A stretch of 64,000 nucleotides of DNA from Zunongwangia profunda SM-A87 (GTDB lineage: Bacteria; Bacteroidota; Bacteroidia; Flavobacteriales; Flavobacteriaceae), in assembly GCF_000023465.1 (NCBI RefSeq), contig NC_014041.1, positions 3,540,001 to 3,604,000 of the forward strand, read 5' to 3'. This document shows, piece after piece, positions 1-64,000 of the stretch. Below the pieces are notes generated by a model that saw nothing but the letters and a program-made list of their open reading frames with translations, made no database searches and was not told the origin of the DNA. Position 1 is the first letter of the stretch, and every line of letters begins with the position of its first letter. The position numbers were made by a program, and so were the translations under genes.

Positions 1-668
1 CATTCTGCCCTGGCATAAGGATCATCTTTTGGGCTGTAGACATAAGTATTTGCTTTTACACTGCCTAGAAATTTTAAATGTGCCTGCCTGCTTTCCATCG
101 ACCAAGGTTTCCCATAAAAACCTTCGATAGTTCCTCGAATTGGCATTGCCGGATAATCCTGAATAACAAAATTTGAAACCGACTCCTGTTTGGTGAGCTG
201 AATAAAGGTTTGTACGGCATAGAACAGGCCATCGTTATCCTTACCGGCTAAAGTAATAAGTTCTCCATCCCCTGTGGAAATTCCGGAAACGGCATAGGCT
301 TCTTTTTTATCTGGCACTACCGCATTACTTCTTTCTAAAGCCTGCTGAATTAATTTCGAATCTTTTAAGCCAAATACGATATAGGTATGATTTAATTCCT
401 TAGGAATTTCCTGTACTGATTTTACATACTGAACTCCTGATTTTTTTAAAGCCGCTATGAGCAATTCTTCAATTTCTGGACTTACATTCTTTGAGGGGGC
501 TACCAAAGTGACTGAAGGAGTAATTACAAAGGCTCCCCGGGTTACTTGAAGGGATACCGGTTCTGGAAAAATAAGCGGTTTATAGAATGGTTTTGATTGA
601 TGGTGCTGAGCGAAACAGCAATTAAAGCTTATAATAATCAAGATCAAGCTGTTTAAAAGGCTGCGCAT
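1..668 (-). CDS. GH84 beta-N-acetylglucosaminidase (N-terminal part, cut by window edge)
   Basis: Reading the minus strand from the ATG at 668 gives an uninterrupted reading frame that leaves the window at position 1. It starts with an export signal (MRSLLNSLILII...CCFAQ). An N-terminal domain of the hexosaminidase type with LFYAVQTFIQL follows, then RGTIEGFYGKPWS, the start of the glycoside hydrolase family 84 TIM barrel. GH84 enzymes remove beta-linked N-acetylglucosamine from glycans or proteins; the signal peptide suggests periplasmic or surface action. The catalytic Asp pair would lie beyond the edge, so activity cannot be judged. Confidence 0.85.
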   Translation of the reverse strand, partial: MRSLLNSLILIIISFNCCFAQHHQSKPFYKPLIFPEPVSLQVTRGAFVITPSVTLVAPSKNVSPEIEELLIAALKKSGVQYVKSVQEIPKELNHTYIVFGLKDSKLIQQALERSNAVVPDKKEAYAVSGISTGDGELITLAGKDNDGLFYAVQTFIQLTKQESVSNFVIQDYPAMPIRGTIEGFYGKPWSMESRQAHLKFLGSVKANTYVYSPKDDPYARAE

Positions 669-993
669 GAGTTTTGGAAATTAGTGGTTATTAAAATAGC
701 TTTTTATACTGCTGGATTCTTTAGAAATCTTAAAAAACAGTAGCGCTAACAAGGTATTTAATTTAAGCATCATTACAAACCTTTCATTTCTTACCATTAC
801 AAAAAATCTTATATAAAGAAATTTACTCAAGAACCCTATACCATGGGTTATTACCCAGCTATGGTAGGCATAGGGAAGCTCGTAACATTATGATTATAAA
901 ATTAGAAAGATCTAATCATTGTATAGAACTTAGATTTCAACTACTTTTAAATAATAGTGATCATAGCGTATTAGTATTTTTCCATTTATAAAG
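669..993. other. Divergent intergenic region
   Basis: This A+T-rich stretch separates the divergent GH84 and VIT genes and must hold both promoters. No RNA gene, repeat or convincing open frame is visible. Confidence 0.5.
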
Positions 994-1713
994 ATGAGCA
1001 ATAAAGAACCCGAACAATTAGAAGATTATTTAGCGCCACATTACATACATCGAAGCAACTGGCTTAGGGCTGCTGTACTTGGAGCAAACGATGGTATTTT
1101 ATCTACCGCAAGTATTGCCATAGGAATTACGGCTGCCAGTGCTACCCGCGAACCAATTATCCTTGCAACACTTGCGGGACTTGTTGCAGGAGCACTGTCT
1201 ATGGCTGCCGGTGAATATGTTTCTGTAAGTTCACAAACAGATATTGAAAATGCCGATATAGAGCGTGAAAAAAGAGAACTGATAGAAACTCCCGACCTGG
1301 AATTAGAAATGCTAACAGCGATTTATATTAAAAGAGGATTAAAGAAAGCTACCGCGCTCCAGGTAGCTAAAGAATTAACCGAATATGATGCTCTTGGAAC
1401 ACATGTTCGAGATGAACTGGGCATCACCGAAGTAAGCAAAGCTAACCCACTACAAGCGGCCTTGGCATCGGGAGCTGCTTTTACCGTTGGCGGTCTTCTT
1501 CCTTTTTTGGTGGTTCTTTTTCTGCCTTTAAGAAATATGGAATATTCACTGTATGGTTTCTCGATTATTTTCCTGATTATTTTGGGCAGTGTCTCGGCTA
1601 AAACAGGAGGCTCTAAGATCACCAAAGCTATTGCTCGTATTACCTTATGGGGCACTATTGCCATGGGCATTACGGCGCTTATAGGACATTTATTTAACAT
1701 CAATATTGCTTAA
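994..1713 (+). CDS. VIT-family (VIT1/CCC1) iron/manganese transporter
   Basis: The 239-residue membrane protein carries the family signature LRAAVLGANDGILST near residues 25-38, followed by a small-residue-rich helix with AGALSMAAGEYVSVSSQ. A soluble acidic middle section (about 85-145) and three C-terminal hydrophobic segments complete it. VIT/CCC1 proteins export Fe2+ or Mn2+ from the cytoplasm, so a role in metal detoxification is likely. Length and order of segments fit the bacterial family (DUF125). Its last six codons are repeated at 2909, see the 137-bp duplication. Confidence 0.9.
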   Translation: MSNKEPEQLEDYLAPHYIHRSNWLRAAVLGANDGILSTASIAIGITAASATREPIILATLAGLVAGALSMAAGEYVSVSSQTDIENADIEREKRELIETPDLELEMLTAIYIKRGLKKATALQVAKELTEYDALGTHVRDELGITEVSKANPLQAALASGAAFTVGGLLPFLVVLFLPLRNMEYSLYGFSIIFLIILGSVSAKTGGSKITKAIARITLWGTIAMGITALIGHLFNINIA

Positions 1714-1831
1714 AATTAAATGCCCTATTAAGGTAAACTTCGGTGTTCAGAAAAAATTCTAATTACTATAAAAATACCAGCCATTCCGCTCTTTACGATT
1801 TTTAAAGTGATCGCTAAGATATGTAGGGACA
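1695..1831. repeat. 137-bp direct repeat, copy A (VIT 3' end plus ArnT 3' fragment)
   Basis: The sequence from the end of the VIT gene through the intergenic spacer and into a piece of the ArnT 3' end is nearly identical to 2909-3045. The last part is therefore a decayed copy of the final ArnT codons (minus strand). The two copies bracket the TlpA-like gene, as if it had been inserted between two convergent genes with duplication of the target. Confidence 0.85.
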
Positions 1832-1929
1832 GCCAAAACCGATGTTATGATCCCTAGACTGATCCTAAAAAAACTATATTTATAATACCATAACGAATTA
1901 TGCATCCTTTGAACCAAAATTAGATTTCT

Positions 1930-2769
1930 ATGAAAAATTACTATTACATACTACTCCTCTTATCCACATTTTATGCCTGTAAAAAAAATCCTGATCAGAA
2001 AACGGATGAAGATGAACTAAAACCTGTTGTTATGGTAGATGAATTATTATCTAATCAAGACAAATGGTGGACCTATCAATATAATCGTATTTCGCTTTCA
2101 TCAGATTTCGAACCGATAGATACAAGCTTTAACGTTATTCCTAAAGGAAAATTCTTATGGGAACTTACGTCTGGAAACTTTGTTCCTATAGAAATGGAAA
2201 GCGATAGCTTAAAAACTTATAAATTGTATGCTATCCCGACGCAGTCAAAAAATGAAATAAGTCAAATTATAAAAAATCTAGCTAAATCAGAGTTTCAGTT
2301 CTATTTAATGGAGGGCAAACCTTTTCCCGAATTCAAGGCAAAGAATATGGAAGGTGAAGTAATCGACCAAAATAATTTGATTGGAAAAACAACTGTACTT
2401 AAAACTTGGTTTATTAATTGTAAAGCATGTATAAAAGAAATGCCAGAATTAAATAAACTGGTTGATCGCTATGAAAATGAAAATATTCAATTTATAAGCC
2501 TGGCTTTAGATGAAAAAAAGGATTTAGAAAAGTTTCTGGAAAAAACAGAGTTTAATTATGCGGTTTTACCAGAGCAAAAAGATCTAATCCAGGAAGCATT
2601 AAAACTGAATGCTTACCCAACACATATCGTCGTAAATAAATCTGGGAAAATCGTAAAAGTCCTTAGTAAAGGATCAGACTTGATTGCATACGTAAAGGAA
2701 TTTATGAAAAACCCGGATAAAGAACTTGAAGTAAATTCTATACCTCCACCACCTCCTCCTCTTCCTTAA
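1930..2769 (+). CDS. TlpA-like thioredoxin-fold lipoprotein
   Basis: A lipoprotein signal (LLLSTFYAC, Cys near residue 17) leads into a variable N-terminal domain (about 30-130) and a C-terminal redoxin domain with the active-site motif WFINCKACIKEMPEL (CxxC, about residues 160-170) and the cis-Pro region NAYPTHIVV. Such proteins reduce or oxidise thiols in the periplasm, facing outward on a membrane anchor. The tail ends in a run of prolines (IPPPPPPLP), an unusual feature. It lies alone between the two copies of a 137-bp repeat and so looks like a recent arrival. Confidence 0.85.
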   Translation: MKNYYYILLLLSTFYACKKNPDQKTDEDELKPVVMVDELLSNQDKWWTYQYNRISLSSDFEPIDTSFNVIPKGKFLWELTSGNFVPIEMESDSLKTYKLYAIPTQSKNEISQIIKNLAKSEFQFYLMEGKPFPEFKAKNMEGEVIDQNNLIGKTTVLKTWFINCKACIKEMPELNKLVDRYENENIQFISLALDEKKDLEKFLEKTEFNYAVLPEQKDLIQEALKLNAYPTHIVVNKSGKIVKVLSKGSDLIAYVKEFMKNPDKELEVNSIPPPPPPLP

Positions 2770-2908
2770 GCAAATTCTAAAGAAATAAAGCTATTTGATA
2801 AAGACTTGCCTAATATTGGTAAGCCTTGTTAATTAACGTCAATACTCTGGAAAATGTATTGATGAAGGATACGGTTAACTCCGAACTCTCATTATAGAAA
2901 ACAAGCCA

Positions 2909-3045
2909 TAACATCAATATTGCTTAAAATTAAATGCCCTTTTAAGGTAAACTTCGGTGTTCAGAAAAAATTCTAATTACTATAAAAATACCAGCCATTC
3001 CGCTCTTTACGATATTTAAAATGATCGCTAAGATATGCAGGTACA
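2909..3045. repeat. 137-bp direct repeat, copy B
   Basis: Copy B contains a displaced copy of the last VIT codons (2909-2925), the spacer, and the genuine 3' end of the ArnT-like gene. It differs from copy A by only a handful of substitutions, so the event is young. Confidence 0.85.
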
Positions 3046-4556
3046 AACTCAATATCTTTCTTTTTCACCATAAACAGCACCTTATTATCATTAAAGTTCC
3101 TTACACGCTGTTGATCTTCAGTTTTATTGAGGTCGTAGTAATTAACAGGAACGACATCCTCAAACTGAATTTCCCTTAAAGATTGAAAACGTCGATCATG
3201 GATCGTCAGCACCTTTTTGTTACTATATAACTCTGCCGAAGGAATGAGATGATCATAGATCACCAAAATACGCTGTGAAGGATATGATTTCGAAATCCAT
3301 CCAAAAAGCTCTCGATAAGAATTTAGCTTTGAAGGCATCGCTAAGCTGAAACAAACGAATAAGGCCATTAAAGTAGGCACAAACCATAAATTAAGGACTC
3401 CAAAAGACCATTTTTTACCTTTAAACCTGCAACAAAGAAATCCCAGTAGAAATACGCTTAATAGAGCTGCCGGGATAAATAGTGCTGAAAATAAAAAAAA
3501 CAGCACCCCGCCCCCTATTAAAATATACAATTCCCAGGTCATGGTATGGATTAAAAGTTTCAATTGTTTGGGATGAGTATTCAGCTTATAAGCAATAAAA
3601 GATGCGAAAAACAAGGATGAAGGTAAAATATACAAGATCAGTTTAGAAGAAAATAATGAGAATATAAAGATGATTATTAGAGCGCCAGCTATAAAAACCT
3701 TAGCTAAGGCATTGCGGGTTCCCCGGTTTTTAAATACTCCAAATATTAATGGAACCGAATAAGGAAAGATAAGCAGGGGCGCTAAAATAAGATAATACCA
3801 AAACGGCTCGGCTCTATGAAAAACTTCTGCATTAAATATTCTGTCCTTTAATTGATAGCCAATAAAATACTCCCATAATTTAGGGACAGTACCCACCATA
3901 TAGGCAAACCAACTCACCGAAATAAAAACACATAAGATCAGCGCCATCCAGTGATGTATGGTCCACTTCCATTTCGGTTTTAGAAATGATTGAAATAAAA
4001 CTATAAAAACACCAAAAGGAAGAAAGACCACGGGGCCTTTAGTAAGAACCCCCAATCCCAACATAATGGCTAGCAAATAAAGGCTGCTATAGTTTTTCTT
4101 TTGATAATAACAGATATAAAAATATACCGCTGCCATAAAAAAAGTATTTAAATAAGCATCGGTAGTTAGGTTAAGAACAGAAATAAGAACGATTGGAAAT
4201 CCTGCATAAATAATCATCGCCAGCCTACTCTGTTTAGCATTCCCGAAAAGTAAAAGATTGATCCTATACACCAATAAAAGCTGTATAGCGTAGGCTACCA
4301 CTAAAAAGAAACGAGCACCAAATTCATTAACTCCAAAAATCGAATATCCCAAGGCTGTTATGATATAGGTTAAAGGAGGTTTATGAAAATGGTAAATTCC
4401 TAAAAGATAGGGATGCAGGTAATCGCCAGAAGAAAACATCTCGTAACCAATTGCCGCATACCTCGCTTCACTGCTCTCCATAAACCCCGGTATCCCTATA
4501 GCCAGTAATAAGCCAACTATTAAAATAAAAAGATAACCAATACTCTTTCTACCCAT
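2973..4556 (-). CDS. ArnT-like glycosyltransferase (PMT family, GT83)
   Basis: The 527-residue protein has about eleven hydrophobic segments and the N-terminal motif ESSEARYAAIGYEM, matching the acidic first periplasmic loop of the dolichyl-phosphate-mannose/undecaprenyl-phosphate sugar transferases (ArnT, PMT_2). These enzymes move a sugar from a polyprenyl carrier onto lipid A or another envelope acceptor. A soluble C-terminal domain (about 410-527) follows the membrane part. It is divergent from the epimerase gene at 4683 with 126 bp between them, and a shared sugar-modification role is plausible. The exact acceptor cannot be deduced. Confidence 0.85.
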   Translation of the reverse strand: MGRKSIGYLFILIVGLLLAIGIPGFMESSEARYAAIGYEMFSSGDYLHPYLLGIYHFHKPPLTYIITALGYSIFGVNEFGARFFLVVAYAIQLLLVYRINLLLFGNAKQSRLAMIIYAGFPIVLISVLNLTTDAYLNTFFMAAVYFYICYYQKKNYSSLYLLAIMLGLGVLTKGPVVFLPFGVFIVLFQSFLKPKWKWTIHHWMALILCVFISVSWFAYMVGTVPKLWEYFIGYQLKDRIFNAEVFHRAEPFWYYLILAPLLIFPYSVPLIFGVFKNRGTRNALAKVFIAGALIIIFIFSLFSSKLILYILPSSLFFASFIAYKLNTHPKQLKLLIHTMTWELYILIGGGVLFFLFSALFIPAALLSVFLLGFLCCRFKGKKWSFGVLNLWFVPTLMALFVCFSLAMPSKLNSYRELFGWISKSYPSQRILVIYDHLIPSAELYSNKKVLTIHDRRFQSLREIQFEDVVPVNYYDLNKTEDQQRVRNFNDNKVLFMVKKKDIEFVPAYLSDHFKYRKERNGWYFYSN

Positions 4557-4682
4557 GTATAAGTATTTGGTCCAAAACTAAACCCGAAATCTAAAGCTTT
4601 GCTTAAAATTGAATTAAGATACTATTAGCCATTGAATTATACTGTTTTTTTAAAGTTACTTTGTTATCAATAAACGTAAAAT

Positions 4683-5639
4683 ATGCATTTTTTTATAACG
4701 GGAGCAGCTGGATTTATTGGTTCTAACCTAAGCTTGGCACTTCTACAATTAGGACATCAAGTTACAGGCATCGATAATCTGAATGATTTTTATGATGTGA
4801 ATTTGAAAAAGAAAAACCTGACTGATTTACAAAAGAAATTTATCGACTTCTATAAGGTAGATTTGTGTGAAAAAAGTGAGCTGGAACAATTACCGGTTCA
4901 CAATATCGATTTTGTGATTCATCTGGCAGCACAGCCGGGACTGGACCCTCATACAAGTTTTAATTCTTACCTGCAGAACAATACTATAGCTACCCATAAT
5001 TTATTAGAATATTGTGAAAATTTTCACGCTAAACATTTAAAACTTTTTATTAATATTAGTACTTCTTCTGTCTACGGATTAACCGCACAAGGCGATGAAC
5101 AACAGGTTCCACAACCCGTTTCCTATTACGGCGTCACCAAACTTGCGGCAGAGCAGCTCGCATTATCCTACTTTAGAAACGAGATGCTTCCCGTATGTTC
5201 GCTTCGTTTATTTTCAGTATATGGTCCCAGAGAACGGAATGATAAAATGTTCCCTAAATTAATTGCCGCTGCTTTATTACAAACTTCTTTCCATCTATAT
5301 TCCGGCAGTCTAGAACATATACGCAGTTTCACCTATGTTGAAGATATTGTTGAGGGAATAAAAAAGCTTATCGAAAATTACGAAAACTGCTATGGAGAAA
5401 TCATCAACCTGGGAAGTAACGAAACCTATACAGTAAAAGAATGTATTCATCTGGTTGAAAACTTAACACATTCATCCATTCATTTAAAGCAGTTACCGGC
5501 AAGAAATGGAGACCAGAAAAGCACAAAAGCTCAAATAGAAAAAGCCGGGAGATTAATCGGTTTCAAACCTGCTACTACTTTACAATCTGGAATTAAACAG
5601 CAAATACAATTTTTTAAGGAAACATTGATTTGTGAGTAA
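4683..5639 (+). CDS. NAD-dependent nucleotide-sugar epimerase (UDP-glucuronate 4-epimerase type)
   Basis: The 318-residue extended SDR protein has the NAD-binding motif GAAGFIGSNL at residues 7-16, the catalytic STSSVYG and YYGVTK segments, and the substrate-domain motif LRLFSVYGPRERNDKMFPK. The NLNDFYD segment after the second strand is typical of UDP-glucuronate 4-epimerases, which make UDP-galacturonate. It is divergent from the ArnT-like transferase, so the two may supply and attach an envelope sugar. GalE-type activity on another UDP-sugar is the main alternative. Confidence 0.85.
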   Translation: MHFFITGAAGFIGSNLSLALLQLGHQVTGIDNLNDFYDVNLKKKNLTDLQKKFIDFYKVDLCEKSELEQLPVHNIDFVIHLAAQPGLDPHTSFNSYLQNNTIATHNLLEYCENFHAKHLKLFINISTSSVYGLTAQGDEQQVPQPVSYYGVTKLAAEQLALSYFRNEMLPVCSLRLFSVYGPRERNDKMFPKLIAAALLQTSFHLYSGSLEHIRSFTYVEDIVEGIKKLIENYENCYGEIINLGSNETYTVKECIHLVENLTHSSIHLKQLPARNGDQKSTKAQIEKAGRLIGFKPATTLQSGIKQQIQFFKETLICE

Positions 5640-6062
5640 TATCAAAGTCAACAACCTCAGCAAGGCAGGTCTAAAAGCTAATTAGTAGCCAATAATTATT
5701 TTTATGGGGCATCCCGATACCCAATAGGTCTCCCGTGTCCTTTTTTTGATCGCTTCCGTAATTTATCTCCTGTATACTTCAAACAGTACTTATAATTATA
5801 AATTAACTATTCCCATTCTTCACCTATATAGTGATAAAATCAAAGTATGGAGCTATAAAAACTTAGGGAACCGAGATCTGAATTCCTTAACCTTATCATT
5901 TAAGCGAATTGGAATATTTTTTAGACCAGACAGATAACATTTTAGCAGGGGTTTAAAATTTATAAAGAAATAATATTCCTATATTTAATAGTGCTTTTAA
6001 GTGCAGGTACAATTACAAACAGCCCCAAAATTTTATTAAATACTATTTATAATCCATTGCCT
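5640..6062. other. Intergenic region without a recognisable gene
   Basis: A 63-codon frame at 5746-5937 has no family resemblance and poor codon use. The sequence probably contains the promoter of the downstream pair. Nothing else is seen. Confidence 0.4.
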
Positions 6063-6431
6063 ATGCGGAAGGAGACCGACTATGCAGTAATGTGGATTAG
6101 TGATGGAATTTTTTATTTAACGTTTAAACCTGTTCCTGATCTTAATCTCAAAATAGCAAAGATGATTGTAGCCGATAGGCTATTATATCAACATGAAAAA
6201 GTATATCCTATGATATGGGATTTACGCAAGATACATCACATTAGTGATGATGCCATGGCCTTTTTTGCTAGTGAAGGTACTGCAATGCTTAAGGTTTTAG
6301 CCATAGTAGTACATACCCCTTACGAGCATTATCTGGGAGAAATTTTCATACAATTCCATCATCCGCAAATACCTACAAAACTTTGTTTCACTAAACATGA
6401 AGCCTTAAGTTTTATTGTAGATGACCGGTAA
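6063..6431 (+). CDS. STAS/SpoIIAA-like conserved protein (DUF7793-type)
   Basis: The frame is open from 5991, but the ATG at 6063 (MRKETDYAVMWISDGIFYLTF) gives the usual N-terminus, a short protein of 122 residues. The pattern of alternating strands and helices, with MIWDLRKI in the middle, resembles the small SpoIIAA/STAS-like proteins that sit beside AraC-type regulators in Flavobacteria. Function is unknown; a role as partner of the next regulator is inferred from the 36-bp spacing. Confidence 0.6.
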   Translation: MRKETDYAVMWISDGIFYLTFKPVPDLNLKIAKMIVADRLLYQHEKVYPMIWDLRKIHHISDDAMAFFASEGTAMLKVLAIVVHTPYEHYLGEIFIQFHHPQIPTKLCFTKHEALSFIVDDR

Positions 6432-6467
6432 CCTATAAAAAGCATCAATACCTAAAGCCTTTAAGTT

Positions 6468-7418
6468 ATGTCTAAACGATTATTTTCCGATCCCCGATAC
6501 CATCTACTTGTAGAGGCCTTACTTAAAGCATCCAAAGGTATATTTTCTTATCGAATACCTATTTCGGACAGCAAGGATGAGATTGATACCCTTGCATTAA
6601 TTTTTAACAATGCGAGTTTGCAATTGGCCAGGATGTTTAGGGAGCTGCAGGTCACCTCTCCAAAATTTCTACAACCCAAAATTTTTATCTTAATTGATAA
6701 AAATCACGCTATTAACAGCTATTTTGATAGCGCAGGACTTATTATCAAAAATGCTGATCCAGCCGTTAGCCTACTACAACTTTTAAGTGATCGCTCTAAG
6801 AAAAAGTATAAACGTAGGTTTACACTTTTTTTAAACTCCAAGGATCAGGAATTCGACATAGGAGTGATTGATTTTGTAAGTCCGGAAGGACTACTGATCC
6901 CTCTTAAGGCGCGTCTCTATTGTCCTGGAAGGTATACCAGGCTAGATTTGTTTTTATTGATTGGGTATGAGCCTGAAGACGCTATTTACATGACCAAAAC
7001 AAAAGCCAGATCATCCCCATCCCCACTTGCCCTTAAGGTTATTAACAGTGATTCAAAAAATATATACGATTATCAATTATCCGAGAAGTTGCATCGTATT
7101 CTTATGGAAGGCCTGCATGATGGTATCCCTTCATTAGGAGATATTGCCTTTAAAGCTGCTGCAAGCGTTAGCAGGATAAAACGTGTTTTTAAAGAACGAT
7201 TTCATCAATCCATATTACAATATGATATGGAAAAGCGACTGGAAGGTAGCCTAACAATACTGGAAGGCGGAGGAATGAGCATTAAACAGGTTAGTCATCA
7301 TTTTGGATTTAAAACACCCGCGCATTTCACCCAACGGTTTAAGCGGCATTTTGGGGTTACCCCTTCCCAGTACCGTAAAAATTATTTTTCCAAAATATCA
7401 GAGCGCAACCTTGGGTAG
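6468..7418 (+). CDS. AraC-type transcriptional regulator with N-terminal HAMP-like segment
   Basis: Residues about 5-60 (LLVEALLKASKGIFSYRIPISDSKDEIDTL in part) resemble a HAMP-type sensor helix pair without membrane segments. The C-terminal 100 residues are a double helix-turn-helix AraC domain ending SIKQVSHHFGFKTPAHFTQRF and the usual FGVTPSQYRK. The middle (60-200) has a PAS-like feel but no certain match. It probably regulates the MauE/DUF6520 genes downstream or the SusCD operon opposite. Confidence 0.75.
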   Translation: MSKRLFSDPRYHLLVEALLKASKGIFSYRIPISDSKDEIDTLALIFNNASLQLARMFRELQVTSPKFLQPKIFILIDKNHAINSYFDSAGLIIKNADPAVSLLQLLSDRSKKKYKRRFTLFLNSKDQEFDIGVIDFVSPEGLLIPLKARLYCPGRYTRLDLFLLIGYEPEDAIYMTKTKARSSPSPLALKVINSDSKNIYDYQLSEKLHRILMEGLHDGIPSLGDIAFKAAASVSRIKRVFKERFHQSILQYDMEKRLEGSLTILEGGGMSIKQVSHHFGFKTPAHFTQRFKRHFGVTPSQYRKNYFSKISERNLG

Positions 7419-7544
7419 AAAAAAGTCCTTCCCGGCCTGTACATAGCATTTTAAGCCTATGAGGACATTCTACTGGCATTTTACAACAGGATAATTAGTG
7501 ACATTTACGCTTAAATGATAAAAGACAAATTAAACTAGAATAAA

Positions 7545-8033
7545 ATGAAAACCACATCAAATCATAGGATGCAGGCATCCCATTTTAGAAGCATTAATTA
7601 TTCCCGAGTTTTAGAGGCTATTCTTTTGTATTATTTTATTCTGTTACTGAGCTATGCGGCACTAAGCAAAATTACCGAAGGGAATAGTTTATATACCAGC
7701 CTTATAAATGCCCCATTATATTTGAGTGCTAAACTCGCAGCTGTTGGACAATGGCTTATTCCCATAACAGAACTTGTACTGGCGATAAGTATCAGTTTTA
7801 AAAGCACCCGACGTATCGGTTATCTAAGTATTGCTTTATTATTTATCCTTCTAAGCATTTATACCGGTTGGATTATCTGGTTTTTACCCAACAAGCCCTG
7901 TAGTTGTGGCGGGCTGATTTCTTTACTGAGTTGGAAGCAACATGTAGTATTTAACCTGGTTAATCTTATACTAAGCTTAGTAGCCTGGTATCTTACCAAG
8001 CGAGAGGTTACGGCGAATCCCAAAACAATATAA
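7545..8033 (+). CDS. MauE/DoxX-type redox-associated membrane protein
   Basis: This 162-residue protein has four hydrophobic segments (about 27-45, 68-88, 97-120, 135-155) and the conserved loop LPNKPCSCGGLISLLSWKQHVVFNLVN with its C-x-C-G-G motif. MauE-like proteins of Bacteroidota often accompany thioredoxin-like or TlpA proteins and are thought to pass electrons across the membrane; this is family knowledge, not shown here. It lies between the AraC gene and a DUF6520 gene, all on the plus strand. Confidence 0.75.
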   Translation: MKTTSNHRMQASHFRSINYSRVLEAILLYYFILLLSYAALSKITEGNSLYTSLINAPLYLSAKLAAVGQWLIPITELVLAISISFKSTRRIGYLSIALLFILLSIYTGWIIWFLPNKPCSCGGLISLLSWKQHVVFNLVNLILSLVAWYLTKREVTANPKTI

Positions 8034-8134
8034 TTACAGCAAACATCCCCTATAAAGAATTTCACGCGTGATTGCAGCGAGAAGGTCTATCTGTTTAAAC
8101 TAGGACTGTTTTATAAATTCAAAACGTAAATGTT

Positions 8135-8401
8135 ATGAAAACCAATTTTTTAATCCCGGCACTGGCATTCGTTAGTGCTATCGGAATGTCGTTTACCGCT
8201 CCTACTATTCAACAAAGTGGGGAGGTGTTTAAAGATGGAACCTGGCAAGCTGTACCCGTAAATTGCAACGGGGAAAGCAATAATTGCCAGGTAAGATTCA
8301 CTTCAGATCCAACACAATTATATGATGTTTATGATAGTAGCCATGAGAATATTTTACAATCCTCAGGTCAGGCTACCATAATCGATGACTCTATGGAGTA
8401 A
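8135..8401 (+). CDS. Small secreted DUF6520-family protein
   Basis: The 88-residue product starts with a signal peptide (MKTNFLIPALAFVSAIGMSFTAP) and has a short mature part with a conserved cysteine pair in NCNGESNNCQVRF. DUF6520 proteins are small exported proteins restricted to Flavobacteria; their role is unknown. Position behind MauE and opposite SusCD-M16 suggests that the locus handles a small disulphide-bearing peptide, which is an inference. Confidence 0.65.
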   Translation: MKTNFLIPALAFVSAIGMSFTAPTIQQSGEVFKDGTWQAVPVNCNGESNNCQVRFTSDPTQLYDVYDSSHENILQSSGQATIIDDSME

Positions 8402-8418
8402 ATGGAGTAAAATGTAAT

Positions 8419-8448
8419 GGAGTTCCGAGCTTATTCGGGACTCCTTTT
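8419..8448. terminator. Bidirectional terminator between convergent genes
   Basis: GGAGTTCCGA and TCGGGACTCC form a 10-bp stem with one wobble pair and a 6-base loop followed by TTTT. It sits between the DUF6520 gene and the convergent M16 gene, whose 3' end overlaps the right arm. Confidence 0.7.
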
Positions 8449-11250
8449 ATGAGCATTTATCCCTATAAACTCCCAGGGATGCTTCCCCAGATATTCTTTA
8501 TATAACTTTTTAAAATCAGTAAAAGAAATAGAATTCAGGTATCTTTGTTTGGTTCTGTAATCGGCAAATTCTTCTTGATACCGGTAATGTTCTAATATAT
8601 CATCCATGAGAACATTTAATTTTTCATTATCAAAACGTTTCAAAAGCGCTTCTTTATTTTTCTGAAACCGCTGTTCCTTTATATTCAAATTTGAAATCGT
8701 TTTTATCACGTTTTCTCTAAAGCCCTCTGCAATATTCGGATCCGTATCAAAATAGATTGCAAGCTCTCCATAATTTTCTAAATGGTCAACACGACCCGCT
8801 GCCGCTATAAAATAGGTGGTTCCCATACTGGTATCTGTCCATAAAGAATTTACCAGAACATCATTTAAAATTCTGCACATTAAATCAAGTTCAATTTTAG
8901 CTTTCCATATCTCTTTGTAGATTGGGGTGATATAGCTTAGTTTCATTTTTACATCCTGAATTCCTTCAATAGATACTTTTATCTTTTTAGGAGTACTCAG
9001 CAAACTGCTTTTCACGAAAGGAGCATTCATAATATTGGTTGATGAACTGGTAATATTTCCCAGGTATTTCGCTGCAAGGGGAAGCACTTTCTCTATTTCA
9101 AAATCACCCACAATGATATAAGTAAAACGATCTGCATTTGTAAAAACCTGATTATAAATATGAAATGCCCTTTCCTTAACTGTATTTTTTACAGATGCTA
9201 TTCGCATATGGCCTGTAGGAATTGTTTTTCTCCCTATTGATACATCTATTTTATCTGCAAAGTCCGCTATTCCCATATTGTGTCCTAAACTATAAAACTC
9301 ACTACTATTTAATTTCCAGTCCTCAAAGGCCTCTTCGGTATTTCTGGCATGTTGGGAATAGAGATAAATAAGTTGAAACACCAATTCTATATCAGAAACC
9401 CTCGCCTCACCCCTGAAACCTGAAGTCTGGTTATCTATATAAGGGTTTAAGTGACCATCAAAACCGATACTATCCAGATAGCTGTTAAATTGAAATTTAT
9501 TATACTTATACACCCCATTATTCCTAATGATATCCCGCGCATTGATTGCTGACTCATAATCATCCGATGAAAAATCATTCGCTCCAATAGGAGTAAAGCC
9601 GTGAACCATTATTTTATTCTCAGCTTCTGATGAAGAAATAGTTTTAAAAACCAGCTTAATTCCGTTTGATAACTCAAATTCCTGCAGCGAATCGGTAGAT
9701 AGCTTTAGCTTCCTTATTGAATGTAGCTTTAAACTATCATTTAGAGAATCAGGGATCAACTGATGTAGCACCTTAGTTTGTTCAGGTATAAAAGGCTTTT
9801 TATACGCATTATAAATACTATTCCTTAACTCGCCCTCTTCAATATCCAGGTCGGATTTTTCAGGTTTAATGATCGTTATATCATCAAAAGCCGGTTGTAA
9901 TACGCTTTTAAAAAAACGATCAATATCACTTTTTGTAATTCCTCCCACTGCCTCATTCAATTCGTTTTTACTTAGGTAATTTCCTTTTAATCCGTAAATA
10001 ATACGGTCTCTTATCATTTCCAACCAGTAGTTAGCATTATCATTTTTAACCCACTTTAATTGTTCAAGCAGCCTCATTTTACTTTTCTCAAAATCATAGG
10101 CGTTCATTTCTTTTTGGGCCAAACCGGCAATAAGACTCATATTTTGTGATAAATCCCTTCTAAAATCACCGGGTTCGGCAACCATAGCTATCGCAAATGC
10201 TTTAGGATATTCATTAATACGTGACCATGTTTTACTGGAATATCCATACTGATTTTCAAAGACTTTAAAATGCTCATTGAGGATATTAACCCCTAAGGTT
10301 TCGATATAGTTATCTTTATAATAAGCCAGCATATTCGTTGGTTTTTTAAGTTTATGTAGCAGTTCCAAATGCATTTTTTCTTCTTTGAGCCTAGAAGTAA
10401 CACTAACAATTTTAGAAGATTGTTTTAGGTATTTTTGTTCACAATCCATATCCCCATCTCTCGGTGATTCATTGGTTATTTTAGAGAACATCGATCTAAT
10501 TTGTTGTTCTAAATCAGCAGGATCTTTAATAGCACCAATAATGATTAAACTAGTCCTACCTGGTTGATACCATTTATTATAGTACCGTTGTATTGTAGAT
10601 TTCTTTAAGGATTTTATATGAATTTCAAAATCTAATGGAGGCTCATTAAAACAAGGAAAAGCTTTAGCTTTAAGCCGATGGCTAGCAATATTCTTCTGCC
10701 CGCTTCTAAAGTTAAATTCCTGAATTACCCTCATCTTTTCATCCGCTATAGCGTTAGGACTAAATATTTGCTTTGATAACACATCATGATAAAATTCCAT
10801 ACTTACCTGTAAGGCCTCCTTGTGTTCCGATGGAAACTCCAAATTATAAGAGGTATTGTTTCTACCGGTAAAGGCAGCAACACTTCTAAGCCCCAATCCA
10901 ATCTCATTTAATTTCGCCGTGATTCCATTTGGAGCATTTTCAGTTTCTTTTATAAGCAAATGTTCTATCAGGTGTGCACATTCCCACTGCTCTGGTGTTT
11001 CTTCCTGAAAGCCTGCTTTTACGAGTAACTGGGTGTGTATTTTGTTTTCATCATGTAAAGGTTTGATATAGTAACGAAAGCCGTTACCAAGTTCCCCAGT
11101 TATCACCGTACTCTTATCCTTAGCTGGTAGATTCTCCATTAATATCTTTCCCGCTGACATATTTGAAATAAAGAAGCATAAGAAAATGATATTGATTGCG
11201 CTTAAGGGACTTTTATACCATAGGATTTTAATAGCCTTCATTCTGTTCAA
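8431..11250 (-). CDS. M16-family zinc metallopeptidase (pitrilysin/insulinase type)
   Basis: The 939-residue protein has the inverted zinc motif HLIEH at about 93-97 and the downstream helix DEKMRVIQEF with the third ligand Glu near 170. Two duplicated M16 halves follow. A hydrophobic segment at about 15-33 suggests export to the periplasm. M16 peptidases degrade peptides in a closed chamber. The start overlaps the SusD stop by 23 bp, so it is the last gene of a SusC-SusD-M16 operon. Importing peptides through SusCD and digesting them in the periplasm is the most economical reading. Confidence 0.9.
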   Translation of the reverse strand: MNRMKAIKILWYKSPLSAINIIFLCFFISNMSAGKILMENLPAKDKSTVITGELGNGFRYYIKPLHDENKIHTQLLVKAGFQEETPEQWECAHLIEHLLIKETENAPNGITAKLNEIGLGLRSVAAFTGRNNTSYNLEFPSEHKEALQVSMEFYHDVLSKQIFSPNAIADEKMRVIQEFNFRSGQKNIASHRLKAKAFPCFNEPPLDFEIHIKSLKKSTIQRYYNKWYQPGRTSLIIIGAIKDPADLEQQIRSMFSKITNESPRDGDMDCEQKYLKQSSKIVSVTSRLKEEKMHLELLHKLKKPTNMLAYYKDNYIETLGVNILNEHFKVFENQYGYSSKTWSRINEYPKAFAIAMVAEPGDFRRDLSQNMSLIAGLAQKEMNAYDFEKSKMRLLEQLKWVKNDNANYWLEMIRDRIIYGLKGNYLSKNELNEAVGGITKSDIDRFFKSVLQPAFDDITIIKPEKSDLDIEEGELRNSIYNAYKKPFIPEQTKVLHQLIPDSLNDSLKLHSIRKLKLSTDSLQEFELSNGIKLVFKTISSSEAENKIMVHGFTPIGANDFSSDDYESAINARDIIRNNGVYKYNKFQFNSYLDSIGFDGHLNPYIDNQTSGFRGEARVSDIELVFQLIYLYSQHARNTEEAFEDWKLNSSEFYSLGHNMGIADFADKIDVSIGRKTIPTGHMRIASVKNTVKERAFHIYNQVFTNADRFTYIIVGDFEIEKVLPLAAKYLGNITSSSTNIMNAPFVKSSLLSTPKKIKVSIEGIQDVKMKLSYITPIYKEIWKAKIELDLMCRILNDVLVNSLWTDTSMGTTYFIAAAGRVDHLENYGELAIYFDTDPNIAEGFRENVIKTISNLNIKEQRFQKNKEALLKRFDNEKLNVLMDDILEHYRYQEEFADYRTKQRYLNSISFTDFKKLYKEYLGKHPWEFIGINAHKRSPE

Positions 11251-12634
11251 GATTAGGATTACTGATCAGTTCTTGTTCCGGAATGGGATATAACCGCGAG
11301 AGTTGCTCTTGTTCCAAATTTGGTACATTTATTTGAAGGGAAATTATGCGCTTAAGATCCAAATACCGATGTCCCCATTCCGTAAAGAACTCTTTATGTT
11401 TCTCTTGCAAGATCACTTGGAGGATAGATTCTTCACTCATCTGTAGGTCGGAAGGTGTTATTGCGGCAACACCTGCACGTTCTCTAATCGTATTCACCCC
11501 ACTTATTGCAGCCTTCAAATTCCCCAGGTGGGCATTAGCTTCTGCATTAATTAAATATTGTTCTGCCAAACGTAAGACCATGGAATATTCTACAATGCTT
11601 CCGGAAGGTGCATATTGAATTTTATATTTATAAGGGAAATAGATCTCCCTTTCGTTAAGGGTATAAACATCAACCCAATTTTGATAGCGTAGATCTCTAT
11701 CGTCAAAAGAATTTAGGAAATTTTCGGTTAAGGAAACCGGCACTGATGAAGTCGCATTATCGGCCCGTATAAAAAGATTTCCTTCGTTTGTATGTACAGC
11801 CCCAGAAGCAGAACCAATAGGAGAAATTTGCCATAAAGCTTCCCGACTATTCGCTAAAAAGACCTCATTTAAATCACTTAGTAATTCATAGTGTGTATTT
11901 AGGCTTATCACTTGGTTACTCATTTCCGCAGCCATGCTCCAATTTTCAGTATATAAATAAGTTCGTGCCAATAAAGCCATGGCTGAAAAACGGTTTGGCC
12001 TGCTTCTGTCACCCTCAGTATAGTCATCTCCCAATTTTGACATCGCAAATTCCAGATCCGCTATAATCTGCTCATATATCGATGAAACAGCAGCATTCCC
12101 TGCAGTGGCATTCGGCCTGTAATCTGTAGATAGGATTAGCGGTACAGTACCATAAAGATTCACCAAATAGAAATAAGTAAAAGCACGTACAAAACTGGCC
12201 TCTCCCATTAAACGATTTTTGGTAGCTACATTGATACCTGAAGCTTCCAATCCTTCGAGGATCGCATTAACCTGGTAGATCATCTTATAGGCACTGGCCC
12301 ATATATTATAGTTGTACGAATTTGCAGGGTTAATGGCATACTGCTCGAATTGTATTAAATTATTATCGAGAACTTCTGTCTGAAGGGTATTCCCGGAAAT
12401 TCCGGCAATGACGGTAACCGAATTACGCCCTCCATACGAATAATACGCACGAAAAAGTTCATTGTACACTCCCCGCATGGCACTGTTAGCGGTTTCTACA
12501 TTCTCAAAAACAGTAACGCTACTAATTTTATTATTCGGGATTTCTGTTTCTAAAAAGCTTTCGCAGCCTGTGCATAAAAGGATTACTCCTATCAAGGCAC
12601 TACATATATATTTAGGGTTCCTATTTTTCATCAT
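11228..12634 (-). CDS. SusD/RagB-type outer-membrane nutrient-binding lipoprotein
   Basis: A lipoprotein signal ending LLCTGCESF and the typical start FLETEIPNNKIS mark the SusD family. The C-terminal region contains LRLAEQYLINAEANAHLG and IREREFFTEWGHRYLDLKR-like sequence (here KHKEFFTEWGHRYLDLKR), diagnostic of the fold. The 468 residues match the family. SusD forms the lid of the SusC transporter. It follows SusC by only 6 bp and overlaps the M16 gene, so the three are co-transcribed. Confidence 0.92.
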   Translation of the reverse strand: MMKNRNPKYICSALIGVILLCTGCESFLETEIPNNKISSVTVFENVETANSAMRGVYNELFRAYYSYGGRNSVTVIAGISGNTLQTEVLDNNLIQFEQYAINPANSYNYNIWASAYKMIYQVNAILEGLEASGINVATKNRLMGEASFVRAFTYFYLVNLYGTVPLILSTDYRPNATAGNAAVSSIYEQIIADLEFAMSKLGDDYTEGDRSRPNRFSAMALLARTYLYTENWSMAAEMSNQVISLNTHYELLSDLNEVFLANSREALWQISPIGSASGAVHTNEGNLFIRADNATSSVPVSLTENFLNSFDDRDLRYQNWVDVYTLNEREIYFPYKYKIQYAPSGSIVEYSMVLRLAEQYLINAEANAHLGNLKAAISGVNTIRERAGVAAITPSDLQMSEESILQVILQEKHKEFFTEWGHRYLDLKRIISLQINVPNLEQEQLSRLYPIPEQELISNPNLEQNEGY

Positions 12635-12640
12635 TTATAG

Positions 12641-15600
12641 TTAAAAATTAAACTGTAATCCTGCGGTTAGGCTTCGAAGTTGAGGTAGGCTATTGCCTGT
12701 TTGGGGATCGAGCCCTTCAAAATCTGTAAACGTCCATAGGTTTTGACCATGAATAAATATCCTTGCCTGATTCATCTTTAAGCTGTTGATGAATCCCTGC
12801 GGCAGTTTATAGGATAAACTCAGGGTTTTTAATCGCCAAAAAGAATTGTCCCCAACCACCAAATCACTTTGCTTGGCATAGTAATCACTCAGTAAAGCAT
12901 TAATTCCTTGCGAGTTTTTTTGAATATTGGTCTGGTCACCTGGTTGTCTCCAGGCATTGGTATGATCTACAGGCTTATTCCCCATTTCACCGGGCTGGGT
13001 AGTCACATAAGCCAGGGAAGTATATCCTTTCTGATTAATAAATTCCCACAAAAATTGTAGGGACAGGTTTTTAAAGCTAATGGTATTATTGATTCCACCG
13101 TAAAACTTCCTACCAAAATCTACAATCACGCTCTGGTCGGCAAAACTATAGCTGCCATCACCATTTACATCTTCAACCTGATATAGTCCGGTTTCCTGAT
13201 CAATTCCCACATAGTTGTAAAAACGTTGGATACTTAAGGGTTGGCCTACTACAAAACGCTGATTATAAGACGTCTGATCGATATTATCGAATTGCAATAG
13301 TTCATTTTTAGGAATCGTAAGATTGGCAGCTAATTGCCACTTAAAATTTTTTGAAGTTACAGGACTTATATCCATTTCAAATTCCCATCCCGTGTTTTGA
13401 ACTACTGCCGGCAGATTTGCCTGTACACTTGTAAATCCCGTGATCGACGGCAAGGGATACCCCACCAATTGATTGGTTGATCTATTCCTATAGTAGCTTA
13501 CCCCCAGGTTATAAATTCCATTAACGAATGAGAGCTCGGTTCCTATTTCAAGTTTCTTATTAATCTCCCAGGAGTAGTCCCTATTGGTTAATTGGGTTGG
13601 ATACAAACCATTGGGCCCGCGTGTGGGTTCGTAAGTATCCAGATATCCATAATCAGGAATTTGATCACTCCCTGTCGTCCCGTAACTACCACGAAGTTTA
13701 CCAAAAGATAACAATGGTATATGATCTGCGATCCATTGCTCTTCCGTAAAAATCCAGGCAGCACCTATGGCACCAAAATTAGCAAAACGCTTATCAGGTC
13801 CAAAGCGCGAAGATCCATCCCTTCTACCGGTAAGATTTATAAAATACTTATTATTCCAATTATAACCTATACGTCCAAAAACCGCGGCATATTTATAAAT
13901 AATCTCCCGATCTGTTGTTACCTTAACATCATCGGCAGCTGCAAGGTTTCCCAGTAAATTTTCATTACTAAATCCTTCACCCCGCATACTTAAAACCTTA
14001 TCGGTTCGCTCTTGGAAGGTAAGACCGGTAATGATATTAAAATTATGTTTTTCCAAGCTGAACTCATAGTGAAGCTGTGGCTCTGTTACCCAGCTATCCC
14101 TGTTGGTGAGCTGATGCCGGGAAGTAGGAACTATCCGGTATTGAATTTCAGGATCATAACTACGCACCGGGTTTTTGGTTACCTCCTCTGCATTTAGTGT
14201 AGAATAACCAAAATTAGCCTTTAAGGTAAGGCCTTTTACAATCAAATAAGAAAAGCCGAAATTAGTCAGTAACGAATTTGTACGGGCATCGTTTGTCCTA
14301 TACAACGTCGCTAAAGGATTATTCCAGGTACTGTTTTCCCAGTTTAGGTTCCCCTCTTCATCATATATTTCAGGAGCATTGGGTGGTAAATTTAAGGCCT
14401 GGGAGACAAAAGAAGTGTTATCGAAAAGATTTCGCTTTTCGATACCATAATTAGCCTGTAGAAATAAACTAAGCCGTTGATCTTTAGAGCGATGATTAAA
14501 AGCCAGGTTGGCCCCTAATTTTTGATAATCCAAATCTCCCGGAAATACTGAGCCTTCATCATGGAAGGTTCCCCCTATCCTAAATGACGTCTGCTGGTTT
14601 CCGCCGCTAAAATTTAAATTTGCATTGGTGATTTCGGCATTATTACCCATAAATTCCTTTTGCCAGTTGGTATACCGATCCTGATCCCAAAGTAGAAGAT
14701 CGTAAGCCTTGCTTTCGGTTGGGGTAACATTATCATTAGCAAAAGCCTCCTCCCTCATCGCAATGTACTGTCTTGTGTTCATCAAATCGACAAATTTGGG
14801 CACCTGAGAAAAGCCTGAATAAACCTGTCCTTCTATCTTTAATTTTTCCTGACTATAGCTGCCCTGTTTTGTGGTGATCAGTACAACCCCATTAGCCCCT
14901 CTAGAACCATAAATAGCGGTAGCATCGGCATCTTTCAGCACTTCTATACTTTCGATATTCGCTGTATTTAAAGTAGACAAGGGATCTGCTCCAGAGGCTG
15001 TAAGCATGCCACCAATGCTCTGTATTTCGGAAGAATTTACCGGTACACCGTCAATAATATACAAAGGCAAATTACCATTATTCCCCCTGGCATTCCTTAA
15101 ACTATTGCGCCCCCTGATCTGAAAAGAAGGAGCGGCTCCTGCAACTCCGGTAGATGGAGAGACCTCGACCCCCGCCATTCGTCCTTGCAAAGCTTGCAAT
15201 GGGCTAACAACAGGTTGCAGCTCTAAATCCTCGGCAGTAACCCGGGATATATTCCCGGTACGCTCCCGGCGTGTTGTATTATAATACCCGGCATTGATGA
15301 CGACCTCCTCCAACGCATCAATAGTGGCCTGAAGAATGATATCACCAGAAAAGGTTTCAGTTACCTGAACTTTAAATGCTTTAAATCCAATATAAGAGTA
15401 CACCAGAGTATCTCCTATCCGGGCAGTAATGGAATATTCCCCATCCAGATTGGTGATGGTACCGCTAGATGATCCCGAAACAATGACATTGACCCCGGGA
15501 ATAGGAACACCTTCCTGATCTTTTACGATTCCGGTGATTTGTTGTTGAACAAAAAGATGAGGTTTATAGGTAAAATGATAATAAAAAGGACTGGCATTCA

Positions 15601-15676
15601 TCTTCCCTAAAAAGAAAAATGAACATAAAAGGGGTATTAGCACTGCAATATTGCAGCACTTGTAATTATTTTTCAT
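12641..15676 (-). CDS. SusC/RagA-type TonB-dependent outer-membrane transporter
   Basis: The 1011-residue protein has a signal peptide, a carboxypeptidase-D-like regulatory domain (about 45-125: GIVKDQEGVPIPGVNVIV), a plug domain with IRGRNSLRNARGNNG and LYIIDGVPVN, and a long beta-barrel that ends in aromatic LQFNF, the expected C-terminal signature. It imports a ligand captured by SusD using TonB energy. Length fits the SusC family. The adjoining peptidase rather than glycoside hydrolases argues for a peptide substrate. Confidence 0.93.
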   Translation of the reverse strand: MKNNYKCCNIAVLIPLLCSFFFLGKMNASPFYYHFTYKPHLFVQQQITGIVKDQEGVPIPGVNVIVSGSSSGTITNLDGEYSITARIGDTLVYSYIGFKAFKVQVTETFSGDIILQATIDALEEVVINAGYYNTTRRERTGNISRVTAEDLELQPVVSPLQALQGRMAGVEVSPSTGVAGAAPSFQIRGRNSLRNARGNNGNLPLYIIDGVPVNSSEIQSIGGMLTASGADPLSTLNTANIESIEVLKDADATAIYGSRGANGVVLITTKQGSYSQEKLKIEGQVYSGFSQVPKFVDLMNTRQYIAMREEAFANDNVTPTESKAYDLLLWDQDRYTNWQKEFMGNNAEITNANLNFSGGNQQTSFRIGGTFHDEGSVFPGDLDYQKLGANLAFNHRSKDQRLSLFLQANYGIEKRNLFDNTSFVSQALNLPPNAPEIYDEEGNLNWENSTWNNPLATLYRTNDARTNSLLTNFGFSYLIVKGLTLKANFGYSTLNAEEVTKNPVRSYDPEIQYRIVPTSRHQLTNRDSWVTEPQLHYEFSLEKHNFNIITGLTFQERTDKVLSMRGEGFSNENLLGNLAAADDVKVTTDREIIYKYAAVFGRIGYNWNNKYFINLTGRRDGSSRFGPDKRFANFGAIGAAWIFTEEQWIADHIPLLSFGKLRGSYGTTGSDQIPDYGYLDTYEPTRGPNGLYPTQLTNRDYSWEINKKLEIGTELSFVNGIYNLGVSYYRNRSTNQLVGYPLPSITGFTSVQANLPAVVQNTGWEFEMDISPVTSKNFKWQLAANLTIPKNELLQFDNIDQTSYNQRFVVGQPLSIQRFYNYVGIDQETGLYQVEDVNGDGSYSFADQSVIVDFGRKFYGGINNTISFKNLSLQFLWEFINQKGYTSLAYVTTQPGEMGNKPVDHTNAWRQPGDQTNIQKNSQGINALLSDYYAKQSDLVVGDNSFWRLKTLSLSYKLPQGFINSLKMNQARIFIHGQNLWTFTDFEGLDPQTGNSLPQLRSLTAGLQFNF

Positions 15677-15721
15677 AATTTCGCGGTGGTTTTGTTTTAT
15701 TTTAATAGATAATCAAGCCCT

Positions 15722-15758
15722 AAACCTTCCCCACAGCTTCCAACATGAGGGAAGGTTT
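15722..15758. terminator. Strong hairpin upstream of susC
   Basis: AAACCTTCCC and GGGAAGGTTT pair perfectly and are followed on the plus strand by a T tract. It lies about 46 bp upstream of the SusC start, so it could end transcription entering from the left or act in the SusC leader. Confidence 0.5.
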
Positions 15759-15946
15759 TTTAGCTTATAGCTTAGCCTAAGGCTAATTCAAATGTGTGGT
15801 TTTGTTTATTCTTATAGAAATCGGTTTTAAGGGTTTACAACTCCAAATAATTCAAAATTTAATATTCAAGATTCAAAGTTTCATCCTGATTCTCACTTTC
15901 TACTTTTCACTTTTCACTTTTCACTTTCATACTTTACACTTTCATT

Positions 15947-16010
15947 GGTCATTTCGACCCTGCCTTGCCGGCAGGCAGGTGTAGCATAGCGGAATGGAGA
16001 AATCTCCTCT
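15947..16010. repeat. REP-like interspersed repeat, copy 1
   Basis: The unit runs from GGTCATTTCGACC to GAATGGAGAAATCTCCTC and holds the palindrome CTTGCCGGCAGG. Such units are spread through many Bacteroidota genomes. It is flanked by simple ACTTTTCACTTTTC tracts and by AATTCAAAATTTAATATTC. Confidence 0.75.
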
Positions 16011-16158
16011 TTCAGCTCCAAATAATTCAAAATTTAATATTCAAGATTCAAGATTTGAACTGATTACTCGTTCTTGATTATCACCTCCCACTTTTCACTC
16101 TTCACTTTTCATACTTCCAGCTTTACACTTTCATACTTTCATAATTTCCAGTTTCAAT

Positions 16159-16218
16159 GGTCATTTCGACCCTGCCTTGCCGGCAGGCAGGTGTAGCGTA
16201 GCGGAATGGAGAAATCTC
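16159..16218. repeat. REP-like interspersed repeat, copy 2
   Basis: The copy is almost identical to that at 15947 and is followed by the same TTCAAGATTTGAACTGATTACTCG tail region, so the pair arose by tandem duplication of about 210 bp. Confidence 0.75.
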
Positions 16219-16990
16219 CTCTTGCAATTCAGAACAATTCAAAATTCAATATTCAAGATTCAAGATTTGAACTGATTACTCGTTCTTCCAACTCAATTTT
16301 AAAAACCGACCCAGCTTGCCTGTATCAGCAAATTTTGGATTTGCACAACTAAGGAAAACCCTGTATTTTTAGCATTGCGAGTACTAGAGAATACGATGGT
16401 TACCCATGTGCTAGGCCTATGTGGTTTGCACAGGCGCCAGGCCAGTTATACCGGGCAAAAGGCAGGGCATTTTGACACCGGCTACGCCAAAGTTATTCTG
16501 GAGCGCATTTTATGTTTTTTGAAATAGGTTGTAGGGATTGGGGTTGTGGTTTGCTGTTATGAAAAGAGAAAAAACACTTGTGCGGCACTAAGCCGTGAAG
16601 GTATTTTTGTAGATTTTTTAGTCTCGTTTTCATAGTCAAATTAATTATGTAAACGATGATGTACTCAGAAGCTTAGTAAGTATGTTGCCATGTTGAAAAA
16701 ACCAACAAAGCGGATCTCAATGCTTTGACAGTGGTACCGTCAAGAACCTCCAAGTCGAAACCTGGTTCCCCAAAGACTTACATGAAACCCGCCCTATTGG
16801 TTTATATCGCGAAGATACAAAATCCAATAGATAGCGAGCTCATGGTTGACTCATAGGGAAAATGACGGTTTTCTGTTATGAGTAACACCATAAATAAGAG
16901 GTTTAAAAACCTCTTTTATAGTCGCTTAATTTATTGATTCAAAATTAAATATAAAAAATATAAAATCCAAGGAATTTGGATTAATAATAT
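16219..16990. other. Intergenic region with decayed coding fragments
   Basis: A 45-codon frame about 16371-16527 (from MVTHVLGLCGLHRRQ) and a second fragment near 16750-16840 look like remnants of larger genes, but I recognise neither. A terminator hairpin lies near the right end. Confidence 0.4.
16896..16919. terminator. Hairpin terminator
   Basis: AAGAGGTTT and AAACCTCTT form a stem followed by TTATA; it separates the decayed region from the HTH gene at 16991. Confidence 0.55.
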
Positions 16991-17587
16991 ATGAATGAAA
17001 ATAATTTAATTAGTGAATACGCTCAAATACTTGACATATATTTAAATAAATTTGGCTTGTCAACATTAGATATTGCTTATCTAGCAAAAGTCAACAAAAA
17101 AACTATTGATACAGTATTGGCAAAATCTGGTGGTATAGAATTATATACGCTGGAGGCAATATCGCAAGTTTTTGGTCTACGTTATTTTGAATTTGGAGAT
17201 CCTAGTTTCAAAATTCCTACATTTAATTCTCTTCCTGAACATACCAAAATACGCATTGCATTTAGAAAACAAGAAGGCCTTTACCATGAAAAATCTTATG
17301 AAAAACGCTTTTTGAATGAAAAAATCATAGTTATATTAGCTAAATACAGCAAGGGTGACGAATTCCTTTCGGAACATATCGTAAATCAATTGATAGAGGA
17401 TTTTAAGGAAAAAGTAAATGCCAGTGAGGTAAGTAAACGACTTGTCAATTCTTTGAATGAGTATATTTTACAAACTAAAAAGGCATATACAAGAAAAGGG
17501 AAAAGAGGTCGTAAGCCATTCTATTACAAAATAATAAAAGGTATTTCTAAAAAGGATTTAGCTCTAGCTAAAGAGAAAATTAAATAA
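16991..17587 (+). CDS. Helix-turn-helix protein of unknown role
   Basis: The first 70 residues resemble an XRE/Cro-type helix-turn-helix (LSTLDIAYLAKVNKKTIDTVLAKSG followed by LEAISQVFGLRYFEF). The C-terminal half is basic, ending TRKGKRGRKPFYYKIIKG and a Lys-rich helix, and could also bind nucleic acid. It sits just before the cassette array, but nothing shows a link. Confidence 0.55.
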   Translation: MNENNLISEYAQILDIYLNKFGLSTLDIAYLAKVNKKTIDTVLAKSGGIELYTLEAISQVFGLRYFEFGDPSFKIPTFNSLPEHTKIRIAFRKQEGLYHEKSYEKRFLNEKIIVILAKYSKGDEFLSEHIVNQLIEDFKEKVNASEVSKRLVNSLNEYILQTKKAYTRKGKRGRKPFYYKIIKGISKKDLALAKEKIK

Positions 17588-17968
17588 TTTTTAAATTATT
17601 TTACTTTAAAAATCTCAAAGCCCAAGTTTTGCATACTTTTCCATAATTTCACCTGTCACAAAACTTTTAAGGCCAATTATTTTATTTTCCTTATTGTTAT
17701 ATTCTACTTCCACAAAAAATTTGAAAAGTGCGTAAACAGCAAAACGAGAATTCCCCGCTATAACCATATCCAAGAAATCCCCCTGGGTAAATAATAAATC
17801 GTATTACTCATGATCTGATAATAGTTTATATTGGTAAAGCGTCAAAACCTTCATAATCAAAAATCTATTAAAAGTAAAAATAATGAAGCAATCTAATATC
17901 TGTTACTATTAGCAAAATTTTCTAATATTAATTCAAATTCAAGAGTGTAATGATTAGGTTATAATAAT
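17588..17968. other. Intergenic region, nothing recognised
   Basis: The segment is A+T-rich, with stop codons in all frames. No RNA, repeat or attachment site is evident. Confidence 0.4.
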
Positions 17969-18337
17969 TTATTTCCTCATATATTCCTGCCATTGCACAA
18001 TCAGGTATTTATTTTTACCTGATTTTTTTAAATCTAAAAAACCATAATCATAAACAAAGAAGTACACATCCCCTCTTGAATTTTTCCAGTAATGAGTGAA
18101 GAAACCGGGATTAAAACCGTCGTTTAAAAGTGCTGATTTCCTTACCGTAGTATAGCCTTTGTAATTATAGGTTTTTAAAATCTTTCGGTTTATTTTTAGT
18201 TGACGATCTACCTCGAGATAAAAAGCTTCGGTTTGTTGTCGTGTTTCATACTGGTGAACGGATTTACATTTGGCCGAACAAAATTTCTTATCGGTTCTTC
18301 CGACAATAACAGATTCACAAACTGGACACTTTTTCAT
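17969..18337 (-). CDS. Zinc-ribbon protein of unknown function
   Basis: The 122-residue protein starts with a four-cysteine ribbon (CPVC...KKFCSAKC, residues 4-23) and continues with HQYETRQQTEAFYLEVDRQLKINRKIL and GFFTHYWKNSRGDVYFFVYDYGFL. It resembles a small conserved protein family of Flavobacteria without known role. It is divergent from the cassette-array integrase, only about 70 bp away, with a 10-bp inverted repeat between them. Confidence 0.65.
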   Translation of the reverse strand: MKKCPVCESVIVGRTDKKFCSAKCKSVHQYETRQQTEAFYLEVDRQLKINRKILKTYNYKGYTTVRKSALLNDGFNPGFFTHYWKNSRGDVYFFVYDYGFLDLKKSGKNKYLIVQWQEYMRK

Positions 18338-18349
18338 ACGAATATCTTT

Positions 18350-18379
18350 AAGCGTATATTATGCGACTAATATACGCTT
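18350..18379. promoter_or_regulatory. Inverted repeat between zinc-ribbon gene and integrase
   Basis: AAGCGTATAT and ATATACGCTT are perfect inverted 10-mers with 10 bases between. They lie in the divergent gap and could be an operator for one or both genes. The arm overlaps the first possible integrase ATG (18361), which argues for a later start. Confidence 0.45.
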
Positions 18380-18408
18380 TACATCAATATTTTCTGGTAA
18401 TATTTAAA

Positions 18409-19536
18409 ATGGATTATTTTAGAAACATAAGCCTCTACCATTTAATGATCGGTAAACAAAAGATGATAGGGATTAAATTTCAACCCGATAAGGTCATCCA
18501 TGGACTTATTAAAAGTCTGGACAACCCCAAATGGAGCGACCATTTTAAGATGGTCTATCTACCCAATACCAAGGCAAACCGCTCCCAGATATTCATTACC
18601 TTTAAAGGGGTCGCATGGATCAACTATAACAGGTTTTATAACAATCGCCCTTCCACAACAGGAGCTGCCCAAATAGATAGTTCCTGGTTTCGTAACCGTG
18701 ATATACCGGGAGGTTACCGCCGTTGCCCAGAAAATTATCTTTTAAAACTGGAGCTTAAAAGGTACTCTGTTAGTACTATTAAAACATATGTCACTTTCTT
18801 TGAAAAGTTTATTAATCACTATTCACAGCGGGATATAGACAGTCTGGATGAATGTGAGATTAGATTGTTCCTGCAAAGTTTGATACAGGAGAATAAGTCC
18901 AATTCCTACATCAACCAGGCTATAAATGCCATCAAATTTTATTATGAAGTGGTCTGTGGGATGCCTAACCGGTTTTATGATATGGAGCGCCCCAGACGGG
19001 AACACAGACTACCCCAAGTTATTTCTAGAGAGGAAATATTTGCGATCATCGAAAACACTAATAATATCAAACACCGCTGTATTGTAGAACTCCTGTATAG
19101 TAGCGGTCTGCGCCGATCAGAACTTTTAAACCTGAAGCTTCAAGATATAGACAGTAAGCGCATGCTTATTAAAATTAAAGCAGGTAAAGGCAACAAGGAC
19201 AGGTTTACTATTTTATCTGAGAAATGCCTTGCCCATTTACGACAGTATTACAGAAAATGGAAACCGGAAATCTACCTTTTTGAAGGGCAACCGGGAAAAC
19301 AATATAGCGGAGCGAGTGTACTAAAGGTGGTCAAAAACGCCTCTAGCAAGGCCAAACCGAACAAAAATATAAGTCCGCACATCCTGCGCCACAGCTTTGC
19401 TACCCACCTTTTGGAATCTGGCGTGGATCTTAGAAAGATACAGGTTTTACTAGGGCATGGTTCTACTAAAACCACTGAAATTTACACCCATGTAGCTACG
19501 AATACTTTTAAATCAATTAAAAATCCTTTAGATTAG
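18409..19536 (+). CDS. Tyrosine recombinase heading the cassette array (integron-integrase-like role)
   Basis: The protein has an N-terminal extension (IGIKFQPDKVIHGLIKSL), a SAM-like core-binding domain (about 105-190) and a catalytic domain with all active residues: Arg in SSGLRRSELL, Lys in AGKGNKDR, HILRHSFATHLLE, LLGHGSTKTTEIYTHV with the nucleophilic Tyr about 16 residues from the end. The extra helix domain that marks true IntI between the Arg and HxxR motifs is absent, so it is a Xer-like recombinase. The frame is open from 18361; the ATG at 18409 fits related proteins better. It runs in the same direction as the cassettes, and its 3' end abuts a palindromic att site. Confidence 0.85.
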   Translation: MDYFRNISLYHLMIGKQKMIGIKFQPDKVIHGLIKSLDNPKWSDHFKMVYLPNTKANRSQIFITFKGVAWINYNRFYNNRPSTTGAAQIDSSWFRNRDIPGGYRRCPENYLLKLELKRYSVSTIKTYVTFFEKFINHYSQRDIDSLDECEIRLFLQSLIQENKSNSYINQAINAIKFYYEVVCGMPNRFYDMERPRREHRLPQVISREEIFAIIENTNNIKHRCIVELLYSSGLRRSELLNLKLQDIDSKRMLIKIKAGKGNKDRFTILSEKCLAHLRQYYRKWKPEIYLFEGQPGKQYSGASVLKVVKNASSKAKPNKNISPHILRHSFATHLLESGVDLRKIQVLLGHGSTKTTEIYTHVATNTFKSIKNPLD

Positions 19537-19553
19537 TCATCGCTAAAAAAGAA

Positions 19554-19590
19554 ATAAACGTACCGGTACGTTTATACATACGTTGTGTGC
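19554..19590 (+). other. attI-like primary insertion site
   Basis: Directly after the integrase stop lies a 22-bp perfect palindrome (19554-19575, centre ACCGGT) followed by CATAC and the core GTTGTGTGC (19582-19590). The same layout, palindrome plus CATACGTTGTRC, follows four decayed integrase tails later in the window. The first cassette begins at this core and ends with its exact complement at 20992. Confidence 0.75.
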
Positions 19591-19643
19591 AAGCTGAAAA
19601 GATAAACAGTGTGAATAACATTAAATAAAAGTTAATACAAATA

Positions 19644-20981
19644 ATGAGATATATATTTCTATTTACATTTTTGTTTTGCGTAGACTATTGTACAGCACAA
19701 GTTGACCAAAGCGACAAGCAAAGGCTCATTGTTACCACCGACCTTGGAGGCACAGACCCCGATGATATCCAATCTATTATTCATCTTTTGGTTTGCTCTA
19801 ATGTAATAGACATTGAAGGCCTTGTAAGCTCCCAAGTTTGGATGGACGATCCTGACAAGACCGACAAGATAATTGAATCTATAAATTGGTATGAAGAAAT
19901 ATTACCCAACTTAAAAAAGCACGCCCAAGGATATCCAGAGGCAAACTATTTAAAGTCAGTCACTAAGCGAGGCCAAGCAAAATCTAATATGTCTGGCGTC
20001 GGAAAAGGCAAAGACTCTCCAGGCTCGGAACTGATTATTTCTGTAGTTGACAATAAAGAAGATAAACGACCAGTATGGATTTCTGGATGGGGAGGCATGA
20101 ACACTCTTGCACAAGCCCTGTGGAAAGTAAAGAATACTCGAAGCAAAAAAGAACTAAGAGAATTCATAAAGAAAATTCGGATTTACGATGTGCTTGGTCA
20201 AGATGATGCGGGTGCATGGATTGCAAAAAGCTTTCCTGACATTGTTTATATACGCAACAAAAAAATCTATGGATGGGCTCCTTCTGACGAATGGACTAAG
20301 AAAAATGTTCAGAACATAATGCCATTAGGACAATATTATCCTGATAGGGTATGGGCAACGGAAGGCGATACACCTGCTTTTCTTTTTGTATATGCCAATG
20401 GATTAAACGCACCAGAACATATAGATTACGGAGGATGGGGTGGTCGATTTTCCACAGAAAAGATAAGTGGAATACGCGGCATGGATTTTATTGTCAAGAG
20501 TGGTAAAGATGAAACACAATATGACCCTTATTACATGTACGGCAGTACAGAAGAAGGCATTGACGCCATAAACAAATGGAAAAAACACATTTTTAATGAT
20601 TTTGCAGCCCGTATGTTGTGGACTACCACAGAAAACTATTCTGCTGTAAACCATCATCCCGTGGCTATTGTAGATGGCGATAACTCATTGAAAGTTATTA
20701 ATAAAAAAGCGATTTCTGGAGATTCCTTAATTTTTGATGCTTCGGCTTCAAATGATCCTGATGAGAATACGCTGGATTATAAATGGTCGGTTTATAATGA
20801 ACCAAGTACATATAAAGGTGCAATAACAATAGAAGAAAGTTCTTCATCGACATGTAAAATACTTGTACCTTCTGAGGCTTCAGGCAAGACCATACATCTT
20901 ATTTTAGAAATAACTGACAACGGGACTCCGGCTTTGACTGCGTATAGACGAATTGTAATAAATGTAGACAAAGAAGAATAA
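19644..20981 (+). CDS. Cassette 1: secreted DUF1593 nucleoside-hydrolase-like protein
   Basis: A signal peptide (MRYIFLFTFLFCVDYCTAQ) is followed by the nucleoside-hydrolase-like calcium motif TTDLGGTDPDDIQS and a long DUF1593 domain, then a C-terminal immunoglobulin-like domain with DASASNDPDENTLDYKWSV (about 350-445). Family members act on sugars or nucleosides outside the cell, but the substrate is unknown. At 445 residues it is the largest cargo near the primary att site and thus, by integron logic, the last captured. Confidence 0.8.
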   Translation: MRYIFLFTFLFCVDYCTAQVDQSDKQRLIVTTDLGGTDPDDIQSIIHLLVCSNVIDIEGLVSSQVWMDDPDKTDKIIESINWYEEILPNLKKHAQGYPEANYLKSVTKRGQAKSNMSGVGKGKDSPGSELIISVVDNKEDKRPVWISGWGGMNTLAQALWKVKNTRSKKELREFIKKIRIYDVLGQDDAGAWIAKSFPDIVYIRNKKIYGWAPSDEWTKKNVQNIMPLGQYYPDRVWATEGDTPAFLFVYANGLNAPEHIDYGGWGGRFSTEKISGIRGMDFIVKSGKDETQYDPYYMYGSTEEGIDAINKWKKHIFNDFAARMLWTTTENYSAVNHHPVAIVDGDNSLKVINKKAISGDSLIFDASASNDPDENTLDYKWSVYNEPSTYKGAITIEESSSSTCKILVPSEASGKTIHLILEITDNGTPALTAYRRIVINVDKEE

Positions 20982-20991
20982 CTAAAAGCCA

Positions 20992-21125
20992 GCACACAAC
21001 ACAGTGTAAAAACAATTGCTAGGTCTGTATTCATCGGAAAGTCCTGCGGACTTTACTAATGTTGTTTTTTCTTTTTCTATCATACAGACTAAAGCACGCA
21101 ACTGTTCTTACACAAACCGTTGGCA
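20992..21125 (+). other. attC-like site 1
   Basis: The site starts GCACACAAC (complement of the attI core) and ends ACCGTTGGC. The arms GTGTAAAAACAATTGC and GCAACTGTTCTTACAC pair with two mismatches, and an inner pair GTCTGTAT/ATACAGAC also folds. The overall form is that of an integron attC: a long imperfect palindrome with core motifs at its ends. Confidence 0.75.
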
Positions 21126-21155
21126 GTAATGTTTAATAAAAATTACCGTAAAAGA

Positions 21156-21686
21156 ATGATAAAAAAATTATTCCTATTGATTTTATTATCTCAAATTATG
21201 ATTTCGTGTTCTACGAAAAAATTTTCTGATAAAGCAACAAAAAAAATATATCCTGTTGAAAGATTTGGCCAATTAGATAGAAGTGTATTAGACTCAGTTT
21301 TGCAGAATGGTAGTAATACAAGTATTGATTCAAATAAGCCTTTAGTAATTATATATTATCCAGGAAAAGATAAATGTAATTCATCCGGTTCTTCAACGAG
21401 ACGTTCTACAAAAGTTTGGTACAATAAAATGGAAAAAGGAATTAATAAAATAGAGCCCTCCAATATAGTATATGTTTATAAAGATTCTACAGATTTGTTC
21501 GAAAGACATGATGGATTTAAGGATTGGAAACAAGACCCCAATAAAGTTATAGAAAAAACCTTTTTCAAAACACATCCACCATGTGGTGGATATGTATTAA
21601 TTTCTGATTCCGGAAGATATATTTCACACTTAGCAGAATTTGATAAAAAATTTTTGTGGCAGAGATTGGAACAATTGATTAATTAA
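21156..21686 (+). CDS. Cassette 2: lipoprotein of unknown function
   Basis: The ATG at 21156 gives MIKKLFLLILLSQIMISCSTKK, a clear lipoprotein signal with the lipid-anchored Cys near residue 18; the frame itself is open from 21120. The mature part has LVIIYYPGKDKCNSSGSST and a late THPPCGGYVLIS but no family I recognise. The cassette is bounded by GTTGGCAG (21119) and CTGCCAAC (21729), exact complements. Confidence 0.7.
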   Translation: MIKKLFLLILLSQIMISCSTKKFSDKATKKIYPVERFGQLDRSVLDSVLQNGSNTSIDSNKPLVIIYYPGKDKCNSSGSSTRRSTKVWYNKMEKGINKIEPSNIVYVYKDSTDLFERHDGFKDWKQDPNKVIEKTFFKTHPPCGGYVLISDSGRYISHLAEFDKKFLWQRLEQLIN

Positions 21687-21857
21687 ATATCAAATTACTT
21701 AAAAAAAATTAATTTCAACTCAACAAAACTGCCAACAACGGCTCATCGCAAATAACGGGTTTAGTCGAAAAAGTGCAATTTTAGAAACCAGGAAAGAATA
21801 CAAATAAACCGACAACTCCGCGGCCCTACTCCCGCAACTTGCGATAGCCGAGACCGT

Positions 21858-23475
21858 CAGACTGTCTCAAAACCTAAAAATTCCGTATTTTTAGGATATG
21901 GAATACCAACAAGGACAAGACCGCGAACAGCTTAGTCTTTACGCAACCTGTTTGGATGATATGATTCCCCAAGATAATAGCGTACGGCTCATTGATCAAT
22001 TTGTCAACTTGCTCGATTTATCCCAAATGGGCTTTCAAATTATAGCCACTCAAGGGAGGCCGCCCTATGACCCCGCAGATCTGCTCAAACTCTTTATCTA
22101 TGGCTATATGAACCAGATGCGATCTTCCCGAAGATTGGAGAAAGAGGCTTATCGTAACATTGAAATGATCTGGCTGATTAAAAACTTAAAACCCGATCAC
22201 AATACCATTGCCCGGTTTAGAAAAGAAAACCCAAAAGCCATCCGAAAGGTGTTCCGGCAAAGCGTGGCCATCGCCCGTAACTTCAACCTGATCGGGGAAA
22301 CACTTATTGCCGGGGATTCTACCAAGCTAAGGGCGCAAAACAGCAAAAAAAATAACTACAACAAAAAGAAAATCCAGCGCCATCTCGACTATATTGATAA
22401 AAAGCTCCAAGAGCATAACCAGGAACTGGCCACAGCTGATGGAGACCGGAAAAAAACCAAAGAAATTAAAGATCAAATAAAGGGGCGCAAACAGCAACAG
22501 GTCAAATACCGGGCAATACAAAAACAATTAGACAACGATGCTTCTTCTGAAAACCCACAACGATCAATTTCTGATCCCGATAGCCGGCATCAAATTGTAT
22601 GGGGAACCGTTACCGAGGTCTGCTACACCGCGCAAACTACCGTAGATGCCAAACATAAATTACTGATCGATTATAAACTCACCAATCAAAATGATAAAAA
22701 AGCAATGGGCATCATGCTCAGAAGGGCCAAGTCCATTTTACAATCAAATTCCTTTACTGCACTTTATGACAAAGGCTATCATACCGGAAGCGAGTTCCAT
22801 ATTGCCGATAGTATGGGTATCAATACCCTGGTGGCCATTCCGGCCATTGGTCGTAAAAGTCAGGCGCCAGATCCTAAATACAATGCTGAAAACTTCATTT
22901 ATAATCCTGATGATGACGCCTATACTTGCCCTCAGGGAAATACTTTATACAGCAATGGCTCCTGGTACAAAGCCCGCAACTATACCTTTAAACAATACAA
23001 GACCAGGGCATGCAAACAATGCCCGGTACGAGATAATTGCACTACTTCAAAAATCAATGGAAAGGTCATTCAGCGCAGTCAGTACACGCAAAACATTCAG
23101 GACAACGCTAAGCGCATTGCTCAAAGCGGTGCGCTGTATAAAAAGCGACAGGCCTTAGTTGAACATCCATATGGTACTATAAAGCGCCAATGGGGCTTTG
23201 ACCATATCATGACCAAAAGAGGCATTAAAGCAGCTTCAGCCGACTTTGGACTCATCGCACTGGCCTATAATTTAAGAAGATTGTTCAATAGTAAAATCGG
23301 CTTACACCAACTCATCGTATTACTATTTTTAAAGAAGTATATAAAAGCCTTTATAAGACTGAAAAAAGCTTTTACCCAATGCACAACAAAAAATACTGAT
23401 CATAGTATAAATTTTGTTTTCAATCCTAATTTCAACTATTTTTAAAACCAAAGCAGGTAGTTTTGAGACAAACTG
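21858..23475 (+). mobile_element. IS1182-family insertion sequence, complete
   Basis: The 1618-bp element has terminal inverted repeats CAGACTGTCTCAAAAC and CAGTTTGTCTCAAAAC (second read on the minus strand), and a 4-bp target duplication CCGT. Four-base duplications inside palindromes are usual for this family. It interrupts attC-like site 2 in the 3' arm. Confidence 0.9.
21898..23445 (+). CDS. IS1182 family transposase
   Basis: The 515-residue DDE transposase has an N-terminal DUF772-type domain (PYDPADLLKLFIYGYMNQMRSSRRLEKE), the first Asp in IAGDSTKLRAQNS, the second Asp in FTALYDKGYHTGSEF, a zinc-binding ACKQCPVRDNC motif and the C-terminal Glu in ALVEHPYGTIKRQWG. It is intact and fills the element, so it may be active. 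Confidence 0.92.
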   Translation: MEYQQGQDREQLSLYATCLDDMIPQDNSVRLIDQFVNLLDLSQMGFQIIATQGRPPYDPADLLKLFIYGYMNQMRSSRRLEKEAYRNIEMIWLIKNLKPDHNTIARFRKENPKAIRKVFRQSVAIARNFNLIGETLIAGDSTKLRAQNSKKNNYNKKKIQRHLDYIDKKLQEHNQELATADGDRKKTKEIKDQIKGRKQQQVKYRAIQKQLDNDASSENPQRSISDPDSRHQIVWGTVTEVCYTAQTTVDAKHKLLIDYKLTNQNDKKAMGIMLRRAKSILQSNSFTALYDKGYHTGSEFHIADSMGINTLVAIPAIGRKSQAPDPKYNAENFIYNPDDDAYTCPQGNTLYSNGSWYKARNYTFKQYKTRACKQCPVRDNCTTSKINGKVIQRSQYTQNIQDNAKRIAQSGALYKKRQALVEHPYGTIKRQWGFDHIMTKRGIKAASADFGLIALAYNLRRLFNSKIGLHQLIVLLFLKKYIKAFIRLKKAFTQCTTKNTDHSINFVFNPNFNYF

Positions 23476-23716
23476 CCGTTAGGTGCAATTCCCCACATGA
23501 AGAAAAAGCCTGTTAATTTCTTGAGCTAACGACAAAATGATAATATAAAAAAGTAATGGGAATTGAGAAATTGAAAAAACATAACTGATTAATAATCAAT
23601 AACTAAATTTGACGTTAGTCAGAATTTGAGACAAAAAATTCGGCTAAATGAGAAAAAACATAAAAAACAATAAACCAAATTTTCTATTTTGCACCTTGTT
23701 ACAGATTTGAAACTAA

Positions 23717-24160
23717 ATGAAAAGACAATTATTTTTTGGGAGTTTTTTGACCTTGGTTTTCGGTGGACTAATTTACGTACTGTTCCGAACTGCAACGCTC
23801 AAAATGTTCGGTTGGTACGAAACTATTGGTTTGGGCGGACTGACAAACGGAATGCGAAAATTGACTTTTAAATTTGCCAATGAACTTCCCGAATGGATTT
23901 TGTTCTCGCTACCAGACGGACTTTGGATTTTCTCGTATGTTTGCTTAATGTTGGCTATTTGGCAAAATTCTGTTTCGCTTAAAAATGCCTTGTGGATTTT
24001 CATAATTCCAATTTTGGCAATCGGTAGCGAAATCGGACAACTATTTGGACTTATAATTGGAACATTCGATTTGACCGACTTGTTTTTTTATATTTTCGGA
24101 ATGATTTTACCATTCATATTTTTTACAAAAACCATTAACTTAAAATTTAAATTTCAATGA
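23717..24160 (+). CDS. Cassette 3, gene 1: VanZ-like membrane protein
   Basis: The 147-residue protein has four hydrophobic helices and the VanZ-type pattern LPDGLWIFSYVCLML followed by IGSEIGQLFGLIIGTFDLTDLFFYIFG. VanZ-like proteins are found in teicoplanin-resistance clusters and widely elsewhere with unknown function. Its stop overlaps the next start (ATGA), so the cassette carries a two-gene unit. Confidence 0.65.
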   Translation: MKRQLFFGSFLTLVFGGLIYVLFRTATLKMFGWYETIGLGGLTNGMRKLTFKFANELPEWILFSLPDGLWIFSYVCLMLAIWQNSVSLKNALWIFIIPILAIGSEIGQLFGLIIGTFDLTDLFFYIFGMILPFIFFTKTINLKFKFQ

Positions 24161-24684
24161 AAAAAAATCTACAACACCTAATTTCAGCTTCGGCTTTAGC
24201 ATTATTTGTATTCATCGCATTTGGAAGTATGGATGACGAATCTTCAAACGAACCGACAGCGTCTGAAAAAATTCAAGCTGATGAAAGTTTAACTCAAGCT
24301 CAAAAAGACAGTCTTTTAGTAATAGAACGACAAAAAGAAATAGAAACAAGAGAAAACCAAACCGTTTATGCTTCAGACCTGTATTATACCTATCAACAAA
24401 ATGAAGTGAGTACTGATAATAATTTCAAAGGCAAATATTTTTATGTTGAGGGATTTGTCGAGTACATAAAGAAAGACATATTGGACGATATTTATGTTAC
24501 TTTAAAAACTGGCGAAGTGATTGGGAGTGTCCAATGCTATCTTGACGATGCCAATGTTGCAGCTCAATTAAAAAAGGGACAACGAATTACAGTTTACGGA
24601 AAATGTGACGGACTTATTATGATGAACGTTTTAATGAAAAACTGTAAGGTCGTTGAAAATTTATCTGACTTGAAAAACCAATAA
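24157..24684 (+). CDS. Cassette 3, gene 2: OB-fold (tRNA_anti-like) protein
   Basis: After a hydrophobic N-terminus (ISASALALFVFIAFGS) and an acidic linker, residues about 75-170 match the tRNA_anti-like OB-fold domain: LYYTYQQNEVSTDNNFKGKYFYVEGFVEYIKKD and later LKKGQRITVYGKCDGLIMMNVLMKNC. Such proteins occur in phage and mobile regions, with no defined function. It overlaps the VanZ-like gene by 4 bp. Confidence 0.65.
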   Translation: MKKNLQHLISASALALFVFIAFGSMDDESSNEPTASEKIQADESLTQAQKDSLLVIERQKEIETRENQTVYASDLYYTYQQNEVSTDNNFKGKYFYVEGFVEYIKKDILDDIYVTLKTGEVIGSVQCYLDDANVAAQLKKGQRITVYGKCDGLIMMNVLMKNCKVVENLSDLKNQ

Positions 24685-24689
24685 AAACT

Positions 24690-25001
24690 GCACCTAAAAA
24701 TGGTAACTGTTGCACAAGCCTATATTTCTAAAAAAAGAGAATTATCCTGATTTTTCGTAATAGATAAATTATTGTTATTCAAATTTATCGTATTCTTTAA
24801 AACTACTTTTATTTCGAATTTTGATTCAAAAAGAACTTGTGCAACAGGCACAATGGCTATAAATAATTGCTTGTTCTTGCCTACTTCTGAAAATTGCTGG
24901 CGCCAGTTCGCTTCGCTCGTGTCTCGCGGATTTTCAGCTTGGTGTGTACTTGCAAAGTTTCGTGCTAAATCACGCAACTACTCATAGCCGAGACGTTACC
25001 C
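24690..25001 (+). other. attC-like site 3, split by a MITE
   Basis: GCACCTAA at 24690 complements the cassette-3 core GTTAGGTGC. After the MITE the site resumes as CAATGGCTATAAATAATTGC and closes with GCAACTACTCATAGCC and ACGTTACCC (24994-25002). The arms GGCTAT...ATTGC and GCAACTACTCATAGCC pair with small bulges. This is family B, seen again at 31186 and, less well, 45767. Confidence 0.7.
24707..24847. repeat. 141-bp MITE-like element, copy 1
   Basis: Perfect 12-bp terminal inverted repeats, CTGTTGCACAAG and CTTGTGCAACAG, enclose A+T-rich non-coding sequence. A second copy lies at 53392. In both, the flanks ATGGTAA on the left and GCAC on the right are shared, and the host attC core is split after AA. 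Confidence 0.75.
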
Positions 25002-25019
25002 AACATTTGAAAAAAACGA

Positions 25020-25166
25020 CTTACATACAATTCAAAGTTCCGAAAAATGAACCTACTTCTGAACCAAATGGAGCTGTAAAGCGGAATATTAAAAAAGCAA
25101 TTATCGGAATTTTAAGTTCTATAATTCCGAAAGGAAATCCTGATTTTAAAAATAAAATTGACCTTG
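25020..25166 (+). pseudogene. Cassette 4 gene, truncated by IS3
   Basis: An open frame (TYIQFKVPKNEPTSEPNGAV and on) starts just inside the cassette that begins GTTACCC and runs without stop into the IS3 end at 25167. The product is not recognised. The rest of the gene and its 3' att site are lost. Confidence 0.5.
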
Positions 25167-25232
25167 TGTAAGCTTCCCTTAAAATCTAACTGTTTAAAAG
25201 TATATTATTTTGCTTAATTTTAAACAGTAATT

Positions 25233-25532
25233 ATGAAGAAGAGTAAATATTCACCACAACAAATCGCCAAGATTTTAAAGGAATTTGATAACGGCAAAAC
25301 GGCCGCTGAAATCAGCCGGGAGTACAAAATCAGCGCAGCTGCTTTTTAAAAGTGGAGGGAACGCTATGGCGGTATGAACGGTAAAGAACTCAAGCGTTTA
25401 AAAGACCTTGAGGAAGAAAATCGAAGGCTCAAGCAGATGTATGCCAATTTATCGCTGGATCATCAAATGGCCAAAGAGATTATTGAAAACCTGCCTGCCG
25501 GCAGGCAGGAAAGCTTTAAAGCCCTGGCGTAA
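25233..25532 (+). pseudogene. IS3 OrfA with in-frame stop
   Basis: The helix-turn-helix protein (YSPQQIAKILKEFDNGKTAAE) is cut by TAA at 25347-25349, where the second copy (56816) reads TAC. The 20-bp palindrome CCTGCCTGCCGGCAGGCAGG lies near its 3' end at 25490-25509 and encodes LPAGRQ. With the stop, OrfAB fusion by frameshifting cannot be made from this copy. Confidence 0.8.
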
Positions 25533-26322
25533 ACGAGCTATCACAAAAGAACTTATTCATTACGGTATTAGTAGGGCATGCCGTGTGTTGAATATGAGTA
25601 AGAGTGTTTATTACTACAGTCCTTTGCCGAAGAACGACACTGCGATCGAAACAGCTTTACAACAAAAGGCTGAAGAACATTCGGAAGAAGGCTTTTGGAT
25701 GGCTTATGAACGATTACGCCATGAAGGTAAGCCTTGGAACCATAAACGGGTGTACCGGGTCTATAAAAAACTTGGTTTAAGTTTAAGAAGAAAGGTAAAA
25801 AAGCGATTACCGGCCAGAGTCAAAAAACCTTTGGAAGTTCCATTAGCTCCCAATGGTAGTTGGAGTATTGATTTTGTTACTGATATCTTAGAGAATAAAA
25901 GACGCTTCCGCGGCCTAACGGTTATTGATGATTATAACCGGGAAGCATTACATATAGAAATTGATTTTTCATTGCCCAGCAAGCGTGTCATTTGGGTATT
26001 AAACCATTTAATTAATCGCAGAGGAAAACCTCAAAAAATAAGGATGGATAATGGTCCTGAATTTGTAGCTAAGATCGCCTCGGAGTGGAGTCAGATGCAA
26101 GGCATCATTTTTCAATATATCCAACCCGGAAAGCCGACACAAAATGCATTTATTGAACGCTTTAATGGAAGTTACCGAAGAGGAGTACTCAATAAGTATA
26201 TCTTTGAAGATCTAAACCAAGTCAGGGAACAAACCCAAACTTGGATGGAAGATTATAATAACATCCGGCCACATAATGCCTTAGGAAAAAATGGCACCTG
26301 TAGCCTATGCCGAATTTCATAG
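25408..26322 (+). CDS. IS3 OrfB transposase
   Basis: The rve-type catalytic core shows the DDE residues in WSIDFVTDIL, IRMDNGPEFVA and NAFIERFNGSYRRGVL, with the end LGKNGTCSLCRIS. The N-terminal part contains the leucine/basic region shared with OrfA in another frame. It is normally produced by programmed frameshifting from OrfA, which is broken here. Confidence 0.85.
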   Translation: MRKKIEGSSRCMPIYRWIIKWPKRLLKTCLPAGRKALKPWRKRAITKELIHYGISRACRVLNMSKSVYYYSPLPKNDTAIETALQQKAEEHSEEGFWMAYERLRHEGKPWNHKRVYRVYKKLGLSLRRKVKKRLPARVKKPLEVPLAPNGSWSIDFVTDILENKRRFRGLTVIDDYNREALHIEIDFSLPSKRVIWVLNHLINRRGKPQKIRMDNGPEFVAKIASEWSQMQGIIFQYIQPGKPTQNAFIERFNGSYRRGVLNKYIFEDLNQVREQTQTWMEDYNNIRPHNALGKNGTCSLCRIS

Positions 26323-26426
26323 TTCTGGCGGTACCGCCAGAACTATGAAAAACAGTAATTTTAGACAATCAGGCAGTTCTAATTAGGGGAAGCTTACAAC
26401 CAGCTTGCGAACCAGAATAAAAAATT

Positions 26427-26738
26427 ATGAAAAAAATTGTGACCGGGATTATCATAGCAATAATTCCCATTTATACCTTTTTTACATGGCTGATCATTTA
26501 TAACAAGTATCCTGAAACTGATCAGTCTTATAGATTGAGTAAATTTAAAGATATAATTTTTAACATTCCTATTAGTCAAACTAGTCTAAGTGGTTTAAAT
26601 ATTGTTTTGTCTTCTTTGGCTATATATTATCTTCTAACTTCGGTTAACAAAAATTATTTATCAAAGAAAATTATTACTATTCTTATTGCAGGACTGTTAT
26701 TTTTTATCATTCTCTATAATATTTGGGGTATTTTATAA
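26427..26738 (+). CDS. Small membrane protein (cassette with lost 5' end)
   Basis: The 103-residue protein has three hydrophobic helices (about 4-24, 55-70, 82-101). No family is recognised. The IS3 element removed the 5' cassette boundary 28 bp upstream of the start, while the 3' att site is intact at 26771. Confidence 0.55.
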   Translation: MKKIVTGIIIAIIPIYTFFTWLIIYNKYPETDQSYRLSKFKDIIFNIPISQTSLSGLNIVLSSLAIYYLLTSVNKNYLSKKIITILIAGLLFFIILYNIWGIL

Positions 26739-26770
26739 TTTTCTAAGAGAATTTATTAATATAGCTACAG

Positions 26771-26901
26771 TTTGTAACGGTTCATCGCCAATAAGCGGCA
26801 CCGTTAGAAAGAAAATATTTAAATTGACTAACGAACCAATACTAAGCCGACAAATCCGCGTCCCTTACTCCGCCAACTAGTTACAAACGAAAACGTTGTA
26901 A
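26771..26901 (+). other. attC-like site 4 (family A)
   Basis: Arms TTTGTAACGGTTCATCGCCAA and GCCAACTAGTTACAAAC pair, and the closing core is ACGTTGTAA (26895). The interior has the family-A segment AAGCCGACAAATCCGCGTCCC. Confidence 0.7.
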
Positions 26902-26911
26902 ATAATATAGA

Positions 26912-27103
26912 ATGACTATCGAAGAAATTCACAAAATAGCAGAAAAATGCGATTTAAAAGGTACAACTGTAAATGAACGCCTTTACATTTCTGGTCTTTT
27001 AAACGAGTTTGACAAGGCAATGATAATGGACAAACCTAAAGCACGCGAAATATTAAAAGCCCTTAAAGTGGACGAAAACTCAATTGAAAAAATAGTCTCT
27101 TAA
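26912..27103 (+). CDS. Small conserved-type protein, cassette 5 gene 1
   Basis: The 63-residue helical protein (MTIEEIHKIAEKCDLKGTTV) starts 11 bp after the cassette core and shares its TAATG junction with the next frame. No family is recognised; the high helix content and charged pattern suggest a real small protein. Confidence 0.5.
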   Translation: MTIEEIHKIAEKCDLKGTTVNERLYISGLLNEFDKAMIMDKPKAREILKALKVDENSIEKIVS

Positions 27104-27291
27104 TGAAATATAGCATTCCAGATAAAAGAGAGTTGATAAAATCCGAAATTGAATTTCTGACTTATTTATTTGGGAAAGAAAAATCGGAATGGACAAATTT
27201 AATCGGAAATCTGAAAGTTATTGCGAGCTGTGGTTGCGGAAAATGTCCGACTATAATATTTGGAAAAACATTTGAGCATCAAAAGTTTTAA
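27103..27291 (+). CDS. Small protein with CGCGKC motif, cassette 5 gene 2
   Basis: The 62-residue product contains ASCGCGKCPTIIFG, which could be a metal or redox site. It starts at the last base of the upstream stop, a coupled arrangement. No attC-like site follows, so the 3' end of this cassette seems deleted. Confidence 0.5.
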   Translation: MKYSIPDKRELIKSEIEFLTYLFGKEKSEWTNLIGNLKVIASCGCGKCPTIIFGKTFEHQKF

Positions 27292-27613
27292 AAACTTACG
27301 GGAAACCTTGGCATATGCACATATTGATCCTGAATTATTTTTTTATTGCAAGAACCGGAAACCTGTGGATAACTCGGATCGATTTGTGCCAGTGATTTCG
27401 GTTTAAATTATGCCACTTTCCGAAAATCTAAGTTTTCTACATAAAATAAGATGAAGATGAATCTTCAAAAAGTATTTCAAACTAAGGTTGTTGGGGATTT
27501 TTGGGTAGATTTTAAAGTCTGTAAAGTTGTCCAAGCCAGATTATATTTTTAATTTTTTAAGTACCTTCGAAAATGAGTGCAAAGCACATTTGATAAAATC
27601 TTGTCATTTAGAA
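27292..27613. other. Spacer without a recognised gene
   Basis: Short frames such as that containing ASDFGLNYATFRKSK look like remnants. No attachment site can be made out between cassette 5 and the RhuM/Fic gene, pointing to a deletion. Confidence 0.4.
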
Positions 27614-28626
27614 ATGAACCATCCTAAAATTAAAAATAGTGAAGTTATTATCTTTAGACCTCGAAGTGGGCAAACTGAATTTGAAGTAGTCCTGGATGGG
27701 GAGAACGATACTGTCTGGGCTACCGAACAACAAATAATGGAGTTGTTTGGCAAAGCGAGAAGAACAATCGGAGAGCATATTAAAAACATTTATGAAGAAG
27801 GCGAACTTGATAGGGAATTAACTTGGCGGGAATTCCGCCAAGTTCAAAGAGAAGAGAAACGGGAGGTTTCAAGAAAAGTTGCTGCTTACAACTTAGATAT
27901 TATAATTTCAGTTGGGTACCGTGTCAAATCTCAGGTAGGTACCGAGTTCATAAAATGGGCGACCCAACGACTTAAGGAATATCTTCTCAAAGGTTACTCA
28001 ATCAATAAAAAACTGCTCAAAAAAGAACAAAATAAGGTTGTAGCATTACAAAAAGAGCTAAATAACCTAAACAAAGCCCTCTTTAAAACACAAAAAACAC
28101 TAACTGACGGCTTTTTGTCAATAATTTCTCATTATTCAAAATCTTTTGAACTACTCGAAAAGTACGATAAAGATGAATTATCCTCTGACAACCTCAATGA
28201 AGACGTAATCTATGTAATTAACTATAATGACGTTAATGGTGCAATTGAGAAATTACGATCAGATTTACTGAAAAATGGGAAGCAAGCAAACTTTTTGGCA
28301 ATGAAAAAGACGATGCTTTTAGAGGGATTTTGGGCAGTATCTCACAAACCGTTTTCGGTAAATTGGCCTATCCAACGATTGAGGAGGAAGCAGTACAACT
28401 ATTATATTCAGTTATAAAGGGGCATCCATTCAGTGATGGTAACAAACGGATAGGATCTTTTTTATTCGTTTGGTTTCTTGAACAAAACAACCATCATCTT
28501 AATGAAAGTGGAGAACGGAAAATTAATGATAATACGCTTGTTACCTTAGCTTTAATTGTTGCTCAAAGCCTTCCTGAACAACGAGAAACAATCCAAAAAT
28601 TGATAATAAATTTAATAAAAGAATAA
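27614..28626 (+). pseudogene. RhuM-Fic family gene with frameshift
   Basis: From the ATG at 27614 the RhuM domain is clear (VWATEQQIMELFGKARRTIGEHIKNIYEEGEL, SVGYRVKSQVGTEF, FIKWATQRLKEYL). The Fic part lies in another frame: GNEKDDAFRGILGSIS and the AMP-transfer motif HPFSDGNKRIGSF, ending at 28626. The shift maps to the T run at 28292-28296; one extra T would restore a single protein of about 337 residues. It was a Fic AMP-transferase-type toxin or virulence protein and is probably inactive, unless the T run varies. Confidence 0.8.
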
Positions 28627-28856
28627 ATTCCTAAGATTGAACAATCAAGTCTCTCTGTACTGCTGTTTTTTAATTTTTATGCTACCAAAGCAAACTAGCA
28701 TGAGACTATTGAAGAATCGCAATTAGAATACCAGATCCTAAATTCATCCGGGACAGTGTATCGAGAGCGATTGCTTCATCTAAGAGAAACAATCGATGAG
28801 AGTCGGTATCAGGAAGAACTTTTTATCCGTGATGGTTGTTACACGTACCAATGTTA

Positions 28857-28946
28857 GGTTTTAATTATTACGACTATCTATCACTTTTCAAAATAAATGG
28901 CGAATGGAAAATAGTTAACAAACTATTTACTAATGTGGTATTGTAA
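28857..28946 (+). pseudogene. C-terminal fragment of an NTF2-like protein
   Basis: The frame GFNYYDYLSLFKINGEWKIV is the typical C-terminus of nuclear transport factor 2-like (SnoaL-like) proteins and ends in a stop at 28944. The region upstream (28627-28856) holds unassignable scraps. Confidence 0.6.
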
Positions 28947-28963
28947 AATAACGTGTGAAAATT

Positions 28964-29203
28964 ATGGAAATTACAATCAAAAAACTTGAACATAAAGATG
29001 CTGAATTGATAGTTGAATATTGGTGCAGTCTTACATATTTTGAACTATTAAAGTTTGGTGCAGATAAAACAAAGTTTTTAAAACCCAAAGATTGGACACA
29101 AAGATTAAAGGACGAGATTGATAAAACCGTTGGTTGCGGTATTTTATTTTTCTTATTACTAATTTTTAATAAACAGATTTTTAAAAAGACTGACCAAATA
29201 TGA
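28964..29203 (+). pseudogene. GNAT acetyltransferase N-terminus fused to another cassette
   Basis: MEITIKKLEHKDAELIVEYW and ADKTKFLKPKDWTQRL belong to a GNAT-type acetyltransferase N-terminus. After DEIDKT the frame enters ACCGTTGGTTGC, which looks like the closing core of an att site and start of another cassette, and continues as a hydrophobic helix (GCGILFFLLLIFN). A deletion therefore joined a gene fragment to a cassette core. Confidence 0.6.
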
Positions 29204-29604
29204 TTTCAATTCTCTTGTTAATTCCGTGGATAATATTTGGATTTAAAAATCAGCGTAAAAATTTCATTGGACTTAATCAAACAAAAAAGTCGCTGACTTT
29301 ATTTTTAGGAATCGAAATCGCCTTTTATCTAGTTCTCTACTTGACTTTACCAGAACCAACTTCAAAAATTGCTGGACTTCAAAGTTTTTCGTGGAATTAT
29401 TGTATGCTTTACTACGCAAAAGGAATCGTCCCTACTTGGTTAATTGGAGAATCTATCAACGGAAATCTCGGAGACAAAATTGACTTAAATTATCAATGGA
29501 TATATTTAATTGTAAGTTTAATAATGGACTATTTGATTTTATTAATCATAAGTCTGAAAATAAAAATATTGTGGAATAAAAAGCCAGCACACAGCAACGT
29601 GTAA
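29200..29604 (+). CDS. Small membrane protein
   Basis: The 134-residue product has three hydrophobic segments (about 2-15, 29-49, 98-122) and no recognised family. Its start overlaps the stop of the fused frame (ATGA). An attC-like site begins inside its last codons, as is usual for tightly packed cassettes. Confidence 0.5.
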   Translation: MISILLLIPWIIFGFKNQRKNFIGLNQTKKSLTLFLGIEIAFYLVLYLTLPEPTSKIAGLQSFSWNYCMLYYAKGIVPTWLIGESINGNLGDKIDLNYQWIYLIVSLIMDYLILLIISLKIKILWNKKPAHSNV

Positions 29605-29720
29605 GCGCAATAACGGCTGAATTTTCTACCGAAAATTCAACTCGTTTTGTTATATTGGTTACGCCAGCGGAAAGTACTCACGCACTTTCCCTTTACCGAC
29701 GCTTACAAAACCGTTGCCAC
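29592..29720 (+). other. attC-like site 5 (family C)
   Basis: CAGCAACGTGTAAGCGCAATAACGG and CCGACGCTTACAAAACCGTTGCC form the outer arms. GAATTTT/AAAATTC and GGAAAGT/ACTTTCC hairpins fill the loop. The closing core GTTGCCAC (29713) opens the next cassette. Confidence 0.7.
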
Positions 29721-29724
29721 ACCT

Positions 29725-30444
29725 ATGAAAAAATTGACAACTTTATTATTCGCACTTTTTCTCATCATCTTGTTTTCTTCAAATGGTGTGCATAAAAATA
29801 ACCTATCGCAAACAAGTTTTGGAGAAGAAGTGTTTTATGAAATATTTCCCTACCTTATAGATTCTATCCATACCGATAGTAGATTAAGTGCACCGCCACC
29901 ACCAGAATATTTTAAATTTATGGATTCCGTAGGAATTAATCAAGATGGATTTGAAAAATGGAAAAAATCCGCGCAATATAAAAAATGGTATGAGAACTGG
30001 CAGAAGAAAAAGGACTCTATAGAACAAGATACAACAAAAGTTTACCTGACAATGCCCGACTCTATTAACAGAACAGAAGAAAATGATATAAAGGAATTAA
30101 TCCAACATTTTAGCCATCAAAATATTTCGCCCCATTCCTTAATTGAATCAAATCGATTCAGCATTAATTTATCAAAATTGAAAAGTAATCACACGAAAGT
30201 AAGATTCATATATAATTCTGAACTTCCTGGTGACGGTAAGTTTTGGCGCAACGATTATGGAATAATGATCGATGCCTCGCTTAGTTTTACTAAAATAGTA
30301 TTTGATAAAACTAAAAGCTACGGAGTTTTAAACGCTGGTTATGTAAGCGCTCCTTTAAATGGATATGGGGTTCGGATTTTCATAAAGAAGGACGAAAATG
30401 GCCAATGGATAATTGATGAAGTAAAAGGAACCTGGATTTCATAA
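29725..30444 (+). CDS. Secreted protein of unknown function
   Basis: The ATG at 29725 gives a good signal peptide (MKKLTTLLFALFLIILFSSNG), 12 bp after the cassette core; the longer frame from 29647 runs through the att site and is not used. The mature part of about 215 residues has a proline patch (SAPPPPEYF) and no recognised domain. Confidence 0.6.
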   Translation: MKKLTTLLFALFLIILFSSNGVHKNNLSQTSFGEEVFYEIFPYLIDSIHTDSRLSAPPPPEYFKFMDSVGINQDGFEKWKKSAQYKKWYENWQKKKDSIEQDTTKVYLTMPDSINRTEENDIKELIQHFSHQNISPHSLIESNRFSINLSKLKSNHTKVRFIYNSELPGDGKFWRNDYGIMIDASLSFTKIVFDKTKSYGVLNAGYVSAPLNGYGVRIFIKKDENGQWIIDEVKGTWIS

Positions 30445-30458
30445 AATACGAAATGCCA

Positions 30459-31185
30459 ATCGAGTGGATGGCTCCGCCATCAAATGACGGAGTGCCCACC
30501 TCACACCACCCAGCGCACGGGTCTCGTATACGGCGGTTCATCGTCCATCCTTTCAATCGCTCTTTACACCAATTAAAACTATTCCATACTTTAAGCAATA
30601 GGCTACACACTTTCCAGGGAATCGGTCACCCATTAAAGAAAATCTATGCTCCTATTCTAATTTCCGAAACGACGATGTTCAGTCCTTCCCCATTTGTGAG
30701 ACCTGTGCAATATTTTACACCTCGTTACTTTGGGTACTACGACTTCGGCTGACCTCTCTATTATACCAACCCGTGGCTTCCCCAATGCGGCAGGCTGGCC
30801 CGTTCGCTAAAAATGTCTGCAAGACATTTTCCTTACGCTCCGTCCTCCAGGTAAGAACATCTTCTTTCCCTTGATTCCTGCCAGATCCTACTGCTCCGGT
30901 ATTCACTATAAAAGTGTTTGGGACGTCGCAATGATGTGCTTGCTTATCCTTCCGATAGCCATCGGAACTTTTAGCCTCATATCTGGCTCCTGTTCGTCAG
31001 TCCCAAGATTTGTAGTCCTGCTTCCTTCACTTCCCGTCTCACGACAGACAAGCTTGCAGCTTACTAATGGTTCAAAGAGCCTGTCCTGAGCGTAGTCGAA
31101 GGGTCATCCCTGCCCATAAGGGACTTGCACCCTTTAGATTAATATCATATCTTAGATATGATAAAGATGCCCATGCTGGGCACAC
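30459..31185 (-). mobile_element. Group II intron remnant, minus strand, in attC core
   Basis: Read on the minus strand it begins GTGTGCCCAGCATGGGC and includes the domain I segment GGGTGCAAGTCCC. It retains a piece before the maturase start (GAGGTCAGCCGAAGTCG), then only the last codons of the maturase, and ends with a domain V hairpin (GAACCGCCGTATACGAGACCCG) and CCACTCGAT. Most of the maturase gene is deleted. Joining the flanks gives GCCATTGT+TGGCA on the minus strand, i.e. an intact TGCCAAC core on the plus strand, so the boundaries are well supported. Confidence 0.75.
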
Positions 31186-31310
31186 ACAATGGCTATAAGC
31201 AATTGGTTTATTATGCGATCAATTAAAAATAAAAGCATAAAAGGTTAGTGCTAAACTGAAAAATTAGGGCAGGAAATCCTCAACACTCATAGCCGAGAAC
31301 CGTTAGTCAG
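31186..31310 (+). other. attC-like site 6 (family B)
   Basis: After the intron the site continues ACAATGGCTATAAGCAATTGG and closes with CAACACTCATAGCCGAGAACC and GTTAGTCAG (31302). The intron split its left core. Confidence 0.7.
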
Positions 31311-31387
31311 AATCCCTCGTTTAAGACCTGCTGAAAAGGCAAGTTAGATAACGAAAAAGTATAGTCGAATCAAAGCCCTTTTTTAAA

Positions 31388-31504
31388 TTGGCATACAAGT
31401 TGAAAAAACAACTCGATCAGAATCCTGGAGCTCGGGACATATTGGAAGACAGAATAGTAGAGCTTAAACTACCCAGAATACAATATTTTCTAAAAGCAAT
31501 GTAA
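31388..31504 (+). pseudogene. C-terminal fragment of an unknown protein
   Basis: The frame reads LKKQLDQNPGARDILEDRIV and ELKLPRIQYFLKAM before a stop near 31504. It is a plausible helical C-terminus, but no start fits inside the cassette, so this is a fragment. Confidence 0.4.
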
Positions 31505-31562
31505 ATGTACCTGATTCGACTTTTTTATTAACTTGCGAAGGAACAACTTCGACGTTATATAC
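31505..31562 (+). other. Partial attC-like site 7
   Basis: Only a 3' arm remains: TTAACTTGCGAAGGAACAACTTCGACGTTATATAC. It closes with a GTTATATAC core that opens the S41 peptidase cassette. Confidence 0.45.
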
Positions 31563-31602
31563 AATTTCAGTATAAGACAAAATTTAGAATAGAAATTATT
31601 TT

Positions 31603-32619
31603 ATGAAGAAATATTTAGAAATTACGCTTATATTATTCTTTTCTTTAAATATTCAGGCACAAGATTTTAAAACATCGCAAGACAGTATAAGATTCTTCTA
31701 CGACAACCTTTTTGAGGTAATGAAAAATGGATATTTATTTAGAGAAAAAGTCGACTGGAAAGAAATAGAAACAAAAATTAATAATGAATTAAAACAATAT
31801 TCTGATTTCAACAAATCACTAAATGAAGTTTCTATTGTTTTTGATTTAACAAAAGCAGATCATTCCAAATTATTTTATAATGGCAAGCAATTTAGTGGAA
31901 ATTTTCCAGCTCCTACTCAAGACGATTTTACCGAGCAATGGATAAAAAAATATAAAATAAACCCACAATTTGAAGTTAAGATTTTAGATAATCAATATGG
32001 TTATATTTTAATGCCAGGCATGCACAGTGAAAAAAATCTTCATAAACAGTCACAAGACTTGTACGATGAAGTTAATAAGATTAAAAAGTCAAATAAGTTG
32101 CAAGGTTGGATTATTGATTTGCGTTTTAATACGGGTGGTGACATTTTCCCAATGCTATTGGCCTTGTATGACTTTCTAGGTGATAATGTGGTATGGGGTA
32201 TACTTGACATTAATAAAAATCAGATCAGTGAAATAAAATTAAAGAATGGAAAATATAAGGATAATTCTAAAACAGTATCTTACATAAAACCTGAAGGAAA
32301 GTTACTTGATAAAATAAACATAGCAGTAATTACAAATCTTGCAACTGGTAGTTCTGGAGAAATAACTGCATTAGCCTTCAAAGGAAGAGAAAACACAACT
32401 TTTATTGGTAAAAAAACATACGGAAAGACAACCAGTAATATTAAAGCAGATTTACCATTTGGAGCTTTTATGACCCTGACAACTAGCTATGACTGCGATA
32501 GAAATGGTAACTACTATGAAAAAATTATTCCTGACGTAACTATTGGGGAGAAAGATAATTTTGATAATCTACTTTTAGATGGAAATATTCAAGAAGCAAT
32601 AAAATTTATATCAGAATAA
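31603..32619 (+). CDS. Secreted S41-family (C-terminal processing type) peptidase
   Basis: The 338-residue protein has a signal peptide (LEITLILFFSLNIQAQ) and the S41 core: GWIIDLRFNTGGDIFPMLLALYDF, NIAVITNLATGSSGEITALAF with the nucleophilic Ser, and FIGKKTYGKTTSN with the Lys. It lacks a PDZ domain. Such peptidases trim exported proteins in the periplasm or outside. It is a single-gene cassette. Confidence 0.8.
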   Translation: MKKYLEITLILFFSLNIQAQDFKTSQDSIRFFYDNLFEVMKNGYLFREKVDWKEIETKINNELKQYSDFNKSLNEVSIVFDLTKADHSKLFYNGKQFSGNFPAPTQDDFTEQWIKKYKINPQFEVKILDNQYGYILMPGMHSEKNLHKQSQDLYDEVNKIKKSNKLQGWIIDLRFNTGGDIFPMLLALYDFLGDNVVWGILDINKNQISEIKLKNGKYKDNSKTVSYIKPEGKLLDKINIAVITNLATGSSGEITALAFKGRENTTFIGKKTYGKTTSNIKADLPFGAFMTLTTSYDCDRNGNYYEKIIPDVTIGEKDNFDNLLLDGNIQEAIKFISE

Positions 32620-32628
32620 GAATAACTC

Positions 32629-32760
32629 CCACCAACAAAGACGGTTCATCGCCAATAAGCGGATGCGTTAGAAAGAAAATAATTAACTTGATAAAAAAAC
32701 AATACTAAGCCGACAAAACCACATCCCTCCCCCCACTGGCGATAACCAAGGCCATAGCGT
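32629..32760 (+). other. attC-like site 8 (family A)
   Basis: CCACCAACAAAGACGGTTCATCG pairs with CTGGCGATAACC; the interior has CTAAGCCGACAAAACC. The closing core is degenerate (ATAGCGTACTTATG). Confidence 0.65.
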
Positions 32761-32764
32761 ACTT

Positions 32765-33070
32765 ATGAAAAAAACACTCTTGATATTATTTATACTTGTT
32801 GCAAAAATTGGTTGCGGACAAGAAATTTCAAAAACTCAATTAAAATCTGATTTTTTAAAATACAGTAATTTAATTTCCAAAAGAGAATATGAAAAAGCAG
32901 TTGATTATATGCCGACTGATTTTTGGAGCGTGTACGAAAAAAATCAATTTCTAACTATAATGAAAAGAGTTGGAAAACAAATGGATTCAATCTCGATTAA
33001 TAGTATAAAGATTGTAGATATCAGCGAAACTATAGCCAAAAACGTTAGCAACAATTATGTCCTGTCCTAA
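32765..33070 (+). CDS. Exported protein of unknown function, probably truncated
   Basis: The first 18 residues form a signal peptide (MKKTLLILFILVAKIGCGQ). The remaining 80 are helical with a TYPE of tetratricopeptide-like spacing but no clear match. The frame ends abruptly in VSNNYVLS with no att site after it, so the C-terminus was probably lost in a deletion. Confidence 0.5.
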   Translation: MKKTLLILFILVAKIGCGQEISKTQLKSDFLKYSNLISKREYEKAVDYMPTDFWSVYEKNQFLTIMKRVGKQMDSISINSIKIVDISETIAKNVSNNYVLS

Positions 33071-33171
33071 ATAAAAGTTGCATAAATTAAAAAATTGTAA
33101 CCTTTCAAAAAGTCATCTTGTCCAATGGATGTGAATTCACCAAAAAACATTCGTTAATTAAAATAAACAAG

Positions 33172-34284
33172 ATGAAGTATCTAAAATCCATTATAAGAAA
33201 CATAACTATTGCACTTTTTGCTTCTACAGTCATAACCGCTAGTGCTCAAACCAAAACCATCAAAACAGTAGATGGTAAAACTCTATCAATTGAGACATTG
33301 AACACTGCTATTAAAAAAGCAATAAAGCAGCATAATCTTCCTGGGCTTTCCGTTACTATAATCAATAAAAATCAATTGGCTTATCACCAAGTATTTGGAG
33401 TAGCTAATGCAGACACAAAAGAGCCACTGAATAAACAAAGTATGTTTGAAGGTGCGTCACTATCAAAACCTATTTTTGCATACTTTGTAATGAAAATGGT
33501 CGAAAATGACGTTATTGAATTAGATAAACCCTTGCACGAATATTTACCACATCCAGGAATTTCACCTGAATCACTAGAAGATTATAAATCAATAACTGCG
33601 CGAATGGTGTTGGCACACCAAACAGGGTTTCCAAATCACGCTAATAACCAACCTATAAAACTGGCATTTAAACCGGGAACTGACTTTATGTATTCGGGAG
33701 AAGCCTATCAATATTTGGCGGCGGTTATCGGTATTAAATTAGGAGTAGGATTTAAAGAAGGGTTAAATCAATTGTTTCAAAAAGAAGTAACACAACCACT
33801 AAATATGCCGCATACCACCTTTATATGGGATGATTATTTAGAAAATCATAAAGTATTTGGTCACGATAATCAAGGACATCCCACCCAAAATAAACCAGGA
33901 GAAGGACGATGGAGCGGAAAAACCTTCAATGCATTCTCGAGTGTTCACAGCGAAGCTGCTGAATTTTCAAAATTCATTATCGCTATGCTCAAAAAAGAAG
34001 GTTTAAGTGAACAGTCATTTACGGAAATGTTAAAACTACAAACGGAATTTAAGGACGATAATCTTATGAAGTTAGAAACTGGACAGGTTGGTTGGGGGTT
34101 AGGCTTTGCCCAAAAGCCCACAAAAAATGGTATGATGCATTTGCATACAGGTAACAACCACGATTTCCAGGCTTATGCGATGTTTGTTCCTGAACAAGAG
34201 TACGGATTAGTACTATTTACCAATTGCGGAAGTATGTTACCTTTCATAAAAGAAATTTCAAAAACGCTTGGAGAACAATTTTAA
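33172..34284 (+). CDS. Serine hydrolase, beta-lactamase/class C type
   Basis: Starting at 33172 the protein has a signal peptide (LKSIIRNITIALFASTVITASAQ). The SxxK motif is in FEGASLSKPIFA, the YxN-like segment is MYSGEAYQYLAAVIG, and a late HTGNNHDFQAYAMFVPE is the third motif. Members hydrolyse esters, amides or D-peptides; resistance to beta-lactams should not be assumed. It heads a four-gene unit with a DUF6249-like protein, an ECF sigma factor and its likely anti-sigma. Confidence 0.8.
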   Translation: MKYLKSIIRNITIALFASTVITASAQTKTIKTVDGKTLSIETLNTAIKKAIKQHNLPGLSVTIINKNQLAYHQVFGVANADTKEPLNKQSMFEGASLSKPIFAYFVMKMVENDVIELDKPLHEYLPHPGISPESLEDYKSITARMVLAHQTGFPNHANNQPIKLAFKPGTDFMYSGEAYQYLAAVIGIKLGVGFKEGLNQLFQKEVTQPLNMPHTTFIWDDYLENHKVFGHDNQGHPTQNKPGEGRWSGKTFNAFSSVHSEAAEFSKFIIAMLKKEGLSEQSFTEMLKLQTEFKDDNLMKLETGQVGWGLGFAQKPTKNGMMHLHTGNNHDFQAYAMFVPEQEYGLVLFTNCGSMLPFIKEISKTLGEQF

Positions 34285-34332
34285 ACCTAGCGTTTCAAGA
34301 GTAAAAAAATCATAATTTAAAAATTAAATACA

Positions 34333-34659
34333 ATGGAACAAATACAAGAAGCCTTGGGAAGTTTATTCTTAATGGCAGGTGTAGTTACAGTAGTGTATAT
34401 TATTGCACACTATAGCTACCTTATTAAAAAAGCGATGATCGCAAAGGGTTTGACAAATCCAAATACATCAAATAAAATGCAATATCTCGATATTGGCTGT
34501 ATTTTATTATCGCTTGGTGTAGGACTAATGGTTTCTACCATTTTTACCACGATGGAACTTACTGAAGACACAGCTGATTTATTAATATGGGGAACTATTC
34601 TCATATTTGGAGCTATTGGACTTTTAGTTGCTCATTGGTTACGTAAAAAAAACAAGTGA
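34333..34659 (+). CDS. DUF6249-like membrane protein
   Basis: The 108-residue protein has three hydrophobic helices (about 8-28, 52-72, 83-102) with a charged loop TEDTADLL. It ends in RKKNK and its stop overlaps the GTG start of the sigma factor (GTGA). Such small proteins often precede sigma/anti-sigma pairs in Bacteroidota. Confidence 0.6.
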   Translation: MEQIQEALGSLFLMAGVVTVVYIIAHYSYLIKKAMIAKGLTNPNTSNKMQYLDIGCILLSLGVGLMVSTIFTTMELTEDTADLLIWGTILIFGAIGLLVAHWLRKKNK

Positions 34660-35231
34660 GTCGGAACGAAGCTTTTGATATCGAACTTATAAACAGAATC
34701 AAGGCGGGAGACACATTGGCATTTAAGGATTTAGTGAATGCCTATAAAGATGTGTCTCTTACCTTGGCCTGTTCTGTATTAAAAGACAACGACCTTGCTC
34801 AAGATGCTGTTCAAACAGCATTTATAAAAGTATATGAAAAGCTGAATGCCTTTAGACAGGATTCAAAATTTTCGACTTGGCTGTATCGAATTGTAATCAA
34901 TACAGCTTATAATCTTTTGAAAAAGCAGAAAAACCACCAGCAAATAGACGTTCTTTCTAATTTGTCTGTTGAAACAGATGGAAAATCGGAAACAAAAGCG
35001 TTAACAGAACAAGAACAAAAAAAATTTATCAATTTAGCGCTAAATAGAATAAAAGCTGATGAAGCGTTGATATTACGCTTGTTCTATTTATACGAACATA
35101 CAATACTTGAGATTAGAGAAATTACAGGTTTTAGCAAATCAAAAATTAAAGTCGATTTACATCGAGGGCGAAAAAATATGGAGCTAAAACTTCAAAAAAT
35201 GTTAGGTAACGAAATAAGGCAATTATTATGA
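34656..35231 (+). CDS. ECF-type RNA polymerase sigma factor
   Basis: Region 2 is present (LTLACSVLKDNDLAQDAVQTAFIKVYEKL and FSTWLYRIVINTAYN), as is region 4 (LILRLFYLYEHTILEIREITGFSKSKIKVDLHRGRKNM). The start is GTG at 34656, within the stop of the previous gene. It directs transcription of a small regulon. Overlap by 4 bp with the next gene marks that as its anti-sigma candidate. Confidence 0.85.
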   Translation: MSRNEAFDIELINRIKAGDTLAFKDLVNAYKDVSLTLACSVLKDNDLAQDAVQTAFIKVYEKLNAFRQDSKFSTWLYRIVINTAYNLLKKQKNHQQIDVLSNLSVETDGKSETKALTEQEQKKFINLALNRIKADEALILRLFYLYEHTILEIREITGFSKSKIKVDLHRGRKNMELKLQKMLGNEIRQLL

Positions 35232-35560
35232 ACGAAGATCAGGCTAAAGTTATTTTAAAGAAAAGTACTTTAAAAACAACAGACAATTTCACGGATAGTG
35301 TAATGGAGCAGATTGAGGCTAATACGAGAGTGCAATTTAAATTTCCGCCGATAAAGAATATTTTTTTCAAAATAGTTGCGGTAGTACTGCCCTTGTTTTT
35401 TTTACTCTTTTTCAAAACATTTACATTTCTTCCAAGATTAGAGATTTTTGGTGACGTCCATCGCACAAAGTTATTTGCACTATTATTATTCTCAGTTTTA
35501 TTAGGAATTAATTATTTATTGAAGTTGCATTATAGCTCAAAACAACTTGTTAAAAATTAA
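35228..35560 (+). CDS. Putative anti-sigma factor, single-pass membrane protein
   Basis: The N-terminal 50 residues are soluble and charged (DNFTDSVMEQIEANTRVQF); two hydrophobic segments follow (about 52-67, 80-95). The overlap with the sigma gene and membrane topology fit an anti-sigma factor. No zinc motif is present. Confidence 0.55.
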   Translation: MNEDQAKVILKKSTLKTTDNFTDSVMEQIEANTRVQFKFPPIKNIFFKIVAVVLPLFFLLFFKTFTFLPRLEIFGDVHRTKLFALLLFSVLLGINYLLKLHYSSKQLVKN

Positions 35561-35621
35561 GGATATTGAAGTATAATTTTTGCTCATTATTATTTTACTG
35601 AATATAGAATTTATTAAAAAT

Positions 35622-35760
35622 ATCTGTGGACGTATAAAATTAATTGCTCGGTTGTTGCCTACTTACGAAAATCCTTGTGGATTTTCTATTCGGTTTGTAT
35701 TTGTTAAATTACATGCTTAAACCACGCAACTAGTATTATACAAACACCTTTTAAATAAGG
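35622..35760 (+). other. attC-like site 9
   Basis: GTATAAAATTAATTGC pairs with GCAACTAGTATTATAC. The loop contains GAAAATCCTTGTGGATTTTC, a hairpin also present in the site at 53532. The closing core is weak. Confidence 0.6.
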
Positions 35761-35795
35761 CTCGAAAAAAATTCGAACTAAAAACTATAAGTTTT

Positions 35796-36797
35796 ATGCA
35801 GAGGTTTCTACTAATAATAATCTGTTTCTATAGTTTAAATTTAAGTGCTCAACAAAATAAATTTTCTCTAACTGGTAAAACTTCAAACATAGAAGACGGA
35901 ACTTATCTTTTTCTAAGAGATTTAGTAACCGGGAAATTTATAGATTCTACAAAAGTTGAGAATAATAACTTTACGATGAATACAAAACTTGAGGAGTCTA
36001 TGATGTATTCAATGTTATTTACAAAGGATAAGAAAAACTTTAAAGAACTTTGGATAGAAGGGAGTAAAATGACTTTAGATGCATCAAATACAAATTTTAG
36101 TGACGCAGTTGTTGATGGATCAAAAAGTCAAGATTTATCTAAAAAAATACGAAGTGAAGTTCACGCAAATATTGTAGATCTACCTCAGGATACCATAAAG
36201 AAAAGAGAAATTAATTTTATAAAGAAATATCCTAATTCATTAGTGAGTGCATATTTTCTACAGGGAAATAGAAGAATGACCCACCAAGAAATAAAAGAAC
36301 TCTATTTGACTTTATCCACAGACGTTCGTGATTCTGCTTTAGGTCAAAAAATTGCTAATTTCCTGGAAAAAGACATGCCGGGAATAGGTGAAAAATATAA
36401 AGATTTTCAAGTTCCAAATAAGAAAGCCGAACTTCAAAAGATTTCTGACCTCACCGGGAAATTAACGCTCATTCAATTTTGGTCATCAACATGTGAAGGG
36501 AGTCTAAAAATGAATACAACTCTGAAAAAAGTTTATGATAAATATCATTCACAAGGTTTGAATATCATTAGTATTTCAAAGGATAATTCTAAAACCAATT
36601 GGATCAACGAAATAAATGAAGATAATTTATCATGGTCACAGCTAAGTAACTTAGAAGGCTGGGAAGGAGAAGTTTTTAAAGCTTATGGAATTTCTTCGAT
36701 TCCATCAAATGTACTTATTGATAAAAATGGAATTATAATTAGCAAAAATCTAATGAGTAACGAATTAGAGAATAAAATAAATCAAAATCTAAATTAA
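35796..36797 (+). CDS. DUF4369/TlpA-like protein with single active-site cysteine
   Basis: A signal peptide (FLLIIICFYSLNLSAQQ), a DUF4369-type domain (about 22-110) and a thioredoxin fold (about 205-333) follow in the usual order. The motif is WSSTCEGSLKMN, CxxS in place of CxxC, with the cis-Pro part GISSIPSNVLIDKNG intact. Monothiol forms cannot be ordinary disulphide reductases; they may form mixed disulphides or have lost redox function. Confidence 0.75.
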   Translation: MQRFLLIIICFYSLNLSAQQNKFSLTGKTSNIEDGTYLFLRDLVTGKFIDSTKVENNNFTMNTKLEESMMYSMLFTKDKKNFKELWIEGSKMTLDASNTNFSDAVVDGSKSQDLSKKIRSEVHANIVDLPQDTIKKREINFIKKYPNSLVSAYFLQGNRRMTHQEIKELYLTLSTDVRDSALGQKIANFLEKDMPGIGEKYKDFQVPNKKAELQKISDLTGKLTLIQFWSSTCEGSLKMNTTLKKVYDKYHSQGLNIISISKDNSKTNWINEINEDNLSWSQLSNLEGWEGEVFKAYGISSIPSNVLIDKNGIIISKNLMSNELENKINQNLN

Positions 36798-36814
36798 TCT
36801 GGGTCTTTCCGAGT

Positions 36815-36950
36815 TTACAACAAGTCGATCCACCATAAACTTAAGACGGTTTTACCCAAAAAGTATAATTTTAGAAACCAACAGAGAAAATGGTTAATCC
36901 AACAAGTCCGTATCCCTAATACCGTAACTTGGAATAACCTTTCAGGACTA
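36815..36950 (+). other. attC-like site 10 (family A, degenerate)
   Basis: The interior AGTATAATTTTAGAAACCAAC and TAATCCAACAAGTCCGTATCCC match family A. Arms GGTTTTACCCA and TGGAATAACC pair weakly, and both cores are eroded. Confidence 0.6.
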
Positions 36951-36962
36951 GACATTAAAAAA

Positions 36963-37460
36963 ATGGCAAAGGAATCAATTTTAGTTATCTTATTTCTTAT
37001 TCCAATATTCACTTTTGGACAGAAATATCGTCTGGAAAATGAGCAAATCTTATTTGAATTTAAAACTCAAAATAATAAGAGACTCACAATTGCAAAGGAT
37101 AAATCAGATAAGTATCTAGTTTACCGATATGGGACGGAAAACAAAATCGAATTTGAATATCCTAATGAAAAATTGAACTCCTGGAAAAAATTTAAATTTT
37201 CTAATTATTTACGTGGTGGTGGAAAAGCAAATGAAGGCATGGATTTGAGTTATTTATATTTTCAAGTTGAGAATAATAAATATGTAGTATATGCAGAATA
37301 TTTAGCCCAAACTGGAAAAACTAATTACGGAATTAAAGTAATAAATCTAAAAAATGACAAAACCACAACTATTAAGGCTAATCATAATTCAATTATAGGA
37401 ACATTGAGTGTTTTTAGGGATAACAAGAAAATTGAAAAGGGAGAAGAACTATTTATGTAA
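36963..37460 (+). CDS. Secreted protein of unknown function
   Basis: The 165-residue product has a signal peptide (ESILVILFLIPIFTFGQ) and a mature beta-rich part without recognised family (FKFSNYLRGGGKANEGMDLSY). It fills one cassette; the 3' att core is interrupted by intron remnant sequence from 37479. Confidence 0.55.
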   Translation: MAKESILVILFLIPIFTFGQKYRLENEQILFEFKTQNNKRLTIAKDKSDKYLVYRYGTENKIEFEYPNEKLNSWKKFKFSNYLRGGGKANEGMDLSYLYFQVENNKYVVYAEYLAQTGKTNYGIKVINLKNDKTTTIKANHNSIIGTLSVFRDNKKIEKGEELFM

Positions 37461-37478
37461 ATAAAAAAGCTGCACAAA

Positions 37479-37665
37479 ATCGAGTAGATGACTCTGCCAT
37501 TAAATGACGGACTTTAGGGACTGCACCCATCACACCAACCAGCGTACGGGTCTCGTATAAGGCGCTTCATCTTTTCAATCGCTCTTTAATTATTTCATAC
37601 TTTAAACAATAGGCTATAGGTTTTTCAGAGAAACCTGGAACCAACTGGTAGCTACCGGACATAAA
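37479..37665 (-). mobile_element. Group II intron 3' remnant, minus strand
   Basis: On the minus strand this is the 3' end of the intron type at 30459: a piece of maturase end, GAGACCCGTACGCTGG domain V and an end at CTACTCGAT. The plus-strand flank TGCACAA before it is the left core of an att site. The rest of the intron is gone. Confidence 0.65.
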
Positions 37666-37775
37666 GAGAATTTTGCTATTACTATTTTCAACTTATGATC
37701 GGAATCTTTTTGGCAACTGGTCGTTAAACTGGTGCATCTACATCGAGATTGCTGATTAACCGCTAAAAGTTTTAG

Positions 37776-37923
37776 TTTCTTTTTAGAGCATTTTAATACT
37801 AGCCGTTAAGCTATCGAAGATTTTTAGAGCAATACAGGTGTAAATCAATCCAAAAAACTACATAAACTTATATTTCATGTAGCTACAAGTTCTTTCACAT
37901 CAATAAAAAATCCGCTAGATTAG
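37776..37923 (+). pseudogene. Decayed integrase 3' end, copy 2
   Basis: The tail HVATSSFTSIKNPLD matches the last 15 codons of the integrase at 18409 (HVATNTFKSIKNPLD) and ends in TAG. Upstream sequence is related to copy 3 (40890) but is full of stops. Confidence 0.75.
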
Positions 37924-37940
37924 TACTTGAAATAATATAG

Positions 37941-37977
37941 ATATAACACAAATTGTTGTTTTATACATACGTTGTAC
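37941..37977 (+). other. attI-like site, copy 2
   Basis: ATATAACACAAATTGTTGTTTTATACATACGTTGTAC repeats the layout of the first site: imperfect palindrome, CATAC, core GTTGTAC. Confidence 0.7.
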
Positions 37978-38191
37978 TTTATTAAAAAAAATCCGTTAGA
38001 ACAAAATTGAGCATATGGAAATATAAGTTTCTATTACTTTGAATCGGATTTATGTTAATTGAATTTTTCTATTATTTTCTAGCTTGATCTTTTTCTCCAG
38101 GTAGCTATTCAAGAGCTGAAATTTACGAAGTAAATATTCCTGAAAAATAGCTTATCAAAATAATAAGGATGTAAAATCTGAGAATAAATAA

Positions 38192-38440
38192 TTTGAACTA
38201 AAAGGTTATGGTTACAAAGATGGAAAAAACGGACATTGGCATTCTTTCTCTTTTCATTCTCAAGAAAAAAGTCTAATAATACATAGCTTCACAAGGTCTA
38301 AAAATAAAACAGAAACGACATTAGCATTTATTAGTTATAAAAGTGGAAAAGGTTTAGGAAACTGGATGCAAATAAATATCTTGGTGGCAGAAAAAAAAAT
38401 CCCAATACATTATATGACAAATATTTACGTGTTTCCTTAA
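38192..38440 (+). pseudogene. Remnant of an unknown cassette gene
   Basis: An open stretch without start reads FELKGYGYKDGKNGHWHSFS and later TLAFISYKSGKGLGNWMQIN before a stop at 38438. The 38000-38190 sequence before it has stops in all frames. The family is not recognised. Confidence 0.45.
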
Positions 38441-38706
38441 CCCAAATTTTTGCTACATTTGGGAAGTCATCAAATCAAAAGTTTTAGCTTCTGGTGAGAT
38501 TGAAAATTAACTCAAAATTTCACGCTACTTGTTATTCAAACACGATGGGTGCAAGGTTGACCAAGCAACGTTCATATATCAGCAGAACAAACAAGTCCAC
38601 CCAACATCCAAAATGATTGAGATTTCATTTTGACTACAACAACAGCTGTTTTGGATACATCCTTTTGGGGAAAGTATTGCAATTTTACACAGACAAAAAA
38701 ATCAAT

Positions 38707-39687
38707 ATGAAAGCAGTAATAATTAGCGAATTTGGAGGAACGGAAGTTCTGAAAATTCAAGAAACGGAACTTCCAATTCCTATGGATGATGAAATTTTAG
38801 TAAAAGTATTTGCAAGTGGTGTTAATCCTGTTGATGGTGTAATTCGTAATGGTGGAAATGACCTATTAAGGCCTCTTTTGAAGTTGCCGTTGATATTAGG
38901 ATGTGATGCAGCAGGCATTGTGGAAGAGGTTGGAACTAATGTAACTAGCTTCAAAAAAGGAGATGAAGTATTTGGTTGCCCAAATTTTCCTGGCAACGGA
39001 AGCTATGCAGAATTTGTCGCAGCTAGAGCAACTCAATTTGCATTCAAACCTAAAAATATTTCTTTCAATGAGGCCTCTGCCGTTCCCTTAACTGCACTTG
39101 TTGCTTGGATGGGACTCTTTGAACTTGGAAAACTACAAGAAGGGCAACGTGTCCTTATTCTTGGTGCTTCGGGCGGAGTTGGTAACTTTGCAGTACAAGG
39201 TGCAAAGGCAAAAGGTGCTTATGTTATTGCAACAGCTTCTTCAGGTAACCTTGAATTTTTGAAACAAATCGGCGCTGATGAAGTGCTTGATTACAAAACA
39301 CAAAATGTTGAAAAAATACTGCAAAAGATAGACCTTGTGTTTGATGCTTCGCCAGTTCGTGATGACAATGAACGCTTGAAAAGCGTAAGCGTTTTAAAAA
39401 ACGGTGGCATTTATGTAACTGCCAATGTTGATTTTCCTTTCAATGAGAAAGTAAATAAACTATTTGCCAAAAAGAACATTAAAGGTGAAATGGTTGCGGG
39501 GCAAAAACACGAACATTTACAAGAGATAGCAAAGTTGATTGAAGACGGAAAAATTAAAATTTTTTTAAGCAAAGTTTATCCGTTAGAACAGGTCGAAGAA
39601 GCGCATAAAGAAAGTGAAACCTGGCATGTTCGTGGTAAACTTGTTTTGGAAGTTCAAAAGAAAAAAGAGAATGACAAAAAGAATTAA
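38707..39687 (+). CDS. NADPH:quinone oxidoreductase-type medium-chain dehydrogenase
   Basis: From the ATG at 38707 (MKAVIISEFGGTEVLKIQE) the protein has a GroES-like domain (FASGVNPVDGVIRNGG) and a Rossmann domain with the nucleotide motif LILGASGGVGNFAVQGAKAKGA. The zinc ligands of alcohol dehydrogenases are absent, which fits the quinone oxidoreductase/enoyl reductase branch. It overlaps the AraC gene by 17 bp, so the two are co-expressed. Confidence 0.85.
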   Translation: MKAVIISEFGGTEVLKIQETELPIPMDDEILVKVFASGVNPVDGVIRNGGNDLLRPLLKLPLILGCDAAGIVEEVGTNVTSFKKGDEVFGCPNFPGNGSYAEFVAARATQFAFKPKNISFNEASAVPLTALVAWMGLFELGKLQEGQRVLILGASGGVGNFAVQGAKAKGAYVIATASSGNLEFLKQIGADEVLDYKTQNVEKILQKIDLVFDASPVRDDNERLKSVSVLKNGGIYVTANVDFPFNEKVNKLFAKKNIKGEMVAGQKHEHLQEIAKLIEDGKIKIFLSKVYPLEQVEEAHKESETWHVRGKLVLEVQKKKENDKKN

Positions 39688-40582
39688 AACCATAGATGAA
39701 TTTCATCGGCTACGAAATTTCCCTAAACCTGAACACCCGCTAATTAGTGTAGTAAATTTTAAAAATGCGAAACATTTACACGCTGATAAAGCTAAAAGTT
39801 TAGTATTGGATTTTTATATGATTGCCTTAAAAAGGGTTACGAATGGCAAACTAAAGTATGGGCAACACCAATATGATTTTAATGATGGAATTATGTCTTT
39901 TTTGTCGCCCAATCAAGTTTTCAGCATTATACTTGACAACAAAGATGAAGAATTAAAACAATCAGGGTGGGTATTATTCGTTCATCCTGATTTTCTTTGG
40001 AACACAACACTTGGAAAAAAAATTAGTCAATATGAATTTTTTGATTATTCGGTAAACGAAGCCTTGTTTCTTTCAAAAAAAGAAGAAGCCACGATCAACG
40101 GAATCATAGAGAACATACGGCTCGAATATCATTCGAATATCGACAAGTTCAGTAAGGAAATTATTGTTTCACAAATTGAAACATTACTTAATTATTCCGA
40201 AAGGTTTTACAATCGTCAGTTCATTACCAGAGAAAAAGCAAATCATCAAATTTTGGAACGTTTGGAAAAATTGTTGACTGATCATTTTAACAACGAAAAT
40301 TTAATATCTAAAGGATTACCTACAGTTCAATACGTTGCTGAGAAGTTAAACGTCTCTCCAAATTATTTAAGTAGTTTGCTTAGAACACTGACAGGACAAA
40401 ACACGCAGCAGCACATTCACGAGAAACTGATAGACAAAGCCAAAGAAAAACTATCTACCTCCGAATTGTCTGTAAGCGAAATTGCCTATGAACTTGGCTT
40501 TGAACATTCACAATCATTCAGCAAACTTTTCAGGGCAAAGACGAATTTTTCGCCTTTGGAGTTCAGACGCTCGTTTAACTAA
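39671..40582 (+). CDS. AraC-family regulator (paired with oxidoreductase)
   Basis: Starting at 39671 (MTKRIKTIDEFHRLRNFPKPEHPLISV in part) it has a cupin-like sensor half and a C-terminal AraC domain with VAEKLNVSPNYLSSLLRTLTG and SEIAYELGFEHSQSFSKLFRAKT. A clear paralogue is at 60109, also beside an NAD(P)-dependent oxidoreductase. It may sense a reactive compound and control the upstream gene. Confidence 0.85.
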   Translation: MTKRIKTIDEFHRLRNFPKPEHPLISVVNFKNAKHLHADKAKSLVLDFYMIALKRVTNGKLKYGQHQYDFNDGIMSFLSPNQVFSIILDNKDEELKQSGWVLFVHPDFLWNTTLGKKISQYEFFDYSVNEALFLSKKEEATINGIIENIRLEYHSNIDKFSKEIIVSQIETLLNYSERFYNRQFITREKANHQILERLEKLLTDHFNNENLISKGLPTVQYVAEKLNVSPNYLSSLLRTLTGQNTQQHIHEKLIDKAKEKLSTSELSVSEIAYELGFEHSQSFSKLFRAKTNFSPLEFRRSFN

Positions 40583-40602
40583 AAATGAACCCTAACCCAT
40601 GA

Positions 40603-40770
40603 GCTCCTAACTAAAAACGGATCTCTGTACGTGCTCCCATACGACGCTTCACCATCCAACTTTTCAATCGCTCTTTACAACAGTTGAAACTATTCCATAC
40701 TTTAAGCAATGTGTTATAGTTTTTTCAGAGAAACCTGGAATCAACTGGTAGCTACCGGATATATAGAGAA
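40603..40770 (-). mobile_element. Group II intron 3' remnant, minus strand
   Basis: TTTTCAATCGCTCTTTACA, CCATACTTTAAGCAAT and TTTTTCAGAGAAACCTGGAA are shared with the remnants at 30459 and 37479. The domain V part is more eroded. It again lies between a cassette end and a decayed integrase tail. Confidence 0.55.
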
Positions 40771-40889
40771 CTTCATCCATTGCTTTTTCACTTACGATTA
40801 AAACCTTTTTGCCATCTTTTGACTAAAACAGTTCGCTATAATTCTCGCGATTGTCGGTTAGTCTCTATGGAGTTTAGTTTCTTTCCTTG

Positions 40890-41039
40890 AGAGCATTTTA
40901 ATACTAGCCGTTAGACTATCGGGGATTTTAGAGCAATGCAGGTTGATTTTTTACGGGAAACCAATCCAAAAAACTACATAAATTTGCGCTCATGTAGCTA
41001 CAAGTTCTTTCACATCAATAAAAAATGCGCTAGATTTAG
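40890..41039 (+). pseudogene. Decayed integrase 3' end, copy 3
   Basis: The tail HVATSSFTSIKNALDL is the integrase C-terminus with a lost stop. Upstream, GAGAGCATTTTAATACTAGC and CCAATCCAAAAAACTACATA match copy 2, so both come from one degenerate ancestor. Confidence 0.7.
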
Positions 41040-41058
41040 TACGTTATCTAAAATAGAT

Positions 41059-41095
41059 ATAACACAACAAGTTGTGTTATCCGTAAGTTGGGCAC
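41059..41095 (+). other. attI-like site, copy 3
   Basis: ATAACACAAC-AA-GTTGTGTTAT (41059-41080) is a perfect 10-bp inverted repeat followed by CCGTAA and the core GTTGGGCAC (41087-41095). The cassette ends with GTGCCCAAC at 41638, an exact complement. Confidence 0.75.
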
Positions 41096-41115
41096 AATAA
41101 TTACAAAAATTCAAA

Positions 41116-41574
41116 ATGAAATATATTTTACTAATAATATCTTTTCTTATTTCTGCTTTGACCTTTGGACAAAAGAAATACGAACCTGCTTGGTATCAAA
41201 TGGAAAGAGACGGAGAGTATTTAAAAATGGCTAGTCATCTATTATATCAAGTGCAATCAGATTCGACAAGAAATGAGCACGCAGATTATCTACATATTGC
41301 TCGGAGTTATGGATATTTAAATGATTATGAAAAAGCAATTTTTTATCTAAATAAATCAATGGATGGTCGCTCAGAAAAAGATGATAAATTATTTTGGTGG
41401 TATTATAAAGGAACTTTAGCATTTTTTAAGAGAGATAAAGAAGAACTGGAAGAATATTTAGAAAAACTTGAAGCTAATTACACCCCATATTATGAGAAAA
41501 ATTTTAGGACTTTAAAATCTTTATATGAGAATTTTGAAAAAGGATATAAAGAGGCTTCTTCATGGAAAAGTTAA
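41116..41574 (+). CDS. Exported TPR-like protein
   Basis: A signal peptide (YILLIISFLISALTFGQ) is followed by helical repeats of tetratricopeptide type: DYLHIARSYGYLNDYEKAIFYLNKSM and LFWWYYKGTLAFFKRDKEELEEYLEKL. It is 152 residues long. It probably mediates protein contacts in the periplasm; the partner is unknown. Confidence 0.65.
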   Translation: MKYILLIISFLISALTFGQKKYEPAWYQMERDGEYLKMASHLLYQVQSDSTRNEHADYLHIARSYGYLNDYEKAIFYLNKSMDGRSEKDDKLFWWYYKGTLAFFKRDKEELEEYLEKLEANYTPYYEKNFRTLKSLYENFEKGYKEASSWKS

Positions 41575-41637
41575 ACTTAAAAATGAGAATTTTACTCAAA
41601 ATGAATTTCTAAATTACAATTTAAGCACTCCATTACT

Positions 41638-41774
41638 GTGCCCAACAGCGGTTAATCTCAAATTACGGGTATTATCGTAAAAAGTGTAATTTTAGAAACC
41701 AAGAACCACAAACGTTAAGCCGACAAGTCCGCATCCCTAATCCCGCAACTTGTGATAACCGCAAACCGTTACCC
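41638..41774 (+). other. attC-like site 11 (family A)
   Basis: Left core GTGCCCAAC, arms GCGGTTAATCTCAAATTACGGG and CCCGCAACTTGTGATAACCGC, closing core GTTACCC (41768-41774). It is one of the best-preserved sites in the window. Confidence 0.8.
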
Positions 41775-41921
41775 AAAATAGCTCATAATCGAATAGACCC
41801 TAAAAATAGAATTAAATCAAATCTAAAAAATAATTTACCGAAATTAAGGACGGAAATAGAATCAATTTAATGTTTATTAAAGCTATTAAAATTAAATTCG
41901 CAATTTTGAATTATTATAAAA

Positions 41922-42437
41922 ATGGGTTCTAAAAATACTTTTTTTATTTTATTGACTTCAAAATTAAATAAATATGACATTATCCCAATAGTCTTTTATT
42001 TAACTCTTACTGGAATTATTATCAAATTAGTCAATAGTCAGTATCCTGAGGCTAAAGATTTTGTATTTTATTATACTTTTCTCACTCCCATCTTAGTATG
42101 TGTATTTAATTATAAATCTCTTCAAAAACTATATTCATATGGCATATGGTTTATTATTTCAATAGCTCAAGTTTTTTTACATTTATATTTATTAGAATTT
42201 GAGAGCTTAAACTATAAGAGAGGTAATGCAGCAAACGGATTACAATTAATTTGGATTTTCCTAATTATTCATCAGATTATGAGAGTTATTCATGTAATTA
42301 TAGTAAAGAGAGAATACAAACCAATATATCTATATAATGCCGGGCCAAAAATTCTAAAAGGAGATCCTGATTATATTCTAAATGCTCCATTATCTATAAT
42401 TTTCATTTTTTTGTGGATATACTTTTATAATAAATAA
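41922..42437 (+). CDS. Membrane protein of unknown function
   Basis: The 171-residue protein has five hydrophobic segments, with LYLLEFESLNYKRGNAANGLQ in a loop and a C-terminal GPKILKGDPDYILNAPLS. No family is recognised. The cassette runs from GTTACCC (41768) to GGGTAAC (42482), exact complements. Confidence 0.6.
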   Translation: MGSKNTFFILLTSKLNKYDIIPIVFYLTLTGIIIKLVNSQYPEAKDFVFYYTFLTPILVCVFNYKSLQKLYSYGIWFIISIAQVFLHLYLLEFESLNYKRGNAANGLQLIWIFLIIHQIMRVIHVIIVKREYKPIYLYNAGPKILKGDPDYILNAPLSIIFIFLWIYFYNK

Positions 42438-42481
42438 AAAATCCTTGGTTAAAAAAATTCAGAAAATAATTTCACTACTTT

Positions 42482-42611
42482 GGGTAACAATGCGTATGGT
42501 CAATTGTGGCTAAATACTTAATCGATATTCGATGTTTTTAGGTATATTTATTTAAATGGACATAACCTGGCTAATCAACCCGCAACTGTCCATATTTGAG
42601 ACCGTTGGCAA
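42482..42611 (+). other. attC-like site 12
   Basis: Left core GGGTAAC, arms TATGGTCAATTG and CAACTGTCCATA, closing core GTTGGCAA (42604-42611). The frame of the next gene is open through it, which is why longer start choices are wrong. Confidence 0.65.
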
Positions 42612-42624
42612 TAATTTGAAAAAA

Positions 42625-43038
42625 ATGGAAAAACATTTTGAACTATCCGATTCTGAATTTGAACAGCAGTTTATTATTTGCGAATTAAATCCAGAGATTT
42701 TCACTCACGAAGCACATTTGAGATTGACGTGGATAAACATTAAAAAATATGGAATTGAGAAAGCCGAAACTAACATACCACGTCAATTGCGAGAATATAT
42801 CAAATCGGTTGGGGCAGAAAACAAATATAACACAACTTTGACTTTTGCTGCAATCAAAGTAGTTTATCATTTTATGCTCAAATCTGATTCTATTAGCTTT
42901 CAGGAATTTATGATTGAATTTCCAAGACTTAAAAATAATTTTACAGAATTAATGTCTTGTCACTATGGATTTGACATTTATAATTCAGAAAAGGCAAAAA
43001 TGAAATTCATGGAACCTGATTTACTACCTTTTGATTGA
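42625..43038 (+). CDS. Cytoplasmic protein of unknown function
   Basis: The ATG at 42625 (MEKHFELSDSEFEQQFIICE) lies 14 bp after the cassette core. The 137-residue helical protein includes LNPEIFTHEAHLRLTWINIKKYG, a pattern I have seen in uncharacterised conserved proteins, but I cannot name a family. The cassette runs from GTTGGCAA to TTGCCAA (43049). Confidence 0.6.
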   Translation: MEKHFELSDSEFEQQFIICELNPEIFTHEAHLRLTWINIKKYGIEKAETNIPRQLREYIKSVGAENKYNTTLTFAAIKVVYHFMLKSDSISFQEFMIEFPRLKNNFTELMSCHYGFDIYNSEKAKMKFMEPDLLPFD

Positions 43039-43048
43039 AAGAAAACTA

Positions 43049-43177
43049 TTGCCAAAAAAGTGTAAAAAATAGCGTGGCTGATAGGAAAACCAAAAGGTTC
43101 CCCCTTCCGATGAGCTTTGGCTTCTGCCGACAATGGCGTCCTTTTAAACGCCCCATTTTTACACAGCCCGTTGGCGG
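43049..43177 (+). other. attC-like site 13 (family C)
   Basis: Left core TTGCCAA, arms GTGTAAAAAATAG and CATTTTTACAC, closing core GTTGGCGG (43170-43177). The inner loop has GGTTCCCCCTTCC. Confidence 0.65.
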
Positions 43178-43210
43178 TAATGCGAAAAAAAATAAAACGT
43201 CACACCTACA

Positions 43211-43942
43211 ATGAAAGACAATGACATTAAGAGAATCTCAAGACTGACTGCAATTTTAACCCAACTACAAACACAAAAACTTATTACTTCAACAAGTCTT
43301 GCTGAAAAATTTGGGGTAAGTGTTCGAACAATTTATCGCGACATTAGAGCATTAGAAAAAGCAGGAGTGCCTATATTGACCGAAGAAGGGAAAGGATATT
43401 CCCTGATGGAGGGTTATAAAATTCCACCAATCATGTTTTCCGAAAACGAGGCAAATGCTTTAATTACAGTTGAACAATTAGTACTTAAAAACAGGGACAG
43501 TTCACTTATTAAAGAATATATAAAAGCCATCAATAAAATTAAAGCAGTTCTGCGATATTCCACCAGAGAAAAAACAGAATTGATATCAAAACGAGTTGCT
43601 GTTAGTCCTGCAATATCAGGTATAAATACAAGTAATTCGCTCATGTTAATCCAAAATGCGCTGACCAACTTTCAAGCGCTTATTATTACCTATCAAAGTG
43701 AAGATGCAAACAAAACAACCGAAAGGCTAATAGAGCCTTTTGCATTGTATTACAGTTTACAAGAGAATTGGACACTCATTGCGTATTGCAGATTAAGAAA
43801 GGATTACAGAATGTTTCGGTTGGACAGAATGCTGAAAATTGATCAAACACAATTAAAATTTGCTCCTCATAAGCTCACCTTACAGGAGTATTTGGCAGAA
43901 AAAGAAAAAAAGTTCAAGACCCCTGACATACCTGTGTCATAA
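43211..43942 (+). CDS. HTH/WYL-domain (YafY-type) transcriptional regulator
   Basis: An N-terminal HTH_11 domain (ILTQLQTQKLITSTSLAEKFGVSVRTIYRDIRALEKAGVPI) is followed by a WYL-type sensor domain (about 140-225: LIEPFALYYSLQENWTLIAYCRLRKDYRMFRLDRM). Such regulators often control the next gene in response to nucleotides or small ligands. It precedes a VOC protein by 40 bp. Confidence 0.85.
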   Translation: MKDNDIKRISRLTAILTQLQTQKLITSTSLAEKFGVSVRTIYRDIRALEKAGVPILTEEGKGYSLMEGYKIPPIMFSENEANALITVEQLVLKNRDSSLIKEYIKAINKIKAVLRYSTREKTELISKRVAVSPAISGINTSNSLMLIQNALTNFQALIITYQSEDANKTTERLIEPFALYYSLQENWTLIAYCRLRKDYRMFRLDRMLKIDQTQLKFAPHKLTLQEYLAEKEKKFKTPDIPVS

Positions 43943-43982
43943 CCTGAAATTACTTTTGCTGCGTAATTAAAAATCTAAAAAA

Positions 43983-44393
43983 ATGAATTTAGTATCCATT
44001 CGCATCATTACTGCCGATTTAAACGGTTTGGTAAAATTCTATGAGCAAGTAACAGGTATGCCGGTAGTGCAATACACACCTGATTTTGCCGAGCTGCAAA
44101 CAAAAACAGCAACTTTAGCTATAGGAAGCACGAGAACATTACAATTTTTTGGTGGAGCAGATGTTGCACAGGCTTCGCAAAACCGCAGTGCTATTATCGA
44201 GTTTTTAGTAGATGATGTCGAAAAAGATTATGAACGCTTAGCTGATTTCTTAAAACCTTACATCGTTCAAAAACCAACAACAATGCCTTGGGGAAACAAA
44301 TCGCTTTTATTCCGTGATCCTGACGGTAATTTAGTTAATTTATTTACACCAGTAACTCCTGAAACAATAAAAAAATTTGAAATTAAAAATTAA
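43983..44393 (+). CDS. VOC-superfamily (glyoxalase-like) protein
   Basis: The 136-residue protein shows the paired beta-alpha-beta-beta-beta pattern: SIRIITADLNGLVKFYEQVTGMP and LFRDPDGNLVNLFTPV with the C-terminal metal Glu position replaced by Asn-Leu. It could bind or break down a small toxic compound, with the WYL regulator as its switch. The cassette lacks its right core, replaced by intron remnant sequence. Confidence 0.8.
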   Translation: MNLVSIRIITADLNGLVKFYEQVTGMPVVQYTPDFAELQTKTATLAIGSTRTLQFFGGADVAQASQNRSAIIEFLVDDVEKDYERLADFLKPYIVQKPTTMPWGNKSLLFRDPDGNLVNLFTPVTPETIKKFEIKN

Positions 44394-44405
44394 GCACTAA
44401 CCTCA

Positions 44406-44495
44406 AGCCCAGTGGATGTACTCCGCCATCAAATGACGGAGTGCTCCCCTCCCCCCTTACATACTGGTCTCGTATACGTTACGGCGGTAAGACAA
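44406..44495 (-). mobile_element. Group II intron 3' remnant, minus strand
   Basis: CCAGTGGATGTACTCCGCC and ATCAAATGACGGAGTGC match the 3' part of the remnant at 30459, including its terminal stem. GCACTAAC just before it is the left core of the lost att site. Confidence 0.6.
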
Positions 44496-44639
44496 TAAAA
44501 CTTATCGGTTGTAGTACTTGACAAAAAAAATTGATTACGATTTTGAATGAATAAAAAACTGCTTACAATAAATAAGCGCTAATTGGTAGGTATACCCTAA
44601 CATCAACTCTTTGATGACTGCCGCTAGTCTTTTCTGGAA

Positions 44640-44799
44640 ATTGGTCTATTTTAGCTTATATTTTAACAGTAGCCGTTAGGCTGGGTTGATTTAGGATAAA
44701 TAACAGTTCTAATGGGACTACAATCCATAAAAATGACTAAAATTTAGACGTATGTAGCTGTAAATACTTTTTAAAAAATAAAAAATGGTTTTAGATTAG
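44640..44799 (+). pseudogene. Decayed integrase 3' end, copy 4
   Basis: TATGTAGCTGTAAATACTTTT and the A-rich tail to TTAGATTAG match the nucleotide sequence of the integrase 3' end. TTTTAACAGTAGCCGTTAGGCT upstream matches copies 2 and 3. Many stops interrupt it. Confidence 0.6.
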
Positions 44800-44805
44800 T
44801 AGCTT

Positions 44806-44848
44806 CAATAATAGATAAAAAACTTGTCATATCATACCTCCGTTGCAC
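44806..44848 (+). other. attI-like site, copy 4 (degenerate)
   Basis: The palindrome is largely lost, but ATCATACCTCC and the core GTTGCAC (44842-44848) keep the position and spacing. Confidence 0.5.
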
Positions 44849-44866
44849 AGCATTTTTAACGAACCC

Positions 44867-45766
44867 ATGAAAATTATTTTTTGCGATAGTGTATGCGATA
44901 GTGTAATTGACAATAAAGTAGTCGAACCTGCCTATCAATCTGAATTTGATTCCGCAAAAGAAAGCGGACTTGAAACACAGGTTTTTAGTTTCGAAAAACT
45001 GACTGATGGAAATGTGAATGCTACGCTAAAATTCATCGAAAACGATGAATCTAAAGAATATGGAATTTATCATGGCTGGATGACGAAGCCAAAGTTTTAC
45101 GAGCAATTGTACAATGAACTTTTAAAGAAAAACATTCAGTTAATCCATGATTCGACTGAATATGAATATGGTCATTATTTACCAAACTCTTATAACAAAA
45201 TTGCGGGAGAAAAACCAAAATCAAATTGGACTAAAGATTTATCAAATGCAAACATCATTGAACTCACCAATGAATTTGGAGATCAACCAATAATCGTAAA
45301 AGAGTTTGTAAAATCTGAAAAACACAACTGGAATGATGCTTGTTTTATCCTTAATGCTGCTGACAAAATTAAAGTGAAAAAAATAGTCCACAGATTTTTG
45401 GAGCTACGAAGTGATTATCTAAATGAGGAAATTGTTTTTAGAGAATTTGAAGATTTGGAATTTCTGACGGATCACTCAAAAAGTACAATGCCGTTAACAA
45501 AAGAATTTAGAATTGTATACTTGAATAAGCATGTAGTTCAAATTTTTAATTATTGGGAAGAAGGAAGTTATGACGCTGAAAAACCAGACATTGATTTCTT
45601 TAAAAAGACTGCAAAAAGAATCGATAGCGACTTCTTCACCATGGATGTTGCAAAAAAGAAAAATGGAGGTTGGATAATAATGGAATTAGGAGATGGACAA
45701 GTTGCCGGACTTCCTGAGGATGGAAATAGTAATGAATATTACCAACAAATAAAAAACAAAGTTTAA
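44867..45766 (+). CDS. ATP-grasp domain protein
   Basis: The ATG at 44867 (MKIIFCDSVCDSVIDNKVVE) lies 25 bp after the cassette core. The central part PIIVKEFVKSEKHNWNDACFI and the late IDSDFFTMDVAKKKNGGWIIMELGDGQVAG match an ATP-grasp ligase fold, where the last strand supplies metal ligands. The substrate is unknown; peptide-like or amino-acid ligase activity is typical for such stand-alone proteins. Confidence 0.7.
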   Translation: MKIIFCDSVCDSVIDNKVVEPAYQSEFDSAKESGLETQVFSFEKLTDGNVNATLKFIENDESKEYGIYHGWMTKPKFYEQLYNELLKKNIQLIHDSTEYEYGHYLPNSYNKIAGEKPKSNWTKDLSNANIIELTNEFGDQPIIVKEFVKSEKHNWNDACFILNAADKIKVKKIVHRFLELRSDYLNEEIVFREFEDLEFLTDHSKSTMPLTKEFRIVYLNKHVVQIFNYWEEGSYDAEKPDIDFFKKTAKRIDSDFFTMDVAKKKNGGWIIMELGDGQVAGLPEDGNSNEYYQQIKNKV

Positions 45767-45870
45767 AAATGGCTATAAGTCAGTGCTTATTCTCATTTTA
45801 CGAAGATCTTTTCGGGGTTTTCAGTTTGTTGTCTATTAGCAGTAGAGTGAAGTGCTAACACTAGCAAGAA
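45767..45870 (+). other. attC-like site 14 (family B, degenerate)
   Basis: AATGGCTATAAGTCAGTGC resembles other family-B left arms; the right arm AGTGCTAACACTAGC pairs poorly, and no clear closing core remains before the next gene. Confidence 0.45.
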
Positions 45871-45916
45871 TTAAGCAATTTAAAACATAATCTATTTATA
45901 ATTCAAACAAATAATA

Positions 45917-46684
45917 ATGAAAAAACCTATCTATTCAATTTCTCTTTTATCTGCTTTAATTTTGACATTTGGCTGTAGCAATGATTCAGTCTCAGAAGAG
46001 TTTGATGATGCTAACGGAGATACTGAAAAAAAATTAATAAGCTCTGTAGCCATAATTTCAGCTCAAGATCCTCAAGACGATAAAACCATTTCATTATCGT
46101 ATACTTCAGATGGTTCCCTAAATACCATAAATAACGGTATCGAAACTGGTATATTCACTTATAATAATGATGATGAATTAACTAATATTAAAGGAGGAAG
46201 TGATAATCTTAATATTTTTGAATTATATGAATCTCCATATAACGCATTTGAGACAGGTAAAGTTCTAGTTTATGACGATAACGGAAACCCTACAAAGATT
46301 GAGTTTTATGAAGAAGAATATTATATTGATTCGGATAGCTATGTTACCAAAATTTATACAGCAGATGTCTCTTATGATGATACTCACAATCCTTATTTTT
46401 ATACTTTAGAGGCTGCTGGTATCATCGAGGTTTTAGATGGTGTACGATTAAACTTTGGCATCCAGCCACAGGTTCCAGAAATTTTAAAGGCAAGGATGTT
46501 TTTCCCTGTGAATAACCCCTCTCAGATTATCTATAAAAATGAAGAAGGTGATGTTGTTTATACAATCAATGCCAACTATGTATATGATAATGATAACTAT
46601 CCAACATCGGCTAAAATAACAAAAGTCTCCATAGAACATTCTGAACAACATACTTATTCTACCATATTTGAATATGTAAACTAA
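45917..46684 (+). CDS. Lipoprotein of unknown function
   Basis: The signal ends ILTFGCSNDS, so the lipid-anchored Cys is near residue 20. The mature part is a series of beta segments (LSYTSDGSLNTINNG, FTYNNDDELTNIKGGSDN, VYDDNGNPTKIEFY) like the short YD-type repeats of many Bacteroidota surface lipoproteins. Confidence 0.65.
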   Translation: MKKPIYSISLLSALILTFGCSNDSVSEEFDDANGDTEKKLISSVAIISAQDPQDDKTISLSYTSDGSLNTINNGIETGIFTYNNDDELTNIKGGSDNLNIFELYESPYNAFETGKVLVYDDNGNPTKIEFYEEEYYIDSDSYVTKIYTADVSYDDTHNPYFYTLEAAGIIEVLDGVRLNFGIQPQVPEILKARMFFPVNNPSQIIYKNEEGDVVYTINANYVYDNDNYPTSAKITKVSIEHSEQHTYSTIFEYVN

Positions 46685-46864
46685 CAAAATTACCACAACC
46701 GGCGTTCGTGTGGCTATTACAGCTAAATACGAACGCCGTATTGACTGCCGCTAAACTTCTCTGGAAAAATAGCTGTTTTAGCTTAAACTATATTGGACGT
46801 TAAGCCTCTGTTTATGAATAGTCACTCGATTATCAAATGTAATGGGCTAACCCGTTCAAAAAAC

Positions 46865-46928
46865 CACTGAAATTTATGTGCACACAGCCACAAATACTTT
46901 TAAAACAATAAAAAATCTACTAGATTAG
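46865..46928 (+). pseudogene. Decayed integrase 3' end, copy 5
   Basis: The frame TEIYVHTATNTFKTIKNLLD matches the integrase end TEIYTHVATNTFKSIKNPLD, including the catalytic Tyr, and ends in TAG. Upstream, TGACTGCCGCTA is shared with copy 4. Confidence 0.75.
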
Positions 46929-46947
46929 TGTTTTAACTAAAATGGAT

Positions 46948-46984
46948 ATAACACAGCTTGTTGTGCTATCCATACGTTGTACAC
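46948..46984 (+). other. attI-like site, copy 5
   Basis: ATAACACAGCTTGTTGTGCTAT is an imperfect palindrome, followed by CCATAC and the core GTTGTACAC (46976-46984). The cassette ends with GTGTACAAC (48017), an exact complement. Confidence 0.75.
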
Positions 46985-46996
46985 AATACTCCAAAA

Positions 46997-47470
46997 ATGC
47001 CGAGAATCAAACTTAAAACTGAAATAAAAGCCGACAGAAATATCGTGTTTGATTTGTCTCGAAGTATCGATTTGCACAAAATATCGACCCGACAAACTAA
47101 TGAAGAAGCAATCGCTGGAAAAATGAGCGGATTAATTGGAATAAATGAAAGTGTAACTTGGAGAGCTAAACACTTTGGAATCTATCAAAAATTGACTTCC
47201 AAAATAACGGAATATGATAGACCGAATTACTTTGCGGACGAAATGGTTAAAGGAGCGTTTGCGGAATTTAAGCACGAACATCACTTTGCGGAATCGAATC
47301 GCGGAACATTAATGACTGATTTTTTTGATTACAAATCGCCTTTTGGTATTTTAGGAAAGTTAGCGGACAAGCTGTTTCTTAAAAAATATATGACTGAATT
47401 ACTAACTGAAAGAAACCGAATTGTAAAAGATTTTGCAGAATCTAACAAATGGAAAGAAGTGATAAAATGA
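46997..47470 (+). CDS. SRPBCC/START-like domain protein
   Basis: Starting at 46997 (MPRIKLKTEIKADRNIVFDLSR), this protein has the polyketide-cyclase-like strand order with KMSGLIGINESVTWRAKHFGI and GTLMTDFFDYKSPFGILGKLADKLFL near the C-terminus. Such proteins bind hydrophobic ligands. Its stop overlaps the next start (ATGA). Confidence 0.75.
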   Translation: MPRIKLKTEIKADRNIVFDLSRSIDLHKISTRQTNEEAIAGKMSGLIGINESVTWRAKHFGIYQKLTSKITEYDRPNYFADEMVKGAFAEFKHEHHFAESNRGTLMTDFFDYKSPFGILGKLADKLFLKKYMTELLTERNRIVKDFAESNKWKEVIK

Positions 47471-48009
47471 AAATCGGAATTAAAATATTAATCCTATTTC
47501 TGATTTTGAATTTGCTTTCTTGCAAAGGAACTGCTCAAGAAACGGATACTAAAAATATCGCTACTGAATTTGACTTCTCAACTATTGAAAAGTTCAGAGA
47601 AACGAAGCTTAAAGGTCAAATAATAAATGACTATGGTCGTATTTTCAGTCCTTCAGAGCGGAAAGAACTATCGGATATTATTTATGATTATAACATTGAA
47701 ACAACTCGACAAATAGTTGTTGTTACAGTTGACAGTATTTCCCCTTATTCCGATATTCAAAAATTTGCGACTGACTTAAGCAATTATTTGGGAGTTGGAG
47801 ACGCTGAAAAAAACAATGGACTGACAATTGTTATGTGCAATCCTTGTAGAAAAATAGGAATTGCAACTGGAACTGGAACCGAACTGATTTTGACAAACGA
47901 TATCTGTAAAAAAGTAATTGACCAAACCATAATTCCCGAATTAAAGAATGGTAATTTCTATGTCGGAATTAAAAACGGAGTAATTGATTTAATAGAAAAA
48001 TGGGAATAA
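47467..48009 (+). CDS. TPM-domain lipoprotein
   Basis: The start at 47467 gives a lipoprotein signal (MKIGIKILILFLILNLLSC). The TPM domain follows: INDYGRIFSPSERKELSDII, TTRQIVVVTVDSISPYSDI and NNGLTIVMCNPCRKIGIATGTG. TPM proteins act in membrane-protein quality control; this form lacks the usual C-terminal membrane helix. Overlap with the SRPBCC gene makes a two-gene cassette. Confidence 0.75.
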   Translation: MKIGIKILILFLILNLLSCKGTAQETDTKNIATEFDFSTIEKFRETKLKGQIINDYGRIFSPSERKELSDIIYDYNIETTRQIVVVTVDSISPYSDIQKFATDLSNYLGVGDAEKNNGLTIVMCNPCRKIGIATGTGTELILTNDICKKVIDQTIIPELKNGNFYVGIKNGVIDLIEKWE

Positions 48010-48053
48010 AAGTACTGTGTACAACAAAGCTCTGAGTTAAAAATCAAATCATT

Positions 48054-49013
48054 TTAGCTCAATTTTGAAATAAAACCTTCATCATAGGGCATTCCGCTTT
48101 TTGCAATTGCGAAGGCCTGTTTCAAAAGCTTGTTGGTCACTGCAATCAATGCTAGTTTTTTGCTTTTTCCTTTTCCCACAATCCGCTCATAGATTTCCCT
48201 GCAGGCCTTATTTACAGGCTGAAAATGCACATAGGAACAAGAGGTTACGAAGTTTCTGGTTCCCTACCTTACTGATTCTGCTCCGTCCCTTTACACTAGT
48301 TCCTGATTGACGTATAGTTGGTGTAATTCCGACATAGCTACATAATTGCCCTGCTTTAGCAAATTTATTAAAGCCATCGGTGATTATGATTAAAAACAAA
48401 GCCGTCTTTGTTCCTAGCCCAGGTATCCCTTTTAACAGCGTAAGCTGACCTTGTAGGTCTTGTTTTACTAATAAGAGTAATCGCTCTTCCAAAGCGTTAA
48501 TCTCCTTGTTCAAGTGTTTTAAATCTCTGGTAAGAGATTGATAAACTACTCTTGAGGGAATGCCTAAAATTTTCTCCCCGTGAAGATTATTTTTTGTAGC
48601 GGTACGTTTTTTAGGTAGTTGTCAAGGAGTCGAAAAAGCTGTAAGCACTCTGCCTGTGATTCTGTCAGTGCGTTATAAAGCGGCACTTCATTTACTTTTC
48701 CGTACGCACAGATGGCTTTGGCATCGCTCTTGTCCGTTTTAACCTTTGCCAATTTCATTTGGATAAAACGCTTTACTGACAAAGGATTCACTACCGATAC
48801 GGTAATGCCGTTTTTGAAAAGAAACTGAGCAAGCCTATAGTGATAATAGCCTGTAGCCTCCATTACTACTAGTGATCCAACAGCTATGCTTTTTAAGAAT
48901 GAAACAAAGCCTTTACTCGTGTTTGAAAACTGGTGGTGTATATCACCTGAATCTACTACATCAAAGACATCTTTACTGATGTCTACCCCATAAATTTTGG
49001 TATATTTATTCAT
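48054..49013 (-). pseudogene. IS110 transposase with two frameshifts
   Basis: The N-terminal DEDD domain is intact (IYGVDISKDVFDVV, VVMEATGYYHYRLA, VKTDKSDAKAICAYG). A shift near 48565 moves to LTLLKGIPGLGTKTALFLII and GQLCSYVGITPTIRQSGTSVKG with the catalytic Ser, and a second near 48235 to NKACREIYERIVGKGKSKK. The C-terminus ends at 48054. Three frames are needed, so it is probably inactive. Confidence 0.8.
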
Positions 49014-49221
49014 ATAAAAAAAATGACGAAAGGACAGTCTACTTTGGTTTTACCAACTTAAAAACGAGATCCTGGTCTCAGAGAACTAAACGAAATTAAA
49101 GTAGAAAAGAGCGGGGATTATCAATGTTGACGGAATCAAAAGTTCCAACGGTAACCTTAACCTTACTCCGCTCTTTTGTGCTTTCAGGTTAACTATCAAA
49201 ATTTAGAGAATTTAAACTTCA
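49014..49221 (-). ncRNA. Candidate IS110 bridge-RNA region
   Basis: In IS110-group elements the non-coding end upstream of the transposase encodes the guide (bridge) RNA. This end has a strong pair AAAGAGCGG/CCGCTCTTT and a stretch that could form internal loops. Assignment rests on position alone. Confidence 0.35.
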
Positions 49222-49865
49222 GTCGGTTCATCTCAAATTACGGGTATTATGGAAAAAGTGTAATTTTAGAAACAAGGAATGAAAATGGTTAAGCCGACAA
49301 GTCCGTGTCCCTACTCCCGCAACTTGCGATAGTGTGCCGAGCAAACAATGACCGGCAATAAATAGTCATTGTGAACTATAATTAAGATGGTAGAATCGAC
49401 CTACCGGTGTCGTCTTATAGGAGAAGGCATCAAACCAACCAAAGATGCTTTGGTAAAGAGCCAAGGTATTGAGCGTTTAGGAAACGGCCAGTCAAGAATT
49501 GGTCAGGTATGATTAAGAGAGATGAACAAAAGTGAACCCCTTCTGAGGTGTCGAGAAGTTGCTACATCCTGTCAAAAGCCACGAAGTATCGCACGGGGTT
49601 AAAGAGTATAGCAGTTACCTATTTATTGGCTATACGGCAGGCGTCATTCAGGGGGCATGACTCTTATTCAGGCTTAGTTATGGAACTCGGGAACCTGACT
49701 ATAGATGCTAAGGGAAATACACAATAGGCTCAACCTAGAGGTAGAATACCAATGCTGTTTTCAGGGACGGACTAACCCGTAGTAGCAATGAAGTTCCTGT
49801 AATGGGAATAGAGCAAAGGGGTTAGGTTATACAGTTACGTTACATTTAACAACTCAGTTTTGAGG

Positions 49866-51119
49866 ATGACTTTATGCAATGAAACAAAATCAATACCTAT
49901 AAGCAAAGCTATGATATGGCAAGCTTATAAAAGAGTGCGCGCCAACAAAGGAAGTGCAGGGATCGATACAGTAAGCATTGAGCAATTCGATGAGAGTTTA
50001 TCAAAGAACCTGTACAAACTTTGGAATCGTATGGCATCGGGAAGTTATTTCCCCCCTGCGGTCAAAGAAGTGGAAATCCCGAAAAAGGATGGTAAAGTCC
50101 GTAAATTAGGGATTCCTACGATAAGTGACCGTATCGGGCAAATGGTGGTAAAAATGTACCTGGAGCCCCGTTTAGAAAATGTATTCAATCCAAACTCCTA
50201 CGGATATAGACCAAACAAAAGTGCCCATCAGGCACTTGAACAGGTCAGGAAAAACTGTTGGAAAATGGATTGGGTTATTGATCTGGACATTAAAGGTTTT
50301 TTTGATAACATTGACCATCATAAAATGATGCTTGCTATAGAAAAACACGTTCCTGAAAGATGGGTTAGGTTATATATAGCACGTTGGCTCGCAAGTCCAG
50401 TAATGACAAAGTCGGGAAATTTAGTCTCTAACCAGGGAAGAGGAACTCCCCAGGGAGGGGTTATAAGCCCATTACTGGCCAACCTTTTCCTTCACTATGG
50501 TTTAGATAAATGGCTGGAACAGAACGACAATACGGTGAAATTCACACGGTATGCCGATGATGTGATTGTGAACTGTAAAAGTCAAAAGCACGCAGAGCAA
50601 ACACTTGAAGCTATCAAAAGCAGGATGCATCAAATTGGTCTGGAGTTACATCCAGAGAAAACCAAAATTGTATACTGTAGAGATTACCGAAGGCAAGAAA
50701 AGTATTCCAATGTGAAGTTTGATTTTCTAGGTTATTCTTATCAACCTAGAACTACAAAATCGAAGAAATCAAACGGACTCTATCTTGGCTTTGATTGCGG
50801 CATAAGTATAAGTTCGAGGAAACGAATTGCAGATAAACTTGAAGAATTGAAAGTAGAGCGAATGACTTCTGATCGTATAGTAGGAATTGCTGCCATTCTC
50901 AATCCAATGATTAGGGGATGGGTGAACTACTATGGTAAATTTAGAAGGTCAATGCTACACAAAGTCTTCAAGTTATTGAATAATCGAATCGTGAAATGGG
51001 CAAGAAAAAGGTATAAACGTTACAAAACCAGTATAAAACGTGCCTATCAATGGTTTGAAAGGATTAAGGAACAATATCCAAAACTATTTTATCATTGGCA
51101 GGTGGGATTTGTATGGTAA
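49866..51119 (+). CDS. ltrA: Group II intron reverse transcriptase/maturase
   Basis: The ATG at 49866 (MTLCNETKSIPISKAMIW) is preferred over the upstream TTG. RT motifs are VIDLDIKGFFDNIDH, GTPQGGVISPLLANLFLHYGLD and FTRYADDVIV (YADD). The maturase domain holds LGFDCGISISSRKRIADKL and NPMIRGWVNYYGKF. It ends without a DNA-binding or HNH endonuclease domain. The protein assists splicing and copies the intron into new sites. All motifs are intact. Confidence 0.92.
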   Translation: MTLCNETKSIPISKAMIWQAYKRVRANKGSAGIDTVSIEQFDESLSKNLYKLWNRMASGSYFPPAVKEVEIPKKDGKVRKLGIPTISDRIGQMVVKMYLEPRLENVFNPNSYGYRPNKSAHQALEQVRKNCWKMDWVIDLDIKGFFDNIDHHKMMLAIEKHVPERWVRLYIARWLASPVMTKSGNLVSNQGRGTPQGGVISPLLANLFLHYGLDKWLEQNDNTVKFTRYADDVIVNCKSQKHAEQTLEAIKSRMHQIGLELHPEKTKIVYCRDYRRQEKYSNVKFDFLGYSYQPRTTKSKKSNGLYLGFDCGISISSRKRIADKLEELKVERMTSDRIVGIAAILNPMIRGWVNYYGKFRRSMLHKVFKLLNNRIVKWARKRYKRYKTSIKRAYQWFERIKEQYPKLFYHWQVGFVW

Positions 51120-51142
51120 TTTGTAATTTAGATTGTATAACA

Positions 51143-51217
51143 AGAGCCGTATGATGGGAGACTATCACGTACGGTTCTGTGAGAGGCTTGGGGTGAAATT
51201 CCCCTTGTCTACTCGAC
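51143..51217 (+). ncRNA. Group II intron domains V-VI
   Basis: GAGCCGTATGATGGG and CACGTACGGTTC pair in the manner of domain V, followed by GAGAGGCTTGGGGTGAAATTCCCC, a domain VI-like stem, and the 3' end CTACTCGAC. Confidence 0.75.
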
Positions 51218-51330
51218 ACCGTAACCGTTGTGTGTAAGCTTGGAAAAAAGCTACGACCGAAAAAATTTCACGATAATGTCCAAAAGCGAAAGCCTTAATT
51301 GTCTTTAGAATAAATCAATACTTTTAAAAA

Positions 51331-51696
51331 ATGAAACAGTTTTTATTATTACTACACGAAGACATTGAAAAAATGGAAAATTTATCACCAAAGGAAATGG
51401 AAGAATTAGCGAATGCTCATATGACTTGGGCTGAAAAATTAGCTGAATCAGGACATTTAATTTCGGGAGATGGACTACAACAGAAAGGTGTTTTGATTTC
51501 GGGCAAAAATTCAGTTGTCAAAGACGGACCTTATTTGGAATCGAAAGAAATAATTGGAGGTTATTATCTTTTACAAGCCCAAAACTTGGAAACAATCGTA
51601 GAACTTACCAAAGAATGTCCTTGTCATTTTTGGGGTGGAACAACCGAAATTAGACAAATTATGGATATGGCAGATTATGAGCAATCCAACTGCTGA
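51331..51696 (+). CDS. YCII-related protein
   Basis: The 121-residue protein matches the YCII (DGPF) family: MKQFLLLLHEDIEKMENLSP, MTWAEKLAESGHLISGDGLQ and VVKDGPYLESKEIIGGYYLLQA. In many bacteria it precedes a SigI-type sigma factor, as here, where the two overlap by 20 bp. It may sense or process the signal for the sigma factor. Confidence 0.85.
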   Translation: MKQFLLLLHEDIEKMENLSPKEMEELANAHMTWAEKLAESGHLISGDGLQQKGVLISGKNSVVKDGPYLESKEIIGGYYLLQAQNLETIVELTKECPCHFWGGTTEIRQIMDMADYEQSNC

Positions 51697-52879
51697 AACT
51701 AATTACCGAGCGATATACGGTAAGCTTTTTTCGACTCTGACTCGCCAATTTGGGATACGATATTTTTCAGAAATCGAAGATGCTATCCAAAACAGTTTTT
51801 TAAAATCGGTAAAGAATTGGAAGCCCAATAATACACCGAAAAAGAAAGAGGATTGGCTCTACATAACGGCAAAGAACGATTTGTTGAACCAGTTAAAACG
51901 TAACAATAAAACAACTGATTTAGAAGTTTATCAAACAACAAGTTATTCCGAGCCGAAAACAAATGATTTGCGTTTAGAAACAATATTTCTTGTCGCTTCA
52001 TCAAAAAATATTTCTCAACAAGCTAAAATAGTTTTTGTATTAAAAAACATCTTTGGACTAAACGTTCGGGAGATTTCTGAAAACACGTTACTTGGCAACG
52101 AAGCCATTTACAAAATGGTCAAAAGGGCTAAAAATTCGCTCCAAAACGAATACAAATACCGACAGATTTCGGACATCATTAAAACCATCGGAAAAGAAGA
52201 AATTTCTACAGTCGAAGAGATTTTATATGCTGTTTTCAATTCGGGTTTCGATTCGTTCAACGAAAAACAAAAATCAATCGTAAACGAAGGTTTATGTTTG
52301 GAATCGTTCGCCCTTGCCAAAATCTTGCTTAACGAATACAACCGTCAATCAACGAGCAATTTATTGTCGCTTTTTTGTTTTCACATTGCCAGAATAGAAG
52401 CTAAAATAATTAACGGAAACTTGATTTCCTTTTTCAATCAAGACCGAGAAAAATGGAACAGTGAAATGATAAATATCGGATTTCATTATTTGAAAAAGCC
52501 CGACAAAGTCGGCAAATTCTATATTGAAACTTTGATTGTGAGCAAGTATATGACAACACTTTCGTTCACCATCGACTTTTGGAACGACATCATTAAACTT
52601 TACAAAATCCTGTTGCAAATTTCGCCTTCGCCAATCATCGAAATCAATTATTGTTTCTGTCTATACAAAGCTGAAAGAAAGGAAAAAGCCGTAAAATTAT
52701 TGGAAAAGTTGGAACGTGAACTGACATCCGAACACGTTTACCTATCGCTCGTAAAGGCATCTTTTTTAAGTAAAGAAAACCCGAAAGAATCAGAAAAGAT
52801 AACTGCAAATATTATCTCAAAAATGAATCAGGACATACGTAAAAAGTATGTTTTGGAAACCAAATTTATAAACTTATAA
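51677..52879 (+). CDS. SigI/ECF-type sigma factor with C-terminal extension
   Basis: The ATG at 51677 (MSNPTAETNYRAIYGKLFST) starts a 400-residue protein. Region 2 includes FSEIEDAIQNSFLKSVKNW, region 4 NVREISENTLLGNEAIYKMVKRAK. The long C-terminal helical domain (about 180-400, LLSLFCFHIARIEAKIINGNLI and PSPIIEINYCFCLYKAERKEKAV) is the DUF6596 type that takes the place of an anti-sigma factor in this group. Confidence 0.85.
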   Translation: MSNPTAETNYRAIYGKLFSTLTRQFGIRYFSEIEDAIQNSFLKSVKNWKPNNTPKKKEDWLYITAKNDLLNQLKRNNKTTDLEVYQTTSYSEPKTNDLRLETIFLVASSKNISQQAKIVFVLKNIFGLNVREISENTLLGNEAIYKMVKRAKNSLQNEYKYRQISDIIKTIGKEEISTVEEILYAVFNSGFDSFNEKQKSIVNEGLCLESFALAKILLNEYNRQSTSNLLSLFCFHIARIEAKIINGNLISFFNQDREKWNSEMINIGFHYLKKPDKVGKFYIETLIVSKYMTTLSFTIDFWNDIIKLYKILLQISPSPIIEINYCFCLYKAERKEKAVKLLEKLERELTSEHVYLSLVKASFLSKENPKESEKITANIISKMNQDIRKKYVLETKFINL

Positions 52880-52883
52880 TTCG

Positions 52884-53336
52884 ATGAAAACACTTATAAA
52901 ATCAGTACTATTAATAATAACAATAGTTACAATTGTGTCGTGCAATTCCACAACAAAGAAAACAGACAACAATTCGGAAAAACAGGTCGAAAACTTTGAT
53001 TGGTTACTCGGAAATTGGGAAAGGCTACACGAAGAGCCAGGAAAGGAAACCTTTGAAAATTGGAAGAAAATAAATCAAAACGAATACTCAGGAATCGGAT
53101 TTACAGTGCAAGGTTCCGACACAATTAAGCAAGAAAAAATCCGTATCGCAAAACAAAGCGGAAAATGGATTTTGACCGTAAAAGTTCCCGAAGAAACAGA
53201 ATCAATTACATTTCCGATTACCGAATTGAAATACAATGAATTTACTTGTACAAACGATTCGCTTGACTTTCCTAAACAAATCAGATATTGGAAAAATGGG
53301 GAGAAAATAAATGCTTTAGTTTCGGGAGATTCTTAA
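52884..53336 (+). CDS. Lipoprotein with DUF6265-like domain
   Basis: It has a lipoprotein signal (LLIITIVTIVSCNST) and WLLGNWERLHEEPGKETFENWKKINQNEYSGIGF, typical of DUF6265/lipocalin-like proteins. It starts 5 bp after the sigma gene, so it belongs to the same unit and may be its target or sensor. Confidence 0.7.
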   Translation: MKTLIKSVLLIITIVTIVSCNSTTKKTDNNSEKQVENFDWLLGNWERLHEEPGKETFENWKKINQNEYSGIGFTVQGSDTIKQEKIRIAKQSGKWILTVKVPEETESITFPITELKYNEFTCTNDSLDFPKQIRYWKNGEKINALVSGDS

Positions 53337-53391
53337 AAAATAGACTTCGAATTTGAACGACTGAAATAAAACCAGCTGCCAAAGATGGTAA

Positions 53392-53531
53392 CTGTTGCAC
53401 AAGCCTATATTTCTAAAGAAAGAAAGTTATCCTGATTTTTTGTAACAGGTAAGTATTTAATTTTAAGTTGTTTAAAATTATTTAAAACTACTTTTATTTC
53501 GAAGTTTGATTCAAAAGAACTTGTGTAACAG
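53392..53531. repeat. 140-bp MITE-like element, copy 2
   Basis: Terminal repeats CTGTTGCACAAG and CTTGTGTAACAG. It again splits an att left core (GCTGCCAA...CACCGTG). Interior sequence is clearly related to copy 1 at 24707 but has diverged. Confidence 0.75.
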
Positions 53532-53668
53532 GCACACCGTGTATAATTCATTGCTAGTAATTACCTACTTACGAAAATGCTCGTGGATTTTCTACCAGTC
53601 GTTCGGTTTTTATTCGCTGAATTAGGTGCTTAAACACACCACTAATCATACACAATCACGTTAGCCGC
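53532..53668 (+). other. attC-like site 16
   Basis: Arms CACCGTGTATAATTCATTGC and CTAATCATACACAATCACG pair; the loop carries GAAAATGCTCGTGGATTTTC as in site 9. The closing core is GTTAGCCGC (53660-53668). Confidence 0.65.
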
Positions 53669-53700
53669 AAGTTAAAAGAAACGTACGTATAAAATCAAAA

Positions 53701-54078
53701 TTAAGAAGTATAGCAAGCTGAAATTTCTTTTCCTCCTTCATACAGTTTTCCCCAATCGCAAAGACTTTCTAAAATAGGAACTAAATCCAAGCCTTTATTA
53801 GTCAAAACATATTTAATTCCAACAGGAACAGTATCCGGAATTTCCTGTTTCACCAAAATAGCGTGAGTTTCCAACTCTTTTAATTGTCTTGCCAAAACGG
53901 TTTCCGAAATATTAGGCAATTCCTTCTGTAATAAATGAAACCGATTATTGCCCTGAGAAATGGAATAAACAATTTGAGATTTCCAACGACCGCTTATCAT
54001 TGCAATTGCTGAATTTAACTCGCAAACCTGAAATAAAAATTGTTCGTTTTCGAAATTTGTTGATTGTTTTTTTCTCAT
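53701..54078 (-). CDS. HxlR-family transcriptional regulator
   Basis: From the ATG at 54078 (MRKKQSTNFENEQFLFQVCELNSA in part), it shows the HxlR winged-helix pattern: AIAMISGRWKSQIVYSISQGNNRFHLLQKELPNISETVLARQLKELE with a conserved Cys near residue 20. HxlR proteins sense electrophiles or oxidants and control neighbouring genes. It is the only minus-strand cargo gene and is divergent from the esterase at 54162. Confidence 0.85.
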   Translation of the reverse strand: MRKKQSTNFENEQFLFQVCELNSAIAMISGRWKSQIVYSISQGNNRFHLLQKELPNISETVLARQLKELETHAILVKQEIPDTVPVGIKYVLTNKGLDLVPILESLCDWGKLYEGGKEISACYTS

Positions 54079-54771
54079 AATCAATGATTTAAATACTAAC
54101 AATTTTGTTAGCTATTGTTTTAAAAACAGTCTTTTGAGACCTTTGATAAAAATACAAAAAAGTGAAAAATTTCGTTTCAATTACAGTATTTATGGTATTG
54201 ACACAATCCCTATTTGCTCAAAAAGTTTTTAGGATAAAATCGGACAACCTTGAAACAAAAGTCCCAATTCTTGTACAAAAACCCGAGAATTATAAATCTA
54301 CAAAAAGTTATCCATTGGTTTTTATGCTTCACGGATATAGTGAAAATTATGAGCAATGGAATAAAACTACCGATTTGAAAAAATTAGCAACTGATTACCA
54401 AATGATTTTAGTTTGTCCTGAAGGCTTTGTCAATTACTATTTGAACAGCCCGAATTTGGAAAACTTTTATTATGAAGATTTCTTCTTTCAAGAACTTATT
54501 CCAAAAATCGAGAAAAAATATAGTATTGAAAAGAAGAATATTTTTATAACTGGTTTAAGTATGGGGGGGTACGGAGCATTAAGTTTATTCATAAAACATT
54601 CTAAGTTTTTCAATACTGCTGCTTCAACAAGCGGAGCTCTCGAATTTGACTATGAAAACTTCAAAGAAATCAGCTTGAAATTCTTTGAAAGTGAGCGAAT
54701 GACAAAAGATTTAGAAATGACATTGGGAAACCCTGGACTTGCAACAAAAAACTGGACAAATAGTTGAATGA

Positions 54772-55626
54772 CTACGCTGCTAGTTTAAGGTTATACATGT
54801 CTAATTCAAATTCTCTTATAGTTCTATTTCCTAAAAAGGAATGTCTTCTTCTATTATTATACCAAGTTTCTATCCATCCAAAGATGGATAACTCCGCTTC
54901 AGATCTCAACTTATAATTGTGCCTATAAACCCATTCTACCTTTAATGATTTAAAGAACGATTCAGCAATGGCATTATCCCAGCAATTACCTTTTCTGCTC
55001 ATAGATTGGTTTACTAAGCCATTGTAACTTTTAATTAATGAGGTAAACTTATGGCTGGCATATTGTATACCTCGGTCGGAATGAAAAATTAAAGACTGGG
55101 TTAAAGTAGTTTTCTTTATAGCCATATGCCAAGCCTTAATAATAGTGTCTTCTGTACTTAGATTATCGCTTAGAGCCCATCCAACAACTTTGCGGTTAAA
55201 CAAATCAATAATGACAGTAAGGTATAACCAGCCCTGTTTGGTTTTGATATAGGTTATATCGCTTACCCAAACTTGATCCTGTCGGCTTACTTCAAAGTTT
55301 TGGTTTAATAAATTAGGAGCTATGGGGTAATTATGTTGACTATATGTGGTTGCTTTAAACTTACGTTTTCGTTTTGCAAACAAATAATTAGCACTCATAA
55401 TACGTGCAACTCTAGGCTTTGATATTTTATAGCCTAATGTCTCTAGTTCTGTTTTTATTCTAGGTGAACCATAGCTTTGAAAGCTATCTTTAAATATAGA
55501 TTTAATAAGCCCAGTTACCTTTTGATTTTCTAACCATAATTTACTTGGTCCCGATTGTAACCAATGGTAATAGCCACTTTTGCTTACTTTCAATATTTTA
55601 CACATCGTCTCGACAGGAAATCTCAT
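54772..55626 (-). CDS. IS3/IS150-type OrfB transposase
   Basis: The 284-residue rve-type integrase core has DDE residues in QVWVSDITYIKT, SLIFHSDRGIQYASHKF and NAIAESFFKSLKVEW. It starts in the -1 frame relative to OrfA; fusion by frameshift at the A-rich junction is expected. Confidence 0.9.
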   Translation of the reverse strand: MRFPVETMCKILKVSKSGYYHWLQSGPSKLWLENQKVTGLIKSIFKDSFQSYGSPRIKTELETLGYKISKPRVARIMSANYLFAKRKRKFKATTYSQHNYPIAPNLLNQNFEVSRQDQVWVSDITYIKTKQGWLYLTVIIDLFNRKVVGWALSDNLSTEDTIIKAWHMAIKKTTLTQSLIFHSDRGIQYASHKFTSLIKSYNGLVNQSMSRKGNCWDNAIAESFFKSLKVEWVYRHNYKLRSEAELSIFGWIETWYNNRRRHSFLGNRTIREFELDMYNLKLAA

Positions 55627-55637
55627 AAGGTGTTGTT

Positions 55638-55976
55638 TTATAAACCTGTATTTTTCTTGTCGCTCGCGGAGAAGATGCTGATGGCCTTTTTTAAGATGTC
55701 TCGTTCTAACTCGGCTTCTTTTAATGCCTTTTTTAATCGGGCTATCTCTTTTTCTTCATCGGTCATTTTAGGATTACCACGGCCAGGGAAACTGTTGTTA
55801 CCGTAATCTTTTAACTCTCTACGCCAACGGTAAAGTACAGATGGAAATATATCCAAGTCTTCACATACTTGTTTTACATTGCCTTTAGCATAACTTAACT
55901 CGACTGCTTTTTGTTTAAATTCTAAGGTGTAATGTTTAGATTTTCTTCTCATAATTGCTAAGGTAATAACTAGCAA
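55638..55976 (-). CDS. IS3/IS150-type OrfA
   Basis: The helix-turn-helix and leucine zipper are in HYTLEFKQKAVELSYAKGNVKQVCEDLDIF and EIARLKKALKEAELERDILKKAISIF. The likely start is the ATG at 55952 (MRRKSKHYTLEFKQ). GACAAGAAAAATACAGG near its end may be the frameshift site. Confidence 0.88.
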   Translation of the reverse strand: MLVITLAIMRRKSKHYTLEFKQKAVELSYAKGNVKQVCEDLDIFPSVLYRWRRELKDYGNNSFPGRGNPKMTDEEKEIARLKKALKEAELERDILKKAISIFSASDKKNTGL

Positions 55977-56442
55977 AAATATTCTCTCAACTTAGTGTCC
56001 GGTCTAATGTAGTAATTCCACCCAAAAGAAAATGATTGGAAAAAATTTAGTATTTCGTCTTTAATTGAAAGCAATCGTGACTTTACTAAAGGATTTTTCA
56101 TTGACTGCGGTTTAGATGACCCATTGCTTTCAAATACATTAAAAATCAAAGATTTGGCATTATCTAAAAAATTACCCATAAGATTTTCAGTTCAACCCGG
56201 AGAACACAACACAGAATATTGGAGAAAATCCATTGAGTATCATTTTATCTATTTTAAGCAGCATCTAAAATCGATTTAAAAGACCTTCGAAACAATGAAA
56301 GTTTATATTATTTGAAAATCTCGAATTCACTTCAACAGATCAATATTTTATAAATGATTCGATTAAAATAGAACAAACAAATCAACAACAACCAGAAAAC
56401 TTGGTTTTCTTCCGTTGTATATGTGAAGTGCAAAAATCACTA

Positions 56443-56575
56443 TTGCCAACAGCGATTCATCACAAATTCCGGGTATTGTGAAAAAAGCGTAAATTTAGTG
56501 AGGAAAGAAAATGGTAATCCGACAAGTCCGTATCCCTACTCACGCAACTTGCGATAACCGCAAACCGTTTTGCGC
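56443..56575 (+). other. attC-like site 17 (family A)
   Basis: Left core TTGCCAAC, arms GCGATTCATCACAAATTCCGGG and CACGCAACTTGCGATAACCGC, closing core GTTTTGCGC (56567-56575). It is the last recognisable site of the array. Confidence 0.75.
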
Positions 56576-56612
56576 AGGCTAAAAAAACCTCTTAGATATA
56601 TTCAAATTTTAG

Positions 56613-56765
56613 ATGAATCCAATAATCAATATTTTTAAAAAACACATTAATTTTTCAAATTTTTGGATAAAAAATGGTTTTATACTTGTAGCCTTATCCA
56701 TAGTAGTAAATCATCTTGTAGCGCCTGAACATTTCCCACTAAATAAAGCCTACAGATTCCCTTAA
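56613..56765 (+). pseudogene. Last cassette gene: membrane protein truncated by IS3
   Basis: The frame (MNPIINIFKKHINFSNFWIK, then NGFILVALSIVVNHLVAPEH) has one hydrophobic helix and runs into the IS3 left end at about 56751, where it stops. The remaining cassette and any later ones are gone. Confidence 0.55.
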
Positions 56766-56815
56766 AAGGGAACTGTTTAAAAGTATACTATTTTGCTTAA
56801 TTTTAAACAGTAATT

Positions 56816-57115
56816 ATGAAGAAGAGTAACTATTCACCACAACAAATCGCCAAGATTTTAAAGGAATTTGATAACGGCAAAACGGCCGCTGAGATCAGCC
56901 GGGAGTACAAAATCAGCACAGCTACTTTTTACAAGTGGCGGGAACGCTATGGCGGTATGAACGGTAAAGAACTCAAGCGTTTAAAAGACCTTGAAGAAGA
57001 AAATCGAAGGCTCAAGCAGATGTATGCCAATTTATCGCTGGATCATCAAATGGCCAAAGAGATTATTGAAAACCTGCCTGCCGGCAGGCAGGAAAGCTTT
57101 AAAGCCCTGCCGTAA
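56816..57115 (+). CDS. IS3 OrfA (intact)
   Basis: The helix-turn-helix protein (SPQQIAKILKEFDNGKTAAE, ISTATFYKWRERYGG) lacks the stop seen in copy 1. The palindrome CCTGCCTGCCGGCAGGCAGG is at 57073-57092, near its end. Confidence 0.85.
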   Translation: MKKSNYSPQQIAKILKEFDNGKTAAEISREYKISTATFYKWRERYGGMNGKELKRLKDLEEENRRLKQMYANLSLDHQMAKEIIENLPAGRQESFKALP

Positions 57116-57439
57116 ACGAGCTATCACAAAAGAACTTATTCATTACGGTATGAGTAGGGCATGCCGTGTGTTGAATATGAGTAAGAGTGTTTATTACTAC
57201 AGTCCTTTGCCGAAGAACGACACTGCGATCGAAACAGCTTTACAACAAAAGGCTGAAGAACATTCGGAAGAGGGCTTTTGGATGGCTTATGAACGATTAC
57301 GCCATGAAGGTAAGCCTTGGAACCATAAACGGGTGTACCGGGTCTATAAAAAACTTGGTTTAAGTTTAAGAAGAAAGGTAAAAAAGCGATTACCAACCAG
57401 ACAGAGTCAAAGAACCTTTGGAAGTTCCATTAGCTCCAG
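56991..57439 (+). pseudogene. IS3 OrfB, truncated
   Basis: OrfB reads as in copy 1 up to KVKKRLP, then shifts frame within a small change (ACCAACCAGACAG) and is cut before the catalytic domain. It cannot make a working transposase. Confidence 0.85.
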
Positions 57440-57485
57440 TTATTAAAGCAAGTTTACCATCCAGTTCTTTATTTTCTTTGTTCAT
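57434..57485 (-). pseudogene. SDR oxidoreductase, first codons only
   Basis: From the ATG at 57485, MNKENKELDGKLALITGA is the N-terminus of a classical short-chain dehydrogenase, cut by the IS3 element. The palindromic operator TGAAACGTTTGTTTCA is directly upstream. Confidence 0.7.
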
Positions 57486-57500
57486 AAAAATGCTATTTAT

Positions 57501-57516
57501 TGAAACGTTTGTTTCA
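57501..57516. promoter_or_regulatory. TetR-type operator in front of the lost SDR gene
   Basis: TGAAACGTTTGTTTCA is a perfect 6-bp inverted repeat around GTTT. Related sequences lie at 58147 and 59137, each before a gene near the TetR regulator at 58189. Confidence 0.6.
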
Positions 57517-57532
57517 TAATAAATTATAAAAT

Positions 57533-58135
57533 TTATATAACAGTTACAGGATCGCGTAAAATTGTTTGGAGATGCTCCTGACTTTGTCCCTTTTCAAAAT
57601 TCACCAAGTGTATCTCCTGATTCATCCCCGATTTTCTAAGTCCGTTAGCGGTGGCGAATTGCTGTAAAACAGGGAGTGTTTCCAGTTCTCCGGCAAAGGG
57701 CCCCATATGTAATAACTGCACACATTTACCGGAAGTATGGCTAAATCGTTCGACTTGATTGGCAAATGGAATTTGATCCAAATCTTTCACAATCTTTTAA
57801 ATTTGTTCTTTTGTAATGGTTTCTGGTATTCGGATAGCGATACGATAATTTAACAAATCTAAATCTACTGAGGTATAAAAATTCCCAATGTCCACGAAAC
57901 CAGTTTCAGCTTCATTATACCAATAAAAAATTTCTACAATATGATCTTCTAATGCCTCTTCAGTCCTATCGTATACTTCCTGAAGCTTTTCAGAAAATTG
58001 TATCATCATTTTCTTTTTTTTGTAGAAAATAGATGTTCCAGGGCTTCCTTCTCCCAATACACTTATGTATGTAGTTTTGGGAATAACCACCACTTCCGGT
58101 TCTTGTTTTGCTTTGTAATAATTTTGGAGGTTCAT
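57533..58135 (-). pseudogene. GyrI-like small-molecule-binding protein with in-frame stop
   Basis: The first part (from 58135: NYYKAKQEPEVVVIPKTTYI, VLGEGSPGTSIFYKKK) and the second (DLDQIPFANQVERFSHTSGK, VQLLHMGPFAGELETLP) together make a whole GyrI-like domain of about 200 residues. They lie in the same frame, separated by a single TAA after KEQI (57797). The stop could be a recent mutation. A GTG at 57790 might restart translation. Confidence 0.7.
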
Positions 58136-58146
58136 TATACTATTTT

Positions 58147-58175
58147 ATTTTAAAATATTTGTTTCAGAATAAATT
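58147..58175. promoter_or_regulatory. Possible TetR operator before the GyrI-like gene
   Basis: AAAATATTTGTTTCAGAATAAA shares TTTGTTTCA with the operator at 57501, but the other half is weak. Confidence 0.4.
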
Positions 58176-58188
58176 ATAAAAATTAGGA

Positions 58189-58764
58189 TCAGCTCAGTTG
58201 CTTTAATAAAAAGTCTGCCATTTTCTTGATTCGTCGTGGATCTTTATGAATAATAAAAGACTCGTGCCAACCTGAAAAGTGGTTTATGATATAATCGGTT
58301 ATCATTGCGGCATCTTCACTGACTGTTATTTCCTTTCTGTCAATGGCTTTACTTATAAGATTATACAGTAAATTATACGTAAATTTATGATCCATTTTAA
58401 TAACCTTCTGTACCTGTTCATCGTGGGCAGCAATTTCAAAAGTGGTTTTGATCGCCAAGCAGCTATTGGGCTCATTAGTAATGGTATATACAGAAGACTG
58501 TATGAACTTTTCAATGGCTTTCATTGGAGAGCTAATGCGGGCTAGTTGCTTAGTAGCCGCTTCCATTCGGGATTCCGTATAATGTTTAATACAACGTATA
58601 AACAACTCGTGCTTATCCCCAATACTGTTATACAAACTGCTGCTGTTAATCCCCATAGCCTCCGTTAAATCACGCATTTTGGTGCCATTGTACCCTTTCT
58701 TCCAAAAGACATCCATTGCTCTGGAAATTGCCAATGCTTCATCAAACTCAACATTTCTAGCCAT
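58189..58764 (-). CDS. TetR-family transcriptional regulator
   Basis: Starting at 58764 (MARNVEFDEALAISRAMDVF) it has the TetR helix-turn-helix FWKKGYNGTKMRDLTEAMGINSSSLYNSIGDKHELF and a C-terminal ligand domain. The frame also opens two codons earlier. Similar palindromes with the GAAAC/GTTTC half-site occur before three adjacent genes, so it probably controls them. Confidence 0.88.
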   Translation of the reverse strand: MARNVEFDEALAISRAMDVFWKKGYNGTKMRDLTEAMGINSSSLYNSIGDKHELFIRCIKHYTESRMEAATKQLARISSPMKAIEKFIQSSVYTITNEPNSCLAIKTTFEIAAHDEQVQKVIKMDHKFTYNLLYNLISKAIDRKEITVSEDAAMITDYIINHFSGWHESFIIHKDPRRIKKMADFLLKQLS

Positions 58765-58793
58765 ATACAATTACAATTTTATTCAACAAGCTT

Positions 58794-59111
58794 TTAAAAA
58801 AGTTGTTCAGTTTTGTTCAAAAATTTATCCGTAGCTTCTTCTATATCTATTTCTGTGCGGTCTGCCAAAATAGTCAGCCACCATACACATTCCCCTAATT
58901 TATGTTCTAGTTCTTTTTTTGAATTTGTTTTAGGCCAACGCTCTTGTTGGGACATTATATTTCTCCCTACCAAACCGGCATCGGTTAAAAAGGCAAGAGC
59001 GTCTTCTTCCACCGTCCATTCGGTTTGATGATGCTGCTTTTCCAGTTGATGATAAGACTTCCTGATCTGTTTAGAACGTTCTTTTAATTGTATAAAATCT
59101 AACTTTGCCAT
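58794..59111 (-). CDS. MazG-like nucleotide pyrophosphohydrolase-type protein
   Basis: The 105-residue helical protein has the MazG-like pattern ECVWWLTILADRTEIDIEEATDKFLNKTEQLF, with Glu/Asp ligand positions. MazG-type enzymes remove abnormal nucleoside triphosphates. A 36-bp palindrome sits in front of its start. Confidence 0.7.
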   Translation of the reverse strand: MAKLDFIQLKERSKQIRKSYHQLEKQHHQTEWTVEEDALAFLTDAGLVGRNIMSQQERWPKTNSKKELEHKLGECVWWLTILADRTEIDIEEATDKFLNKTEQLF

Positions 59112-59136
59112 TTTTTGTATTTAAATAAGAGACAAA

Positions 59137-59172
59137 GATACATATTTGAAACATTTGTTTTAAATATGTATC
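59137..59172. promoter_or_regulatory. 36-bp palindrome, likely TetR operator
   Basis: GATACATATTT and AAATATGTATC are perfect arms; the centre GAAACATTTGTTTT resembles the operator at 57501. It lies 26 bp before the MazG-like start. Confidence 0.6.
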
Positions 59173-59184
59173 TAAAAATAAATT

Positions 59185-59520
59185 TTAGGAGACTAAATCT
59201 GCCTTAGCTTCTGCAATCCTACCTTCTCTGAACGTAAAATCAAATATGCCCCCAATTTCTCCTTCTGGAAAATCACCTGTAAATTCGACTTCCAAATGCG
59301 CTGTATTGCCTTTGATAATTAGGTCTTTTAAACGGATTTGTGTATTATACCCTATAAAATAGCTTTCAAAGTAATTTCTAATTCCTTCGTGTCCCTTAAA
59401 TTTTCTACCTACTGATGTATCATCAAGAAAGGCATCCTGGTGATACATCTCTAAATACCGATTAGTGTCATACTCATTACTGGCTTCTAACCAATCATCT
59501 ATAAATTCTTTTATGTCCAT
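59185..59520 (-). CDS. SnoaL-like/NTF2-fold protein
   Basis: The 111-residue protein shows the NTF2-like order: DWLEASNEYDTNRYLEMYHQDAFLDDTSVGRKFKGHEGIRNYFESYFIG and a final IGGIFDFTFREGRI. Members include cyclases and isomerases as well as non-catalytic binders; the role is unknown. It is 13 bp from the Tag gene and probably co-transcribed. Confidence 0.8.
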   Translation of the reverse strand: MDIKEFIDDWLEASNEYDTNRYLEMYHQDAFLDDTSVGRKFKGHEGIRNYFESYFIGYNTQIRLKDLIIKGNTAHLEVEFTGDFPEGEIGGIFDFTFREGRIAEAKADLVS

Positions 59521-59533
59521 TTTTTTATTCCTT

Positions 59534-60079
59534 TTATTGATTCCACATTGGGTTTTCTTTTAATATCTTTTGATATATATCACAATTTTTTGAATGCGCT
59601 CCTGGCAGATATCCGATACTCATCAAAAACTCGTTGACAATTTCACCTCCGGTAAATTTGAACGTTTTTTTAAAAAGTTTCATCCATTCCTGTAATGTTT
59701 TGGGATGATGATATTCCAACCAGTTTTCAAAAGAGCCAAACTCTTCTTGTATTGCTAGAATAGCCTGTGCATTCACAATAGCAGCATTTACTTTTAGCTT
59801 ATTGCGGATAATCCCCGCATCGGCGAGTAAGCGTTCGCGGTCTTTTTCAGTATAGGCGGCCACTTTTTTAATAGAAAAATTACTGTAGGCATTACGTAAA
59901 TTGTCTTCTTTTTTTAAAATGGTTTCCCAACTCAGCCCGGCTTGATTGATTTCCATTAATAGCCTACCGAAGAGTTCATCATCATTATGTATCGGAAAGC
60001 CATAATGGTGGTCGTGATAATTCTTGTGGAGGCTTTTTCTAGGCTCCTGCATTGTTTCTATAACTGTGCAATAACTCAT
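59534..60079 (-). CDS. tag: DNA-3-methyladenine glycosylase I
   Basis: The 181-residue protein has the Tag signature YHDHHYGFPIHNDDELFGRLLMEINQAGLSWETIL and the zinc ligands Cys4 (SYC), His in HKNYH and the late HSKNC. The enzyme removes 3-methyladenine from alkylated DNA. Length is that of the family. Confidence 0.9.
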   Translation of the reverse strand: MSYCTVIETMQEPRKSLHKNYHDHHYGFPIHNDDELFGRLLMEINQAGLSWETILKKEDNLRNAYSNFSIKKVAAYTEKDRERLLADAGIIRNKLKVNAAIVNAQAILAIQEEFGSFENWLEYHHPKTLQEWMKLFKKTFKFTGGEIVNEFLMSIGYLPGAHSKNCDIYQKILKENPMWNQ

Positions 60080-60108
60080 TAATAATGTTTTGAATATGAA
60101 TAGTTACG

Positions 60109-61050
60109 CTAATTCAATGAATTTTTAAATTGTAGTGGGGTCTGTGCTGTTTTCTGTTTAAACAGCTTATTGAAAGACTGCGGTCTTTCAAAGCCCAATT
60201 GGTAGGCGATTTCAGCAACAGAAAGGTCAGTGGCGGTTAACAGATACTTTGCCTTTTCCAATAATTTCTGTTGAATATGAAATTGTGTACTTTTTCCCGT
60301 ATGTGCACGAAGCATATCGCTAAGGTAGCGTGATGAAACCTTAAGGTGTTCAGCCAGATCATTTACCGAAGGAATTCCGCTTTTCAAAGTTTCTTCCGTA
60401 TTGAAATAGTGATCTAGGTAGGTTTCCATCTGAGCCACTAAATCACTATTCACATTTTTACGGGTAATGAACTGGCGGTTGTAAAAACGGTTACTATAAT
60501 TCAACAACTGTTCAATCTGGGACACCATAATATCCTGACTAAAATGATCGATTGCCACTTTTAATTCATCATCAATGGTTTTAAAAATCCCCACCGTCGC
60601 TTTCCTTTCTGTATCGGATAGATAAAGCGCCTCTGAAACTCCATATGAAAAAAAGCCATATTCTTTTATCTTATTTGCCAAGGCATAACCCTGTATAAAA
60701 TCAGAATGAAAAAGTAAGGTGATTCCAGAATAATCAGCTTCTTCTTCCAGAGCTTTTACCAATTGCCCCGGAGCATGAAAGGAAAGGTTTCCTTCATCAA
60801 AATCATAATGGCCTTGCCCATATTTGATTTTTCCGTGGAAATTTTTCTTAAAGGATACTTTGTAAAAATTAAGCACCATTCCTTTGGAAAGCTCACTGAC
60901 ATCTGCCTGTATACTTCCATAATCGACCAAACTTATGAGCGGATGTAACGGTTTTGGAAGTCCCATTGCCTTATGTAAAGCGGAAATAGAATTGAATACA
61001 AAGGGTTTCATAGGCTTTAATTTAGGTACGTCTGCTACAAATTTATGCAT
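60109..61050 (-). CDS. AraC-family regulator, paralogue of that at 39671
   Basis: It shows the sensor half (LPKPLHPLISLVDYGSIQAD, IKYGQGHYDFDEGNLSFHAPGQ) and AraC domain (LAEHLKVSSRYLSDMLRAHTG, SVAEIAYQLGFERPQSFNKLFKQKT). It lies 28 bp after an SDR gene on the same strand and may regulate it. Confidence 0.88.
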   Translation of the reverse strand: MHKFVADVPKLKPMKPFVFNSISALHKAMGLPKPLHPLISLVDYGSIQADVSELSKGMVLNFYKVSFKKNFHGKIKYGQGHYDFDEGNLSFHAPGQLVKALEEEADYSGITLLFHSDFIQGYALANKIKEYGFFSYGVSEALYLSDTERKATVGIFKTIDDELKVAIDHFSQDIMVSQIEQLLNYSNRFYNRQFITRKNVNSDLVAQMETYLDHYFNTEETLKSGIPSVNDLAEHLKVSSRYLSDMLRAHTGKSTQFHIQQKLLEKAKYLLTATDLSVAEIAYQLGFERPQSFNKLFKQKTAQTPLQFKNSLN

Positions 61051-61078
61051 TACATTTATGTTGGCTTATTAATCAAAT

Positions 61079-61879
61079 TTAATTGAACATCAATTTTATC
61101 CGCTGGTACTGTTGTTCAGCCCCTTGCTCAGTGCGCTCCTTATATAACTCAATGGCATCTTCTCCGGCAACATAGCGCAGCTGGTCTTTCCCATCGATAG
61201 CTGCTTGGTAAATGACCTTCGCAATAGCTATGGCTTCAGTATAATTTTCCAGTTGCTCCGGGCTATACCCTTCACTGACTTTGGCTACTAAATGTTCATA
61301 AGCCGGATGTTGCCCCACATCCATCGAGCGCGTAGCAAAATCTGTTTTAATACCTCCAGGTGCTACCATCTTTACACTAATACCAAACCCGGCCAGTTCA
61401 TAAGCTAGACTTTCTGAAAAACCATCAACAGCAAATTTTGTAGCTGAATAAACAGAGCAGGTTGGAAATCCTAACAGACCAAAACTTGAAGTGATATTGA
61501 TAAAACCGCCAGATTTTTGGTTTCTAAAATAAGGAAGAAAAGCTTTGGTTACAGCTATAACACCTAACAAGTTAGTATTGATCTGTTTTGTAATTTGTCC
61601 TTCAGTTAAGCTTTCCAAAGGCCCAATAAGTCCATACCCAGCATTATTCAAGACCAGGTCAATTTTATAATTTTCTGTAAGTTCATTGACTAAAGAATCT
61701 ATGTTTTCTGTTTCAGTGATATCCAGTTGATGGATAGAAACATTTTCTAATACTGACAGTTCCTGTTCTTTTTCAGGATTACGCATTGTGGCAATGACTT
61801 GCCATCCGTTCTTTTGAAATAATTTGGCGGTTTCCTTTCCTAATCCGGAAGAGGCTCCGGTAATAAAAATAGTTTTCAT
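61079..61879 (-). CDS. Short-chain dehydrogenase/reductase
   Basis: The ATG at 61879 gives MKTIFITGASSGLGKETAKL, the usual SDR start; the frame is open to 62008 but the extra part has no merit. TGxxxGxG, NNAGYGLIGP (NNAG), the Ser in NITSSFG and YSATK (YxxxK) are all present. The group acts on small carbonyl compounds with NADP(H). Confidence 0.88.
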   Translation of the reverse strand: MKTIFITGASSGLGKETAKLFQKNGWQVIATMRNPEKEQELSVLENVSIHQLDITETENIDSLVNELTENYKIDLVLNNAGYGLIGPLESLTEGQITKQINTNLLGVIAVTKAFLPYFRNQKSGGFINITSSFGLLGFPTCSVYSATKFAVDGFSESLAYELAGFGISVKMVAPGGIKTDFATRSMDVGQHPAYEHLVAKVSEGYSPEQLENYTEAIAIAKVIYQAAIDGKDQLRYVAGEDAIELYKERTEQGAEQQYQRIKLMFN

Positions 61880-62008
61880 TGTGATATAGTTTAAATTTCT
61901 ATCCCACAAAGATGAGCCGAAGTAGGTACTAAAATGTTTCCGAAATGGTATGTATTGTTTCCTTATTGACGTATGAAAAATGATTAGGTTAATAAGATTC
62001 GAATCCAA

Positions 62009-62245
62009 TTAACTTAACTCACTAAAAAAATCGAACCGGTTGTAAATATTACATTATTCATAGTTTTAACAAGAAAAGAATGAAAAATTTTCAATAAAAA
62101 AGAACAATAAGATAAAAAGGGATGCTAAAATAGCGGGAAAAAGAGAATGTTGTATATAAAGAAATAGAATTGATAAAAACATTACCGGCTATAGGGTAAT
62201 GGGCTTGGCAATGTGCAGAATGTAACTTTAGAAACCTTTTTAAGA
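62009..62245. other. Intergenic region, nothing recognised
   Basis: The stretch is A+T-rich and contains the SDR promoter. No repeats or attachment sites can be seen. Confidence 0.35.
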
Positions 62246-62640
62246 AGTGGTACCATGATAGAAAACTTAAGGACCTGGTATCTTGCTATGGCATTCACGA
62301 GTTTTTTAAAAATTATCAATGAACAGAGCATTGTTATTAGTGACAAAAGCACGAAATATGTTGATATTGCTGATTAGGTAGAAGACCATCTTACAGAAAA
62401 ATCGGATGAAACCACAACTAGGGAAAATTTAAAATGGCTCTATATAGCTATCAGTAATTCTAAACGTACATTCTTAGGTATTTATCACAAAATAGAAGGC
62501 AAGTATTTACAGAATTATCTCAATTAGTTGGTATATAAATTCAACAGAAGGTATTTTTGTAATAGAATTTTCGATAGACTTTTAGTAGCCGTAACACATC
62601 AGTACTGGTGCAAAAGAGTTTTATATCTTATGGTACGCCC
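62246..62640 (+). pseudogene. IS1595 (ISXO2-like) transposase remnant
   Basis: Scattered over frames are KKWYHDRKLKDLVSCYGIHE, IYHKIEGKYLQNYLN (partly deduced across stops) and VYKFNRRYFCNRIFDRLLVA, the typical C-terminus of ISXO2-like transposases. Numerous stops show that it is long dead. Confidence 0.7.
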
Positions 62641-62955
62641 CATTACATTTTCGGTTATCATAGAACAGATATTTACTGTATATTCACAAAGAAAAGGTAT
62701 ACCTCATATTCCTGCAATTTAATCAATCATCCGATAGATTATAGTAGTGAGAAAAATCCAATCTTCTATCAATAATAATTCCTTTTCATAGAGCTAAAGC
62801 CAATTCTTGCAATCCTTCTAAGGGTAACACAAATAGAAAAAGCTTAACCTTTCTTTTTGTAAGTAGAAAGTAAAGAACCTTCCTTCAGCCTTTACAGGCT
62901 TTAGAAAGAAGAGTTTACTTGCATGGTTATTGAGTGTTTAAGAATTAAATAAAAT
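62641..62955. other. Intergenic region with hairpin
   Basis: AAGTAGAAAGTAAAGAACCTT and CCTTCAGCCTTTACAGG suggest weak secondary structure, perhaps a terminator for the membrane gene. Nothing else is seen. Confidence 0.35.
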
Positions 62956-63399
62956 TCACGCCCAAATAGTATAGACAAAGCCCATCGTTGCGCCAAATAT
63001 AAGATGAGCCAGCCATAAATGAATATAATAATGTTTTTTATTTAAGCTCGGAGGTTTACCCACCATTGTAAACATGCATTTCCAGCCTGCAATACCAACA
63101 AGACCGATTAAAAGCCCATACAACAAAGCATACCAAAAAGATTCTTCCATAAGTCCGTAAATAATTAAACCTTTAAAAATCAATACAAAAATCCCACCTA
63201 TAAGATAATGGATTAACCACCCCCACCAACTTTTCTTATGCGGTTTAATCGGAAATACAATAGAAAAACATAATAAAAAATTTAGCAATTGGGGTTCCTT
63301 AAATTTACTGGAGTGCCGAGCTTCATAGAGATAACTAAACAAAGTCATCATCGTAGTGGAAAAAATGGCTGTAATTATCAATCGGAACATAGGGAACAA
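62956..63399 (-). CDS. Conserved-type integral membrane protein
   Basis: The 147-residue protein has four hydrophobic helices and two short motifs, WWGWLIHYLIGGIFVLIF and HLWLAHLIFGATMGFVYTIW, like small YqhR/DUF2938-type membrane proteins. Function is unknown. Confidence 0.6.
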   Translation of the reverse strand: MFPMFRLIITAIFSTTMMTLFSYLYEARHSSKFKEPQLLNFLLCFSIVFPIKPHKKSWWGWLIHYLIGGIFVLIFKGLIIYGLMEESFWYALLYGLLIGLVGIAGWKCMFTMVGKPPSLNKKHYYIHLWLAHLIFGATMGFVYTIWA

Positions 63400-63540
63400 G
63401 TATCAGGATAGATTTTTGGCATGAAAATAATTTACCCATGGACAAATTATTTCATAGCCCTAAGATAGAAGGTTAAAAATTGCGATAATAGCTATTTATA
63501 ATTCCATTAACTGAACTTGTTAAGACAACATAAACAAATG

Positions 63541-64000
63541 TTTAGCGACACACTCTACCAGGAACTGAACTTAAGGAGAAGTTACGACCGTTTCGCCGGA
63601 TAGCCCGAAAAGATTACTGAACCTTTCCAAAAGCAAACGCAAAAGCAGAAAACAGATCCGCAAGAGGCTTAGGGAGCAGCTAAGCTATGTCCGACAAAAC
63701 ACCAAGACCCTCAACCTATTAACGGAAGAGCACCCTGAGTCGTTGGGATTGCTCAGAAAGAAGAACAGTTACAGATATCTGCTGGTCATCTAACATCTTT
63801 ATCGGCAGCAAAACAGATGTACGATCAGAAATCCAATAGTATTGAAAACAGGATAGTAAGCATCCTCAAACCCATATCCGTTCAATAGTTCGGGGAAAGA
63901 AGAAAAAGAAGGTGGAGTGTGGACCTAAAACCTATGTTAGCCTTTACAACGGATATGTCAGGGGCGATCAATTTTTATAGTTTTGAATGAGTCGACCTAC
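63541..64000 (+). pseudogene. IS5-type transposase remnant
   Basis: Fragments such as SAAKQMYDQKSNSIENRIVS and VECGPKTYVSLYNGYVRGD resemble the end of IS5-group transposases, with stops and frameshifts between them. It continues beyond the window. Confidence 0.6.

Follow-up and report, generated by a model that had tools for sequence, protein, structure and literature searches.

In a 64,000-nucleotide stretch of the Zunongwangia profunda SM-A87 chromosome (the window), a tyrosine recombinase gene is followed by a palindromic attI and by gene cassettes separated by hairpin sites. The enzyme lacks the domain that is regarded as the hallmark of integron enzymes, yet stands in the layout of an integron. 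We put at about 90% the probability of a chromosomal system of integron type, whose recombinase, devoid of the IntI domain, would insert circular single-gene cassettes at the palindromic attI directly behind its own gene and would excise them via hairpin attC-like sites. It is established at the level of sequence that integrase, attI and cassettes follow one another in this order, that the boundary lies at G|TT, that cassette starts are complementary to their own ends, that the hairpin covaries and that whole cassettes are precisely duplicated in relatives. The array would probably work as integrons do, by gene capture and shuffling, and the same layout, a recombinase with hairpin-separated cassettes, appears in many related bacteria. 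The preliminary description of this DNA had proposed an integron-style cassette array, which is borne out in substance, the array being partly decayed.

The integrase, predicted to be the acting enzyme of the cassette system, is encoded at 18361-19536 (+ strand) by an ORF of 391 codons with the domains PF13495 and PF00589. It is of XerA/IntI-like type with an N-terminal extension of about 120 residues, and profile matches mark it as Xer-related; it scores 228.2 with NF040815 ('site-specific tyrosine recombinase/integron integrase', XerA), above the cut-off of 220. Pfam gave no match in its first 123 residues, and the AlphaFold model has a mean pLDDT of 73.5 and a pTM of 0.50, so that the N-terminal fold can be taken as suggestive at most. 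In a relative, DUF5710 matched weakly (E 0.0025, short of its cut-off). A second integrase elsewhere in the same chromosome is 99% identical and has the same attI.

As the preliminary description had noticed, the recombinase gene is followed by a palindromic primary site. This attI (19554-19591, + strand) adjoins the integrase gene, as in integrons, and consists of a perfect 22-bp palindrome (19554-19575; ATAAACGTACC/GGTACGTTTAT), 6 nt and a GTT core at 19582. Homology between the two loci of the genome stops at 19592, 11 bases into the first cassette and just past the attI core. With cores picked by eye, an attI core was found behind the integrase in 44 of 46 loci, the sequences diverging past the core, and in 19 of the 31 close-group loci a perfect palindrome, each arm 10 nt or longer, ends 3-6 nt before GTT, with differing letters. 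The motif TAnnTTTG, a candidate cassette promoter Pc, occurs upstream of attI in 14/44 loci (between -52 and -56 in 10), against 6.8% of random windows; none was found upstream of attI at the window locus.

The covariance-model search proposed in the preliminary description was run with a model, R1, built from 45 sites of other genomes, the window sites being excluded. With a threshold of E < 0.05 it placed 12 sites in the window, every one of them on the integrase strand (+); a further match at 33007 (+ strand, E 0.62) was not counted. Of 17 palindromic sites reported previously, 15 could be placed, since degenerate sites near 32641 and 36829, recognised through repeat families, and one intron-split site add to the 12 R1 matches; the remaining two could not. 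Imperfect hairpins with AAC...GTT ends lie between the cassettes, as in integrons, with a distance from AAC to GTT of mostly 115-129 or 175-199 nt and a site length of mostly about 142-150 or 200-210 nt. C precedes GTT in 98% of 240 sites. The RYYYAAC/GTTRRRY consensus does not hold: GTT[AG] is conserved and the other positions are free, so that the earlier statement that the core does not follow GTTRRRY is right for these positions only. Covariation in the hairpins amounts to 153 cells changed on both sides, where shuffles gave 50.0 and sliding no more than 57. A geometric scan for AAC...GTT hairpins failed to tell arrays apart from background, and hairpin counting alone stayed at chance level (about 92 kb of arrays held 132 candidates, 18 kb of control 22).

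The cassettes, attC-like sites and integrase fragments placed in the window lie on the + strand. Cassette 1 (19582-21118) carries a Sde182-like gene with a nucleoside-hydrolase-like domain (19644-20981); its start, GTTGTGTGC, is complementary to 20992-21000, and the attC-like site at 20985-21132 scores 91.8 bits with R1. Cassette 2 (21119-21736), whose ORF (21120-21686) has no Pfam match, starts with 9 nt complementary to 21728-21736; the attC-like site at 21735-21857 (27.9 bits, model 15-137) is parted from its R' end at 23478 by an IS with a DDE transposase (21898-23445). The cassette 23478-25008 bears ORFs 23717-24160 and 24157-24684, a MITE-like insert (about 24708-24846) and an attC-like site (24831-25008). 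Further sites are located at 26763-26908 (degenerate, repeat family D17, 23.1 bits, E 0.049), 29580-29726 (53.9 bits), 31186-31303 (core portion only, 50.1 bits, model 15-137), 32641-32764 (degenerate, repeat family D17, missed by R1), 35619-35758 (70 bits), 36829-36949 (degenerate, repeat families D2 and D3, missed by R1) and 43041-43183 (37.4 bits). Fragments of the integrase 3' end with attI copies recur in the array at 37849-37980 (residues 368-391), 40946-41096 (residues 362-391, the following cassette running from GTT 41087), 44685-44845 (residues 355-388, degenerate attI copy) and 46827-46985 (residues 359-391). The cassette 41087-41781 (ORF 41116-41574 with a weak TPR match, site 41631-41781) has its own 10-nt complement at 41637-41646, and its ORF portion has a counterpart at the second locus (476 nt, 90%); in the cassette 41768-42617 (ORF 41922-42437, site 42473-42617) the 10-nt complement lies at 42479-42488. 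For the cassette starting at GTT 46976 it lies at 48016-48025, in a single site (48016-51240) that two insertions have split: an IS110-family element, with pieces of its transposase at 48208-48513 and 48564-49013 (- strand), and, in the L' arm, a group II intron at about 49332-51217 that encodes a reverse transcriptase (49860-51119), the intron-split halves being near 49206-49331 and 51218-51240. At gathering scores Rfam returned three group II intron parts and nothing else. The left end of the site 53514-53673 (57.8 bits, repeat D5) carries a MITE-like insert (about 53393-53531), and the last recognised attC-like site of the array is 56435-56580 (28.2 bits). Among 10 cassette ORFs submitted to PADLOC, the RhuM-type ORF 27527-28417 alone matched candidate defence families.

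The window array is interrupted by IS, MITE-like and intron insertions, and an own complement of 9-10 nt is kept at 5 of the 17 boundaries tested in it; the window copy is an old, partly decayed array. Well-kept arrays are found at the start of the second copy in the same genome and in several relatives. Among the 35 loci for which 5 kb downstream was available, the start of the first cassette is complementary over at least 9 nt to its own end in 28, and 7 failed this test; cross-locus controls gave 76 of 1190. The boundary at G|TT with self-complementary ends corresponds to that of integrons, and the complementarity would be the mark of a circular cassette form. Chaining gave 265 cassettes in 33 of 44 loci; their own-start statistics depend on chain building, of which the 28/35 test, with attI cores picked by eye, is free. 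Identical or near-identical cassettes stand at different array positions between unrelated flanks (L140_11/17, L147_17/19, L167_4/20), and the duplicated stretch breaks off at either side no more than a few bases from G|TT; the duplicated pair L149_2/4 has a long left flank in common. A whole-cassette relative within the set, which holds one genome per species, exists for just 18 of the 265 cassettes, and the two 20-kb stretches of a same-genus genome that were compared contained no whole cassette of the array. Identical cassette content in relatives, held in the preliminary description to count against its reading, was thus not seen, the two loci also diverging just past the attI core.

The integrase would work on the folded bottom strand of the site. 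Directional A.C mismatches, which are T.G wobbles on the opposite strand, are present in 237 of 240 site stems, in 227 of them at position +17, and outnumber C.A mismatches by 438:26. The bottom strand is the more stable one in 218/235 sites, in 6/12 window sites and in 13/20 sites of the window and second locus together. These mismatches are predicted to replace the extrahelical bases of classical attC as strand signal and would direct strand choice; bulges are absent from 154 of the 240 stems, and extrahelical bases are possible in part of the sites, since one or two bulges occur in the other 86. The IntI loci provided just two canonical attC on the expected strand in four stretches, a number that did not suffice to compare strands.

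Across the whole genome R1 hit 28 sites, 19 of them in two arrays (1-2% of the chromosome) and 9 as scattered singles. Among the listed sites on contigs with a listed integrase, all 37 lying within 30 kb were downstream on its strand, and 17 lay farther away; the genome-wide scatter of palindromes without link to the integrase, which the preliminary description had named as a refutation, was therefore not observed. In one genome (G040) at least 73 listed sites follow a single integrase within 69 kb. The search for integrase and sites in related genomes, also suggested there, revealed an association (Fisher p 2e-10): among 247 sampled genomes of the class, 97 had both, 45 sites only (142 with sites in all), 29 the integrase only and 76 neither. 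These 29 of 126 integrase-bearing genomes had no site at E <= 1e-4. Two orphan arrays, of 40 (G071) and 24 sites (G059), were found in genomes without an integrase at E <= 1e-40, and one flank of each array contained none.

A classical integron whose true IntI has merely diverged in sequence would have the same layout, G|TT boundary and circular-form complementarity; the top fold match of the integrase is VchIntIA (2a3v), and it matches the IntI model TIGR02249 with 207.7 bits. This match is, however, in two pieces and under the cut-off of 265, and the defining 42-residue insertion is missing. The two boxes are separated by 58 residues in 116/120 homologs (4 not measurable) and in 38/43 locus proteins (59 in 2 more, 3 not measurable), vs 100 in all 19 IntI measured from 20 loci. 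In a quick tree with long branches, which does not fix the branching order of Xer, IntI and the group of the window integrase, the IntI rows group with 5 viral rows in a starred clade that excludes this group, and 11 viral rows fall within the branch of the group (support 87); a scan of viral sequences returned 80 loci whose integrases are more distant, of which 25 were considered and 20 entered the tree. One scan of genome contigs yielded 2 loci. R1 found no site in the 4 IntI stretches searched. We regard a diverged IntI as very improbable, and domain and tree agree with the earlier statement that the recombinase is not IntI.

Very improbable too is the movement of modules by the host XerC/XerD at dif-like sites, with the adjacent integrase as a bystander. 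Modules of this pdif type are flanked on both sides by short dif-like XerC/XerD sites. The Xer relationship of the integrase, single genes separated by repeated sites and the orphan arrays would suit it, but the sites, judged by hairpin length and AAC/GTT ends, are long hairpins and not short dif, an attI stands behind this integrase in 44 of 46 loci, and all 37 nearby sites are downstream on its strand. Were the palindromes passive repeats (terminators or MITEs) lying in a cluster and shuffled by homologous recombination, this could account for near copies among sites of one array, the MITE-like inserts and IS, the 9 isolated sites of 28 and the flank common to L149_2/4. Such recombination between repeats yields neither a complementarity specific for each cassette nor duplications that break within a few bases of G|TT between unrelated flanks, and we give this explanation very little weight beside the integron-type reading.

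On the one Acinetobacter plasmid examined, this kind of attI stands ahead of tet(X3): an integrase piece 53% identical is present, and an attI-like palindrome with GTT immediately precedes tet(X3). The role of xerD in xerD-tet(X) gene pairs is given as unknown in the accessible text of two reports (PMC7473080, PMC11194056). The pairs resemble the window system in these three features and differ in that the gene is described there as xerD and that R1 found no attC-like site behind tet(X3) in the locus searched (L131). The system may explain why xerD stands beside tet(X) genes, an open question in the accessible text of PMC7473080. With moderate confidence we propose a second integron lineage, outside the IntI clade and widespread among Bacteroidia, whose integrase, derived from Xer and lacking the IntI domain, would recombine hairpin cassettes, read the strand from G.T wobbles and build arrays of 70 and more cassettes, and which would have supplied the recombinase-attI platform now carrying tet(X3). 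Integron surveys target IntI, extra domain included, and the attC type that belongs to it, and the sites in 142/247 class genomes would alter the tally of bacteria capturing genes by the integron route. The system would also serve as a natural test case for two questions: whether recombination of folded single strands requires the IntI domain, and what determines strand choice.

In the literature searched (preprints outside its scope, few subscription papers) we found no description of such a cassette system for Bacteroidia, in agreement with the preliminary description. The accessible text on IntegronFinder 2.0 names one complete Bacteroidetes integron, in Salinibacter (PMC9024848). TIGR02249 exceeds its cut-off in 105 of 395 genomes of the phylum, namely in 104/297 of other classes and 1/98 (G233) of the window's own; IntI-type integrons of other classes share the phylum of the window system. 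XerA/NF040815, whose cut-off the window integrase exceeds, is a generic NCBI name, and the model entry shows no cassette system. Treponema integrases probably carry the IntI insertion. The 'reverse' integrons of Treponema are similar in that the integrase is transcribed toward attI in the direction of the cassettes, and differ in that their enzymes are treated as integron integrases, IntI, in the accessible parts of PMC3607928 and PMC4909258. With IntI integrons (class 1, Vibrio superintegrons) the window system has in common the integrase, the attI, the one-way array of single-gene cassettes, the R''/R' cores with exchange at G|TT, the hairpin attC with unpaired spacer, and cassette ends that self-pair, as described for IntI integrons over 9-11 nt in the accessible text of PMC2727003. 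In contrast to them, it has an integrase without the IntI-specific insertion and outside the IntI clade, an attI that is a 22-bp palindrome past the 3' end of the integrase gene, and sites of mostly about 142-150 or 200-210 nt with directional A.C mismatches and, in 154 of 240 cases, bulge-free stems.

The ORF at 18361-19536 encodes a tyrosine recombinase of 391 aa (PF13495 and PF00589), the named relatives of which are found in Flavobacteriaceae such as Arenibacter and Maribacter. This integrase passed the NCBIfam model NF040815 (228.2, cut-off 220) and failed the integron integrase model TIGR02249 (207.7 against 265, match in two pieces). Its alignment with VchIntIA, an IntI of classical integrons, consists of two blocks, between which 20 residues of the query stand against 63 of IntI. 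Two conserved boxes are 58 residues apart in 116 of the best 120 of 7983 homologous matches (4 not measurable) and in 38 of 43 locus proteins (59 residues in 2, 3 not measurable), versus 100 residues in all 19 IntI measured. In a quick tree the IntI sequences formed a starred clade, 5 viral sequences included, and the window-type integrases were placed apart from it with 11 viral sequences (support 87, root uncertain). The predicted fold (mean pLDDT 73.5) is closest to VchIntIA (2a3v) and XerA. A study of tyrosine recombinases (PMC8138268) describes the IntI insertion as not fully conserved in its subgroup yet essential for integron function. By the TIGR02249 score, the shorter box spacing and the tree placement, the window integrase is not a member of the IntI family, in agreement with the preliminary description.

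A perfect 22-bp palindrome lies directly behind the integrase gene, with a GTT core at 19582, six bases further; the palindromic primary site (attI) claimed there is thus present. Transcription of the integrase gene is directed toward attI and the cassettes. An attI core was identified by eye in 44 of 46 integrase-bearing loci. Of the 31 loci in the close group, 19 have a perfect palindrome with arms of 10 nt or more that ends 3-6 nt before GTT, and its letters vary among loci. Most of the more distant loci (about 34-47% identity) carry a TATAA(A)CNAGTT motif instead. TAnnTTTG, the -7 box of Bacteroidota-type promoters, precedes attI in 14 of 44 loci, at positions -52 to -56 in 10 of these, and is absent upstream of the window attI.

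For the attC-like sites between cassettes, a covariance model (R1) was built from 45 aligned sites of 26 other loci. In the site alignment 13 of 18 pairs were altered on both sides, with 153 covarying cells, compared with 50.0 after shuffling and at most 57 after sliding. R1 detected 12 sites in the window, all on the + strand (one more + match at E 0.62 was not counted), none on its - strand, and had no match in four stretches with a true IntI. The non-Watson-Crick pairs of the L stem are strongly asymmetric on the top strand, with 438 A.C against 26 C.A; at least one A.C is present in 237 of 240 stems, at position +17 in 227. As these pairs become T.G wobbles on the bottom strand, the latter folds better: this was the case for 218 of the 235 integrated forms and 234 of the 236 circular ones, whereas random cassette windows showed the opposite trend (65/228). 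The bias amounts to 13 of 20 sites in the window and the second locus (L015+L016, the locus of a near-identical integrase on the same chromosome), and to 6 of 12 in the window alone. Stem bulges are lacking in 154 of 240 stems and number one or two in 86. Wobble pairs may take over, as strand signal, the role of the extrahelical bases of classical attC (described in PMC2727003).

If exchange occurs at G|TT via circles, the start of a cassette must pair with its own end and not with that of its neighbour. At least 5 kb of downstream sequence was available for 35 loci; in 28 of these, the start of the cassette next to attI had a complement of 9 nt or more in the cassette's own end (at 8 nt in 30, and at 10 nt in 23), versus 76 of 1190 comparisons of the same starts with other loci. 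Chaining succeeded in 33 of 44 loci and yielded 265 cassettes. For the 240 with a following cassette, the median length from GTT to AAC was 658 nt, and of seven variable site bases a mean of 6.71, a value inflated by the chain-building procedure, matched the cassette's own start, against 2.82 for the next one. In the window, a complement of 9-10 nt is kept at 5 of 17 tested boundaries. Whole-cassette relatives within the set were found for 18 of the 265. Cassettes 11 and 17 of locus L140 are identical over 432 nt plus the site, with five cassettes in between; outside the unit they share 4 bases on the left (G included) and 5 on the right (GTT included), and their flanks are 42% and 30% alike. 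L147_17/19 and L167_4/20 are duplications of the same kind, and L140_14 and L141_2, from two different genera, are 91% alike. In the pair L149_2/4 the left flank is also shared over a long stretch, and this pair is a larger duplication.

Most ORFs of the window array lie on the + strand, and the majority are unrelated to each other, as had been claimed. The cargo includes Sde182-like, S41 peptidase, beta-lactamase-family, thioredoxin-like, ATP-grasp, TPM-domain and YCII proteins, a sigma factor, an alcohol dehydrogenase with an AraC regulator, a WYL regulator, a glyoxalase, a RhuM-type protein (27527-28417; candidate-defence matches PDC-S23/S05) and others. Exceptions on the - strand are an HxlR-type ORF (53701-54102) and several ORFs for transposases. 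The twin integrase (C1:1401354-1402526) is 99% identical. The two loci are 97% alike over 17633-19592, and the likeness then ends, 11 bases into the first cassette, which starts with GTTGTGTGCAA in both. For one cassette, the ORF part (41106-41579) has a 90% match in the second region. A comparison with two 20-kb stretches of a genome of the same genus (L134 and L170, G100) turned up none of the cassettes of either array as a whole; what matched there were pieces as long as a site, an IS and, at 67%, the AraC-type gene. Related TonB-dependent-receptor genes adjoin both integrase loci in the same order (window 12641-15676, L015 761-3766). The integrase neighbourhoods are 67-79% alike in pieces, so that the region seems to be an old duplication.

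Integrase 3'-end fragments with an attI copy recur within both arrays, at 37849-37980, 40946-41096, 44685-44845 and 46827-46985 of the window and at 20216-20340 of the second locus. Several are preceded by a core resembling GCCGTTAGGC/GCCGTTAAGC, as if attI itself moved like a cassette or the heads of old arrays had piled up. In locus L200 such a fragment stands at the head of a site cluster. Genome G040 has, beyond the sites behind its integrase, a cluster that begins with an integrase-gene 3' fragment.

Classical integrons are known to harbour IS110-type elements and introns that target attC. Here, an attC-like site is split at 48016-51240 by an IS110-family element and, in the L' arm, a group II intron, and a Chryseobacterium plasmid array (L130) likewise contains both. 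An element of about 140 bp with inverted ends TGTTGCACAAG/CTTGTGCAACA lies inside three sites (about 24708-24846 and 53393-53531 of the window, about 15649-15787 of the second locus) and seems to be a MITE targeting attC-like sites.

The palindromes had been proposed to be linked to the integrase, which the counts support, though not as a strict link. In the single contig of the host genome (5,128,187 bp), R1 (E <= 1) found 28 sites, of which 12 belong to the window and 7 to the twin, the other 9 being scattered. Among the rows listed, 16 contigs carry an integrase and sites; of their 54 listed sites, 17 are more than 30 kb away from an integrase, and the 37 nearer ones all follow it on the integrase strand. 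Behind one integrase of genome G040, a stretch of 69 kb carries at least 73 listed sites, again on the strand of the integrase. At E <= 0.01, R1 had 55, 65, 110 and 31 matches in four closed genomes with the integrase and 0, 24 (G059) and 40 (G071) in three without it at E <= 1e-40. No integrase was found in the one flank examined of each of the latter two arrays, which argues against a strict link. Integrase relatives are present in 126 of 199 family genomes (E <= 1e-40, own genome counted). In the class, assumed to be Bacteroidia, they occur in 126 of 247 genomes (E <= 1e-50), and sites in 142 (R1, E <= 1e-4, with scoring limited to 12 candidates per genome); 97 genomes have both, 45 sites only, 29 the integrase only and 76 neither (Fisher p 2e-10). 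Draft contigs of five genomes (G138, G049, G075, G103, G128) stop 167-208 nt past the integrase match, as expected if repeated attI or array sequence breaks assemblies, so that such arrays will be under-counted in drafts.

Relatives also occur on plasmids. On the Chryseobacterium plasmid, the integrase is followed by four R1 sites in its own orientation. In a Flagellimonas plasmid two sites flank a dihydrofolate-reductase-family gene, on the other strand and not behind the plasmid's own recombinase. Among 48 Acinetobacter records listed with an integrase match, the one examined, p80-1-2-tetX3, carries a shortened integrase that shares 53% identity with residues 159-391; behind it come an attI-like palindrome with GTT core (5700-5910 of L131) and then tet(X3). 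R1 found no attC-like site behind tet(X3). One study (PMC7473080) places xerD beside tet(X14) and notes no integron.

On the sequence tests made, the cassette system is integron-like in its behaviour, the integrase being the predicted enzyme and the bottom strand its predicted substrate, and the integron-like reading of the preliminary description is correct in substance. The literature search, with preprints and many journals outside its scope, returned no prior account of such a system, consistent with the preliminary impression that it was undescribed for this group. IntegronFinder 2.0 names Salinibacter as its complete integron in Bacteroidetes (PMC9024848), and reviews count Bacteroidota among integron phyla (PMC8618304, PMC9668308). 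IntI above the cut-off was found in 105 of 395 genomes of the phylum and in only 1 of 98 of the window's own class, which suggests that the integrons of the reviews are IntI of other classes. The orientation of the integrase toward attI and cassettes is shared with the atypical integrons of Treponema, as described in PMC3607928 and PMC4909258.
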